A DNA stretch of 64,000 nt, from contig NC_092875.1 in assembly GCF_028372415.1 (NCBI RefSeq), positions 53,446,271-53,510,270 on the forward strand. Direction: 5' to 3'. Below, one piece after another: positions 1-64,000 of this stretch. The notes beneath the pieces were generated by a model that did no database searches, was not told the origin of the DNA, and saw nothing but the letters and a program-made list of their open reading frames with translations. The translations under genes and the position numbers were made by a program. This DNA is from Notamacropus eugenii (taxonomy: Eukaryota; Chordata; Mammalia; Diprotodontia; Macropodidae). Within the stretch, counting starts at the first letter, position 1; the number at the start of each line of letters is the position of its first letter.

Positions 1-689
1 CCTTCACAAAGGAGAAGGCTCCCAGGGTTGCTAAAGTCACACAATCCAACCTTTTGGTGTCTTCCTCTTTCCCCAGTGACTTATATACTTTTGCTCTCCT
101 CTACTTCCCACATATAGAGTTCATCCAGACTCATAATACTACACTAAGAAGTAACTCACTTCACACCAACCATGAATAAGGCTTTAGAAAAATTGTAATC
201 TGTAAAGCCATGATCTCTGCAGAAAAGCAGCTTGGAGATTAAGCAGACAGACTACAATTTTTGCTGTTGCTCATGTAATCTATCTGACCTGGGTAATGAT
301 GATTCATGGCCCCTTACTAATTCATTGATTAAGGTGACCATCTGTTAACCTGACATGAGCAACAGAGAGTCTGTTGTCATCTCAGGGCATGCAACTAGGA
401 TGTTTCAGATAGCTTCCTAAGACTTGTCAGATCTAATGACTCCTACCTCCCTACCTGGGGCAGCTCAGATGGGAACAAATGATCCTGCCAGGAAGAATTC
501 ATCATGTGGTGAACATTTGAATGACCTCCCTTGTTGTGGGGAAAACACACTGTGAACTTAAAGGCACAATATCAATGGCTTATTATTGTTGACATTGTCG
601 CTATGATATGATGGGATTCTTGGGAGGATCAGATGAGAAATTAATGTTGGCATAGTCAGAAAATGTTGGAGGAATGCAATGCAGTACAG

Positions 690-870
690 GGAATTCTGGG
701 TTTCTAGTCAGAAGACCTGAGTTCAAATTCTGATTCCTCCATTAATGTCAACCTGTGAGACACTGGACAGGTCTCTGGGACTCACTCTCCTCATTTGTAA
801 AAGGAGGAAGATGGATTAGATGACCTCTGAAGCCCCCTCCATACCTATGGTCTCTACATGTGTCTTGTCT
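690..870 (+). repeat. MIR/CORE-SINE copy
   Basis: This has the typical order of a MIR-type SINE: a stretch ending in GACCTGAGTTCAAATTC, then a degenerate CORE, then CTCATTTGTAAAA and a decayed tail. It is old, with many differences from the family pattern. Confidence 0.6.
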
Positions 871-1384
871 CCCTACTCATCTATAGGGACAGATTGTGTT
901 GACTTCGTACCTCACCAAGCACAGGTGACAGGATCCTGCTCACACTAGCACTTCATGATTACTTATCAAATGAATGGATAAAGAAATGAACTAAATCTCC
1001 ACTATTGTTATAATCATTTTTCCTGCTGGTTCTTGGAAGGAAAGAGACGGGGAGATCTTGCTCTTACTTCTGAGTATGTATGACCATATTTTTCCCAATG
1101 TAGCATAACTTCTGAGAGAGCAAAGACAGTCTTAGGCTACATTAAGTAAACTCTAATGTCCTAAGGGCAGAGGTCAAGAGAATGAAAAACTTTCAGCAGA
1201 GGTGATTCCTGCATTTGGACAACATTTGGGCTTTCTTCCCACTCTGACAGTCTATGAAGGAGAGTACCAGATCCACACCCACAAGCAGAAGGGCTAGTTA
1301 GGGTCAAGGTCAAGTTAGCTGGTGAGAGATTCCATCCTTTCTTCCTAGGTTGGGTGCCAAATGGTCTCTTGGGATTCATAGGTT

Positions 1385-1550
1385 TAGAGCTCGGAGGGGT
1401 TTTACAGGTTATCCAGCTCAGCTCTTTCATTTGATAGATGAAGCATCTGAGGACTGAAGTAACTTGTCCAAAATCACTTAGGTAGTAACAGAGTCAAGAT
1501 TTGAACCCATTTTCTCTGACTCCAAATCCAATGATTCTTACTCTCCTTCT
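1385..1550 (-). repeat. MIR/CORE-SINE copy, reverse
   Basis: The plus strand reads as the reverse complement of a MIR: TTTGATAGATGAAGCATCTGAGG, then 'acttgtccaaaatcacttag', then 'gatttgaaccca'. Old copy. Confidence 0.55.
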
Positions 1551-2289
1551 ATAACTTCTGCTTCTCATCTCTCTGGTCTAGGTGTTTGGCAGCTTTAGGG
1601 GTGCTTAGAGATGCTCTCCCTTAAGTATATCCTGGGTCAAGAGTTCTTTGTCCACCCTAATTCCCTTATCTTTGTACCTAGCTGACTTTCTAGGACAGGG
1701 ACTGGGACAGGAGAAACCATCTAACTTGCTCCTTCTCTCCTTTTTCTGCCTTGGCTGAATCTCTAACCAAGTACAGTTATTTGGCTGTTGAAATACCTCT
1801 CTCTCACTCCATTTATTAGACTGTGGCCTATGCGAACTAGAGTCCTGTCTTGCCCAGAGATTCTTAACCTGGTCCTTTGGAGTTAAAGGGTCCATTGACC
1901 CATAAATGGATTTCAGGGGGTTCCATCAACTTGAATGGTAAAAAGACATCTTTTTAAAAATCCTATGTAATCTTTTATTTTGGGGGAGGATAGTTCTTTG
2001 CAGTCCTGTGTATTTTTTTTTTTTATTTTATGCATTTAAAAATACTCTTATGGGGTCCACAGGCTTTACCAGACTGCCAGAGGAGTCCATAACATAGTAG
2101 ATATTGTCTTCTCTCTGCCCCCAACCATATCCAACATAGAACTGTGCATGCAGTAAGTTTAACAAATGTTTGTTGAATGAATAAGTGAGCCAGCTGGAGC
2201 ATCCTCCCCTCCCTAGTAGTGAGAGAGATCTCTGCCTTGCTGAAGAGTTGGACTAGATACAGTCTGTGGTCACTTCTAGTTCCGTGATT

Positions 2290-2710
2290 CCTGTGTGAAC
2301 ATGGGACTTGGGCTTCATATTCTATTTTTGATACTTAACTAGCTGTGTGATCTTGAGAGCAGGTTCTTTCTTCTCTTTGGGCCTCAATTTTTTCCTCTGA
2401 GGGGGTTCATAGGTCCATTCCTAAGGTCCCATCCAATTCCTAGGATTCTGTGCTCCCTTTTAGGATTTTCCAGAAAAAAGAACCCTTGTGAGGATTCTCA
2501 TGTATAGAACCATGGCAGTTAGAAGTCAGGGAGATCTGAATTCAAATCGTGCTTCCTCCACTTCCTGGGTTAGTTACTTAAGTTCGTTCTGAGGCCTCAG
2601 TTTCCACATCTTTAATGGCCTCCATATTATAGAGTTGTTATGAGAATTACATAATATAGGGAGAGTTTTGCTAATCTCAAAGCACTAGGTAAATGTCATT
2701 GATGTTGTCA
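2290..2710 (+). repeat. Two adjacent MIR-type SINE copies
   Basis: Two successive MIR-like blocks (about 2290-2455 and 2500-2710). Each has the 'gatctgaattcaaat' type box, 'tcagtttcc' and a 3' part ending near 'tctcaaagcactaggtaaat'. No gene is visible in 1-3170 beyond such repeats. Confidence 0.55.
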
Positions 2711-2749
2711 TTAATTTTATAAACCTATAAATGTTCCCAGGCACTGAGT

Positions 2750-3100
2750 GGTTCCAGAAACATCTGTAAAACAACGATCCAAGACATTTCCAAAGGACTC
2801 ATGATGAAAAATGCTATCCACATCCAGAGGAAGAATTGATGGAGTCTGAATGCAGATCAATGCATACTATTTTCACTTTATTTTTTGTGTTTTTTTTCCT
2901 ATGGGTCTGTATTTTCTTTCACATTACTAATATGGAAATATGTTTTGTCTGATTGCATACATATAACCTATATAAAATTATTTACTGTCTCTGGGGTGAG
3001 GGAGGAAAGGAAGGAGGAAGAAAATTTGGAAGTCAATTTTTTTTAAAAAGAATGTTAATATGTAATTGGGAAAAATACTATTTTTTAAAAAGAACTTGCT
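2750..3100 (+). repeat. Marsupial-type interspersed repeat (family not named)
   Basis: The block begins 'caaaggactcatgatgaaaa', continues through 'ctgaatgcagatcaatgcat', and ends in a G/A-rich run and an A/T-rich tail. I recognise the pattern as a common marsupial dispersed repeat but cannot name the family with certainty. A shortened related tail may be present near 12.0 kb. Confidence 0.45.
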
Positions 3101-3170
3101 ATAAAGGCACCAAGTGCTAAGACTCTAGAAGACTCTATCCTCACAGCCCTGGAAACATATTAGTCAAACA

Positions 3171-3744
3171 TGTTGGAGAGCTTGTGGTTTAGAAATGGTG
3201 TCTCCTGTTGGGGGTGTGAGCTCAGTTTCATGTGGACAGTCTCGGGCAGGTAAAAGTGAGGACTTCTAAACCTTAGAGTTCTCATGAGGCCCCCCAGGGA
3301 ATGGCTGGGAATTGAGGTGTGAGACCCAGGCTATCTCGTGCATTTCCTCCTCTTCCCCGTGGGAAACTTGCTGGGGAGAGCATCCCACCCTTGAGATTAA
3401 TCCATGGTCTGAGCACACCTGTTGTTGTCTAGCTAAGGGCTGAGAGCAGGCACGGTATTCAGGTGCAAACTATGTGGTGGGAGAGCTTAAGTAGGGTCAG
3501 GAAAGCCTGAAGACGCTCTTAGCGCTGAGGGGCCCTTAGAGGGCCAAAGGTCCCTCCCTTCTCCCACTCCCATTCTCTTGCTGTACAATCTTTGCCTCCT
3601 TGGGAGGAGGATTCCTCTCTCCTGAGGAAGAATTCACCCTGCACATGTAACCAAGACCCTGAATAAAGCCTAACCCTTGTTCAACTCTGGAAAGTCTCTT
3701 CTCTCACACGTTTATCCGGTTTGGCCAGCCGAAGACCTGCAACA
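3171..3744 (+). mobile_element. Solo LTR of an endogenous retrovirus (fossil)
   Basis: A 574 bp unit begins TGTTG and ends CAACA, an inverted pair typical of LTR ends. It has a polyadenylation signal AATAAA near 3662 in a U3-R-U5-like position, about 80 bp before the end. No internal retroviral region is attached, so it is most likely a solo LTR of a class I-like element. I could not see a clear target-site duplication. Age is unknown; the ends are still well matched. Confidence 0.6.
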
Positions 3745-3800
3745 GGTAAGGAAAGACTCGGGTAGCCCTTCGGTCTCTAGGCCGAACAGTCTCCCTCTGG

Positions 3801-3804
<4 letters not shown>

Positions 3805-3852
<48 letters not shown>
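3805..3852. repeat. (GT)n microsatellite
   Basis: About 24 GT units, followed by an imperfect ATGTTTGTATG stretch. Open frames across it are artefacts of the repeat. Confidence 0.95.
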
Positions 3853-3856
<4 letters not shown>

Positions 3857-6490
3857 TTGTATGTGAGTGGAGTCATAAGCAGGAATTCTGACATCTAGGA
3901 CAAATTCCATAGGCAATTCTGACCTGGGAGGCATTCCTATGAAATCAAATTGGGGTTTTGCAAATCTGGGAGCTTTATAACACAGAAACTAGACATCATG
4001 AAATCTGTGCTGAGATTTCCACTAAAATGTCAATCCATGAAGCATGAAATTTTTATTTCAATGCTAATTGCTAGGTAGTTTTATCTCTTTCAGCTTGACC
4101 ACTGACCTATTTTTCTTTTATTGAAAGCCTCCAAAACCAGGAATTCTAGTAAACAAAATAAATTCATTGGAGGGCTGTCTGGATGGAGAATAGCAAACCC
4201 TGTTCTGAGGCACCTCCTATCCACAGCAGGATCGCAGCCAGGCCACAACTTCCTGGCATGCCATGTGTACTCTGGGTTATTGGGGGTGACACAATTGCCC
4301 TTCTGGCTGAGTGAAAGGAATGTCTGAACAAATTCTAGCCCAATGAATGTCATGAATTATGATTTCCCGGGAAGAAATGACAAAAAGGTCAGAGAAACCT
4401 GGGAAGATTTATATGAACAGATCCAACTGGGCAGAACCAGAAGTATTTATATTTTACACAACAACATTGTAAAGATAAAGCTTGGAAAGACCTTAAGAAC
4501 TCTCATCCATACAGTCACCAATAAGAGTATCAGTGATGAAGTGCATTATCTATCCATCTCCTCACAGAGATGACAGATAAGGTGCACATCTAGACATTTG
4601 GGTAAGTGTGGAAAATTGTGTTGCTTGACAGCATATTGGTTACAAAGGTTTTTGGTTCGGTTTTTCGCTGGGGGGGCATTGGTGGAAAGGAGAGGAAATT
4701 AAATGCTCATTAAATAAAAGGTTGGTTTTTTTTGGCTTTTTTTTAAGGAGCTAAACCCACTCCCTGAAGATGGGAATATCTTGATCAGTTAGCCCCAACT
4801 TTGCTACTGGAAAGTGGTCTGAGGAAACAACACCCTCATTACTCCTCTCCTGGCTGTGTGGGTAGGATGGTGATAGATTAGTGGGGATGGGAGTAAGGGA
4901 AGGCTAGGGATTAGAAGACAGCCTCTGACTGCAGCTGTGCCTGGTCTGGAGACAGCTCTCAACCTATGGTATGGAAGCCAAGAAGATCAATTCCCTCCAT
5001 GTCAATTCCAGATTAAAAGAACATGTTGCTACTTACCATTTGACTAGACCTTGACTCTAACCACTCCAGCTTGTGCACTTGAATTTGTTGTTCCTTCTCC
5101 TCAGGTCTCTGAGCAAGAAAGAGTCATATCTGAAGGGGCAATATCTGTCCAGCAGTCCCCCTGTGTGGCCATGGTTCCTACCCCAGAACATACCCCTGGG
5201 ATGCAGGCCTCTACCTCCCCAGCCTTTGGATAGAGGATCAACCCAGGAATTCAGTATGTCCCCTCTCCCTAGTAGTGCCCTCCTTATGGCTCTGGATGGG
5301 AGGAGGAGCTGTCTTCCTGGACCCTTTTTTTCTCTTCCCTTCCAGCGTTGGGGAAGCCTTGGTCAGTATGGTTCTTCCAGTTCTACTCCTCACTCTGGAG
5401 AGTTTCTGATGAATAAAATCTTTGTGAGGCTCTGACAAGGAGGCCATAGAAAGTGTTAATTTCTGCACTAAAATTAAGTTGGAGGGCATTATTTTGGGAA
5501 GAGCACTAGATTTTGGAATAAGAGTGTCTGAGGCCATATTTGAACTCAGGTCTTCCTGACTTCAGGCCTGGTGCTCTAATCTGGTGCACCACCTAGCTGC
5601 CCAGAAATAATAGGATCTGGGTTCAAATCCTTGAACAGTTACTACTTGTATGATCGTGAGCAGTTGAATCTCAGTTTTCACTGCTGTAAAGTAAAAGTAG
5701 AGATGACCTTTAAGTTCCCTCCCCCCATAGAAGAATATAGGATCATGAGGATCAAAAATGACAAAGGAAAATGTACAATCAGTTGGATCAATCAGAGTGG
5801 AGGTCTTCTTAGGGAGGCCATGATGTTGCCCTGAGGGAGCAGGTAATTCAGACATGGAAGAGAACACAACAAAGGCAGCTGGTGAGGGGGGAGTCTCCCC
5901 ACAGGCTAAGAAAATGCCAGAGCTAGAGCAGATCTTCCTCTTTGGGTTGTATAGCCCAAATCTCTCATTTCACTAGCCCTATGAATGAAGGCAACTTGTC
6001 TAAGGTGGCACAGCTTCAGTAAAGGAGAAAGTTAGACCTAATGGAAAGGGTAGCCTTGATGAAAGTAGGAGGTCAGAGAGTGATGTAGCCCTGGGTAAAG
6101 GGTCATGGTGGGCTTGAGGGAAGGTCAGAGGATGAGGCTGGTTACAGAAGGGGAAGGTCATAGAAGGTCATAGCCATAAGGGCCTGGTGGACAGATCACA
6201 GCAGGAGAGTGGTGGGAAGTTGGTTTGGAGCTCACAGTGGGACCCTACTGAGCTGATCACAGTAAAGAGCTGGGTGAGACAAAAAGTAGTTGGGGAATCT
6301 TAACAGGACAGATGGAAAGGGCAAGGCTGCTGAGGAATAGGAGGCTAAGAGTTTGAGCATGGTGATGTGACGCTGTTGGGCAAGGCAGAACCCTTAAAAA
6401 ATAGGGATAGGTGGATGCTCATATCCCAGTGGCAGGTCACAGTGGGAAATGGAGACCAGGATTGCTTGATATGAAGCCAGGGGTTATGGG
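3853..6490. other. No gene seen; SINE remnants only
   Basis: The stretch holds a reverse SINE head joined to a MIR-like block (about 5505-5750), a reverse MIR-like block (about 5930-6030) and G/A-rich unique DNA. Short open frames here show no recognisable domain. If MUC16 still had its tail exon and 3'UTR they would lie in or just above this stretch, but I cannot identify them with confidence. Confidence 0.5.
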
Positions 6491-6559
6491 AATCATGGAT
6501 TGAAAGGCTCCTGGCATAGATGCATCCAAAGTCTTCTGGCTACTACAGTCCCACATAAT

Positions 6560-6680
6560 TGTTGGCCAGCTGGTCTTTCAGGGGTGCTTATCTGGTCAGT
6601 TAGTTGGAGCCATTGTGTTTGGGACCAATATGGGCACTGGGCTTTTCCTTCATCCTCCAAGCGTGGCTTACTTGCCTTTG
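6560..6680 (-). pseudogene. Possible remnant of MUC16 cytoplasmic-tail exon
   Basis: The minus strand reads EDEGKAQCPYWSQTQW before LQLTDQ. This loosely recalls the end of the MUC16 tail (QCPGYYQSHLDLEDLQ in human, from memory). It lies in the right place, a few hundred bases downstream of the transmembrane exon, but the match is weak and no clean acceptor or stop fits. Treat as a suggestion. Confidence 0.2.
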
Positions 6681-7048
6681 GCAAGGGGATGGGATAAATG
6701 AGAGCCTGGAAGTTGCCAGAGAAGTGTGATGACCTCTGAGGAGGTATAATGGACCCTAGACCCTATGAGAGTGACCTCTCTCTTCTTAGCTCCTGTAGGC
6801 CCTTCTGAGGAGTCACCTACACTAGGGCAAATGGTAAGAAAGAGGCAGAGTTGTTCTGGTCATTCCAACATGGGCAGGTACCAGTGTTTATTCCAGCCCA
6901 AGGCCAATCCACTCCAGGGTAATGTCTGGGTTCACTTAGCTACAACTTTATGATAGTCCATTATTAATGAATTTTCTGCTTTTGGATCTCATAATCACGC
7001 ACACACATAGTCCTTACTGGCTCTTAGGGGTTCGCCAAGTTCTCTTAC

Positions 7049-7129
7049 TGTAAAGTAGCACCATCAGGTTAACCATGAGCCTCAGGAGTACAGCCAGGCA
7101 GATGAGGATGATGGCCCAGGAGCGCATGT
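7049..7129 (-). pseudogene. MUC16: MUC16 transmembrane exon, acceptor lost
   Basis: The 81 bp exon encodes MRSWAIILICLAVLL then RLMVNLMVLLY, matching the single membrane helix of MUC16 (human LPFWAVILIGLAGLLGVITC). The donor GTAAGAG is intact. The exon begins AC, which with the preceding exon's final G makes GAC (Asp), as in human NSD-LPF. The two bases before it are AT, behind a good pyrimidine tract (TTTTTCCCCCC), where AG is required. The nearest upstream AG puts the helix out of frame. As written, the exon should be skipped or mis-spliced, removing the anchor. Confidence 0.75.
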
Positions 7130-7884
7130 ATGGGGGGAAAAAGAGGTGATGCTGAGGGGCCATCATGGGGATGCGGGGACATCACAGAGTGGGGAGTATC
7201 CTATGGAATTCCTACCCTGTGGGAAGGGAGGGGACAAGGAACAATCCATGGGGAGGATGGAGACTGAAGAACCCAACCCAGAATATCCCCCCCACCTCCC
7301 ATGCCACCAGACCTTTGCTCTTCAGAAGAAGCTGACTGACCTAGGGGAGAGGGGGTGGACAGACCAGGAGAGTGAATTTAGAGGAAGGAGCTGGGGCTCA
7401 GAGCATAGGAGAAAAGGAGTTGGGCAAACTGAGGAAAGGTCACTTGGAGGCAGAAAAGATGGTTCAGGGACCCCAGTGTCACACCCTGGGAGAAGAGAAG
7501 GTGATAATGCAGGGACCCAATGTCAGAACAGGGAAAGGTGAAAGTGATACTGAGTTATACTCAATGACAGGGAATGGCTTAAGGTGCAGGGCACAGTGCC
7601 TTCCCCATGCTCACCCCCACCACAGGGTGCTCAGGAAGTACAGATACACTTAGGGATCTGACACTTGGTAAGGATGATTGCTGTTCATTTATCTGATGAG
7701 CACAGTCCAAGACAGTGTTCTTGGATGCTCAGCATTGAAGCACTGGCTGGGGTGAGAGCAAAGTGTCATCCTAGACACTCAGTTCCTGCCTTTCCCCCAC
7801 TTCTCTTTCTCTTCAAGACTCAGTCTCAGCTCCCCTCCCCCACCCCAGGGAACTGGCATGGGGCCAAGCTGATGCCACACTCAC

Positions 7885-7923
7885 CCTTTTTCTTAGTTCC
7901 ATCTATTTGGTTGGTAGAATACC
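7885..7923 (-). pseudogene. MUC16: MUC16 juxtamembrane exon (GYSTNQ...), open
   Basis: This 39 bp exon lies between acceptor TCCTTAG and donor GTGAGTGTGG. With the flanking phase-1 junctions it reads GYSTNQIDGTKKK-D, matching human GYSPNRNEPLTGNSD just before the membrane helix. Both ends are phase 1, as the neighbours require. Confidence 0.75.
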
Positions 7924-8307
7924 CTAAGGACAGAGGAATATAGAATAAAGATAAGAAACCTATGGGTCTTGACCTGGGGAGCTAGATTGGGTAAGGAAGG
8001 ATTAGTTGAGAGGACAAGAGATGGAGAGACCACAGGGGACAGGGACAAAGAGACATCAGGGATCAGGGAGGGAGGAAAAGATATGGAGATCAAGGAGGTG
8101 ATTGTAGGGGACAGAGATGGCACTGGGGAGGCTGTCAGGCATCAGGAAATGTTGAAGGAGGGTCTTTGGGGAATGAGACATTAGAAGTCTAGCATTCCAG
8201 GAAGTCCTCATCCCTCCCCACTGCCCATCAGTGTTCATTCCCCAAGTACCCCTTTAAAAGGACAGAGAGACAAGGCTGGAGGGCCTGCCTCCCACTCAGC
8301 CCCTTAC

Positions 8308-8462
8308 CATCCAGCAGGACACTGTTCAGATCCAGGGTAAAGTTTTCTGTAGCCGGGTGGCATTGTTTGTCTGTGTAAGGTACTCTGCATACATAGCAGC
8401 CCTGTCAGAGCTCTGCACCTGAGAAGCTGATGTGAAGTCACACAAGGAATCCCCCCGTGTGA
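8308..8462 (-). pseudogene. MUC16: MUC16 last SEA domain, C-terminal exon, frameshifted
   Basis: Acceptor CCGGCAG and donor GTAAGGGG are good. The exon reads V-TRGDSLCDF, then DRAAMYAEYLTQTNNATRLQ, matching human TGVDSLCNF and VAIYEEFLRMTRNGTQLQ. The next human residues, NFTLDRSSVLVDG, are present here as NFTLDLNSVLLDG but two bases out of frame: CTACAG is followed by AAAACTTT instead of AACTTT. The exon is 155 bp where the phases need a multiple of three. The shifted frame stops at once, upstream of the membrane helix. Confidence 0.8.
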
Positions 8463-8719
8463 CTGCCGGGAGAGAGAAGCCTAGAGAAGGGTGAGTGTTG
8501 TCAGTGAATGAGGACGGAAGAAGGCAGGTGGGGAGGAGAGGACCCCGAGCCAAGGCCTCAAGGGAACTGGGCTGGATGGAGCTGGCCTCTGGCCTGCTAG
8601 GAACCTTCTGGGTGTGGAACCTCTTCTCAATGTACCATGTGGCTGCCAGTACCATCCCCCACTCCGCCCCCCCAAACACCAATTAGATTTATTTCTTAAG
8701 AGTTCTGTGAATACGTATT

Positions 8720-8965
8720 TATGGATCTGGACTGTAAGTTTCTCCAGGACACTGCCTGCTTTATTTTTGTATCTTTTGCACTATGTCTGATGCACAGTGT
8801 GCTGCCTAAAAGCTTATTGAACAGCTGATTGACTGTGACCTCCTTGGGGGCAGACACTGCTTCCTTTGTGTATTTTTATATTTATATTTCCAAGCATCCT
8901 GTTCTACTGCTTGGGACATAGTGGACATTTATAAATGCTTGTTGATTGATTGATCAGTCTCCCAG
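8720..8965 (+). repeat. L2/CR1-type LINE 3' tails
   Basis: Two successive tails with the signature 'aagtttctccaggac...', 'gacctccttgggggcagaca', 'cttgggacatagtggacatt' and the terminal TTGATTGATTGA motif of L2-like elements. Confidence 0.55.
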
Positions 8966-9009
8966 GCAGTTTGGCAACATAAGCCTGTTGCTTTCTGTAT
9001 CTTCTGGAC

Positions 9010-9215
9010 CAGGAGTGAGAAAAGTGTGGCATCGAGACCCTGTGTGGCCCTGTAGGTCCTCAAATGGGACCCTTTGACTGAATCCAAACATCACAGAACA
9101 AATCTCCTTAATAAAAGGATTTGTTCTGTAAAACTTGGACTCAGTTCAAAGGCCACACTTGAGGACCTAGAGGGCCACATGTGGCCTTGAGACTGAAGGT
9201 TCTGTACCCCAGCCC
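9010..9215. mobile_element. hAT-type non-autonomous DNA transposon (MITE)
   Basis: The unit begins CAGGAGTGAGAAAAG and its far end, read in reverse, is similar. The interior is near-palindromic: 'gtcctcaaatgggacccttt' against its inverted partner, around an 'ataaaaggatttgttctg' centre with 'cacagaacaaatc' on the left. I recognise this as a small hAT (Charlie-like) element with the CAGGGGTGG-type end. It has no coding capacity and its terminal bases are decayed. Confidence 0.65.
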
Positions 9216-9270
9216 AGGAGATCCCCTTTGCCTGGGTACTGATTTGAGGCAGCTTCTGGAAGGGAAGAAG

Positions 9271-9346
9271 GGAAGGAAGGAAGGAAGGAAGGAAGGAAGG
9301 AAGGAAGGAAGGAAGGAAGGAAGGAAGGAAGGAAGGAAGGAAGGAA
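9271..9346. repeat. (GGAA)n microsatellite
   Basis: About 19 tandem GGAA units, pure for most of their length. They lie in the MUC16 intron between the 10.8/9.56 kb exons and the 8.4 kb exon. Confidence 0.95.
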
Positions 9347-9531
9347 AGAGTAGAGGAAAACACCAAGTTCCTGAGACACAGCAGAGAAAGGGCTGGAAAG
9401 GCTATTCTGTTCTGAACATGGTCTGTTCTGGGAACTGGTCTCCACCAAGAGCTGCTTCCTGGAATCTTGGGGGTGAGAAGTTAGGGAGAAGTGGAGGCCT
9501 AGACAGAGCTGGCCCTGGGGAGAAACTTCAC

Positions 9532-9595
9532 CTAAATGTCTGCACTTGATAGAGAAATAGCTCTTCATGCTGCCATTTCTGAAGAGCTGGTTTAG
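9532..9595 (-). pseudogene. MUC16: MUC16 last SEA domain, middle exon, open
   Basis: The 64 bp exon between CTTACAG and GTGAAGT reads LNQLFRNGSMKSYFS then IKCRHL, matching human LNQLFRNSSIKSYFSDCQVSTF. Its phase-1 end joins the 8.4 kb exon in frame (GTC-ACA-CGG), so these two exons together are open until the lesion in the 8.4 kb exon. Confidence 0.8.
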
Positions 9596-10129
9596 CTGTA
9601 AGAAAAAGGAACATTTCCTAGGATCCCATCCTCAGGCCACATTGTGTCCAGAAAAAAAGAGAAAACTCATGCTATTGGGCTAGCATCTCTCTCTGGCAGA
9701 TACCCACCCAGGTGGGCCTAGATCAATGCAAACGATGGGCTGAGCTCACCTTCCTGGGCACCAGGGACCATCCTAGCCACAGTAGGCTCCGTGCCCACCC
9801 ACACCATCTTTACAAGTTTTCTAGAAGGGGCCTTCCTTTCCTGTTTCAGGGTCACCCACTTGTTTCCTTCTCACTAACAGGGTGATCTTGGTGAATTGCT
9901 GAAGCCCTTTCAGACTCAGTATCTAATTCTATAATATGAAGGGGCTCGCTAGATGGAGTCTAAAGTCACTTCTATCTCTTCATCCTACTCTTTCTAGTTC
10001 TTTGCTTCCTTGAGTCTCTTCTCAGCTGTCTTTCTCCTGTCCCCTTAGAGGTAGTGTGGCATACCTGGCTTCGAGGAAGACCTGGGTTTGGGTTCCTTCT
10101 GAGACATAATGGGTATGTGATGCTAGGAA

Positions 10130-10335
10130 ATCATAGGATTGTAAATTTAGAGCTGTGAGGGGCCCTCCAGGATATCAAGTCCAATTCGTGAATTTGACAA
10201 AGGAGGAAACTGAGGAGAGGAGGTTAAGTGACATGGTGGGGGTCACAAGCAAGTGTCTTAGATAGGATTTGAAGTCAGGTCTTCCTGCCTCCACATTCAG
10301 CGCACTAGCTACATGAGCTGCTTCACCTAATAGGT
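10130..10335 (-). repeat. MIR-type SINE, reverse
   Basis: The plus strand shows 'gacaaaggaggaaactgagg', then 'agtgacatggtgggggtcac' and 'tttgaagtcaggtcttcctg', the reverse pattern of a MIR/tRNA-headed SINE. Confidence 0.55.
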
Positions 10336-10711
10336 CACTTCCTAGAAGTCGTAGGTGAAGCACTGCCCTGCTTTTGGAGAGGGAATCACTTCACTGAGAG
10401 ATTTCCTTATCAATGAAATCATAGGTCCAGTAAAAATAAATAAAAAAAACAATTTTGCAGAGAAGTCCTCCCCCCCACAGTCCTGCGCATTGCCCTCCTG
10501 ACCCCATCCTCTTAGAGCGTCTATAGATCACAATTTCTTCCTATTTATTCTTCAGGGAACGTAGTGGATCGAGGTTGCCTAGGACTCTGCTAAAACTCTG
10601 ATGTGAACCATGCTCAGGGGTAAAGGTCAGGGAAGGGCATGCTTGGAGATCCCAGCCTGGCTGCTGGCTATGGCTCTTCCAAGAAGACCAGGGAAGGGAC
10701 TAGGAGCTCAC

Positions 10712-10847
10712 TGCATCCTTGCTGCCAGTTTTGTTCCTTGGTGCTTGGCAGAATCTAGTGTGTCAAATCCTGGGCATAGGGCAGGCTGGTGATGGTGAAA
10801 TTCAGAGGTAAGTCTGGGAACCTGGGGTCAATCAATCAGTGCCTTGG
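10712..10847 (-). pseudogene. MUC16: MUC16 last SEA domain, first exon, stop codon
   Basis: The exon runs from acceptor GTCTACAG to a possible donor GTGAGCTCC. It reads FPDLPLNFTITSLPYAQDLTH, matching human QHFYLNFTITNLPYSQDKAQ. A TAG follows directly, and an upstream TGA lies between the acceptor and the SEA core in the same frame. The remaining KEQNWQQG part resembles RNKRNIEDA. The SEA core is clearly recognisable and the frame is broken. Confidence 0.7.
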
Positions 10848-10900
10848 CTGTAGACAGTGGGAAGGCTAGTTCTAGTTCTGGGGAAAGAATAAAGATAAAG

Positions 10901-10933
10901 ATGATGATGACGATGATGATGATGATGATGATG
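10901..10933. repeat. (GAT)n microsatellite
   Basis: Eleven ATG/GAT triplets with one variant (GAC). Confidence 0.9.
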
Positions 10934-11624
10934 GAGGCCCAAGTTGGGAGAGGTCAAAGAGAGGTCATATAGGCCAGAGTCCCTTTCCTCTAGGGATAGA
11001 AAGATAACTGGCCCTCTCTCTGGCTCATACTCTGACCTTCTAAGATAAATGGCCCCGATGTCCATTTTAGGAGGCCAGGACATGCCCAACTGCTCCCAGA
11101 AAATGTCTGCTGAGTTAGAACCATAGATGGCCAGAACTGGAGGCTCCTTTAAGAGTTTGGTTCCCTCATTTGACATGTAGAAAGGCTGAGGGGCAGTGAG
11201 GTTTGTCTATCAGATCCAGAGACATCCTTGCCACTCATTCTAAACCTTTTCTTGTGATGACCTTTCCCAGGACACTTTCTTTCTGCGTTTGTGGGAACTC
11301 CAGAGGTTCCCAACAGGATTTGCCCTCAGATATAAAATGCACACAAAGTTAGGAAGCCCAGCTCCAATGTCCCTTCCTCCAGGAAGCCCCCTGAATTGGA
11401 GGGCCAGGAATAGTCAGTCCCCTAGGACATCACAGAGCTCTCCATTATGCTTAGATCTAATGCATTTATAATGTAATAGTCTATATTATCCCCAGCCAAC
11501 TCTCCTAAGTGTCAAGTGGTTTAAAATCTACATTACTAGAGGAAACTTTTCCACCAGGTGCTCTGTTCATGCACAAAATTACAGATGCAGCTTCCCCTCT
11601 TATCTCTTCTGTTATCCCCTTGAG

Positions 11625-11765
11625 AAGCAATATGGCAAAATGGGTAGAAAGCTGACTTCAGAGACAGGAAGACCTGGGTTCAAGTCCAGCTGCTTCTGGC
11701 ACATTCTGTTTGACCCTGGAGAAGTCCCTTTACCTCTCAACGTCACTCTGTAAGACTAAGATACA
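11625..11765 (+). repeat. MIR-type SINE copy
   Basis: Contains 'ggaagacctgggttcaagtc' and 'tgaccctggagaagtccctt', the tRNA-box and CORE portions of a MIR-like SINE. Confidence 0.55.
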
Positions 11766-11850
11766 AAGTGTGTGTTGATGTGCACTGGGAAAGGGAGGTC
11801 CCTAACTGGAGTTCTCTGCATCTATGAAATCCCAGGCATAGACTTCTGGA

Positions 11851-11952
11851 AAGGAGAGGAGGGGAGTGGAGGGGAGGAGAGAGGTGAAAAGAGAGGAGAA
11901 GAGAGGAGAGGAGAGGACTGGACAGGAGAGGAAGGGAGAGGAGAGGAGAGGA
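11851..11952. repeat. Purine-rich GGAGA tract
   Basis: About 100 bases of nearly pure A/G on the plus strand with a GAGAGGAGAGG pattern. Confidence 0.85.
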
Positions 11953-12499
11953 ATGCATAGTACGTTTTTGCATATTTGTATCTCTCTATCTGTGGTTTTT
12001 TCTAGTGGCAGTGGGGAGGGAGGGAGGGAGGGAGACAGTTTGGAACTTACAATGTAACAAAAAAATACATTAAATTAAATTTTAAAAAAGAAAGGAAAGG
12101 AACAGGCATTTATTAAGCACCCATTATGTGCTAATTGTTTTACATATAAATAGATGTTTTCTAAATGAAAGAGGTTTGAACATGCACAGAGAAATAGATA
12201 GAAGGGGAAGCCTGAAGGGGATAAGAAATGTGTGGTCTATGGCCCTTTGAGACCTCCACTTTGGTCTCAGGGAAGCCTTCATCACTGAGGCTCTCAGAAG
12301 GCACTTGGAAAAGTGATGAGGTTCTGCCCTGCACAGAGAACACTTCCAGCTCCTTGTTTGGGGCTGGGGGAGTATAGGGATGGTCTGGAAATCTAATTGT
12401 TTCTTCCCAGCTCTGACACTTTCTGCAACTTTGGGCTAGGTTGTCTGCTCGCTGGATCTCAGTTTGCTCAATTGCAACAGGGTTGGAGTCTCCAAGGCC

Positions 12500-12690
12500 C
12501 TTCCCAGATCAAACCTTCTACATTCTGTATGCTAAGGATACTCGCTAAGCTCTGACATCCTGGATTCTAAGGGCTTCCCCCAAAGCTCTGACAATCTCCA
12601 TTCTAAAGGCTCTCCCAGCTTTGACTTTCTAGGTTCTAAGAACCTCCCAGTTTTAGCCATATTATGCCTTATATTCTAAGAAACTTCCTA
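12500..12690 (+). repeat. Degenerate tandem repeat, unit about 35 bp, grown from a MIR tail
   Basis: The phrase 'gctctgacatcctggattctaagg-cttccc' recurs about five times with changes ('agctctgacaatctccattc', 'ctttgactttctaggttcta', 'agaacctcccag'). It directly follows a MIR-like block at about 12365-12500, so the array seems to have formed by expansion of that element's 3' part. Confidence 0.5.
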
Positions 12691-12868
12691 GTTCAACACC
12701 GTTTCAATCCCTAAGTCTTAATTTCACCTCCACTTCCTGGAGTACAAGCTTGTCAAGTGCCTCCCTTCTGTTTCTGTTCACCTCAAGCCCATTTCCCATC
12801 TTCTGTCCCCTCTGCAGCTTCCCTCCTCCTCCCTCCCCCAGCCATTTAGGCCTTGGCATCCTCCCTAC

Positions 12869-13010
12869 TTGTCATGTGGAAGTTATCCAGCTTGTAAAAG
12901 TCCCTGAGGCTGCAGCATTCCAGGTCCCATCCAAAAACACTAGTCCATTGGTGTCAGGATCCAGGTTGGAGGAGAAGCTGCAGTTGCAGATGACCAGTAC
13001 AGAGCCCATG
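12869..13010 (-). pseudogene. MUC16: MUC16 membrane-proximal domain exon (FSSNLDP), frameshifted
   Basis: Acceptor TGGTCCACAG and donor GTAGGGAGG bracket 142 bp reading MGSVLVICNCSFSSNLDPD then VFLDGTWNA, against human MDSVLVTVKALFSSNLDPSLVEQVFLDKTLNA. The next human segment, STYQLVDIHVTE, is recognisable as YKLDNFHMT but in another frame. A frame-changing indel therefore lies after the TWNA segment, and the original frame ends at TGA just before the donor. Confidence 0.75.
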
Positions 13011-13207
13011 CTGTGGACCAAGATTACAGGACATTTGGTCAGGGGACCCAATTGCCCTTCCCAGTGTGGCCTTGGTCTTCAAAGTTAACAACTCTGGTGT
13101 GAGTTGAGGTGGTTTTCTTTCCTGTAGCCCAGGGAGGCAAGGTGAGAGGACTCCACAAAACCTCAGTGATCAATTGATCAATCAACTAGCATTTACTGAA
13201 CACCTAC

Positions 13208-13756
13208 TGTTGAGGTTCAGGGGTGCTAGGGAACCCTGAAATACCAACACGCTGGGTCTTGCTTGAATGAATTCGACACAAGCCTTCTTAAAGCCAAAGA
13301 AAAACCAAGTTTATTAAAGATTTGCCACCTTGGGTTGACTCTTAAGGAGCCTAACTTTTTCTAACACTTGTATTGCAAAGTAGGCCAGATAGAATCTTAA
13401 CTAGACAGTCTGAACTGGATTGAATCTCAGCGCCTTCAGGGAGGCAAGATGGACCTTAAATACAGAAAAAGACTGACGGAAGAATCCAGGTGCCGCCAAC
13501 TAGTCTGGGGCTCCTGGAATGGTCTTGATGGGGCAGTCTAGATAGACTTTAGGGAGGGTCTTGATGGAAGTGGCTGGTAATAAGATCAAAGGAATGCTAA
13601 ATAGAAGATAGGGAGTATCCAACCTGGGAGAAATGGAAAGGGAATCCAAGCAGCGCCCCCAAAGGCCAGACTTTCCGGGGGGCCCTTCAGACAAATGGGA
13701 CAAAAACCCTCCTGATCCAAGGGAAAAAGGTCTTGGCTTGGGCTTGTACCTCACCA
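13208..13756 (-). mobile_element. Solo LTR of an endogenous retrovirus (fossil)
   Basis: A 549 bp unit has ends TGTTGAGG and CCTCACCA (near-perfect inverted repeats). It is flanked on both sides by CTAC, a 4 bp target duplication, and sits inside an older SINE/LINE tail ('catttactgaacac' on the left, 'atgtgcaaggtactgtgcta' on the right). A polyadenylation signal on the minus strand near 13310 gives the orientation. A 4 bp duplication fits class I (gamma-like) elements. No internal region remains. Confidence 0.65.
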
Positions 13757-14059
13757 CTACTATGTGCAAGGTACTGTGCTAGGCACTGGAGAGACATGTT
13801 CACCTAATCTAATCTCTGGCAGGGAAAGAACTCTTCTATAGTGTCCCTGATAGGTTGCTTTTTCTATCTTCTGCTCAACCACCAGTGGTTCTGATTTTAA
13901 GGATGTTCTGTCATTAAGTGGAAGTCTATCTCCTGTACAACTGCCAACCCCACCACCTTGCCCTTGTTTTCTCCACTTGAAGCCCATAGCGGAAGTCTGT
14001 TTGTTTTGCCCCATGATGGCATTCCAACACTGGAAGATTTTTCTCCAGTACCCTGAGAC

Positions 14060-14470
14060 TGCAGAATCATCGAATCTAAGCATTGGGAGGGAACTCAGTG
14101 ACCACCTAGACCTGTACCCCTCAACAACATCCCTGACAAGCATAATCCGTTCTCTGTCTACCCCCCAATATGCCTGTGACTCAGTGAGGAAAACCACCAA
14201 TTGAATTGTTTCAACTTATCCTCACAGTACAAGGTTCAGAGTTTCCTTCCCCTTCCTCTACACTGTCCTCTTTTCCTCCTGAAATGTGGTGACCAGAACT
14301 GGAGCCAACCTTCCATTTGGGGTCTATTTGGGACAGAGGGCCCAGTGCCTCCATGTCCCTGATCTGGGACCCTATTTTTTTATTCATAAGGCCTGAGGTA
14401 ATGTCAGCTGTCCTGACTGTATTCTCTTTTCTCCAGGACTGTCCAGGGGCACAGAGCAGGTGGAAATCAC
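14060..14470 (+). repeat. Ancient interspersed repeat of the 21.6 kb family
   Basis: Shares its order of phrases with the block at 21.6-23.9 kb: 'gggagggaactcagtgacca', then 'ctgacaagcataatc', then 'tgaaatgtggtgaccagaac'. Probably an old LINE 3' region (CR1/L3-like); class uncertain. Confidence 0.35.
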
Positions 14471-14639
14471 CTGAGAGGAAGTGATTGTAGTCAGGACAGG
14501 CACCAAGTCTGGCCCAGGATACAGTTCTCTATGGCATACAATCTATAACCTTACACAAACAAGGTTTCCTCACCTCTGAATGTTTACTCTGAAATTCTGA
14601 TGGTTAGAATCACATAGGATTTTAGGAGCAAAGATTTAG

Positions 14640-14840
14640 GCTTGGAAGGGACCCCACTAAATATCAAATCCCATGACATAGAAGAGAGACCACTGGTTCT
14701 GGGTCTGATGACAGAGGATCTGGGTTCAAATCCTGCCTCTGACACTCACTACTACCTTGATCAGCCTCACTTTCCTTATAGGTAAACTGAGGAGGCTGGA
14801 TTAAATGGCTTGTGAGCTTTTTAGGTTTCTTCCAGATCCA
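14640..14840 (+). repeat. MIR-type SINE copy
   Basis: 'gatctgggttcaaatcctgc', then 'ctttccttataggtaaactg', then 'gaggctggattaaatggctt' is the MIR order. Confidence 0.6.
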
Positions 14841-14881
14841 CAATTCTCTGTGTGTCTCTGTCTCTTTCCCTGTTTCTCCCC

Positions 14882-14886
<5 letters not shown>

Positions 14887-14916
<30 letters not shown>

Positions 14917-14975
14917 TGTCTGTCTGTCTGTCTGTCTCTGTCTCCCTCTTGCTTTCTCTGTCCATGTGTGTGTAT
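14887..14975. repeat. (GT)n and (TCTG)n compound microsatellite
   Basis: About 14 GT units pass directly into TCTG units and then into CT/GT-rich sequence. Confidence 0.9.
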
Positions 14976-15883
14976 GTGTGTCTGTTGGTCTGCCTCTCCT
15001 CCTACAGTGGAACTGTGGTTCAAACCTTGATCCTCTAATCAGAATCTGAAGGCATTAAATTAAGAAGTTGAGGGGCAAAATATAAGTGTTATCTGTGGGT
15101 ATTTGAAGTATTTTTTGAGAGAGTTGTGTAACATTAAACCATCAGTACTTACAAATTCATGAGCTCACAATAGTTCATGAGCTTGACTGGAAGAGCAAAA
15201 TCAAGTACTGACAAGACAGGATACAAAGCATGAACATGGGCGGGGATGGGGGAGAGAAGGGATGGAGAGGGAGAGGGAGACGACATAGGGGACAAAGTCT
15301 GAAGTAGATTGAACACCCTGGGGAGGTATATAGGAGGGGAGAGGGCAGGGCATATTGAAGTCACTGTGGGGAGAGATTAAGGGGAGGACCATGAAGAGAT
15401 GGGACTCCAGTCATCCAGGGTTATACCTTACCAAGAGACAAATTTATTTTGATGAAAGGAAAAACAGTTGTAGTTTCCCCAAAGTGGAAAGGACAGCCTT
15501 GGGAAAAGATGAGTTCTCTCTTACTAGACGTCTTTAGACAGGAGATGGATGATTATTTGTCAGTCACGTGATATTAGGGACCTTTGTTCAGGTCTAAGGT
15601 GCTCTAAACATCTTCTATGGTTCATTGCAATCCTGGATTCTGCAATCTATCTGGGCCCTGCCACTAGGCCCCTCTGTGGAGGGACTAGGTCTGAGGTCCA
15701 GACTTCCCATTAATGCCTTCCTTCTACCTCTGGAACTCTTATTCTCCCCATCCCTTCTGGTTACATATAAAGCTCAGACATTTCTACCATCCATACCCTT
15801 GACCCACATCAGTAAGATCCCTATCAACTCATGCTTTCCCCCATTTATGTTGATCCCTATTTTTCTTCCTTCAACCATTCATT

Positions 15884-16045
15884 CATCCATCCATCAGTCC
15901 ACGCGTCCATCCATCCATCCATCCATTCACCTGTCAGTCTGCCAATCCATGCATATTTCTATGTATCTATCTGTCTGTCAGTCTGTCTGTCTGTCTGTCT
16001 ACCTATCTATTGATCTGTCCATCTATCCATCTACTCATTCATCCT
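15884..16045. repeat. (CCAT)n / (TCTG)n / (CTAT)n compound microsatellite
   Basis: Tetranucleotide runs CCAT, then TCTG, then CTAT follow each other over about 160 bp, with point changes. Confidence 0.85.
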
Positions 16046-16189
16046 ACTGACAAATATTTATTAGCCATATGTCATATGGAACTATGGGAAAGACAGGAAG
16101 ATAAAAGTCACATACTCCTTGCTTTCAAGGAGTTTTCATTCTAATAGCAGAGCAACCTATGAGAGAGAAATAAGTACAAATGTAGGCTA

Positions 16190-16410
16190 AATGATAGAGT
16201 GAATAAAGCATGGGACCTGAAGTTAGAAAGACCTGGAACAAATTCTGCCTTAGAGAGTTGCTAGCTGTGTGACCCTGGACAAGTCACTTGACCCCTCTCA
16301 GCTTTAGTTTTCTCATCTCTAAAGTGAGGATAATAATAGCACCTGCCTAACAACGTAATTATCAAGATGTCCTGAAAAGGGCTATGGAAATATTAGCTAT
16401 GATTTTGAGA
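16190..16410 (+). repeat. MIR SINE copy
   Basis: A well-preserved MIR pattern: 'gctagctgtgtgaccctgga', then 'caagtcacttgacccctctc', 'tttctcatctctaaagtgag' and 'gataataatagcacctgcct'. Confidence 0.7.
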
Positions 16411-17525
16411 AGCCTGGACAAAGTGCTAGGAGAAATTTTAAGATGGAGGATCACCTTTATTTGGGGGCAGGAAGGAAAGGACTGGGAAAGATTCTTGGAG
16501 GAAATTGACTCCTGAGCAAAACCACTACTAGTAATTTTTTTTTTAATTTAACTTTTAACATTTATTTTCACAAAATTTTGGGTTACAAATTTTCTCCCCT
16601 TTTATCCCCTCCCCCCCCCAAACCCAAGCATTCTAATTGCCCCTGTGACCAATCTGCTCTCTCCTCTCTCCTCTCTCCCTGTCCATGTCTCCGTCTTCTC
16701 TTTTGTCCTGTAGGGCCAGATAGCTTTCTTGACCCCTTAACCTGTATTTCTTGTTACCCAGTGGTAAGAACATTACATTTGGTCCTAACACTTTGAGTTC
16801 CAACTTCTTTAGCTCCCTCCCTCTCCACCCCTTCCCCTTGGAAGACAAGCAATTCAATATAGGCCAAATCTGTGCAGTTTTGCAAATGATTTCCATACTA
16901 GTTGTGTTGTATAGGACTAACTATATTTCCCTCCATCCTATCCTGTCCCCCATTACTTCTATTTTCTTATGGTTCTTTCCCTCCCCATGAGTGTCGACCT
17001 CGGATTGCAATCTCCTCCAAATGCCCTCCCCTCCATCCTCCCCCCCACCCTGCTTGTGCCCCTGTCCCCCACTCTCCTGTATTATGAGATAGGTTTTCCT
17101 ATCAAAATGAGTGTGCATTATATTCTTTCCTTTAGTGGAATGTGATGAGAGTAGACCTCATGTTTTTCTCTTGCCTCCCCTCTTTATCCCACCACTAATA
17201 AGTCTTTTGCTTGCCTCTTTTATGAGAGATAATTTGCCCCATATAACTTCTCCCTTTCTCCTCCCAATATTTCTCTCTCACTGCTTGATTTCATTTTTTT
17301 TTAAAGATATAATCCCATCCTCTTCAATTCACTCTGTGCGCTCTGTCTCTATGTATGTGTGTGTGTGTGTGCATGTGTGTGTGTGTGTGTATTCCCACCC
17401 AGTACCCAGATACTGAAATGTTTCAAGAGTTACAAATATTATCTTTCCATGTAGGAATGTAAACAGTTCAACTTTAGTAAATCCCTTATGACTTCTCTTT
17501 GCTGTTCACCTTTTCATGGTTCTCT

Positions 17526-18518
17526 TCATTCTTGTGTTAGAAAGTCAAATTTTCTTTCTAGCTCTGGTCTTTTCATCAGGAAAATTTGAAAATCCTCTAT
17601 TTCATTGAAAGACCATTTTTTCTCCTGAAGTATTATACTCAGTTTTGCTGGGTAGGTGATTCTTGGTTTTAGTCCTAGTTCCTTTGACTTCTGGAATATC
17701 CTATTCCATTCCCTTCGATCCCTTAATGTAGAGGGAGCTAGATCTTGTGTTATCCTGATTGTATTTCCACAATACTTGAATTGTTTCTTTCTAGCTGCTT
17801 GCAATATTTTCTCTTTCACCTGGGAATTCTGTAATTTGGCCACAATGCTCCTAGGAGTTTCTCTTTTTGGATCTCTTTCATGCGGTGTTCTGCGGATTCC
17901 TTGAATATTTATTTTGCCCTCTGGTTCTAGAATCTCAGGGCAGTTTTCCTTGATAATTTCATGGAAGACGATGTCTAGGCTCTTCTTTTGATCATGGTTT
18001 TCAGGTAGTCCCAGAATTTTTACATTGTCTCTCCTGATTCTATTTTCCAGGTCAGTTGTTTTTCCAATAAGATATTTCACATTATCTTCCATTTTTCGAA
18101 TCTGCATGCTATGTTCTGTGATATCTGTCTTTCTCATAAAGTCCTTAGCGTCCATCTGTACCATTACAGTTTTGAAAGATCTATTTTCTTCAGTGAGCTT
18201 TTGAATCTCCTTTTCCATTTGGTTAATTCTGCTTTTGAAAGCATTCTTCTCCTCATTGGCCCCTTGCATCTCCCTTGCCAACTGAGTTAGGCTAGTTCTC
18301 AAGGTGCCAATTTCTTCAAGATTTTTTTGGTTCTCCTTTAGCAGGGAGCTGATCTGCTTTTCATGCTTCTCCCTCATCCCTCTCATTTCTCTTCCCAGTC
18401 TTTCCTCCACCTCTCTAACTTGATTTTCAAAATTCCTCTTGATCTCTTCCATGGCCTGAGCCCATTGGGTGGGCTGGGACACAGAATCCTTGATTTCTGT
18501 GTCTTTGCCTGGTGGCAA
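17526..18518 (-). CDS. HAL1/L1 ORF1 RNA-binding protein
   Basis: An uninterrupted frame of about 330 codons. The N-terminal half (roughly residues 15-145) is heptad-rich coiled coil (QVREVEERLGREMRG, INQMEKEIQKLTEE). An RRM-like part follows (RRDNVKILGLPE, IIKENCPEILEPEG, IQGIRRTP), then a basic C-terminal domain (AARKKQFKYCGNTIRI, RDRREW, ITYPAKLSII). This is the trimeric nucleic-acid chaperone of L1 elements. The first codon shown is not ATG; the true start may be the ATG near 18450 (MEEIKRNF) or lie upstream. No stop or frameshift is seen in the body, so the copy is fairly young. Confidence 0.85.
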   Translation of the reverse strand: MPPGKDTEIKDSVSQPTQWAQAMEEIKRNFENQVREVEERLGREMRGMREKHEKQISSLLKENQKNLEEIGTLRTSLTQLAREMQGANEEKNAFKSRINQMEKEIQKLTEENRSFKTVMVQMDAKDFMRKTDITEHSMQIRKMEDNVKYLIGKTTDLENRIRRDNVKILGLPENHDQKKSLDIVFHEIIKENCPEILEPEGKINIQGIRRTPHERDPKRETPRSIVAKLQNSQVKEKILQAARKKQFKYCGNTIRITQDLAPSTLRDRREWNRIFQKSKELGLKPRITYPAKLSIILQEKKWSFNEIEDFQIFLMKRPELERKFDFLTQE

Positions 18519-18689
18519 GCATTATTCCTCCCCATCAGAAAGGAAGGGAGGAAGTGTCTTTTCTCCGAGAAAGTACCCTTCAATAGTTTTATCTCTTTTC
18601 CCTTTTCTGGGCATTCTCCCCAGCCAGTGACCTGACCTCTGAATGTTCTCCTCACACCCTCCTCGCCTCCTGGTCCTCCCAGCCAGCGT

Positions 18690-19455
18690 TTGGGAACTGA
18701 GATTCAAATGCTGCTTCCCGCCTTAGGATTTTTGGCGGGGGCAGGGCTGCTATTCAGTGTGAGAATTAAGTTCAGGTGGTCAGGGGCAGGGCCGCCTCTC
18801 TGGCTCAGTTCCCTCTGGGGGTTTTTGCACAGACCTTTCACAATGGATCCAGGCTCCCACCCGTTTGGGGAGCCCCTGTCTGCAGCCACCTCTCAGCTTC
18901 TATCTCCTGGGGGGGGCCCAAGCCATGGGGGCACCCCACTCCCCTCTCGACCCGCCAAAGACACTCTCTCACCTACCCCCGTCAGTCACCTGTTGGTGGG
19001 GGGGGCTTGTGCCGCCGCTGGAGATCCCGTCTCTGGAGCCTTCTCGGATCTGTACCTCTCGGAGCCACGGCCACCGCCGCCGCCGCAGGTCCGGGCTGGG
19101 CTCCACGTCTGCAGCGCGACGGACCTTTTGCGAGAAGTTTGCAGGTCCCTCTGTGGGTGGAGGGACCCGCAAGGCCGCTGGAGATCCCGTCCCCGTAGCC
19201 CGCTCGGATCTTTTCCTCACGGTGTCGCTGCCGAGGCAGGGCTGCCCTCTGCTCCCCGTCCTGGCGCCCAGTCCATGGCACGAAGGACCCCCCGCGAGAG
19301 GTTTGGAGGTCTCTCCGGAACGGAAATCTCCCTCGCTCCAATATTCCGTGGTCTCTGGGTGCAGGATTCACCGTGAGTTACTCCCCTGTAGCTGTTCTGT
19401 GGTTTGTGGGTTTGGAGCTATGTGTATGTGCGTCTTTCTACTCCGCCATCTTGGC
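18690..19455 (-). promoter_or_regulatory. GC- and CpG-rich HAL1 5'UTR (internal promoter region)
   Basis: The 5' part of the HAL1 element is far richer in G+C and CpG than anything around it, for example 'ggccaccgccgccgccgcag' near 19070. L1 5'UTRs carry an internal promoter; that this copy is active is only an inference. It is the single strongest CpG cluster in the window. Confidence 0.5.
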
Positions 19456-20340
19456 TCCGCCACTACTAGTAATTTTTGTGTATGAGGCAAGGGACAATTG
19501 TATGTGTGGGGAATTGTTACGGGGAGGGAGCACTTCCTGGCACAATGCTAGCACACGTACTTCTGTGTACATTTACATGTTTGTGGTGGATGAGACTGGG
19601 CAAAGGAGGAGGTGGCTCAGGGCACATTTACTTGCACCATCTAAATTCCCTAGCTGCAGGAAGGCAGAGATGTACCCCAAGTGGAAACTGCCACTAGGGG
19701 GCAGGATCAAACCACTGAGGCCATGGAGGAGGGATTGTGCTGAACAAGGCTAGTGGTGCCCTGGGACAAAGCTCTAGTGGTCCCTTTCTAGTTATGTCTC
19801 TGTACCACAGCTGGGTCTATAGGGAAGGGAGAGATTTTTGACAGGAGGAAGACATTTCAGACGTGGAATAAGTATGAGAGCAAAAGCATGGAGATAAGAG
19901 GGCAGGATAGGAATGGGGGGCAGACTGGTTCAGTCTGGTTGAAATATAGAGCATGAGAAGGAACCCCCGTGCATCCCTCTGCTCTGCAGTCTCCCTTCTC
20001 ACCAGTGTTCTGGGGTTCCTGTCTCCCCCTCCATAGGAAAATATCAAGTCCACCCCCAAATGATAATACTTTTGCGTCACTTACTCTGAAAGAGCTTTGT
20101 GGCACTTTCTCCTACACTAGCATTCATTCTCAGCTTTGGCTCTGCATGTCCAATGGAGAAGCAGAGGATTCCTCTTCCTGCCCCATTTATTCTCTGGGCT
20201 TGTATACCTCAGCCTCAGAAATACCTGGAGTCAAATTCTGTCTCTGATCCATGCTGGCTATGTAATCCTGGGAAAAGCACTTAAGTTCTAGGGGCCAGAT
20301 AGCTCTCCAAGACAATGGGATTATAGGAAAAGTGGGATCT

Positions 20341-20560
20341 ACATTGGTGGGAGGAAGAGGAGAGGGAAAGAGAGAGAAAGAGGAAAAGGAGAGGTGAGAT
20401 AGAGAATGGGGAGGAAGAGAGAGACATATATGGCTGGGAAGGGGGATAGAGAGGGAAGAGGGGGAGGAGAGAAAAGAGACAGAGACAGAGTCAGAGAAAG
20501 AGAGACAGAGGGACGGAGAGACAGAAAGAGACCGAGAGAGAGACAGACAGAGACAGAGAC
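20341..20560. repeat. Purine-rich (GA)n-like tract
   Basis: About 220 bases almost free of C and T on the plus strand, made of GAGA, GGAA and ACAG motifs. A long polypurine strand of this kind can adopt triplex structure, but nothing here shows a function. Confidence 0.8.
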
Positions 20561-21249
20561 TGAGTGCCTGGGCCTATCCTGATAGCAACTTTTTGAGTTC
20601 CCAGAATGGATCCCCAGAGCTTTCTCAAACTCTCTTTGGGTGCCTGGGGAGGAGGAGGGAGTAGGGCCAGGGGCACACTCTGGTTTACCACACTACTCTA
20701 TTTCAGATGACACAGCTTTACTCAGGCAGCTAGCTCTACTGCCTCATCACAGGTCTCAGGTAGTTGTAACTCTGGCCAGGAAAACCACGCCCCCCCAACT
20801 ATCCTTCTCCCTCCCCCTTCCTCCCACTGCTCTAGTGCTGGCACTTAATGGATAATTGATTGCTCTTCCCCTACCCCTGCCAACCCCATCATTGGCTCCA
20901 TCTGGGCCAGTCTGCCTGCTGGCTTCTGACAGCCCTAAGATCTATGATCTAAGACTCCTTGGGGACACTCAGGGCAAGAACAGCTCTGGACAGGCCAGAT
21001 TTATCTCCAGTGCCCTTGTGAAGAGACAAGAAAAGGGACTGGGTACAGCCAATCCTGTCTCAGGCCTTGTCCCTCCTTAGTGGGGCCTAGTGGCAAGGCC
21101 CAGAGTAATTGGAGAATCCAGGAGAATCCATTGCAGAATCCAGGATTGCACTGAACCACAGAAGATGTTTAGAGCACCTTAGACCTGAACAAAGGTCCCT
21201 AATATCACATGGTTGACAAATGGTCATCCATCTTCTGTCTAAAGACCTC

Positions 21250-21440
21250 TAGTAAGAGAAAAGTCCTCTCTTCCCAAGACTGCCTCTTTCACTTTGGGAA
21301 AACTCTTAACTGTAGAGGTACTCATCATAGCTTCACTTGAAGAGACCTCAAAGGCCATCAAATCCAATCCTCTAACTGTACAGATGAGGAAACTGAGGCC
21401 TGGAAGTTTAAGTGATTGTCTAAGGTCCAACAAGTGATAT
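21250..21440 (-). repeat. MIR-type SINE, reverse
   Basis: Plus strand shows 'acagatgaggaaactgaggc', then 'aagtgattgtctaaggtcc'. Preceded by 'ccaatcctctaactg'. Confidence 0.55.
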
Positions 21441-21579
21441 GTGAAAGAACCTCTACATCCCTGGTCTATGGCAGTGGAAGGGACTGGGCTAGGACAGAGC
21501 TTGAACTTAGTTCTTCATTAGTAGGGATAACATCTGTTATCCCTGAAACCTCTGACTGATGCCCATGGAGCAAAGATTA

Positions 21580-23900
21580 CAGTATCTCATGACTGGAAAG
21601 GACCTCAGAGGTCATCTAGACCAAATTCAATATGAACAAGGATCCTCTTTCCAACATTGCCAACAACCTTTGCTTGAAGATCTTTGGTGAGAGGGAGGGA
21701 ACCCCCAATCACACAAGGCAACCACTTTGTTTCTAATCGCCACAAAGTTTTTCCTTAGATCCACTAATTGCTCCTTATCCCACCTGAGGGGGTTAGGCAG
21801 AACAAATCTAATCCTCTTTTCACTGAGGCTTCCCTGCCTTGTCCCCCACCAGGCTTCTCTTATCCAGGTTAAAGATCACTAGTTCTTCAACCAATCATGA
21901 TATGATGTGAACTCCATGCTCATCACCTCCTAGTCACCTTCCTCTGGATATTCTTCTTTTCAAGCTTCCTAAAATGTGGTACCTAGCACAGAACACAATA
22001 CTCCTAAAGTGGTCTAAGCAGGACAAAGTCCAGCAGACATCACCTCTTTAATCTTGGGATGGATTTTCAGCCTAAATCACATTTTCTTTTTTAGACATTA
22101 CCATTGTTCCTGCATGAGGAATTTGCAATCCAAATGAAATTCCAAGCTCTTTTCAGACAGACTGCTGCTACCTTTTTCAAACTGATTTAAAAAAAAAAAA
22201 CTTGAATGCATGACTTTACATTTATCTACATTAAATTTTATCTTAATCAATTCAGCCCATCCTGTCTTTGTCATCCAGTGGGTTAGTACACCCCTTCCAG
22301 TTTTGTACCTTTTGCAAATTTGATGAAGAATGCTCTATAGGACTTTAAGTAGCTAATAAAAATGTAAAATAGCACAGGGCCAAGCACAGATTCCTGGCAA
22401 TTCCACTGGAGATCTGCTTCCAACTTGACACTGAACCATTAACCCTCTATAGGCCTGGTTACTTTTGAATCTGGCTATATATGATCATCTATGACCAACT
22501 ATGGAAAGTGGATAGACTACTGAGCTTGGAGTTAGGAAGACTTGAGTTCAAATCTGACCTTCTAGTTGTGTGACCTTGGACAAGTCACTTAACCCTATTT
22601 GCCTCAATTTTCTCATCTAGAAAAAGAGTTAGAGAAGGAAATGGTAAACCACTCCAGTATCTTTACCAAGAAAACCCCAAATGGGGTCAATGAAGAGTAG
22701 GACACAACTGAAGAATGATTCAACAACAAAAAATGATCATCCAGTCATCTCTCCATTTTGCCCAAAGAATAGCATGAGGCACTACCTCAAATGCTTTTCT
22801 AATACCTGGGTAAACTATGTCCATGGTCCTCTTCTGATCTACCATGTTAGTAACCCTGTCAAAGAAAGATATAAAGTTAGTCCGGCATGACCTGTTCTTG
22901 ATGAAGCCATGCTAGGTCTTTGTGATCACTGCTTCCTTTTCTAAATTATGAATAACGATCCCTTAAATATTGTGTTCAAGAATTTTGCAGGAATTGAAGT
23001 CAGGTTCAGTAACTTATACTTTTTAGACTCCATTCTCTTAAAAATAGTGGGGATGTTTCTTTTCTTTAATCCTATGGTACAACTCCCATCCTTCATGATT
23101 CTTTTCTTGTTTTTCTTCACAGCCTTTCAAAGATCACTGACAGTAGCTCATCGATTACATCTGGTACATTTGGTATTGTAGGATATAGTTTTCTGATGAA
23201 TGGAAGGGCAATTAGGCACCCTCTTTCTACCTGCCTACTTGTGTTGGCTACCAATTCCTTTTTAGCCATTTTATCCTGTCCTATTCCAGACCAAAGATCA
23301 TTCCCTTTGGCAGTGAAAAAAGGGGAAAAAAACCAAGTTGAGGAGCTATGCTGTCTCTCTCTCATCTGTTATACTTGTCCCATCTGCTCCAAGCAGTGCT
23401 CCTATCATCCCTTCTTTTAGCCTCCTCCTCTTTTTCTCAAAAATATCTTCCAAGTCCTTATTGTTGCTCTTAGTCTTCCTTGGAATTCTTGATGCATTTA
23501 GATATTTAGCACCTCTGACACTTCATTTAGTATTACACCATGTTTTTTTAAAATGACTTTGAAAAATTCTAGTTGGTTGGTGAGTTCCCTGCATATTCAA
23601 ATTGTTCTTTCCATTTTCTTCCTTATCATAATTGTTTGTTCAGAATTCATTCTTGAGAGCTAGCTATTCCACCTGGGATGGCTTCCCCCACAGACTTTTA
23701 GGCCATGAGATTCCACCTTTCCTTCCTCTTAGCCTTATGAAATCCACTGTCCTAAAGACAGGGTACATGACAAACTACTCCTACTCCTTTCCTCAAGCAC
23801 AAATCCTAAAATGGAAGGATTATCTCCCTAAGACTGTCATCATTCCCACTCTAACATCTAATTCCTCCTTCTTGGTGAGAATAATATACAGAAAAGTAGA
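21580..23900 (+). repeat. Long ancient interspersed element (LINE 3' region-like), interrupted by a SINE
   Basis: A continuous text of about 2.1 kb recurs in parts elsewhere in the window (14.1 kb, 39.9-40.4 kb, and short pieces at 28.5, 35.2, 37.4, 52.3, 57.3 and 58.6 kb). Typical phrases are 'ggaaaggacctcagaggtca', 'ttcctaaaatgtggtacc', 'gtaccttttgcaaatttgat' and 'agcacagggccaagcacaga'. I read it as an old CR1/L3-type LINE part, but no reverse transcriptase frame is visible, so the class is uncertain. A SINE at 22.5-22.74 kb splits it. Confidence 0.4.
22495..22737 (+). repeat. tRNA-headed SINE with RTE-type tail
   Basis: Reads 'cttgagttcaaatctgacct', 'gtgtgaccttggacaagtca', then 'ccagtatctttaccaagaaa', 'accccaaatggggtcaatga' and a terminal 'caacaacaaaa'. 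This is a common marsupial SINE type. It is inserted in the ancient element around it. Confidence 0.7.
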
Positions 23901-24429
23901 TTCCTTTCAATAACTCTTTTACCTTTTGAAGGATAAAAGGCCATTAAGGCAAATAAAGAAATTATTAGCTGTTAGGTTTGGGCCAGAGAAGAGCTCCAGT
24001 GGATGCCTGTATGCTTGAAGCCTCCATGTTATATTATGCCTTTGTACTAGGCACATAATCTTTTTCCTTCTAAATCGTTGTCTATTTTCTCTTTCTGCTC
24101 TGGCAGTCTGTAGTATACTGTGATATTTCTTTCTCTCTTCATTGACCTTCACCCAAAAGCTCTCCACCATGCTTCTCCCCTTTGGTTCCTGGATTTCCTA
24201 ATGATAGCTTAGCTGCGATTACTGCCAAATGCAGCATAGAAAATGCACGCAGTCATAGAGGAAAGCCCAACAGTAATTGGTCTGTGGCCCCAGCTAAAGA
24301 GTTCCAGGCTTGTGATGGCTTCTCAAAGTCTTGGGTAAGACATGGAAAGGCATTCTTTTAGGTAATGGAAGTAGGGACATTGGATAGAATTGTCTGTCAT
24401 AAACCTTCCTTTATAATAACCAAATTTAT

Positions 24430-24880
24430 GTCATACATTCAATAAATATTCACTATCTGTAGCTCACAGAGAACTGTACTTAGAGAAATACAAAGCACAA
24501 AGTTTGGATAAGACAAAAACTTCATGGGGCTAAGAGTCTAGTAAGAGAATTAAGACAGACACAGAGGATACTTAATACTCTATTACATGATAGAAGAGGT
24601 ACTATGCAAAGAACCAGGGGAATGGCTGTTATGAACTGGGGCTATTGGTCCAGGGGAGGAAATCTGAGAAAGCTTCCTGGAGGATGTGGTATTTGTGGGA
24701 GAGTTTAAAGGTTGGGTAGGAATTCAGCATGTGAAGAAGGGAAATGAGGACATACTAGATCTAGAATGAACTTGAACTTTATTCAATAGGTAAGCACTAG
24801 AGAGTTTTAAGCAGAGGAGAAGTATGCACAAATCTATATGTAAGGATCCTATTTACACAGGTTCATGTTCTGTCTCTGAG
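24430..24880 (+). repeat. L2-type repeat
   Basis: Phrases such as 'caataaatattcactatctg', 'gcttcctggaggatgtggta' and 'gagttttaagcagagg' belong to a widespread L2/L3-like mammalian repeat. Related copies start near 28.83 and 38.65 kb. Confidence 0.4.
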
Positions 24881-24996
24881 CTAATATATGCCTTCTTCCC
24901 TTCCATTTCTTTCTACTTAAGACATCCATAAGTGATGAGAGCCAAAGATTAGCCAACAAGAAACTTGCATGAGTGGGGACGGCCACAGCAACCTAC

Positions 24997-25117
24997 CTTG
25001 TCCTGGATGTCTCCCTGCAGTGCTTGGTACTCTGGGAATGTGGGGTCAGGATTGCTAAGGTTGTGGTTGATAATTCTGAAATCAAGCTGGTATTCCCCTT
25101 GTCCAGGGGTGAGTATC
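24997..25117 (-). pseudogene. MUC16: MUC16 membrane-proximal domain exon (NLSNPDP), one base short
   Basis: Acceptor AACTCTAG and donor GTAGGTTGC bracket 121 bp. It reads GEYQLDFRIINHNLSNPDP and FPEYQALQGDIQDK, a very close match to human GEYQINFHIVNWNLSNPDP...EYITLLRDIQDK. The N-terminal GYSPLDKG portion, matching human GYAPQNL.., is in another frame. The phase pattern (1 in, 0 out) needs a length of 3n+2, so one base appears missing near the AAGGGG run. Confidence 0.8.
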
Positions 25118-25149
25118 CTAGAGTTAGAGATAGGAATGGTTCATAGGAT

Positions 25150-25290
25150 CATTAGACTCAGAGCAGGAATGGCCTTTAGTCAAACCTCACTTTACAGAAG
25201 AAGAAACTGAGACCACTCAGGGAAGGGGACTTTGACAGATCATGTCACAAGTGACAGAGTAAGGATTTGAACTTGGGTCCTCTTGATTCT
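25150..25290 (-). repeat. MIR-type SINE, reverse
   Basis: Plus strand shows 'cagaagaagaaactgagacc', 'tcatgtcacaagtgacagag' and 'gatttgaacttgggtcctct'. Confidence 0.5.
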
Positions 25291-26449
25291 AAATCTAGCA
25301 TTCTCGCTTTCAGCATGCTTTTTCAGGAAGTTTTGGCCAGAGACAGGGACCCCACAAAAATACATTGGCAACCTGAGATTGAAGAGTGGATACTAAGCCA
25401 ACCTTGTTGGAAATCAATATCAGAGATGAAGGGCTGGGGATAGCAGTGAGTCTATCTGGCTCACGCATTATTTTTATTGTTTTGTTTTAAAACTTTGTTC
25501 AAGTTGTCTTGGCGTCTTTTTGTTTTTATATTATATTCATTTCCAAATATAGCCTTCCCCTCCCCTAATCTGAGAGTCTCCTTTGTAATAAAGTTTTTAA
25601 AAATCAGGTGAACAAAACCAACTAACATTGTGACCTCATCTGACAGGGTATTCAACGTTGCCCACTCACATTCCCCCATTTCAACTCTTCTCTGGGCCAA
25701 CATTTGATCATAATATTTTATAGAGGTGAATTTTGAGTTTTTTATTCGTTTCATTTACATTGCTGCAGCTGCTATGTATATTGTTTTCCTGGTTCAGTTA
25801 CTTGACTGTACATCTGTTTTATGTATTTTCCCATATGTCTCTGAATTCTTCCTATTGATCCTAACTTACTTGCCTACCCATCTTACCAGCAAGTATCCTT
25901 CAGTAGATTCCAAGACAGCGAGTATTGCTTGTGGTAGGCGAGATGTTTTTGTTTGTTAGAGGGAAGGGAAGACACAAGTTTAGGGAAGCAGCAGCCCCAG
26001 TCAAGTTTGGAACATCAGTTTTCCTCGCCTTTGAGAAGTGATGACACTTTTGTTTTATCTGCACAGCAAAGATGTATTTTAAAAAACTAAACCAAATTTA
26101 GATTAATTCGAATCTGAACATTTTATTGTGGCTACGGGGGAGTAGGGGGAGAAGCGAGGGGAAATGAAGCTATGCCTGAGGGTGTTACCTAATCAGAGCT
26201 TGGATTCACTTCAGTAGAGAGGAATAGCAGCTTGCTGACTCATGTTCTAGCTGATAGCATCATAGAATCTCAGTCATCTAGTTCTAGCCCCTCCTGAACT
26301 AATAATCCTGCTACTAGTCTACAACAAGGGGTCACAGAGTGAGGGGGATTTGGAGGAAGGTAAGAAAACACCAAAGCGATCATGACAAAAAACTTATTCT
26401 GAGTGAAAATTACCCAAACTTTGTCACTGGAATAAGAGTGCCTGCTCAC

Positions 26450-26602
26450 CACTGAGGCAGAGGCTGTCTTTTTCCAATGTGAGGCTATGAATCTGGTTGC
26501 TCAATTCCTGGTAAACCCTCTGTGTCAAATACTGGGCTGCTGGGGTCTCTCTTCTGGACACATATAGCATCCACTCTAGTTACTGACCCATCCTTTTCAA
26601 GT
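26450..26602 (-). pseudogene. MUC16: MUC16 cassette 6, SEA exon 4, acceptor lost and frameshifted
   Basis: Reads LEKDGSVTRVDAICVQKRDP then SSPVFDTEG, matching human EKDGAATGVDAICTHRLDPKSPGLDRE. The next human part (LYWELSQLTNGI..LGPYTLDRNSLYVNG) is present as YQELSNQIHSLTLEKDSLC but in another frame. The donor GTGAGCAGG is good. At the expected acceptor (TTTTCAT then AA) there is AA in place of AG. Confidence 0.75.
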
Positions 26603-27070
26603 TTATGAAAAGATACTGAATGTGACACAGTGCTGATATTGGAGTTGCAAAAGCTGACAGGAATCACACTTTCTGGAGAAAGGGAAGTTGCAATGCAAGA
26701 TTGTAGGTTTCCTGGGGGAACTGTGGCACAAAGGCTATCGAAGATTGGAGGATATGCCCGGGGCGACTTGGAATAAGTGACACTGATTAGGATGACTGGC
26801 AAACTCCCATGAGCTGTAAGGGCAGGTACCCAGGGGAAAGAAACTATCTCTTCAAGAAGGAGCTTGTCCTGCACAGTGACTGAAAACCTTGGACCAGGGG
26901 ATGAAGATTAAAAGCACTTTGGGAATTGGACAATCGGGGTATTGGAGACCAAGGAGAAGCATGGAGGGAAGTAACTTTTATTGGAAGTCTAGTATGAGAT
27001 GGAGGCATATCCTAGGGGGCATAGGAGAGAAGCCTCTCAAATTCCCAACTATCAGCCTCTAGGGCCTTAC

Positions 27071-27138
27071 TGCAGAGAGATCAGTATACATCCAGCATAG
27101 TGCAGACCAATGCTGCTATTTCTGAACAAGGGACTCAG
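27071..27138 (-). pseudogene. MUC16: MUC16 cassette 6, SEA exon 3, intact
   Basis: 68 bp between TTTGTCAG and GTAAGGCC, reading LSPLFRNSSIGLHYAGCILI then SL. It matches human LLGPMFKNTSVGLLYSGCRLTLL, including the Cys. Phase 0 in and 2 out, as required. Confidence 0.85.
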
Positions 27139-27226
27139 CTGACAAAGGAAGGTGGTTAGAGAATGCTCAGACAAATAAAAGATGGCTAAGAAATGAATGT
27201 ATGGAGTGGGAAGTGCAAAATCTCAC

Positions 27227-27351
27227 CAGTTGTTGAAGGATCCCTTCTTTGTTGTTAAATTTGTTAGAAGCTGGGTGTCCCATATCTGTAGTGTTGGGTA
27301 GATTAGTGATGGTGAAATTTAGCATAAAAGGTTGCAGTCTGTGGTCAATAG
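27227..27351 (-). pseudogene. MUC16: MUC16 cassette 6, SEA exon 2, intact
   Basis: 125 bp between TTCTTGCAG and GTGAGATT. It reads IDHRLQPFMLNFTITNL, then PNTTDMGHPASNKFN and EGILQQL, the first half of a SEA domain with the conserved NFTITNL strand. Phase 1 in, 0 out. No lesion seen. Confidence 0.85.
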
Positions 27352-27775
27352 CTGCAAGAATAGAGGGAGAAAAATGACCATGTCTGAGCTTTGGAAAGTT
27401 CAGGGACCATGAGAGGGGACAAGGATGCTTCTATCCCTGGCCTTCATTGCCAAAATTTGTCTGGCCAGGACCTTGTCCACAGAGTACCACGGGCTTTCAT
27501 TTTCCTTGCATTTTGAGTGAGAGACAAGATAGCAAGTTCCCACATGATTGTTCTGTTGAGGTATAAGATCAACAGCTTGAAAGTTAAATCTTTTCTAGCC
27601 TTTGTGATCTGGGACTCCAGTACAACACACCAAGCTGTGCCCGGTTTTATAGATGAATGAAGGAGGTCTGGAAAGACCTAGAGTTGGTCTCTCTTTTAGA
27701 GAGCACATTATTCCTTGGCAGAAGCATGGGACTAGGTGACTCCTCTCCAGGGGATTGATGGTTCCCCTTTCTTAC

Positions 27776-27844
27776 CCATCCAGTGTCCAGGTCTTGTGGG
27801 TCCCAGAGGGATTTTAGGTAGTGGTATAGTTGTTAGGACAGAAG
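27776..27844 (-). pseudogene. MUC16: MUC16 cassette 6, linker exon 1a, intact
   Basis: 69 bp between TTTTCTGCAG and GTAAGAAAG. It codes for a Pro/Thr-rich linker (SVLTTIPLPKIPLGPT) joining two SEA domains. Phases 1 and 1. Confidence 0.75.
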
Positions 27845-27979
27845 CTGCAGAAAAGAATGTCATTAGATATGGACTAAGACCATGGTTACAAAATGAAACA
27901 GGTCTTTTGGGCAAAGGCACAGAATGCCACAAATAGATGATGCTAAATAAATACTTGTGTAATGGAGGATTGAGCGAAT

Positions 27980-27980
<1 letters not shown>

Positions 27981-28024
<44 letters not shown>
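27981..28024. repeat. (GT)n microsatellite
   Basis: About 22 GT units. Confidence 0.95.
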
Positions 28025-28026
<2 letters not shown>

Positions 28027-28730
28027 CTTACAGCTGAAGATCATCAGCTGAAGTATAATCTCAGTGACTTAATTCGTAAGGGAAATGGAATGCAGGACTA
28101 CTAGATATCTCAGGGGTGATTTTCCATCACATACTGTTCTTTCCCACAGAGCTGAAGTTTGCTGACCCCTATCCCTGAACTCTCTGGGGTAAGTTTGAAA
28201 AGTAATCACCACCTAACCTTTGATAGGGGAATCAAGAAGCCAATGGCTATGGTTCTAATATTGGGAAGGGATCAAAAGACCCAGAGGTATGGGGTTTCTT
28301 CCTCACAGCATCTTAGCCTTCTGATGGAGGAATTGAGAAACCCATGGTCATGCACCTATATTGACAAGGGATGAAAGGACCCAGAAATTTGGGATTTCTT
28401 CCTCACAAAATCTTAACAATGGAAGGGGCATACACAGGGCACCGAGCCCAGGGATACCCTCTATAGTAACTCCTGAAAAGAAGTCATCTTGCCTCTTTGA
28501 TAAGATTCAGTAATGAGGAACTGACTACCCTCTGATGCAATCTGCTTTTTTTGGGGGGGACACATTTCTCATGACCCTTGAGTGGGTTGTAGAGACTTTT
28601 TTCAAGCAAAAGCTGCTACTGCACACACTATCTCCCTGGTGCCAAAGCCCAGATGTCAAGAGGTGAATATGGTTAAGGTTTTCCAGATGGCCCAGGACTC
28701 AAAGGGGATTTGGTTGATACAAGCACTTAC

Positions 28731-28766
28731 TGATACCCATTTGGGGCAGATTTTGTTCACTGTAAC
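28731..28766 (-). pseudogene. MUC16: MUC16 cassette 5, exon 5, intact
   Basis: 36 bp between GGTTTCCAG and GTAAGTGC. With the preceding exon's last G it reads GYSEQNLPQMGI. The same 36 bp exon type recurs at 35.5, 52.55 and 57.57 kb, which is strong evidence of tandem exon cassettes. Confidence 0.8.
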
Positions 28767-28819
28767 CTGGAAACCAAAAGATGAATGATGAAATGTGCAA
28801 CAAAGGATAAAAAAATAAA

Positions 28820-28990
28820 ATTCAATTCAATTCAACAAGTACCTACAATGGACTGCACTGGGCTAGGTACTGAGGACACAATGACAAAACTGAAAAGTTT
28901 CTGCCCTCAAGAAGCTTATATCTTATCAGGAAAAGGAAGAGATCACCCAAGAGGCTCAACAGGACAATTGGAGTAAGGAATCAGTTTGTT
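28820..28990 (+). repeat. L2-type repeat fragment
   Basis: 'caacaagtacctacaatgga', 'ggctaggtactgaggacaca' and 'ctcaagaagcttatatctta' are phrases of a widespread L2-like repeat. Confidence 0.45.
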
Positions 28991-29724
28991 CTGCATGAGC
29001 ACCTGTGGGGAGAGGGCTGTGCACTTAAAAGAGAAGTCTCCGGTCTACCCCCTAAGTCTCTGACTTGAACAGTTCTGGTAGGAAAAACATCCAGTGTAGG
29101 AAACTAACTAAATCACTCTTGCTTTTCCTTTGCCTGTGGGAAACAGAGAAAGGCAAACCCTTTCAGTGTTTGTCCTAGAAGTCTCCACATTCCCCTTCCC
29201 AGCCTTCTGTCTTATAGGCCAGAATATACCAAGAACAAAGGTAAGATGAGCTAGATCCAGAATCCTTCATAGCTTCCCTTAAACTCTCTAAAGTGCAAAA
29301 GGTCTCAGAGGCCTCTAGTCCAATCAGTGGCTGGAGCAATAATCTCCCAGGCAGCAATCTCATCAAATGTATAGGAACAATCTAGCAAGGACAGAGAGCA
29401 GGGAGGATTTTATAGTGACTTGCATGCAATGTATGATGTTCACCTTTTTGTTGTGGCTAATTGACAGCTACTCTTGCTCAAAAGTGAAAGTTGAAGCAGT
29501 ACCAGATCTCAAACTGTTTTACAAAGTGGTGATCATCGAAACAATCTGTTAGTGATTAAGAAATAGAGTGACTGATCCATGGAATATATTAGTTATACAA
29601 TACACAACAGTGATCAAAGTAAGGAAGATTTGAGAAGTGAATAGCTGGTTAAGAAGATGATCTTCTAGAATGGGTTTTAGATTACAGGATAATAACTTAA
29701 AATATGGGAATTAATATCTCTAAG

Positions 29725-29805
29725 TGTCTGAGGGCTTATTTGAACTCAAGTCTTCCTGACTCCAGGCCTGGTTCTCTATTCATTGTACTGCCCAGCTGTC
29801 CGCAA
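29725..29805 (-). repeat. SINE head, reverse
   Basis: Plus strand 'gaactcaagtcttcctgact' followed by 'ctgcccagctgtccgc' is the reversed 5' head of the marsupial tRNA-like SINE. Confidence 0.55.
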
Positions 29806-30439
29806 AAGAGCCTGAAGCTGAAAAAGAAGGGAAAATATTGTATCCACATGGTAAAATAGATATTGGATAGAGTAGCCCCAATTTTGGAGGATTAGCAGTA
29901 GCATCACTTGATAAGAGTCAAAAATATTAGAAAGGAACTTGGAATATAACCTGTAGCCTCAAATGTGTCTACACAAATGAGCAAGCCAGGTGAACTAGAG
30001 AGCTTACTTTTATGCAAGGAGGCAAATTGGACTCTATAAATATCACTGGGATTTGATGCGATGGGACCCATGATGGGAACATGATTCAGAAAAGGAACAG
30101 GCAGATGATGTGAAGTATCAGTATGTGTTAGGAATGACAAATTCATATGTAAGTGCAGGAATCAGATGGAGGAAGTATGATGGAGAACATTCTATAAATA
30201 TGAATGGTGGCAGAGAAAGAATATTACCACAAGAGTATAATGCAGGTCACCTAGCTTTGTCTCTTTGCAACTTTATCTGTTGCTCCTGCTTCTGTCCTTT
30301 GGGGTCAGGCAGAAAAGATTAAGTTCTTACAGTTAACATGATGTCTTAGGAAGACTTGGAAGCATTCTTCAAGCTAAACTAATCCAATTTCGTCAACTAA
30401 TCATGGCAGAGTCCTGCAAAAAATACTTCCTGGAGTGAT

Positions 30440-31065
30440 CTGTAGCTGGAAGGCTCACTGGATCGAGCACTGGGTCCTAGATTCTGAATGATATGAGTTC
30501 AAATCTGTCCTCAGACACCTATTAGCTACTTCATCCTGGACAAGTCACTTAACCCATGTCTGTCTCAGTTTTGTCAACTGTTGTTCTGAGGATAAAATGA
30601 GATATCTGTAAATTGGGACATAGCAGGTGCTGCTTAAAGGTTGTTCCCATCCTTCCCCTTCTCTTTGGGACAGCTCTGATATTTCATCTCATTAGTGTTG
30701 GACCTTCATTTCAATGTGCTGGTTTATTTCTGGACCTTGATTCTGCCCAATCTATCAGTTAGCGTCATCTAGTCATTGGCTGCCATTTATATCTCCGTCC
30801 AGGCAGCTAGGTGGCGCTATACGGCACAAAGCACCAGGTCTGGCATCAGGAAGACTCATCTTCCTGAGTTCAAATTCAGCCCCACTTCCTAGCTGTGTGA
30901 CCCTGGTCAAATCATATAACCCTGTTTACCTTAGTTTCTCATCTATAAAATGAGCTGGAGAAGAAAATGGCAAACCCCTTCACAATCTTTTCCAAGAAAA
31001 CCCCAAATGGGATCATGAAAAATCAGATATGACTAAAACCTGAAATGACCAAACAACATCTCCAC
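30440..31065 (+). repeat. Two tRNA-headed SINEs in the same orientation
   Basis: One copy spans about 30440-30650 ('cctcagacacctattagcta', 'caagtcacttaacccatgtc'). The second spans about 30795-31065. It begins 'caggcagctaggtggcgcta' and ends with the RTE-type tail 'ccaagaaaaccccaaatggg' followed by 'accaaacaaca'. Confidence 0.7.
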
Positions 31066-31389
31066 CTAAGTCGTGCTAAACATACAGTATAGGACCAAGG
31101 AAAGAATTTTGTGGTGGCCACTAGGTGGCAGCAAACTAGAGCTGATGAGGGGTAGGAAGTAGGAGTGGGTAGACTCAGTTTTGTGCAGTTGGATCAAAAA
31201 GGGATGAACAAGAATTAAGGCATCTGGGTGTGGTCAGGGTCTGAAACTGAACAGAAGAAGGACAGCAGGAAAATGCTAAGTCTGGGATTATGACAGGAGA
31301 CAAGGTAGAAAATGAGTACTGATCCCAAAGTGATGCTCTTTCAAATTTCCCTCTTTCCATCAGAGGAACTACCATCCTTCCATTCTCCA

Positions 31390-32140
31390 GGTTTGGAACT
31401 TCTGCTCCTCAATTTTCCCTGGTCCACATATCCAATCAGTTGCCAAGTCTTCCCTTTTCTACCTTCATGATTTTCAACTAACCTCTTCCCTCTTGTCACT
31501 CAACTACCACTATAGTTCATATCCTTTCACTTAGATTATTGCAAAAGGCCTCCTTACTGGTTTCATTTTCTTGAGTCGCTCCCCAACACAATCCATTGTA
31601 TTATCTGCTGCTAAAGGTAATTTTGCTTAAACCCAGATCTCACTATGCAACTCCTCTACTCAACCAATTCCAGTGACACTCTTAATTGACTATTTTATTT
31701 TCTAGGATTTAGTATCAACTCTATTTAGTTTTTAGAGCTCTTTATAATTTGGCTCCAAACTCTCCAATCCCTCCTGCAGGCAGCAATCCAGCCAAGCTAG
31801 CTGCTTTCTTTTCCTCACTCAACATTCCATCTCCCATCTTCATATCTTTGCTCTGGACAGTCCCTCTTTTCATTTAAGACACAGCTCAAGCACCGCCTTC
31901 TGCACGGGATCTTTCCTGAGCCTCACTGCTAGAGTCTTTCCTCTCAAACTATTTTCTATATGTTTGCATTTATTAACATTATATTTATGCTGTATGTTTA
32001 TATATGTCCCTGTTCTCTCTTCCACTAGAATGTAAGCTTCTTGTAAGTAGGAATTATTTCTTTCTTTGTACTTGTATCCCTAGGGCCTAGCACTGCATCT
32101 GGCACATAGCAGTTGCTTAATGATTACTGTTTATTGATTG
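31390..32140 (+). repeat. L2/CR1-type LINE 3' region
   Basis: About 750 bp ending with 'gaatgtaagcttcttgtaag', 'ctagcactgcatctggcaca', 'gcagttgcttaatgattac' and TTGATTGATT, the characteristic L2-type terminus. No open reading frame remains. Confidence 0.55.
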
Positions 32141-32149
32141 ATTACTCAC

Positions 32150-32343
32150 CATTGAGGTAAAGACTCTTCTTATCCAAGATGTAGGGGCCCAGCTTGTCTG
32201 ATTGCTTAGTTCCCAGTATATTTTTCTCTCTGTCCAGAACTGATTTAGTAGGGTCTCTCCAATGTGTGCACACTGTATCCACTGCTGTTGCTAAGCCATC
32301 CATTTTTGGAATAGGAAAACACACATTGGTAAGAGACATAGTG
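32150..32343 (-). pseudogene. MUC16: MUC16 cassette 5, SEA exon 4, open; acceptor shifted
   Basis: Reads KMDGLATAVDTVCTHWRDPT, then SVLDREKNILGTKQSDKLGP and YILDKKSLYLNG, with donor GTGAGTAATC. It matches the second half of a SEA domain. The usual acceptor just before the KMDG codons has AA instead of AG. An AG 40 bases further upstream (CCCTAG) gives an in-frame, stop-free extension of 13 codons, so splicing could continue with a slightly longer product. Coordinates assume that acceptor. Confidence 0.75.
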
Positions 32344-32739
32344 CTAGGGTAGATGCTAGAGAGCATGATGGGGGGGACCACCCAGTACATGGAGGATGAA
32401 ATTGATTTGCTTGAGTTTTTGTGAAAATGGTTGATGATTGTGTGACAGTGGCGCATTGATTATGTGTGTAGGAGTAATGAGCAGCTAATAATCTCACAAA
32501 ATAGAAACCTGTTTATAATAGAGATCTTGTTCTAAGGAGTAATTGAGAAAGGAAATCACATTTTTGATTAAACAAGCAAAAAAGGTACAGGGCTCTAAAG
32601 CCATCTGGGAATTTGAAGAGAGCTCAAGACACTTGAATGTGAAGAAGCTACATTTGTGGAAAGCCCAGGGGGTTTTATGTGCCTCTGAGGAGTCAAGGGA
32701 CACATTCCAATTCCCATTCTATAGCCTCTGGAGTCTCAC

Positions 32740-32807
32740 CTCAGGGAGGCCACTTTGAACCTGGCATAGAAGTTGCCAGTGCTATTTCTCTTGACTAAAG
32801 GCCTGAG
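32740..32807 (-). pseudogene. MUC16: MUC16 cassette 5, SEA exon 3, intact
   Basis: 68 bp between TCTCTGACAG and GTGAGACTCC, reading LRPLVKRNSTGNFYARFKVA then SLR. Human has LRPLFQKSSMGPFYLGCQLISLR; the Cys is replaced here. Phases 0 and 2. Confidence 0.85.
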
Positions 32808-32919
32808 CTGTCAGAGAAAAGAGGAAGTCAGTGTGCTCAGGTCTAGGCAGGTAAAGAGCCAAGGAAAAGGGAAGGCAGCTGAACAGGTGGGACTTGGGAC
32901 AGGAATTGAGGAGGCTCAC

Positions 32920-33044
32920 TAGCTGCTGCAGTGTTCTCTCCATACTGTTGAATTTGCTGGATCCAGGGTTTCCCATCTCTTCTGTGTAGAGTAGGTTAGT
33001 GATAGTAAAGTTCAGTTTGAAGGACTTCAAACTCTGGCCACCAG
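32920..33044 (-). pseudogene. MUC16: MUC16 cassette 5, SEA exon 2, intact
   Basis: 125 bp between TCTATTATAG and GTGAGCCTC. It reads GGQSLKSFKLNFTITNLLYT, then EEMGNPGSSKFNSMERTLQQ, a near-canonical MUC16 SEA first half. Open in the required frame. Confidence 0.9.
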
Positions 33045-33298
33045 CTATAATAGAAGAGGAAGAGAAATTCCATATTGGAGCCCACAGAATATCAATGGGC
33101 ATAACTAGGGAATATCCTGTGGATTTTGTATTCCTTTCTGGGAGGAAAATTCAGCCCCCTGGTCCCACCAATGCCCTTTGTTAGGGGATCTCTCCCCTTC
33201 CCTAATTTCCCTTTTCTTGGCTTTTCAACTCCTAGTTTCTTCTCTAAAGATAGTAAGACACTCCAGGAAATGAATCCGAGATGCAGGTGCTCTCCTAT

Positions 33299-33364
33299 CT
33301 GTGGTGTTAGAAAATGATAGTGGAGCCAGAGAGGTTGATTGGGCACATGAGATCTGCACAGGAT
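33299..33364 (-). pseudogene. MUC16: MUC16 cassette 5, linker exon 1b, donor lost
   Basis: 66 bp after acceptor TTTTGTCAG, reading a Ser/Thr/Pro linker (QSTSLAPLSFSNTT). It aligns with the intact exon at 38471-38536, but its donor is ATAGGA where the paralogue has GTAGGA. Confidence 0.7.
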
Positions 33365-33689
33365 CTGACAAAAAAAGAAACCATGATAAATGAAAACCAC
33401 TGCCAAGACCAGAATGTGACAATAGGGTGAAAAGCAGTGCCACTGGGTGGAAACTAAAGTCAGAGAAGTGGAAGGTAAGAGTCAACCACTGTAGGAGGGA
33501 GTAGGGTTTGGGGTGAAGGGCTCTTGTTACTAAAGTTTGTCAGGTCTGGGACTTCCTGCCTGAGGTATCCTAGGTTGCTACTTTCTTCACCTTTAGAGAG
33601 GGATACAAGGCTTCCTGACAAGTTCCCCAAGATATTGTTCTGACCAAGCATTCTCTTAACTCTTTACTTCTACCTCATAGAGTCCTTAG

Positions 33690-33965
33690 CCTCTTTCAAA
33701 ACATTGCCCTGAGACCTTTCCAGACTTCCCTTGTTGTTTGTTCTCTCTCTTTCCTTCTATCCCTTGAAATAACTTTTTTTTCCTTCTGTATATATTTCAT
33801 ACATCTTTAATCGGTTTGCATAATGAGAGAACGAGTTGCTGGAGAGCAAGAATTATTTCTTCCTCTCATTGACTTTGAATCCTGAGTTCCCAGAACAGTG
33901 CCTGACACACAGTAGGTGATGAAAAATGCTTGCTGCATTGAACTGAATTAACTGATGGAGAATAA
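33690..33965 (+). repeat. L2-type LINE 3' tail
   Basis: 'gctggagagcaagaattatt' then 'cccagaacagtgcctgacac' and 'agtaggtgatgaaaaatgct' is the L2 tail order. Confidence 0.5.
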
Positions 33966-34171
33966 CATTTTGCCCAGTCCCTATGGCACAGGACTACACT
34001 GTAACATGATGAGTCACACAACCCTAGCTTCTCTAGCCCCTGTGTGGACAATTGAACAATTGTTGTTTCCTCTTTTAGAAAGTATTTTCTCTCCCCAGGC
34101 TGTGCAGGGATAGTAATGTTGGGGAGGGGTTAGCCATCACTCTCCAATCTACTGAAGATGCCCATTCCTAC

Positions 34172-34240
34172 CTGTGGAGGTTCCTCTCCCTGTGGAGCCA
34201 TGGGGAGTTGCAAATGTTGATGTACTGTGTAAACCAGAAA
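34172..34240 (-). pseudogene. MUC16: MUC16 cassette 5, linker exon 1a, intact
   Basis: 69 bp between TTTCTGCAG and GTAGGAATG. It reads SGLHSTSTFATPHGSTGRGT then ST, a mucin-like linker close in style to the human TPGTSTVDLGSGTPSS segment. Phases 1 and 1. Confidence 0.8.
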
Positions 34241-35505
34241 CTGCAGAAAGAAGTGTTATTAGAGATGGTCAGAGACTGTGGTTACTCACTGATGGAGATC
34301 TCATCAAGGCTGCGGTCATCAGAGTACCAGCACAGCACTCTCAGAGTCTCCATTTAGGGGAATGGGGGAGCTTTAATATTTATTCAATAAATGAGTCAAT
34401 GTGCCATTTTGACTACATCGGTGTCTAGCTTAGGGACTAGTAAGTAGAAATTGACAACATTTAATATCATTTTGGACTTTAATAAGGGCCAAAGCCTGAA
34501 TTAATCAATCAGACTGCTTTGTTTTGCTCTAAAAATGTCTTTTCCTGTGTCAGCAACTTCAAAGATCTGTTTATGACAGGATGCCTACAACCAGAATGGT
34601 GGGATTTTTTTAATCTTGATATGCAGAAAGAGAGGAAAACAGACATCCTAGGATCTTAATTTTCAACTGACTCTATCTTGTTAATTGTCTTGTCTCACTG
34701 AATTTACAATTTATACAACTAAGAAAATTTCTTTCTCATGGTAAAGTGTATTTAAGCCTGGTCATTTTTCTATCAGGCAGTCAGAGGTTTCCTTCTAACT
34801 CCATGATCATGTAACTGCTAGCTTTAAGGGAATAAATAATACAAGTATATACACACATATATATGTATGTATGCATGTATGTAAAAATATATATTTGTCT
34901 GCTTGCCTCATTTCGACAAAATCAAGGCTGCACAAGACATAACCCTATGAGTCTCCCTTTCAGCACTTTTTCACAGAGCTGAGTTTCACCCATGGACTTA
35001 TGAATCCTCCTATCCCCTAATGTCCTTGTGGGAACAGCTTGGCAAGTCACCACCAGTCAAACTGTGACAGAGAAACTGGGAAATCTCATAGAGCAAAGCC
35101 AGGAAAGCTCCAAGTCAGGAAAGGTTGGAACAATCTTGGATGCCTTCCTTTCCTGGATGCCTTCCCTCCTCTGTGAGGAGAGGGAGGTACTTCTCCTCAC
35201 AAAATCTCAAAACTTAAAAGGTCCTCAGAGGCGATCTTTTTGAGAAATCCTCTTTGCAGTGTCCCTGACAAGCAATCATCAAGTCTGTGCTCAAGACCTT
35301 CAGGGATAGGTACTCATTATCTCTTTTACATACCCCTTTCCACCTTTAGGACTTTTCCTCCCTCAAGATACCTGAATGGACTTTAAGGGAAGGATATTAG
35401 CAAAACCACAATTGTTTCATGTTATTAAAACAAATCCCAACTTTCAGTATCATAGGGGGAACAAGGCTAGGGACCCAAAGAGGACTTAGATGCCAAAACA
35501 CTTAC

Positions 35506-35541
35506 TGGTAGTAGGCAAGGCTGCAGCATACTTATTATAAC
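35506..35541 (-). pseudogene. MUC16: MUC16 cassette 4, exon 5, intact
   Basis: 36 bp between GATTTCTAG and GTAAGTGTT, reading GYNKYAAALPTT with the borrowed G. The rest of this cassette between 36.8 and 35.5 kb (exons 2-4) is not recognisable, although the intron that normally precedes exon 4 survives at about 35.9-36.1 kb (compare 32.35-32.52 kb). Confidence 0.75.
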
Positions 35542-36810
35542 CTAGAAATCAAAAGACAGGTAAATAATGGGGAACACAAAACTCTGGGAGAAAAAGAAGA
35601 GAGCTCCCTAGTAACTCACTGTGAGAGGTACAAACATGCTGAGGACTATTTACTTATTCCATGCTTCTACAGGATCTGCTCCTTAGGGAAGGGGAGATAA
35701 AAATTCTTTTATTTACCCTTGGGGTCTCTAACATGAAAAGTAGAGAAAATAAAGATATTTGTAATTTTAGGAAAACATATATAGAATTAGTGTTCAAATC
35801 AATTCTTCCTTAGTCTTTCATGGTCTTTGGAATCTAAAGGAACAAATTTTCTGAGTTCCTGTCCTGATTTCCTTCCAGTGTTGCTGAAAGAAGACTGGAT
35901 AACAGAGAACCTGATAGGGGAGACCTCCAAGTTCAGAGAAGGTAAAATTGACTTGCCTAAGTTTTTGTGGAAATGACTGATGATTATGTGACAGTGATGT
36001 ACTGATTGTGTGGGTTGGAGGGTTGAGCAGCAAATAATCTCACAAAATTGAAATCTAAATATTAGAGATCTTATTCTAAGGAGTAACTGAGAAAGAAAAA
36101 CACATTTCTGATAAGTTCCAGAGCTACCACTAGGTAATATCAACCAAGAAGAAATGGTACCTGAGGGAAAAGATATGAACAGTGTTTGTCTTATGCAGTT
36201 GGCTAAACAAAGGAAAAATGAGAAGAAAAGTTTCTAGGGTAGGTGAGGGCTTGAATCAATTGAGAACAATGGGAGAAAAAGTACATACGAGGATTGTACA
36301 AAGGTGGGCTGGGAGAAAGACAGGCTGCTCATCGTTGAGGCTTCAATTAGCTTAGCTTGAAATGTTACACTCTCCGGATAGGGACTGAACTATGAGGGAG
36401 AGTTTCAGTCACAGTAAGAGAGAACAGCTATCTGAATGATGTATCTCTATTGGGGAAGCTTGTCAGTTTAGGAGTTTCCTACATGGGATATCCCAGGCCT
36501 TCTTCACTCTCCTCAACTTTTAGATGGGCCAAACAGACTCATTCCCAGCCCCCACAGAGATTTTTCTGGTTGTTAAATTGCCAAAAATTAAAATCTTGTC
36601 TGACTATGGGCTACATGGGCCTCAAGGTGACACACCCCAAGCCACACATCCTGACTTTCCTCCCCCTGGCAAATGACTGTTTCTTAGAATGAAGAAGTTT
36701 TGAAAGACCCAAGACTTGCTCCTCTTTTGGTAGTACATACAGGCTTTCCCCAGTAACTAGTTATGGCCCTGTGTTAGCTTTCTGGGGTACTGAAATCATC
36801 CCATTCCTAC

Positions 36811-36878
36811 TGTGGAAACTCCAGGCTTTGTGGGCCCCAGAGGAGTTGCAGATGAGGATGCAATCCTTGACCCTAGAG
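36811..36878 (-). pseudogene. MUC16: MUC16 cassette 4, linker exon 1a, one base short at donor
   Basis: Reads LGSRIASSSATPLGPTKPGV then ST between TTTCCACAG and GTAGGAATGG. The paralogue at 34.2 kb ends ACAG-GTAGGA; this one ends ACA-GTAGGA, losing one G, so the exon is 68 bp and changes the frame. Confidence 0.7.
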
Positions 36879-37903
36879 CTGTGGAAAGGAATGCTATAAG
36901 AAACCATGGTTGGATACAGGAAAGCATAATGGATGTGAATGTTGATTGTGGTCACATGTGAATAAGTTCAGGGCCCTATACCTAGGTGTTGCCTAATAAA
37001 CGTTTACTCACTAGATGACTGAATGGATGTACTCAAATTTCTCTTATGGCTGCCCTAAAATTGGATCCTATCACATGATCATTGAATAAGGCATACTCTC
37101 AATTAATCTTTTATATGTGTGTTGGGAGGAGGAAGGGGGAATTTGGGACTTCATGGCAATCCATGATGTGAGACCCACTCTCAATACCCTCTTCCATAGA
37201 TTTGTAACCTGCTTGTCTTCTCAACCTCCCTATTTAGACGTTTGACTAGTAATCATTATTTAACCAAAGAGATAGGAACTTGGAATTCTGGAGTAGGAGG
37301 CCATGATTCTGGGTCTCTCAGGCTTTTGTTTTTCAAAATCATAGGACTTCAGAGTTAAAGGAGCCCTCAGACGGCACGTATACCACAGAAACCCTCTACA
37401 ACATCCCTGACAAGTGGTCACAGAGCATCCATTTGAGGATCTCCAAGTGATGAGGAACTCACTACTTTTACATGCCACCAATCCACTACAAGAATACCTT
37501 GCTTGTGGGCTGAGAAGTCTCATGGGATTCTGGGTATAGAGATGGTTAGACATATATATGCCTGAGGTGACCTGGGAAAGGCTGATAGTGACCTTGGAAC
37601 AGTTGATGAGCTAGCATTACCTGTGTGGGTAGGAGTACTAAGAAGCCAGAGAGCTTCAATTAGAGAGAACATTCTTGACATTACACTGGTTGTTCTAAAT
37701 CATTACTTATGAATGAAATTGGTTTTTCCTGAGAATTCAGTGATGGGAAGCACTGGGATAAAGTTGTTTGGGAATTTGAAAACAGAGAAAATGAGACTAA
37801 AGGAAGTATGTGAACAAGTTGCCATTGTTTCTTTTTTTTTTTACAGAGAGCATTCCACTAGGGTTTATCCTCAAGGGTGTGGGGGAAATATTCCGATTCT
37901 TAC

Positions 37904-37971
37904 CTCAGGTAAGTCAAGTTGCACTCAGAATAGAAGGGGCCAATACTAGTTCTCCTGTACAAAAGATTAAT
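37904..37971 (-). pseudogene. MUC16: MUC16 cassette 3, SEA exon 3, intact
   Basis: 68 bp between CCTTTGTCAG and GTAAGAATC, reading INLLYRRTSIGPFYSECNLT then YLR, matching human LFKNTSVGPLYSGCRLTLLR. Phases 0 and 2. Confidence 0.85.
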
Positions 37972-38091
37972 CTGACAAAGGAAGGAAAGAATCAAGTGAA
38001 CTTGGGGGCAAGAGAAGATGGTTCCCAGGCAAGGAATGGGGAAAGCAGCTGTGGAGATTGGGGATGGGGCAGGAAATGGGGGAAGACTAAC

Positions 38092-38203
38092 TAAGTGGTG
38101 AAGGACATTCTCTGTAGAGTTGAATGTGTCAGAACCTGGGCTCCCCATGTCTTCTGTGTAGAGTACATGACGGTGAAGTTTAAAACCAAAGATTCCAGGC
38201 TAG
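38092..38203 (-). pseudogene. MUC16: MUC16 cassette 3, SEA exon 2, 13-base deletion
   Basis: 112 bp where intact paralogues have 125. It begins SLESLVLNFTV and ends GSPGSDTFNSTENVLHHL before donor GTTAGT, but the TNLLYTED part is cut, which changes the frame. Confidence 0.75.
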
Positions 38204-38470
38204 CTGTGCCACTAACTGAAGTAAGAGAGGGAGAGAAACAGCTATGTGTGAGCATTAGCCACATCTGCTAGCATGCCCAGGGACACGCAGTGGCTGTTCT
38301 ATTTTTCTGGAAGGAAAACTCATTAACCTGATTCCACTGATGTCCCTGGGTAGGAAAGATTTCCTGCTTCCCTAATTCTGCTTTATTCAGCTTTCTCCCA
38401 GTGACTAATCTCAGGACAGAGCCCATTAGGACATTCGAGAGAAGGATTCCAAAATTCTGGCAGTTCCTAC

Positions 38471-38536
38471 CTGTGGTGGTAAAGAATGGTAATGATCTGG
38501 CAGATGTTACCGGAGCAAAAGTGGTTGACAAAGCAG
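38471..38536 (-). pseudogene. MUC16: MUC16 cassette 3, linker exon 1b, intact
   Basis: 66 bp between TTTATTCTCAG and GTAGGAACTG, reading ALSTTFAPVTSARSLPFFTT with a final Thr, a mucin-like Ser/Thr/Pro linker. Phases 1 and 1. Confidence 0.8.
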
Positions 38537-38649
38537 CTGAGAATAAATCAGAAGGAAAGAAAAACATTGCTAAAACCACAATTCGGAAAACTATAGAACC
38601 AAGAGAAGACCATCAGTTGGGAAAAGGGCTCTGCTTGGCTTGGTCAAGA

Positions 38650-38830
38650 TTGACTGATAAATCAAAAAACATTTATTAAGCCCTTACTATGTATAAGACA
38701 CTGCGCTAAGTGCTAGAGATACTAAAAGAAACAAACAATGGTCCCTGCTTTCAAGGAGCTGCCAGGCTAATGGTGGAGATGACCAAGTGGGGACACATAT
38801 TCTAGAAGAGAATGAGATGAAGGTGATTAT
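38650..38830 (+). repeat. L2-type repeat fragment
   Basis: 'catttattaagcccttacta', 'tgtataagacactgcgctaa' and 'ccctgctttcaaggagctgc' are typical of this widespread repeat. Confidence 0.5.
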
Positions 38831-39239
38831 GACAAGAGGTGTCAGGATCTGGGGAATTGCTAATGTTGGTCAGACAAAGAGGGTTTTTGGAGGGGTCTTT
38901 CATTTACTTCATCTTTCGAGTGGGATGCAAACATTTATGTCAAGTGCCTGCAGGGATCTCTCTGGTATATTATTAGATGTTTAAATCTTGTCTGGTCTTT
39001 TTGACAGGAGAATTCAAAGACATGCCAAGTCATACCTCCTATCTTGATATGACTCTACTTAAGAAGGGTTTGTTTGGACAGCCTAAGTTCATTTTCCTTT
39101 CCCTTCTTTCAAGATCTTTGAAAAGCCCAGTGAGCACAATCATCCTCAGCTCTTTTCCCTTGCCCTCAGTTTTAAAAATTAACATCAGTTCTATTTATAC
39201 ATCACCACTCACATTTACTCACATATCCTCTGCCCTGCC

Positions 39240-40440
39240 TCACCACCACTAGCTAGTGTGGGCTATCACAATAGCCTCCAAACTGGCCTTCCAGATTCTA
39301 GTCTCTCTATACTCCAACCCATCTTCCACACAGTTGTTAAATTAATGTTCCTAAAGCACAGGTCTGACCATGACACTCACTTTCTTCAGAAGCTTCACTG
39401 GTCCAAAATTTGCAGACTCCCTTCTTTTGGACTGACTATGGAATAAAATATAGGTGCCCCTATTTGATATTTAAAGCCAAAAATCTATATATTTGATCTT
39501 TATGGACTTAATCCACATGATTCCCTCTCATATCCTACGCATTCTAGTTGTTACATTTTACCCATACATCACATTCCATTTTCTGGCCTTACATAAGTGC
39601 TCATACCTATGTAGAATGCTCTCCATCCTCACTTCTACTGCTTGAAACCCCTCATCCTCTCAATGGTTCATCTTAAATACCATCTCTCATATAAGCTCGT
39701 TCTTGATGCCCCCAGCTAGTAAGTGATCTCTTCCTGAAATGATTTTGTATTTGCTGTAAATATATTTTATATTTTGTTCTTTCTGGATACATGTAAGCTC
39801 CTTAAGTTTAAAGACTATTTGAGTTTTGTCATTATGTCCTCTGCAAAATGACTGACACATAATAAACACTCGTTAAAAGCTTATTGGATTGAACTGAATG
39901 GAATTCCATTCCATAATCACCCTCTTCCACAATGCTCCCCAGCCTGCCCAAGTCCTTCCTAAATTGTAACTAAGAGGCTAGACACAATATTCCAGATGTA
40001 ATCTGATGAGTCCAGAGGATGATACGACTATCACTTCTAACCTTCTGGATGCTAAAATTGTCTTTGTGTATATTGCATGATATTTTTCTACTATCCTGTG
40101 TCACTGTCATTGAACTTGTCATTTATTACTGAGTTTGAAGCATATGAGAATCCCCCCCAGAATGCGGTCTAGCCAGGTCTCCTCCATCCTGTACCCATAC
40201 AGTTGATTTTTTAAAAACCTAACTACAGAATCTTATGTTCGTCTTCACTAAATTTCATTTTGTTAAGTATAACAGCCCATATGTCAAGTGAATTGAGGCC
40301 TTTCTAGATCCTGATTCTTTGCAACCTGGTAGCTATCTACCCTATCATCTACTCTGTATCTACCCTATCAACTTTGTATCATCTATATTATTTGCTTCCT
40401 TTTATCTATGTCTTCATCCAAGTCATTGTTAAATATATGG
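39240..40440 (+). repeat. Old LINE-derived DNA (L2-like tail, then copy of the 21.6 kb family)
   Basis: About 39240-39910 has an L2/CR1-like 3' order ending 'catgtaagctccttaagttt', 'gacacataataaacactcgt'. From 39930 the text matches the ancient family at 21.6 kb ('ggctagacacaatattccag'). No gene is seen between the MUC16 exons here. Confidence 0.45.
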
Positions 40441-40684
40441 AACCAAAAAACTTGGTGACTGCCACTGATTGAAAACAATCAAGAAAAACTAAGAACACAT
40501 TCTCTGGTGAAGTAGGTATGAGTAAGATGACTTTTGTGTAACTGAATTGACAAGATGAATGAGAAGAAAGTTTGGGGCACTTGTGGGGCCAAATAATAAT
40601 GAGAATAAGAGAAGAGACAATGTTTGGATTAAAACAGAAGACAAAGGCACAGGAACCAAGCCTTGCTTCAATAAGGTAGCTCAC

Positions 40685-40857
40685 CATTGAGGTAGAGGTT
40701 GTTCTTGTTCAGTCTATAGAGGCTCTACCTGGTGGTGCCATAGGTATGGTAGCTCTGCTTCCAGAAAACCTTCTCTCTGTCCAGGAAGGGTCTGGCAGGA
40801 ACTTGTCAACAGGTGCATACAATATCCACTCTAGCTATGGAGCCATCCTCCATTGGT
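40685..40857 (-). pseudogene. MUC16: MUC16 cassette 2, SEA exon 4, two stops
   Basis: 173 bp between TTTCCTAG and GTGAGCTAC, the full length expected. It reads RPMEDGSIARVDIVCTC, a stop, then RPFLDREKVFWKQSYHTYGT, a second stop, then YRLNKNNLYLNG. The length keeps frame but two in-frame stops kill it. Confidence 0.8.
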
Positions 40858-41609
40858 CTAGGAAAGGAAATGTTGATAAAATCTACTAAGATTGGTGCTG
40901 ACTGACCTGCAAGGGACTTGGGTATTGGGGCAGCGAAATTGAGATGTCTGAGATGATATGATAAAGGCTGACAGTGATGTCAAGAGGGCTGACAAACCTG
41001 TACCACTTCTGTAGAGAACAGTGTGGAACAGCCAAAGGTCTCCATTCCTGAGACTTCATGGACAAGAGAGATGGGGATGAAGCAGCTGATGAATTTGAAA
41101 ATGGAGGAAAAGGTTACTTTGTGGAGACTATATTTTATCTTGTCTACTATGACCCTTGGTTGTGTGCATGTAATCCTAGGAGACTCAGCCTTAGAACTCC
41201 AAGTCTTAGCTTCCCAGGACTCAGCTCAGTGAAGTTGGTTTGCTTCTAGAATAAAAGGAAACCATGCTGCTTTTCATAAATAAGGCATTGAGCTAAAGGT
41301 AAGTGAGTAAACAGGCCTTGTAAGGATGAAACCCAAGGAATGGAGAAGACTATTGTACAGGAGGGTGCATGAGATCATAAATCTAGAGCTCCAAAAGACC
41401 TTAGAAGCCATCTTATTAGTTAGCTACATACAACACTGCCTGCACTCTGGTCATCATCATTTTCTTACCTCTCTCCAATAGAATCCTGGCCACTGAAAGG
41501 TGAACTTTCACCTTCTCTTCCCCAGAACCAGGGCTCCATGACATTTCTCAAACATTGGGACACCAGGCAACTTTGAGCGTATAATCTACTGCTCTAACAG
41601 GCCCCTTAA

Positions 41610-41905
41610 TGTGTTGTCTTGGACCCTTCCTCCCATTAGAGTAGAAGCTCCTTGAAGGCATGGACTGTCTTGTTGAATTTGATTTGTATTCCCAGAGCTT
41701 AGCACAGTATCTGGCACACAGGAAGCACTTGATTAGTAAATGTTTATTCATTCATTTATTCAGCATTTTCAGTCCCAATCTTACAGATGAGGAAAACTGA
41801 GGCCCGGAGATATTAGATAATTAGCCCAAGGTCACAGAGGCAAGAAGTATCAGAGGCAGGATTTGAACCCCAGTCCTCTCATTCCACAACCAGAGCTTTT
41901 TCCAT
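41610..41905. repeat. L2 tail (+) followed by reverse MIR
   Basis: 'gtagaagctccttgaaggca', 'gcttagcacagtatctggca' is an L2-type tail on the plus strand. From about 41760 'acagatgaggaaaactgagg' and 'ggatttgaaccccagtcctc' mark a MIR on the minus strand. Confidence 0.55.
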
Positions 41906-41946
41906 TGCAGCATGCCAAGGTTAGGGCAGGGAATGAGAAATCTCAC

Positions 41947-42061
41947 CATCTGCTGCAAGACACTTTCAATGTAGTGAGACCAGGGTGAGCCACATCTTCT
42001 CTGTAGGAGAGGTTGGTGATAGAAAAGTTGAGTGTGAAAGGTTGCAGGCTGTGGACAACAG
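41947..42061 (-). pseudogene. MUC16: MUC16 cassette 2, SEA exon 2, 10-base deletion
   Basis: 115 bp between CTACCACAG and GTGAGATTT, reading VVHSLQPFTLNFSITNLSYR then EDVAHPG, after which the SRKFN-like part is cut and the ESVLQQM end is in another frame. Ten bases are missing relative to the intact 125 bp exons. Confidence 0.8.
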
Positions 42062-42317
42062 CTGTGGTAGGGGAGGAAAAAAGCATACCTGAGCCCTGGG
42101 CACATCAAAGAAATAGAGCCTCTGACACCCTACTCTTGTATTGCCCTATTCTTTCCTGGAAGGAAAACTCAGGCTCCATGGCCTCTCCAACATGCATATC
42201 AAGGAGCCTGTATCATTCCCCAAACCTTCGTTGCCTATGCCTCTCCCATTTGTAATTCTCATCTTCTAGTCAAGCATAATAAGACACTCCTGGGGTAATG
42301 CATATTAGGTTCATCCT

Positions 42318-42347
42318 CTGTAGTGGAGGTACTGGAGATTGTGATGG
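42318..42347 (-). pseudogene. MUC16: MUC16 cassette 2, linker exon 1b, 3' half (split by RTE)
   Basis: This is the downstream piece of the linker exon whose upstream piece lies at 51121-51179; the RTE insertion separates them. Taken with one copy of the target duplication, the exon would be 72 bp and Ser/Thr/Pro-rich (LSTPSPISSTSTT). The donor reads AGGATG after ACAG, lacking the GT seen in paralogues. Confidence 0.65.
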
Positions 42348-43245
42348 CTGCCAAGCCCTTCGCAGGGATCTTTCCACCTCTGGTGTCTATCTGTTCTACC
42401 CAACTCTCACCTTTGGCTCCAAGAAGCTGCAGCACATACAGCAGTTTTGGTAGAGGGGCCAAACCAGGTTGAGGGTAACCAAGGGGTCTCAAACCCATTG
42501 GTGAGTTAGGGGGGTGTCTACCCCAAGCATGTGAAGACTTTTTCTGATGGAATGGGCAGATGAGAACAATTTGTTCCAATGGCCATGAAGGCAGATGAAG
42601 CAGGTGATGTGGAGCGCTTAGAGCTTGGTTAGACACTGAAGACGCCAAGGTCATGCACTGCACCCTGAGCCATTACCAGTCATCTTGACTCTGTCCTGCC
42701 ACTGGACTATGATGACTTTGGAGGACAGAGTGAGGCTGATGACTTCATGCAACTCTGTCTCACTTAAATCTAATTTATGCATGAATCAAAAGACATCACC
42801 CATACCATTTCGCTATTATGCCTCAAAGTCCTGCGGCAACAGGCAAGTGATGAAGCAGCAGGTGTGGATACACTGGGAGCTGTAGTTACAACCCTGCACA
42901 CAGGTGGCCCAGGCATAGGGTTGTTTCTCACTGGAAGCAGCAGTGGGACTCGGAAGCCCCCTGGGTGTCTGAGTAGCCTCTTAAGGATCATACTACTCAC
43001 CTCCTGGTGTGAGGAAGGGGGCTAGAAAAGGTGCCCTAAATATTGTCTGTTTACCCAACCTTGGCCTGATTACCATGGCAGGCAAGGAATCCCACTCTGA
43101 GGTAGAAACACACAAAAAAATGCAAAATGTACAAAAACATCTGTAAAGATGATTCCACTCACTACTGGCACATGGAATGTGTGCACACTAATAGACAACA
43201 CTAAATCCAATAGACCTGAAAGATGAACTGCTCTTGTGCAAAGAG
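42348..43245 (+). mobile_element. RTE-clade LINE, 5' part
   Basis: This is the 5'UTR and start of the endonuclease frame of an RTE element. TGTWNVCTLIDNTKSNRPER can be read near 43155-43222, the N-terminus of the AP-type endonuclease. The element is flanked by ACTGGAGATTGTGATGG (42331-42347) and nearly the same at 51121-51138, a 17-18 bp target duplication, so it appears close to full length (about 4.0 kb without the nested insert). It resumes near 48052. Confidence 0.75.
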
Positions 43246-46200
43246 TCTGTCTTGGATAGATCTGGACTGTGATCAAAGTCTTCCCTTCCTTTTCCCCCTT
43301 CTGCGAGGAGCCATGGGGAAGAGGTTTTTGGGGCTCAGCTGGTGTCTGGAGATGCTTCGCCAGCAGGAGCCCGGGAGTGTGAAGAGGCCAGGCCAGGCCA
43401 GTCAGAACCGGAGGAGCAACGGGTTCAGATTGCTCCCAGGGTGAGCAATCCTGATTATGACATTACGGTCCTCTCCTTGGTGACAGAGCTCATCATTAGG
43501 ATGGAAGAATGAGTCTGATCGTAACATACAAGGTGAGTTACTTGGAGCATATCATGAGAGGCACTGAGTGGAGCCGTGAAGGGGCTAGAGCCTTGTGAAC
43601 AGGGACCCTGCCCCACGCCACCTGCCAGGACCTGGTCTCAGTGATGAGACATGGGGTATTATGTAGCCCATTTCCAGAAGGATGTTGATGAAGACCTTAT
43701 CTGTCCTATCTGCAGTGGAGTTCTGGAGGAATCAGTACAGAACCCTCACTGCGAGCATGTCTTCTGCAATGCCTACATCACCCAGTGCTTCTCTCAGCAG
43801 CAATGTGTCTGGTGGACTGAAGCATAGTGACAGTTGCCCACCTGCGCCCCATCCCCAGAATATGCTGTCAAAACTACAGATTGCCTGTGACAATGCTGTG
43901 TTTACCTACAGTGTCTTTGTGTGGCTGGACAGCCTCATGTCTCATCTCAGTGATTGCGTGCACAACCTCAAGTGATCTGTCACCTGAGAGCAGGACTGTG
44001 GCCCGGAGATGCCCAAAGATGAGCTGCCCAACCACAACTGCATTAAGCATCCATGTTCAGTGGTGCAGCAGCAGCAGACCCTAGAGAAGACATCAGCTGA
44101 GCATAAGTACCTGCTGATGGAGCAGAAATGGGACATTCAACTGTGGAAGGCCTACATGTGAGCTATCTGCAGTGTCAATCCCAGCCTTCAGAACCTGGAG
44201 GAAACAATTGAAAACAATGAGATCCTATAGTGGGCCAACTCCCTGCAGCCTCCACGGGTCACACACAGGGGTGGCATGATCTCCACACTGGACACCACGC
44301 TGCAAGCCATCATCAAGTGCTCTCTGGTGGAGAGCAGCTGCCCAGCCTCCATAGTCAATGAGTTCATTGAAAATGCCCACAAGTGAAGCTGCCCTCAGGG
44401 CCTGGCCACCCTAGAGATGCATCAGATGAACCAGCGTTACTATGAAAACTACACAGCCAAACAACTCCTGGCAAACAGGTGGTGGTGATAATGGCCTGTT
44501 AGAAGCAGCACATGGGGGATGACATGGCGCAGGAATCAGGCCTTGTCATGATATCTGCGCATGGCATGGAGAAAATCTAGGAAACTGCAGCAAGACTATG
44601 AAGCAAGAAGGAAACCTGAACTCCTACCACTCCACTGGGCACGTCCCTCTAACCCCCCACTTGCCTATATTCAAACCCCAAATTCCCACCCTCCTGGCAC
44701 TAAAGTGCCCCAGGGCATTAGTTTCTTCCTCCCTCATATCTCTAGCCCCCTATGCCCAAGAGGGAGATCCAGATATAGATGCTATTACTCTTCCCTCTTT
44801 CCCCCCAAATTTCTGTACATTTTCAGCCTGATTGGAAGGGCCCCCACCTCCACTTCCCCTAGGTCCAGATGTTTTCAGAAGGCACAAAAACATCCATTGC
44901 TCTAGAGAGGGTGAGGTGTAGCACCACCTCAAACCAAGAGGTTGGAGCAGGTAGGAATTCTGGGCCTCAGCAGGCTTGATAGGGAAACGTGAAGAGGTGG
45001 GGCAAGGTCAGAAGAAAAGACATAGGAGTGGTGAGTGATGCCAAATAGAAACTGGTCAGCACTATTGACTGGGGGTGGGGTGAGGATGGTGCTCATGACC
45101 TCTGTGCCAAGCAGGAATCTTTTTCTCCACCCTTGGGGAGCATGAGGGAAGGTATTAGCTGAATAGGTGGGGGTAGTGGGTCCTGAAATGTGTCAGCTGA
45201 GCCTCTCTTCTGTTCCCCCTTTTCACAAATAGAATGATGGGTTCTGGGAAATTGGGGGTGGTGGGTTGCTGCAGCCAGGAAAGTGCCCTTCCCTACCTAG
45301 CCTTTGCCAAAGTGGAGTGGGCTGATGGCCTTTATGGCTAGGGTAGTGGTAGTTCCCATATTCCCCCTCCCTCTCCTTTGTGAGTGTGGTTCAGTATTTT
45401 TTGTAATAATTTGCTTTTAGGTTTTGTTCTGCTTGTATTTCTCCCCATTTGGTAAGTTTTGTGTTTAAAAAGGGTGAGCCACCTCTGGCCTCTCCCATTC
45501 CTCACTCACTCAAGTGTTGGGTGTTTGATTTCTTTATATTACTTTTCTTTACTTTTTGTCTACTCTTTCCCTTCCCCCCTAAAAAAGATGAAAAATGCTT
45601 CCCCTTTCTCCTCCTTATCCAAACTCTTCCCTCCCGAACACATGAGAATTAAAAACATTATTCCTTTGTTATTCCTTTTGTGGGGGATCATGCTGGGTGT
45701 GAGGGTTGGGATATGGGGCCTGTCCTTCTCCTTCATTACCTCTAATCTTTGGCTTGAGCATAAGTGAACACAGTGGTCCCTGGCTGATAAGAGAGTTATC
45801 TATGTGGCTACTCCCCAATCCTAATTCCCATATTATTCTTCTGTTTGACTCCCATCAAAGTCTATTGAAAGACTAATGTCTCAGCCATGTGGGAAACTGA
45901 AGCCTTTGGCCCTCTCCCCCCAAAACTTTTTGGAATTTGTAGCATTAATTTTTGAAGACAAGCTTCTTTTATCCCTTGAGTTGTGGGGCTGGGTTTGGGT
46001 AAGCTGCTGTACCCACTTTGTCACTGGTTAGGTTCCAGGTGGTCACCCAGGGCAGCTCTCAAAACTCAGAGCTGGCTACTGGGACTATTGTTCTGCTTCT
46101 CAAGGCACAGCATGAGGTTGGTTCTTTCATAGCCATTTGGTTTCTGTTCTCTTTGGAATTTCCTATGTTGGTCTGCTTGCAGTTGGTGAGTAGCTCCCCT

Positions 46201-48051
46201 TCTAGGGTGCCTCTAGAACTGGACAGGACAAGCATGCGTTCTAGCTCCCATGAGGAGCTCAGAAATTAGAGAAAGCTTTTCTACCATGTGTAATTATTGC
46301 ACTGAGTAAGTTTCCCACTCTCTGACCCTAAGACTCACCCCTTTTGTTTTTCTCCTGAAACCCAAAAATGAATCTGGGTCTCATGACTGGGGCAGCCTCC
46401 ATCCCTCACACTGGTGTCTACAGGTTCTGGCTGTGTTTGTGTTCATGGTATTGACCGCATTCACAATACACACTCTACTCACCAAATTCTTAATTCAACC
46501 TTTTGACCACGGTTTTTCCTCTGCCCTTTATGTCTCCCCTTTCTAACTCTCATCACTACTTCTTTGCTTTATAACCTGCTTTGGTGTCCAGTGTGTAAGT
46601 TTCTAAAGGTCACAGCTTTTTTCTTTTCTTTTTTCTTTTTTTTGCAGGGAGTGTGTATGTGCGTCATGTTTTGGGGTGCTTTTCTTAAATTCCTTTTCTC
46701 TTTTGCCAGCTACCTGGCCAGCTACCTTTATAGCACAGACTCGTATCTTTACCTTCATACAATCCCCTTGTTTTTAGCTGTAAATTATATATCCAAGGCT
46801 TCAAATTCTACCATGACCTTCCCTATCTCTAACTGATACCTATAATGGAAACTCTTTCCCCATTCTGTCACCTTTGCTTTGGGAACTTAGTTTCTATACT
46901 AAAGAAGAGAACTGTGACCCTCTTCCACTTGCATAATCGTTTTCATGGAATGAAGGGGTAACCTTAGCATACAGTAAATAGTGAAGAATGTGATGTACTT
47001 AGTAGAGTTGGCCTGGAAGCCACAAAGACCTCCCTTGTGAATCAGTGCTGACTGTGTTACCTGGGCTAGTCACCTAAGTCACTCAGTGCTCTAAACAGCT
47101 ATGGTTTAGATTTGCCATGAAGGTCCTGATTCTCACTGGTAGTAAGAGTTTCCTTAGGCAAGGCTTCCTGCTAATGAAATTCCAAATCCTTTCCCTCTCT
47201 GAAGAAAGTCACAGTCTCTTTGGTGCTACACCACATAAGTATGAGGTAACCAGAATGTAGTGACTGAACCTTAAATGTGATGGATTGGGAGCAGGGAAGT
47301 GGAGTGACCCTGTTTTAAGTGAGGATGCTGTTGTTCAAAACATTTTCAGAATTGGCTTCAAAGTCTCAAGTCTTTGGAATACCATTCAATAGTACTTTCA
47401 TTCTGTACTCCTTTCCTTTTCCCCTCCCTGCAAAAAACCATGTGAAGCTAAAACTGGTAAATTAGTGGTTAATTTGACCTTTTTTAAAAAAGAGACTTGA
47501 ATTTGTTGGCCAAGAACCAATGTGGCTCAGTTTGGAGAGGCTTATCAAAAATAAGTTAGCTACCAGGTGACAAAATTTTTTGACTATGGGGACACAAAGC
47601 AATTAGAGAATTGGGAGGCACTATACAAATGTGATTGTAAAACATTTGTAAGTGTGAAGAGGCTTGTGGTCAAAGGACTGGAGTTCAGTGGCTACTTTTG
47701 ATACTTTCTAGCTGTGTGGCCCCTTGGGAAAGTCACTTCATCTCTCTGGACTTCATTTTCCTAATCTGCAAATCAGAAATGATACTTGCACTGCCTACCT
47801 CACAGGGTTGTTGTGAGGAATGTGCTTTGTAAGCCTGAAAATGTCCTATGGTTTACAAAGTAAGTTATTAATAAATGTGAGTTAGTTCTAAGAGGAAAAA
47901 AGATGGTATTTTAAAAGCCTTTCAGAGGCTTGAGCTATATCTCAAAGGTACCCTGTCCTTTGGTATTTGGAGGATCTATGTGTAGGAGAAGAATCAGAGG
48001 AATTACAAGTCTTTCCTGCTGATCAAGGAATAAATGATGCATCTAACCTTG
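43246..48051 (+). pseudogene. RNF41: RNF41 (NRDP1) processed pseudogene
   Basis: RNF41 is a RING E3 ubiquitin ligase that controls ErbB3 and other receptors. The intronless copy keeps the mRNA 5'UTR (from about 43290), a coding-derived part at 43651-44580 and a long 3'UTR ending after AATAAA at 48029. It is inserted in an RTE LINE at a point where the left flank reads CTTGTGCAAAGAG and the right flank CTTGCAAAAAATAGAG, consistent with a short decayed A-tail and/or target duplication. Ends are good to about 15 bases. The 3'UTR portion contains a SINE-like block (about 46990-47110) and a MIR (about 47640-47880); whether these were in the parent mRNA or landed later cannot be told. Confidence 0.85.
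43651..44580 (+). pseudogene. RNF41: RNF41 coding-derived region, inactivated
   Basis: The ATG opens MGYYVAHFQKDVDEDLICPI, then CSGVLEESVQNPHCEHVFCN, the RING finger of NRDP1. One RING Cys position is Tyr (FCNAY, usually FCNAC) and ITQC replaces ITQW. The frame stops at codon 59 (43825-43827) after an indel. Further on, homology continues in shifted frames: MLSKLQIACDNAVF, MSHLSDCVHNL, EMPKDELPNHNCIKH, LVESSCPASIVNEFIENAHK and the ISAHGMEKI end at TAG 44578-44580. The span is 930 nt against 954 for the intact 317-residue protein. No product is expected. Confidence 0.9.
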
Positions 48052-51000
48052 CAAAAAATAGAGAACTCAATAGGTATTGTATCCAAATAGTAGCCCTGAG
48101 TGAAACAAGGCTGGCAAATGAAGGCCAATTTACTGAATTTGGAGCTGAATACACATTTTTCTGGAGAGACCACAGTTAAGGAGAGCACCGTGAAACTGGT
48201 GAAGGTTTTGCAGTCAAAACTAACCTAGTCAGCAAGCTGGTATGCCTGCCAAAAGGAGTGAATGACAGGCTCATGACAATGTGACTGCCGCTTGCAGGAA
48301 AATGTCATGAGTCCCTATGCTCCCACCATGATGAAGCCTGATGAGATCAAAGAAAAATTTTATGAAGACCTAGAGAACCTTATCATGAATGTGCCAAAAC
48401 AGGACAAGTTTATAATTCTGGATGACTTTAATGCTAGAGTAGACTCAGACTCTCTGACTTGGCAGGGAGTGCTAGGGAGAAATGGTGTTGGAAACAGCAA
48501 CAGCAATGGTCATTTACTGCTGAAGACTTGTGCATCACATGACCTCATCACCAATACTTTTCCATTTACCTAAGCACAATAAAACTTCATGGATGCACCT
48601 TCTTAGCAAATACTGGTATCTAATAGACTATGTGATTATAAGAAGAAGAGACATACAAATGTCAGAGTGACAAATGCAATGTGTGGTGTAGAGTGCTGGA
48701 CTGATCATAGACTTATCCTTTCCAAGCTAAATATTTTCATTCATCAAAAGTACCATCCCCAAGGCAAAATGACTACCAGAAGAATTAATGTCAACAAATT
48801 GGAGCTTTTCTTTGAGCAGGGGCAGTTCGTTGCTAACTTGGAGGGAAAGTTGAGCCAACACATAGTGGCAACATTGGAGCAGAAAAGGAGTGGGCAGCTT
48901 TCAGAGATTTGGTGTACAGCACTGCATTTGCTCATCTGGGTCAGAACACTCATAAACACCAAGACTGGTTTGATGAAAACGATGGGGAAATTCAGAAGTT
49001 GCTAAATGAAAAATGAGAACTCCGCAGGATATACCAGCAGGATAGTTCAACCACCTCTAAGAAGGCAGCATTTAATTCCATCATAAGCAAAGCACAAGCA
49101 AAGCTTAGAGAGATGCAGGATTCCTGGCTCAGTAAGAAAGCAGATGAAACTCAGTTTTATATTGATAGTAATAATCCAAAGTGCTTTTATGATTCCCTGA
49201 AAGCTATTTATGGACTAAAAACTTATGGTGTATCACAACTACTCAATGCTGATGGAACCACATTGATTAGTGATAAGGACATGATCCTAGAAAGACGGGT
49301 TGAATACTTCTATAGTGTTTACAACAGACCATCATCAATCATTCCTGAGGCCATTGACCATTTACCTCAGGTTGAAGGCAATCCTTTCTTAGTTGAACTT
49401 CCAACTGAAGAAGAGGTTTTGAAGGTCATTAGGCTCTTTTCATGTGGCAAAGCACCTGGTGCTGATTCTATTCTAGCTGAGATTTACAAGGTAGGGGACT
49501 GTTGCTCATACAAAAGCTGACTGAAATTTTCCAGGTTATATGGAAAGAGGAGGTTATCCCCCAGGAGGTCAAGGATGCCTCCACTGTCCATCTCTATAAA
49601 GGTAAAGGGAATAGATTGTCCTGCGACAACCACAGGGGGTGTCTCTTTCTTAATCATTGCTGGCAGAATTCTTGCTAGCGTTTTCCTTAATAAGCTGATC
49701 CTTCACCTGGAAGATGGTCACATACCTGAGAGCCAGTGTGGCTTCAGAAAGGGCTGAGGAACAGTTGATATGATGTTTGCTGCCTGACAACTCCAAGAGA
49801 AATACCAGGAGCAGAACAGAGGTCTGTACACAAGGCCTTTGACATTGTTAGTCATGAGGGCTTATGGAAAATTATGTCAAAATTTGGTTGCCCAGAGAAG
49901 TTCATCAGTATTGTAAGTCAATTTCACGATGGCATGTTTGCCTGGGGTCTGGATAGTGGACAATGCTCTCGTGCCTTCCCAGTCATCAATGGAGTGAAAC
50001 AGGCCTGTATGTGCTTGCTTCCATGTTTTTGAGCATGATGTTTTCAGCAAGGTCAATTACTGTACTGATGGTAAATTCTTCAATTTGAAAAGGCTACAAG
50101 CCAGGACTAAAGTGGAGGGAGTGTTGGTGCACGATTTTGTTTGCAGATGATTGTGTACTCAATGAAGCCTCTGGAGCTGAGATGCAACAAAATGTGGATC
50201 AACCCTCTGCTGCCTGTGCTAATTTTGGCCTAATAATTAACACCAAGAAAATACAGGTGCCCCATCAGCCCCCACCACACTATCTATATGTGAAACCATT
50301 GGTTACAACAAATGGAGAAGTTTTGAATGCTGTGGATAAGTTCACTTACCTTGGTAGTATACTTTCCAGGGATATGTCGATGCAAGCATTGCCAGAACTA
50401 GCTCAGCATTTGGGAGGCTCTGAAGAAAAGTTTGGGAGAGAAGAGGTATTAGACTGACTATCAAACTGAAGGTCTACAGAGTCGTTGTGCTGACCTTATT
50501 GTTTCATGCCTGTGAAACATGGACAATCTACCAGCACCATTCCAGGAAACTGAATCACTTCCATTTGAACTGTCTTAGGAAGATTCTGAGGATCACCTGG
50601 CAGGATAAGGTACCAAACCCTGAAGTCCTTGCTTGAGCTAAACTGCCAAACATTGAAACTATGCTTCAGAGAGTGCAACTTTGATGGGCTGGCCATGTTG
50701 TTCGAATGCCAAATGTATGCTTGCCAAAGACTATTTTATGGAGAACTCATATGGGGCAGGCGATCACATGGTGGTCAGAAGACATGATACAAGGACACTC
50801 TCAAGTTCTCTCTCAAGAACTTTGGAGTTGACTGTGCAGCATGGGAGACACTGGCACAGGACCACTCAGCATGGCATGCCCACATCAGAAAGGGTGTTGT
50901 GCTCTATGAGCAAAGCAGAATTGAGACAGCACAAAATAAACATAGGATATGTAAATTTGGCATATCCACCCCAAATATTCACACGAACTATCTGTGCCTG

Positions 51001-51120
51001 ACCTGTGGTAGAGCATTCCGAGCTCATATTGTTCTGATTGGCCAAGTTGGACACACTGAAATTTCACTTTATCATGGTGATGTCATTTTGGTCTCCCTTG
51101 AGAACGAGGGACAACAACCA
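48052..51120 (+). mobile_element. RTE-clade LINE, endonuclease and reverse transcriptase part
   Basis: Continues the RTE frame after the RNF41 insert: VALSETRLANEGQF (endonuclease), VPKQDKFIILDDFNARVDSD and CWTDHRLILSKLN (catalytic C-terminal strands), then the reverse transcriptase with FSCGKAPGADSILAEIYK, SQCGFRKG and the active-site box FADDC near 50140. The frame is broken many times by stops and indels. The 3' end is the simple 'gagggacaacaacca' typical of RTE tails, directly followed by the target duplication. Confidence 0.85.
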
Positions 51121-51179
51121 ACTGGAGATTGGTGATGGAGTTGACAAGGTGTGTGGAGACAGACAGGTTCTCACAGGAG
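51121..51179 (-). pseudogene. MUC16: MUC16 cassette 2, linker exon 1b, 5' half (split by RTE)
   Basis: Begins after acceptor TTTATCCTCAG and reads PVRTCLSPHTLSTPSPISS, a mucin linker. The RTE insertion cuts it inside the exon; the 3' half is at 42318-42347. The same acceptor context (TTTATTCTCAG) precedes the intact paralogue at 38536. Confidence 0.65.
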
Positions 51180-51505
51180 CTGAGGATAAATCATGAAGAA
51201 TGGAAATTATTGATAAAGTCACGGTGTGGACAATTTCATATTGCATATGGGAGAAAAGTGCTCAACTTGATTTAGTCACAAAATCCCTTGGGGAGGATTC
51301 AAAGCAGTGTTGGGATGGTGCTCAGCAGCCACAGGAAGAAACAGATTTTTGTGTAATCTGTTCCTGGCAAAACTTGTTAGGCTCTCTGTTTTCTCACTAG
51401 AATGCCTCAGGTCTTTACTTTCTTTAGGTGTTACATGGGAAACATGGGATCATTTCAAATAACCATGGGAACATTTTTGATTAGGTGCTAGAAATTCATG
51501 TCCTT

Positions 51506-51510
<5 letters not shown>

Positions 51511-51567
<57 letters not shown>

Positions 51568-51576
51568 TGTGTGTGT
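51511..51576. repeat. (GT)n microsatellite
   Basis: About 32 GT units with one AT interruption. It sits at the same intron position as the shorter (GT)n at 56341-56363. Confidence 0.95.
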
Positions 51577-51806
51577 CTGTTAGGTGGAAGGGCTCTGAAA
51601 TATGGCACAACCAAGGTCACCCTCCCCCAACCAAGATTTTACCAAGTTTCAGATACTGGCTTGCCCTTGTTTGGAAGGTGTTGGTATGAGGTGATTTTTA
51701 AAGTTTAAGGCAATTTTCACTTTCATAATTAATTATATTCTCTCCCCAGCTTGCATGTGGGACTCAGGGAACATTCCCCAGGGTACCAATGTTGCCTCAT
51801 TTCTAC

Positions 51807-51866
51807 CTGTGGAGGTTCCAGGCCCTGAGGGCTCCTTGAAAGCTGGAAATGATAACACAGTGAGTG
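51807..51866 (-). pseudogene. MUC16: MUC16 cassette 2, linker exon 1a, intact
   Basis: 60 bp between CTCTTGCAG and GTAGAAATG, reading LTVLSFPAFKEPSGPGTST. Phases 1 and 1. Confidence 0.75.
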
Positions 51867-52534
51867 CTGCAAGAGCTGAAAAAAAACATAAAAGAGGTGA
51901 CATTGAAAAGTGATAGAGACCACTGTGGCCTACCACTCTATCAGATCATCCCAATATTAATGGGGTCATTCATTAAGTGTTGTACATGTAGGAAATGCCT
52001 AATAAGTGTTTGACAAATGACTAAATGAATGACACTTCAAGTTGACTTAAATGCCTGGGTTCTCACAGGAGAATCCTTTCATAAGGACAGGGCTAAAATT
52101 TCCTGCTAGTGACACTATACAAGGGACACCATCATGAGTTCTCTTTCAGAAAATCTCTCTGAGATGAGGTCCACTGTTAATATTTCTGATTATCCCATGA
52201 GGATATCTTGGTAAGTTATCACTATGCATCTTCATGCAGAACACCTGGAATCCCAGAGAATGAAACAATGTTTCTAGATCATGAAGGTCCAGAGGGATCT
52301 AAAGCCCATTTTTTTCTACCCTGGGACATTTTCTTCATAGAATCTCAGTACTAGAAAAGTCCTCAGAGTTCATCGAGCCCTCTACTAAAGCATTCTTAAC
52401 ATCTTGTGTCTTTATGTTTCTAGCAATGAGAAATGCGCTATGTTTCAAGACAGTCCTTTGGGGTGAAGTAGAGAACTCCTTTCTAAAGACAGGAATGTAG
52501 GACTGAAAGTTGATTTGGATATCAAAACACTTAC

Positions 52535-52570
52535 TGGCTTTGAGTTGTATGGAATGGTATTCATTATAAT
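52535..52570 (-). pseudogene. MUC16: MUC16 cassette 1, exon 5, intact
   Basis: 36 bp between GGCTTTACAG and GTAAGTGTT, reading DYNEYHSIQLKA with the borrowed G. Confidence 0.75.
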
Positions 52571-53078
52571 CTGTAAAGCCAAATGATACAGAAGGAAGGG
52601 AAGGAGATCAGAAAAGAAGGAAAAGAAAATTGGATAGACTCTAGGATGAGATCAAGTACTATCAAGATGATAGCATTTGTGCCAAAGAATGGCAGGCAAG
52701 AGGAATCATGTTCCTAAGGACCCATGAATGAAGAGACTGGGAATGAAACCATTTTCAGATTTGAACATGAAGGAAATGGACACTGGGTGGCGGCATTGCC
52801 TTTGCTGCTTGCCCACTCTGAGCCTTAGCCAGGAAGTGAATGTAAGAGTTTGAGTTCTCTGGTCATCTCCTTAAGGGAGAAGAGTAGCTTTCTTCTGGGC
52901 ACTTCCTCAATCTGTGCCATGAAGTTTTGCCATGAAGGTAGAGATAAGAAGCTTATGGGGATTTAGGTGGCACAAAGAGAGCCTTGATTCATTTCTTTTT
53001 TGCTATGTCCTGGCCTGTAGAAACATAGCTGAAGGCCAAGCTTCACCTTCAGCTTCAGCTGATGGTGAGGAATCTCAC

Positions 53079-53236
53079 CATCAAGGTAGAAACTTTCCCT
53101 GTCTACAATGTAGGGGCCCATAGGTCTGGTAGCTCAGCCCCCAGTAAACCTTTGCTCGTCTAGAGAGGGATTGATTGGCTCCCCTTGATGGTTGCACACA
53201 GCATCCACTCCAGTTGCTGAGCCATCCTTCGTAGAT
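53079..53236 (-). pseudogene. MUC16: MUC16 cassette 1, SEA exon 4, stop codon
   Basis: 158 bp between TTCCACAG and GTGAGATTCC, reading RSTKDGSATGVDAVCNHQGE, PINPSLDE, then a TGA before GPYIVDRESFYLDG. In the neighbouring frame the middle reads VYWGLSYQTYG, matching LDREKVFWKQSYHTYG of the 40.7 kb exon, so paired indels have shifted the centre of the exon. Confidence 0.8.
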
Positions 53237-53663
53237 CTGTGGAAGTAAACAATTGTTGAGGCCCCCCAGGTTAAATGCTAAGATATTGGCTTGATGAAGA
53301 GATTGGAGATAATTAAACTTAAATGAAGTGACATGAAATAGGTTGATAGTGAGTTCATGATGGTGGAAAAACTCCCATTCCATGTGTGGTTAGGATGGAT
53401 GTATAGCCACACATCTCCCCTTGGAGAGATGTATTTCCACAGGATAGCATTTGTTCCCAATCATGGCAAACAAGGGGAATCATTTTCCTACTGATGCAGG
53501 AATGAAGAGAATGAGATGGAAACTGTTTTCAGTTTTGTAGATAGAGGATATGGACACTATGTGGACATTCCCTCTGTTGCTTGTCTACCCTGAGACTTAG
53601 CCATGAACTTGGGGCATCAAGGGAGATGATCTCAGGGCTCCAGATTTTATCCTCAGGTCTCAC

Positions 53664-53731
53664 CTCAGAGCAATCATTTTGTATCCAACCTAAGAGTAAC
53701 CAAATCTGCTTTCCTTGAATAAGGGGCTGAG
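53664..53731 (-). pseudogene. MUC16: MUC16 cassette 1, SEA exon 3, acceptor lost and stop
   Basis: 68 bp aligned to intact paralogues: LSPLFKESRFGYS, a TAG, then VGYKMIALR before donor GTGAGACC. The expected acceptor AG reads GG (TTGATGG). Confidence 0.75.
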
Positions 53732-53836
53732 CCATCAAGGAAATAAGCAGAGGAAGGAGTAACCAGCTTTTAAAAGGCTCCACAGTGGGGGCTTGCTGTG
53801 CAGGAGGTAGGTTGGTCAGGGCCTGTGGAATTTCAC

Positions 53837-53960
53837 AGTTGCTCAATATTCTATCAATGAAATTGAAAATACAAGAGTCAGGGTGATCCATGCCTTCTGT
53901 GTAGAGTAGGTTGGCGATGCTGACGTTTAAGGTGAAAAGTTTCAGGTTGTTGCTCACCAG
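53837..53960 (-). pseudogene. MUC16: MUC16 cassette 1, SEA exon 2, frame-altered
   Basis: Reads FTLNVSIANLLYTEGMDHPD then SCIFNFIDRILSN. Splice sites (TGTTACAG and GTGAAATT) survive. It is 124 bp against 125 in intact paralogues: one extra base before the FTLN strand and two missing at the end, so the SEA core is out of frame with its neighbours. Confidence 0.8.
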
Positions 53961-54217
53961 CTGTAACAGAGGAGGGAAACAAAAGACCTACACCTGAGCC
54001 CTGGACACATTAAACAAAGAAATCCTTTGACACCCTCTCCTTCTATTGTCTCCCTTTTTCCCGGAAGGAAAACTTATACCCCACGGCTCCACTGCCATCC
54101 ATATCAAGGAGTCTCTACCATTTCACAAACCTTCCTTCCCTATACTTCTTCCCTTGTTTTTCTCATCTTCTAATAAAGCACAATAAGACACTCATGGGAA
54201 TGGATAATAGGTACAAC

Positions 54218-54291
54218 CTTTTAACAGCGGTACTGGAGAATGGTGATGCTGCCGATGAGGTGTGTGGAATGGTAAGAGGTTCTCACAGGAG
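54218..54291 (-). pseudogene. MUC16: MUC16 cassette 1, linker exon 1b remnant
   Basis: Starts after TTTATGCTCAG with CTCCTGTGAGAACC, the same opening as the 51.12 kb exon piece. It then diverges, has a TAA near its end, and its length (74 bp) does not keep frame. Confidence 0.6.
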
Positions 54292-54374
54292 CTGAGCATA
54301 AATTATGAAGAATGGAAATCACTGATAAGGGCACAGTGTGGACAATTTCATATTGGATGTGGGAGAAAAGTGAT

Positions 54375-56110
54375 TGTTCTAATAATTCTTAACATTGGAA
54401 AGATAATTTGTTCACTTCTTTATGTAATTTGAGTAATAGATCATGAGGAGGAAGTACATCTCTAGCCAGAATGATGACCCCAAATATGCAAAATAGAAAA
54501 CAAACAAAAAATAGATACCAAATATTCATTGTTGGACTGTGAGGCCAGATGTTCCAGCACTGTATACAGGGACACCTGGTTTGGCAGGATATGATTTACA
54601 TTGTTTAGAGGATTTTAGGTTGGACAGAAGCAAGAAAAATCTCAACTGGAATAAGTACAAGAATCACGAAAAATCATTTTGGATGTATATTATCTAAATC
54701 AGGATTAGTAAGTAGCTTGAGGAATACATGTACTGACTAGAGTGATTCTAATTATCAAGGAGAAGTTATTATGACACTTCAAAATTTAGGTGAAGAACCC
54801 CTACAGTTTTGTAAAAGTGACAGAATAGTTCAAGTGATTATTATTCCTTGTGAAAAAATACTCCTTGTGAACACTGACCTTCTTTCCAAAATAACAAGCA
54901 GAGAAACTGAAGGAATGTGTTCTACTGGTAGAATTAGATTGAGAGATAGAATATGTGTACAATGGAAGTCAGATGATGTTCTAAAGGCTGCAGAAATTAT
55001 AGCATATGGGAAGGATAAAGCCATAACTGTTGTTTATTTAGCAGAAGATGATTACCAAATTGTACCCTTAACTCATATAGTCTATCATGAACGAGGCTAT
55101 GATAGTGGATTCATGGACTCCAGAAGCATGGCTGACCTTGCATCTATCCTGCTTCTGGTTATTGTCTCCTTGCTTCTTTTTAGTTTTTTGTCCATTAAAC
55201 TTCTTTGCTAGATTTATTTTCTGCAGGCTTAGTACCCTATACCTGAAGATGCCTGATTGCTTAAGCCCAATGTCACCCCTTGTCCACAACTGAGATATAT
55301 CACCCCTGGAATTGGCATCGACCAAGCTCTGGCTACCAGCTAAAGAACTGACCTCTCAATGGGACCTCTTGGGGCAGGGACAGTTCTACATTTAATTTGC
55401 AGGAAGTAGCTATAGAAGAAGAGACCTTCCCCCTTACCCCAAGATTTTAGGCCCCATTCGTTAGAGAATGATGGGGTGCTCATGCTCAAGTCCCACCCTA
55501 AGGTATTGTTTTATGTGCTTATTTTGTGCTATCACTGTTCTATTGTTATAAAGTTCTGTTGACACCAGTAGCCTGAGATATTGCTTTATACACTTAATTT
55601 CTGTTATCCTTGTTACAATTCATTGATACCAGTTGCCTCATCAACCTATGTAATGAATATGAAAGATCCTGGGGCCAAATGTAATAGTAATTTAAATGGG
55701 AAGATCTTTCCCATTCATTCATAGGCCTATGTGAGCTGCTTAAATCACATGGAAGCCTAAGTCACATGTGGTGGGAAGAGCTTGCTGAATGGGTGGAATA
55801 GGTACCACGGAGCAGAACTTAGAGGAAGTTCTTGAGAGCAGTTACAGCAGAGGGAGAGGACACAGGCAAACAGGCTTCTGAGTGTTTATTTGTTTTCAGG
55901 AAGGCCCCTGATGAGGGGAGGGAGATTTGGGAATGGCGTTGTCCCCTGTAGTGCTATTTGGTATCCATGGATTTGGCTTTCTGGTTTTGATGTCTCAATA
56001 AATGTTTTTCTTCTGCCTTCTATATGGAGTCTGTTATACTTTGTCATTCTGAACTATGCTGTCATTTTCATAGTTGCCATTGGTGCTATAAATATTGCCT
56101 GGGAGATACA
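54375..56110 (+). mobile_element. 3' part of an LTR retroelement (endogenous retrovirus fossil), broken
   Basis: The element interrupts one copy of a local duplication: 51.1-51.3 kb continues without it. It holds a decayed dUTPase-like domain, a downstream open stretch ending in a hydrophobic segment, and a 3' LTR at about 55680-56110 (431 bp) that starts TGTA, ends TACA and has AATAAA near 55997. The 5' LTR, gag and most of pol are absent. A dUTPase near the 3' end without a recognisable envelope suggests an ERV-L-like (class III) origin; this is not certain. It is clearly broken and post-dates the duplication. Confidence 0.6.
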
Positions 56111-56340
56111 GGGAGGACTTAAATCAGTGTTGGATGATGGTCAGTAGCCACAGGAGGAAATAGATATTTAATAAGCTGCTCCTGACAAAACTTGTCAGGC
56201 TCTGTGCTTCCTGAGTAGAATGCCCCAAGACTTCACTTTCTTTAGGTTTTGCATGGGAAACATGGGATCATTTCAAAGAACTATGGAAATACTTTTGGAT
56301 TAGCTGTTTATTACCAGAACATGTCCTTCTTTTGTGTATT

Positions 56341-56363
56341 TGTGTGTGTGTGTGTGTGTGTGT
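56341..56363. repeat. (GT)n microsatellite
   Basis: About 11 GT units; positional equivalent of the longer array at 51.5 kb. Confidence 0.9.
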
Positions 56364-56598
56364 TTGGGAGGAGAGTTTTGAAATATGCAGCTTGCCATAG
56401 TCACCCTTGCCCACCCAAGATGTTATACCAACTCTCAGATGCTGGTTTGACTACTTGTTTGGAAATTGACTATTTATTAGAATGAAGTGATTTTTAAGGC
56501 TGATGGCAATCTTCCTTTTCATAATCATATTCTCTCCCCAGCTTGCATGTAGGACTCAGGGGACACACCCCAGGGTACTACTGTTGTCGAATTTCTAC

Positions 56599-56657
56599 CT
56601 GTGGAGGCTGAGGCCCTGAGAGCTCCTTGAGAGTTTTAAATGATAACACAGTGGGCG
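56599..56657 (-). pseudogene. MUC16: MUC16 cassette 1, linker exon 1a, acceptor lost
   Basis: Aligns base by base with the intact 51807-51866 exon, ending before donor GTAGAAATTC. The acceptor AG of the paralogue (CTCTTGCAG) is replaced (TTTTGGCAC), and one base is missing near the 3' end. Confidence 0.7.
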
Positions 56658-57567
56658 TGCCAAAAGCTATAAAAAAAACAAGAAGAGGTGACATTGAAAA
56701 GTGACAGACCATTGTGGCCTACCACTCTGTTGGGTCATCCCAATATTAATGGGGTCATTAATTCAGTGTTGCACATTTAGGAAATGCCAAATAATTGTTT
56801 GACAAATGATTGTCTGAATGAATGTGGATGGATACTTTGAGATGACTTTAGCTGCCTGGGTTTTCACAGGAGGAGTCTTTGATTAGAACAATGGGTCAAG
56901 TGCCCTGTGGGTGACATAATACAAGAGATACTATCATAAGTTTTCCTTCAGAAAATCTCTCTTAAATAGGACCTGGAATCTTCCACAATAGAACGTAAAC
57001 CCATTCAGAGCAAAGATTGCTTCATTTTTTGACTATATTCTGAGCACCTTGTTCAGCAGCTGATATATAGATGGAAGTTAAGAAGTGTATGCTGAGTATT
57101 TTATTGTGAAGACAGTTTTACAAGTCATCTCCACCCAATTTCTAGTAAAGGAAGTGGAAATACTGGAATAGGCCATGGTTCCAGAGCAAGAGGGACTTGA
57201 AAGAGTACTCTTTCCCTTAACTTGAGGCTTTTCTTCACAGAATCACCCAAATTCTATAATATCAGAGCCGAAATGATGCTCAAAGCGCATCTAGTGGAAC
57301 ACCTGAACACTCCAATATCTCCAACAACTGGTCCTTTAGCCTCAATTTGAAGGCCTCCAGTGATAATGGCCTTTATTCTTCATTACTTTCCCAAAGTTGC
57401 TATATCTACTTCTTGGATTCCTTTTCTCATAACACCTGAATGGGCTACAGGGTCAAGGGCTTGGCCAAAGGCACTGGGGTCCAACTTCAGGGGTCAAGAA
57501 AGGAATAAGGTTCAGGGCTCCAAGATGGCCAAAGATTATGATGAGATTAGAGTGTCAACATACTTAC

Positions 57568-57603
57568 CAACACTGGGTAGTTCTGGATCATGTTCATTAT
57601 AAC
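57568..57603 (-). pseudogene. MUC16: MUC16 SEA exon 5 of the preceding cassette, intact
   Basis: 36 bp between GGTTTCCAG and GTAAGTATG, reading GYNEHDPELPSV with the borrowed G. It is the most upstream MUC16 exon recognised in the window; its own exons 1-4 are not seen in 57.6-64 kb. Confidence 0.75.
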
Positions 57604-57899
57604 CTGGAAACCAAAAGGTGGACAATAAGGGTAGTAAGCCCAACATAGCAGAAGAGAAAAAAAGGAATACTCAGACTGAATGACCCAGTTAAGTAGGATC
57701 CACTTTGCTTTATGTTTCTGGCATGAGATAGGGAGAATAGGAAGTTTGCAACCTAGGAGGAATGAAAATGAGACAAAGAGAAACTAAGTGCCTGAAATAA
57801 TGCACTCTTTCTGCTCTGGCCTATAGGAAAATAGAAATGGTCAGACTAGCTGCTCTCCTTACTCTCCTGGCTTGATAGGAAGCTTAGGACCAAAAATAC

Positions 57900-59020
57900 A
57901 GAAATGGTAGGGATTTCAGAGGCTATATAATATAACCCCTTCCTTCTATGGATTAGGAAACTGAGGCTAAGAGAAACTAACTGACTTATCAGTAAGAGCA
58001 GCATACTGACTTGGTGCTGGGATTGGAGTTAGGAAGACCTGAATTTGAATCCTGTCTCAGGCCCTTGCTAGCTGGGCTTAACCTCTCTCAGTCTCAGTTT
58101 CCTCATATGCAAAATTAGGACAATAATAGAGCCTACCTTGCAGGGTTATTGTGAGGATCAAATGAGATGACATATTCGGTGTTATAGAAATGCTATTATT
58201 ATTATCATCAGTAGGCAATTATCATTAATACAAGGATTTTGCTCAAGGTTATCCAGCTAGTAAGTGTTTAAGGGTAAAATTTGAACAATATCTTTTTGAC
58301 TCTAAGTCCAGGGCTCTATCCACTAAGAAAAGCTCACTTTTGGTCATACTGGTCACACAGGCCGTAAGTGGCAGGGCCAGGATCTGAATCCAGATCCCCT
58401 GACTCCACATCTAGCACATTTCCCATATGTAGTCCTTTACTAAGATGACTGAGCACATATGATGGGATTTTCCTCAGCCAGAATAGACACTAGCCAAGGT
58501 GACATCAGATACCTGTACAAGCTTCCTACCTAAAATCTCAGATGCAGAAAAGGCATGAAAGGTCTCAAATCCAATTTCAACATGAACCAGAACTTCCTTT
58601 ATAAAAACCCCAATCAGCAACCATTCAACCTCTGCCTAGAGGCCTTCAGTTACAAGGACAATTCAAGTCCCACATTCAAAAACAGATCCTCTACTTTGGG
58701 ACAGCTCTGAGTCACCTTTTTCTTAGATTATGGGACCACGTCTGTAGAAAGGATACAACATGTATCACTGACATAATAATGGGGGACTATGGTGAACTCT
58801 GGAGTAAATACAAAATTTAGATAAGATACGATCATAGAGCTCATAATAGAGCTTCTTATGCCCTCACAGAGTCAGAACCAAGCATTCATAGGGCAACAAA
58901 GATTCATAATCTCCTAACTTATTAGAGCTGGAAGGAACCTTATTTCCTGTTATCAAATCCAATCCCTTAATTTTAGGAAAATAAAACTATAACCCAAGGA
59001 GGGAAAGGGACTTCCTCAAG
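57900..59020. repeat. Cluster of MIR-type SINEs and ancient repeat
   Basis: Reverse MIR at about 57900-58000, forward MIR at about 58000-58215 ('acctgaatttgaatcctgtc', 'gcagggttattgtgaggatc'), reverse pieces at about 58230-58420, a piece of the 21.6 kb family near 58550-58740, and a reverse MIR-like block near 58900-59010. Confidence 0.5.
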
Positions 59021-59925
59021 TCTACAAATATGAACTGGGGAGACAAATCTGGTTGAAGGAGTGCCATTTGGAGAGTAGGGTTGAATAGATTAGATACACA
59101 GATGGGCCTGACAAAGAAAGTTCCTGAAAGCCAGTACAAACGGCTTCAACTGGATATGGAGTGAGTCACTGTAATGTAGCAAGAGCAACCATTTGACCCT
59201 AACTGTAGGAAAGCTGGGAAAATGCCTCCAACTCATTCTTTTGCCTTCCAATCTTTCTAAGTCAAATCTCAGTGGTCTACATGGCTATATAGCTTATGGG
59301 TATGGGAGGAGCTGAAAAGAACTGATTGGGTAAATAATTCAACTATCAGGCAGTCCTGGAATTATCACTATGGGGCAAAGTAGTCCCCCAAAAGAACTAT
59401 TTGACCTGAAAGTTGTTTGCTGTGCCAACTAGGTGAAGCTGTGGCTCTGACTCATAAATAAGTTGAAATTGCTCTGCAGTTGTAGCCTAACCTATCAAAG
59501 GACTGTAACAACTATCCTACACTGAAGTGGACACTAAGTAGCTACAATTCACTGAAGAAGCAGCAAAAAAGAAGCATTGGATAATGGCTCCTATGTCTTT
59601 TTGAAAAGATGCTTACCCTAAAAGTATCTTGAACATGAGGACAGCTTTTAGGGTACCATGTTTGAGTTAACCATGTCCTAGAGTAGATGGTTTTTTGGTT
59701 TGTTTTATTCTGCAGTATAGCCTGGTAAAAGCTTAATTTAAAGAAGATGATTTTATTAATATTATATTATAATATTATGTGATCCAGGACACACAGGATT
59801 ACATAGGAGGAAGAAGTTGGTTGGGTTGCTTCTGGGGTATTATGTAATACTTTTAATGATCCCAAACTAGTCCATGATACAAAAGCTCATGGCTTTACAT
59901 GAATGATGCTATCATGAAACGACAT
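59020..59925. other. No gene or clear repeat seen
   Basis: A/T-rich DNA without recognisable coding or repeat signatures, apart from short A/T runs near 59750. Confidence 0.4.
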
Positions 59926-60744
59926 TTTTTTTATTAATTTATTTAACTTTTAACATTCATTTTCACAAAATTTTGGGTTCCAAATTTTCTCCCCATTTGT
60001 CCCCTCCCCCCACCCCAAAACACTGAGCATTCTAATTGCCCCTATCACCAATCTGCTCTCTCTTTTGTCATCCCTCCCTTCCCTTGTCCCCATCTTCTCT
60101 TTTGTCCTGTAGGGCCAGATAACTCTCTATACTTCTTTACCTGAATTTCTTATTTCCTAGTAGCAAGAAGAGTACTCGACAGTTGTTCCTAACACTTTGA
60201 GTTCCAACTTCTCCTCATCCCTCCCTCCCCACCCATTCCCTTTGGAAGGCAGGCAATTCAATATAGGCCATATCTGTGTAGTTTTGCAAACGACTTCCAC
60301 TTGCAAATGCAAGACCAACTATATTTCCCTCCATCCCATCCTGCCCCCCATTGCTTCTATTCTCTCTTTTGATCCTGTCCCTCCCCAAGAGTGTTGACTT
60401 CAAATTGCTCCCTCCTCCCATTGCCCTCCCTTCCATCATCCCCCCCACCCTGCTTATCCCCTTCTCCCCCACTTTCCTGTATTGTAAGATAGGTTTTCAT
60501 ACCAAAATGACTGTGCATTTTATTCCTTCCTTTAGTGGAATGTGATGAAAGTAAACTTCATGTTTTTCTCTCACATCCCTTCTTTTTCCCTCCACTAAAA
60601 AGTCTTTTGCTTGCCTCTTTTATGAGAGATAATTTGCCGCATTCCAGTTCTCCCTTTCTCCTCCCAGTATATTTCTCTCTCACCACTTAAATTCATTTTT
60701 TTAAAAATATGATCCCATCCTATTCAATTCACTCTGTGCTCTGT

Positions 60745-60774
60745 GTGTGTGTGTGTGTGTGTGTATGTGTGTGT
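60745..60774. repeat. (GT)n within HAL1 3'UTR
   Basis: Short GT array at the same place as the one at 17357-17390 in the first HAL1, so it is an inherited part of the element. Confidence 0.8.
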
Positions 60775-60909
60775 AATCCCACCCACTACCCAGATACTGA
60801 AAAGTTTCAAGAGTTACAAATATTTTCTTTCCATGTAGGAATGTAAACAGTTCAACTTTAGTAAGTCCCTTGTGACTTCTCTTTGCTGTTTACCTTTTCA
60901 TACTTCTCT

Positions 60910-61821
60910 TCATTCTTGTGTTTGAAAGTCAAATTTTCTTTTCAGCTCTGGTCTTTTCATCAAGAATGCTTGAAAGTCCCCAATTTCATTGAAAGACCAT
61001 TTTTTCCCCTGAAGTATTATACTCAGTTTTGCTGGGTAGGTGATTCTTGGCTTTGGTCCTAGTTCCTTTGACTTCTGGAATATCATATTCCATGCCCTTC
61101 GATCCCTTAATGTGGAACCTGCTAGATCTTGTGTATTTCCACAATACTTGAATTGTTTCTTTCTAGCTGCTTGCAATATTTTCTCCTTGATCTGGGAACT
61201 CTGGAATTTGGCCACAATGTTCCTAGTAGTTTCTCTTTTTGGATCTCTTTCAGGCGGTGTTCTGTGGATTCCTTGAATACTTATTTTGCCCTCTGGTTCT
61301 AGAATCTCAGGGCAGTTTTCCTTGATAACTTCATGAAAGATGATGTCTAGGCTTTTTTTTTGATAAAGGCTTTCAGGTAGTCCCATAATTTTTAAATTGT
61401 CTCTCCTGGATCTATTTTCCAGGTCAGTTGTTTTTCCGATGAGATATTTCACATTATCTTCCATTTTTTCATTCTTTTGGTTTTGTTTTGTGATTTCTTG
61501 GTTTCTCATAAAGTCATTAGCCTCCATCTGTTCCATTCTAATTTTGAAAGAACTGTTTTCTTCAGTGAGCTTTTGAACCTCCTTTTCCATTTGGCTAATT
61601 CTGCTTTTGAAAGCATTCTTCTCATTGGCTTTTTGAACCTCTTTTGCCAATTGAGTTAGCCTATTTTTCAGGGCGTTATTTTCTTCAGCATTTTTTTGGG
61701 TCTCCTTTAGCAGGGTGTTTACTTGTTTTTCATGCTTCGCTTGCATGTCTCTCATTGCTCTTCTCAGTTTTTCCTCCACCTCTCTAACTTGATTTTCAAA
61801 ATCCTTTTTGAGCTCTTCCAT
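60910..61821 (-). CDS. HAL1/L1 ORF1 RNA-binding protein, second copy
   Basis: An open frame of 303 codons from the ATG at 61821, extendable upstream in frame through LPSGKDIEIKASVSQPTQW. It has a coiled coil (QVREVEEKLRRAMRD, LTQLAKEVQKANEK), an RRM-like part (RRDNLKIMGLPE, IIFHEVIKENCPEILEPEG) and a basic C-terminal domain (AARKKQFKYCGN, ITYPAKLSII). A short gap removes the RIT-type residues after CGNT that the first copy has. No frameshift in the body. Confidence 0.8.
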   Translation of the reverse strand: MEELKKDFENQVREVEEKLRRAMRDMQAKHEKQVNTLLKETQKNAEENNALKNRLTQLAKEVQKANEKNAFKSRISQMEKEVQKLTEENSSFKIRMEQMEANDFMRNQEITKQNQKNEKMEDNVKYLIGKTTDLENRSRRDNLKIMGLPESLYQKKSLDIIFHEVIKENCPEILEPEGKISIQGIHRTPPERDPKRETTRNIVAKFQSSQIKEKILQAARKKQFKYCGNTQDLAGSTLRDRRAWNMIFQKSKELGPKPRITYPAKLSIILQGKKWSFNEIGDFQAFLMKRPELKRKFDFQTQE

Positions 61822-62647
61822 GGCCTGAGCCCATTGAGTGGGCTGGGATACAGAAGCCTTGATTTCTATGTCTTTCCCTGATGGTAAGCATTGTTCTTCC
61901 TCATCAGAAGGAAAGGAGGAAATATCTGTTCACCAAGAAAGTAACCTTCTATAGTCTTATTTTTTTCCCCTTTTCTGGGCATTTTCCCAGCCAGTGACTT
62001 GCCTTCTGAATATTCTCTCCATACCCACTTTGCCTCCAGATCCGCCCAGCCAGAGCTTAGGGTTTGAGATTCAAATGCTGCTTCCCAGCCTCAGGGCTTT
62101 GGGTGGGGGCAGGGCTGCTATTCAGTGTGAGATTAAGTTCAGGTGCTCAGGTGGGGGCAGGGCCACCACATGGGGCTCAGTTCCCTCAGGGGGTTTATGT
62201 GGCGACCTTCAACAATGGATCTGAGCTCCTGCCTGTTTTGGGAGCCCTTGTCCACTGCTGCCTCCCAAGGGGGCCTGAGTTATGGAGACACCCCACTCCC
62301 CTCTCAGCAAGCTGAAAAGACCCTCTCACTGACCTTTGGCACCTGTGGGTGGAGGGACTTGCACTGCTGCTGGAGGTTCTGTCCTTGAAGCCTGCTCGGA
62401 TCCACTCCTCTTGGTGCCACGTGGCCAAGGCAGGGCTGGGCTCTGCTCTGGGTCGGGTGCACAACAGACCTTTTGTGTCAGTGTTTCAGGTCTCTCTGGA
62501 ACAGAAATCTCCTCCACTCCGTTGTTCTGTGGCTTCTGCTGCTCCAGAATTTGTTGGGAGTTCTTCTTTACAGGTATTTTATGGGCTATGAGTAAGGAGC
62601 TAGCATATGTGTATCTTTCTACTCCACCATCTTGGCTCCTCCCCCAC

Positions 62648-63505
62648 AAGCCTTGACTTTTACATCTTCCTCTGATAGAATGCATTGTTTTTCCTCATCT
62701 GAAAGGATGGGAGAAAATACCTGTTCACCAAGAAAGTAACCTTCTATAGTCTTATTTTTTCCCCCTTTTTTGGGCATTTTCCCAGCCACTTACTTGACTT
62801 TTGAGTCTTTTAGCAAGTAGAGAGTATACTCTAGGGACTTGTAAGTTCTCAGATCCTCCAAGGTGGCACCATCTGGGGAGAGGAGTTTACTCCTCTCCTG
62901 GCCTGTGCTTTAGTCTGGGAGGAAACACAAGCTTTTCTCTCCAGGATCCTCTCCAAAGCCTCCACCAGCTCCACTACACCAGTGCTCTTCCTCATCGCAG
63001 GGCCGCCACTTAGGGCTGAGATCCAGATTAGCTGCTCAATTCCCCCAGAGTCTTTAGGCTGAGGGCTCCAAAATGGAAGATGCTCCCATAGCAACCTGGG
63101 GGCTATGGGAGGCCCCATATGGGAAGCCTGGGGGCCAGGGTCATACTGCATTCCCTTCTCACCCAGGGGAAAGAGCTTTCTTACTGACCTTTGAAGGTGT
63201 CTTTGGCTTTTGTGGGTTGAAAAATCTGGGAACAACAGCTTCTGCCCGTGATTATGCCCCTGAAGCCTCCTCCAGTTCTGTCCCTGTCGTATTGGCATGG
63301 GCTATGCTTCACTACAAGCCTGGTGTGATAGACCTTTCCCGTCAGCCTTCCAGGTTGTCTTGGGCTGGAAATTTCTTTTACTCTGTAGTTTTGTGGCTTC
63401 TACTGCTGCAGAATTTGTTCAGAGTCATTTTTTTTACAGGTATTTTATGGGCTATAAGGGGAGAGATAGAGCAGGTCTGTCCTTCTAATCAGCCATTTTG
63501 GTTCC
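62648..63505 (-). mobile_element. L1/HAL1 5'UTR and ORF1 start, truncated
   Basis: On the minus strand it starts with GGATGGAACCAAAATGGCTG (compare the GGAGCCAAGATGGCGGAGTA start). It runs through a 5'UTR like that of the HAL1 copies and reaches the start of ORF1 (EEKQCILSEEDVKVKA). It is then cut exactly where the 5' end of the second HAL1 begins. Confidence 0.65.
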
Positions 63506-64000
63506 ATCCCCTACAGTAACTTTAAATAGGATTTCTCTTTCTATCTCTTGATGTTGAGCTTTGCTAGTAATACATGGAAATGTAGATGATTCATGTGGGT
63601 TTATTTTGCATCCTGTAACTTTGACAAAGTTCTTTATTATTTCAGTAGTTTTTTACTTGATTCTCTAGGATTCTCTAAGTATATCACCATATTGTCTGCA
63701 AAGAGCGATAACTTAGCTTTTTCTTTACCTATTCTAATTCCTTCAACTTCTTTTTCTTCTCTTATTGCTAAAGCTAACATTTTTAGTATCATATTAAATA
63801 ACAGTGGTGATAATGGACATCCTTTTTTGATCCCTGATCTTACTGGAAATGCATCTAACTCATTCTCATTACATATAATGCTTGCTGATGGTTTTAGGTA
63901 GATATTATTTTAAGGAAGGCTCCATTTATTCTTATGCTCTCCAGTGTTTCCAATAGGAATGGGTACTGTATTGTCAAAAGCTTTTTCTGCATCTATTGAG
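63506..64000 (-). mobile_element. L1 ORF2 reverse-transcriptase fragment
   Basis: The minus strand reads SIDAEKAFDNTVPIPI near the right edge and [20 protein letters not shown] further on, the conserved L1 reverse-transcriptase core, then an [14 protein letters not shown]-like portion. The element continues beyond the window. Confidence 0.8.

Follow-up and report, generated by a model that had tools for sequence, protein, structure and literature searches.

The window analyzed here is a 64,000-nucleotide stretch of the Notamacropus eugenii genome (C14:53446271-53510270, i.e., C14:53.45-53.51 Mb). It contains SEA-domain mucin exons on the minus strand, and their condition raises the question of whether the animal has lost MUC16 (CA125) or carries a broken second copy of the gene. 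The whole genome (3.45 Gb, 254 contigs) was searched with a SEA profile; with 150 of 210 candidates scored, at least 23 matches were obtained, most of them (16) at C14:70.02-70.10 Mb, with 5 more on C23 and a single match each in the window and on C2. Judged by eye, the translations of the C23 and C2 matches were SEA exons that were not MUC16-like; the C2 exon resembles MUC1. A second MUC16 locus was located at C14:69.96-70.12 Mb, on the same contig as the window and approximately 16.5 Mb from it. A SEA unit spliced in silico from this locus matched PDB chains named Mucin-16 (best E 3.2e-37), and its C-terminal chain matched mammalian proteins named mucin-16; therefore, the name MUC16 holds, and the earlier note was right to give it to the window exons.

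The region C14:69.96-70.17 Mb was read in stretches of 10 kb. A chain of 12 exons (C14:70098664-70117654) was in frame and encoded 445 aa, with canonical splice sites and a natural stop; in this chain, the last SEA domain was joined in frame to the transmembrane segment and the cytoplasmic tail. The locus also contained 14 tandem SEA units of about 4.65 kb each, with SEA exons of identical protein sequence. When joined, these units gave 1707 aa with no stop, and 84 of 84 splice dinucleotides were present. In ungapped comparisons of about 2 kb, introns included, units 1-13 were 99.8-100% identical to the first, and the last (14th) unit was 84.8% identical to it, a value that would include any shift caused by indels. 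The uniformity of the units suggests a recent expansion or gene conversion. The SEA array was found at C14:70028410-70088962 (loci L014-L020). Further upstream there were Ser/Thr/Pro-rich ORFs, known at the ORF level, with 46% S/T/P: five of 1018 aa, one of 1010 aa, and one of 884 aa truncated at the edge of the fetched sequence. At C14:69960001-69988074 (L032, L009-L010), the tandem units measured about 4.24 kb, were nearly identical to one another, and carried one Ser/Thr/Pro-rich ORF each, about 1018 aa long. The 70-Mb copy thus has what is expected of such a mucin, namely tandem SEA domains, a long Ser/Thr/Pro-rich region, and an in-frame transmembrane segment and tail.

Damage was called for 22 MUC16 exons of the window by comparison with their counterparts at C14:70 Mb. 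Outside this count are the c exon of the 38-kb cassette (W3) and the b exon of the 42-kb cassette (W4), the latter of which was not found in 41.50-41.96 kb, the interval in which it was sought. The features are listed below, with indels as signed lengths.

6964..6976, minus strand: remnant of the cytoplasmic tail exon, the last 13 of 99 nt; the remainder lies in a gap between aligned blocks
7049..7129, minus strand: transmembrane exon (TM), broken; acceptor AG to AT, +1; counterpart C14:70116345-70116424
7885..7923, minus strand: linker exon preceding the transmembrane exon, open; splice sites preserved, length reduced by 3 nt
8308..8480, minus strand: c exon of the last SEA (F_c); -2 then +2, shifting the frame of the exon body relative to its borders
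9532..9595, minus strand: b exon of the last SEA (F_b); -4
10712..10877, minus strand: a exon of the last SEA (F_a); +4, -2, +1, -1
12869..13010, minus strand: exon FSS (VTCNCSFSSNLD...); -5, -2
20707..20759, plus strand: exon Q (TQLYSGSQLQDRFRYCLITGL), on the wrong strand for the gene; -15, in-frame stop
24994..25113, minus strand: exon P_d (TPGQGEYQLDFRI...); -10 near the exon start
26450..26602, minus strand: c exon of the penultimate SEA (P_c); acceptor AG to AA, -2, -18
27071..27138, minus strand: b exon of the penultimate SEA (P_b), open
27227..27351, minus strand: a exon of the penultimate SEA (P_a), open
32149..33044, minus strand: SEA cassette W2; W2_a and W2_b open, W2_c broken
32.15-32.30 kb, minus strand: W2_c exon; acceptor lost, -7, +1, -13
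37904..38218, minus strand: SEA cassette W3; several indels in W3_a (38.09-38.22 kb), W3_b open
40685..42061, minus strand: SEA cassette W4; a and c exons damaged
41.95-42.06 kb, minus strand: W4_a exon; -1, -9
40.69-40.86 kb, minus strand: W4_c exon; two in-frame stops
53079..53960, minus strand: SEA cassette R, homologous to the 70-Mb array unit; 3 of 3 exons broken
53.84-53.96 kb, minus strand: R_a exon; -1, -1, +1
53.66-53.73 kb, minus strand: R_b exon; acceptor AG to GG, in-frame stop
53.08-53.24 kb, minus strand: R_c exon; -1, -14

Sixteen of the 22 exons were damaged by frame-changing indels, stops, lost acceptors, inversion, or near-deletion, while six were open (W3_b, W2_a, W2_b, P_a, P_b, and the linker at 7.89-7.92 kb). 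As a control, the same reading of the 70-Mb copy found damage in 0 of 54 exons (12 from the C-terminal chain, 42 from the array). These counts bear out the earlier claim that at least a dozen MUC16 exons carry indels, stops, or lost splice sites, and the exons it named as needed for the membrane anchor, at 8.4 kb (F_c) and 7.1 kb (TM), were indeed among those hit. Around the tail exon, window 5523-6976 corresponded to 149087-147642 of the 70-Mb locus in the numbering called big70, and window 6996-9139 to big70 146477-144374; the full tail exon of the 70-Mb locus is big70 147556-147654. Since the TM exon is broken, the tail exon is almost gone, and one exon is inverted, the window copy, to judge by its sequence, cannot encode a membrane-anchored MUC16.

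Alignment of the two copies revealed the following large-scale features of the window, including a pair of L1 elements with ORF1-type open frames (331 and 339 aa).

3..59914, minus strand: duplicated block, matching C14:70.02-70.12 Mb (introns too) in inverse orientation, in pieces separated by insertions
16014..21306, plus strand: inverted segment within the duplicated block, with same-strand matches to big70 136583-139628; the flanking blocks match the opposite strand
16536-19464: L1 inside the inverted segment, with an ORF1-type open frame
59925-62645: L1 adjoining the duplicated block, with an ORF1-type open frame

The inverse colinear blocks shared roughly 76-85% identity over exons and introns. 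Homology ran 2.3 kb to the left of the window, matching as far as C14:70125757, some 8 kb past the tail exon. On the right of the window, C14:53.5257-53.5302 Mb matched the repeat ORF region (about 73%) on the same strand; this piece therefore has the reverse orientation to the rest of the block. There was no window counterpart of the cassette at big70 52.78-53.97 kb (C14:70.023 Mb), which fell in the gap 58711-58745, and window 32-42 kb had no one-to-one partner in the 70-Mb locus. At C14:70092793-70092843 (L021), a SEA a-exon fragment was observed on the wrong strand, matching the window cassette at 33 kb; the 70-Mb locus seems to have lost the counterpart of this cassette by a small inversion and deletion. 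Window 42323-51121 and 54360-56110 were insertions between pieces of the duplicated block. Their ORFs gave a dUTPase match of 25.4 bits (cut-off 22) and a reverse-transcriptase match of 24.0 bits, below the cut-off of 29.6, and the insertions are likely old retroelement relics.

Non-exonic divergence was calculated from 12 selected blocks, each comprising 700 or more aligned bases; other blocks and repeats were dropped. It amounted to 14.8% raw over 23,525 sites (Kimura distance 0.167), with 337 gap events. The mammalian neutral rate is near 2.2e-9 per site per year; with this rate, the distance of 0.167 would place the duplication, very roughly, about 38-40 million years ago.

In the C-terminal alignment, counting only sites where the marsupial outgroups agree, the window copy had 33 derived amino acids vs. 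12 in the 70-Mb copy (chi-square 9.8). Two maximum-likelihood protein trees, for which the koala and opossum rows were cut by hand and the reading of the window copy was X-masked, paired the window and 70-Mb copies among the marsupials with modest ultrafast bootstrap values (81 and 74). The branch of the window copy was longer than that of the 70-Mb copy in both trees (0.264 vs. 0.118 in one, 0.194 vs. 0.085 in the other). Derived residues and branch lengths alike showed that constraint on the window copy was relaxed relative to its 70-Mb paralogue. Differences between the copies by codon position were 13.2, 14.7, and 16.8% (416 codons, both branches pooled), a mild unevenness such as would be expected with one unconstrained branch and by itself no proof of constraint on the 70-Mb copy. 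Glider, koala, and devil were placed differently in the two trees, so the duplication may be either older or younger than the split from these lineages.

Among the marsupial models, opossum had at least two different mucin-16-like models assigned to a 538-Mb contig (proteins P0059, P0089, and P0106 concerned), which may be separate genes, parts of a single gene, or an old duplicate pair. In the koala mucin-16-like proteins P0001 and P0018, a portion of the FSS exon is translated out of frame, but in P0095 it is in frame; this discrepancy could be an assembly or annotation fault. Three koala MUC16-like genes were considered and rejected, as P0001, P0012, and P0018 were nearly the same sequence and looked like partial models of one locus.

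The window is most probably an unprocessed duplicated pseudogene of the MUC16 3' region, the other copy having kept its function (probability about 0.93). This reading follows from the duplication of introns and flanking non-coding DNA, the open paralogue, and the damage to the window copy, with several independent disabling mutations spread over the 16 damaged exons. The 3' region of MUC16 would have been copied to a remote position on its own chromosome, or copied and then rearranged; the duplicated segment would have reached from the repeat region to about 8 kb past the tail exon, and its present position is some 16.5 Mb from the other copy, in inverse orientation. The 70-Mb copy may then have stayed under selection, kept its coding function, and expanded its SEA array. 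Point mutations and small indels would have eroded the window copy, along with an internal inversion, the loss of its tail exon, and inserted retroelements, and the excess of replacements in this copy fits a decay that began soon after duplication. Points against a decayed duplicate are the six exons that are still open, the modest tree support, the merely mild unevenness over codon positions, and the unpartnered 32-42 kb.

An unlikely alternative, which nevertheless keeps some weight, is that the duplication is older than the lineage and common to other marsupials, some of them perhaps with two working genes. The two different opossum models on one contig (P0059 and P0089) and the modest support for the pairing of the copies speak for it; however, both trees pair them, and none of the marsupial proteins compared came nearer to the window copy than its 70-Mb counterpart did. 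It is quite improbable that both copies are dead, the 70-Mb locus being open at its 3' end but broken further 5' or silent. The stretch read there stops short of the gene start and promoter, but none of the 54 exons compared there was damaged, and it had long Ser/Thr/Pro-rich ORFs and fewer replacements than the window copy. A similarly small chance is left to a truncated secreted or regulatory transcript made from the open exons of the window copy: P_a/P_b and W2_a/W2_b are adjacent open pairs with splice sites, yet the c exon after each pair is broken.

The earlier note had proposed that the 3' region of MUC16 was inactivated in this genome and that a marsupial had thereby lost CA125. Inactivation was upheld for the window copy, which is clearly broken, TM and tail exons included, but not for the genome, as the 70-Mb locus was open through the TM exon to the stop. 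The loss itself was contradicted by the open C-terminal chain, the 14 open SEA cassettes, and the Ser/Thr/Pro-rich ORFs of that locus, and the disappearance of the only MUC16 is therefore highly unlikely. The 70-Mb copy could not be noticed earlier because only 64 kb had been seen. Since at least one other locus, with an intact end and membrane anchor, is present on the same contig, the window is not readable as a CA125 loss, and the animal has probably not lost MUC16. Assembly or sequencing error as the source of the contrast of 16 damaged exons to 0, or the window as an alternative haplotype of the 70-Mb locus, has a negligible chance, because the copies sit 16.5 Mb apart on a single 478-Mb contig of the same assembly, with the non-exonic difference given above, and the window has 10-18-nt deletions, an inverted exon, and large insertions, while none of the 54 exons compared in the 70-Mb copy is damaged.

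With the window read as a decayed duplicate, a false claim of gene loss is averted: the broken copy alone looks like a loss of CA125, but an open copy is present on the same chromosome. The pair is also an annotation trap, as exons of both copies could be merged into one gene model, and it offers a decay series with a date, next to a mucin locus whose repeats are strikingly uniform. What remains of interest is these very uniform repeats of the surviving locus and a possible former second CA125-type mucin. It is conceivable, though rather doubtful, that the duplicate at first functioned for a while, in an ancestor of this marsupial, as a second membrane mucin, of which the window preserves what is left; the lineage would then have passed from two CA125-type mucins to one, and the surviving gene would meanwhile have enlarged its SEA array to 14 units. 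Among the titles and abstract beginnings listed in literature searches, none described a marsupial MUC16 duplicate or pseudogene. According to the title of one study, CA125/MUC16 is dispensable for mouse development and reproduction (PMC2650410).

Compared with known systems, the locus resembles MUC16 (CA125) in its three-exon SEA cassette and in the linker, transmembrane, and tail exons that come after the last SEA. It differs in the damage to the window copy, whose tail exon is mostly missing, and in the 14 SEA units of the 70-Mb copy, which are identical in protein sequence. Inactivating mutations over many exons of the window are as in a unitary pseudogene (gene loss); such a pseudogene has no functional copy elsewhere, whereas here an open MUC16 copy is present in the same genome at C14:69.96-70.12 Mb. 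The likeness to an unprocessed duplicated pseudogene lies in the copied introns and non-coding flank, the damage to frame and splice sites, and the intact paralogue; the inverse orientation, the distance of 16.5 Mb, the internal inversion, and the retroelement insertions are the differences. The window copy has no feature beyond this known kind and is an ordinary duplicated pseudogene of a known gene.
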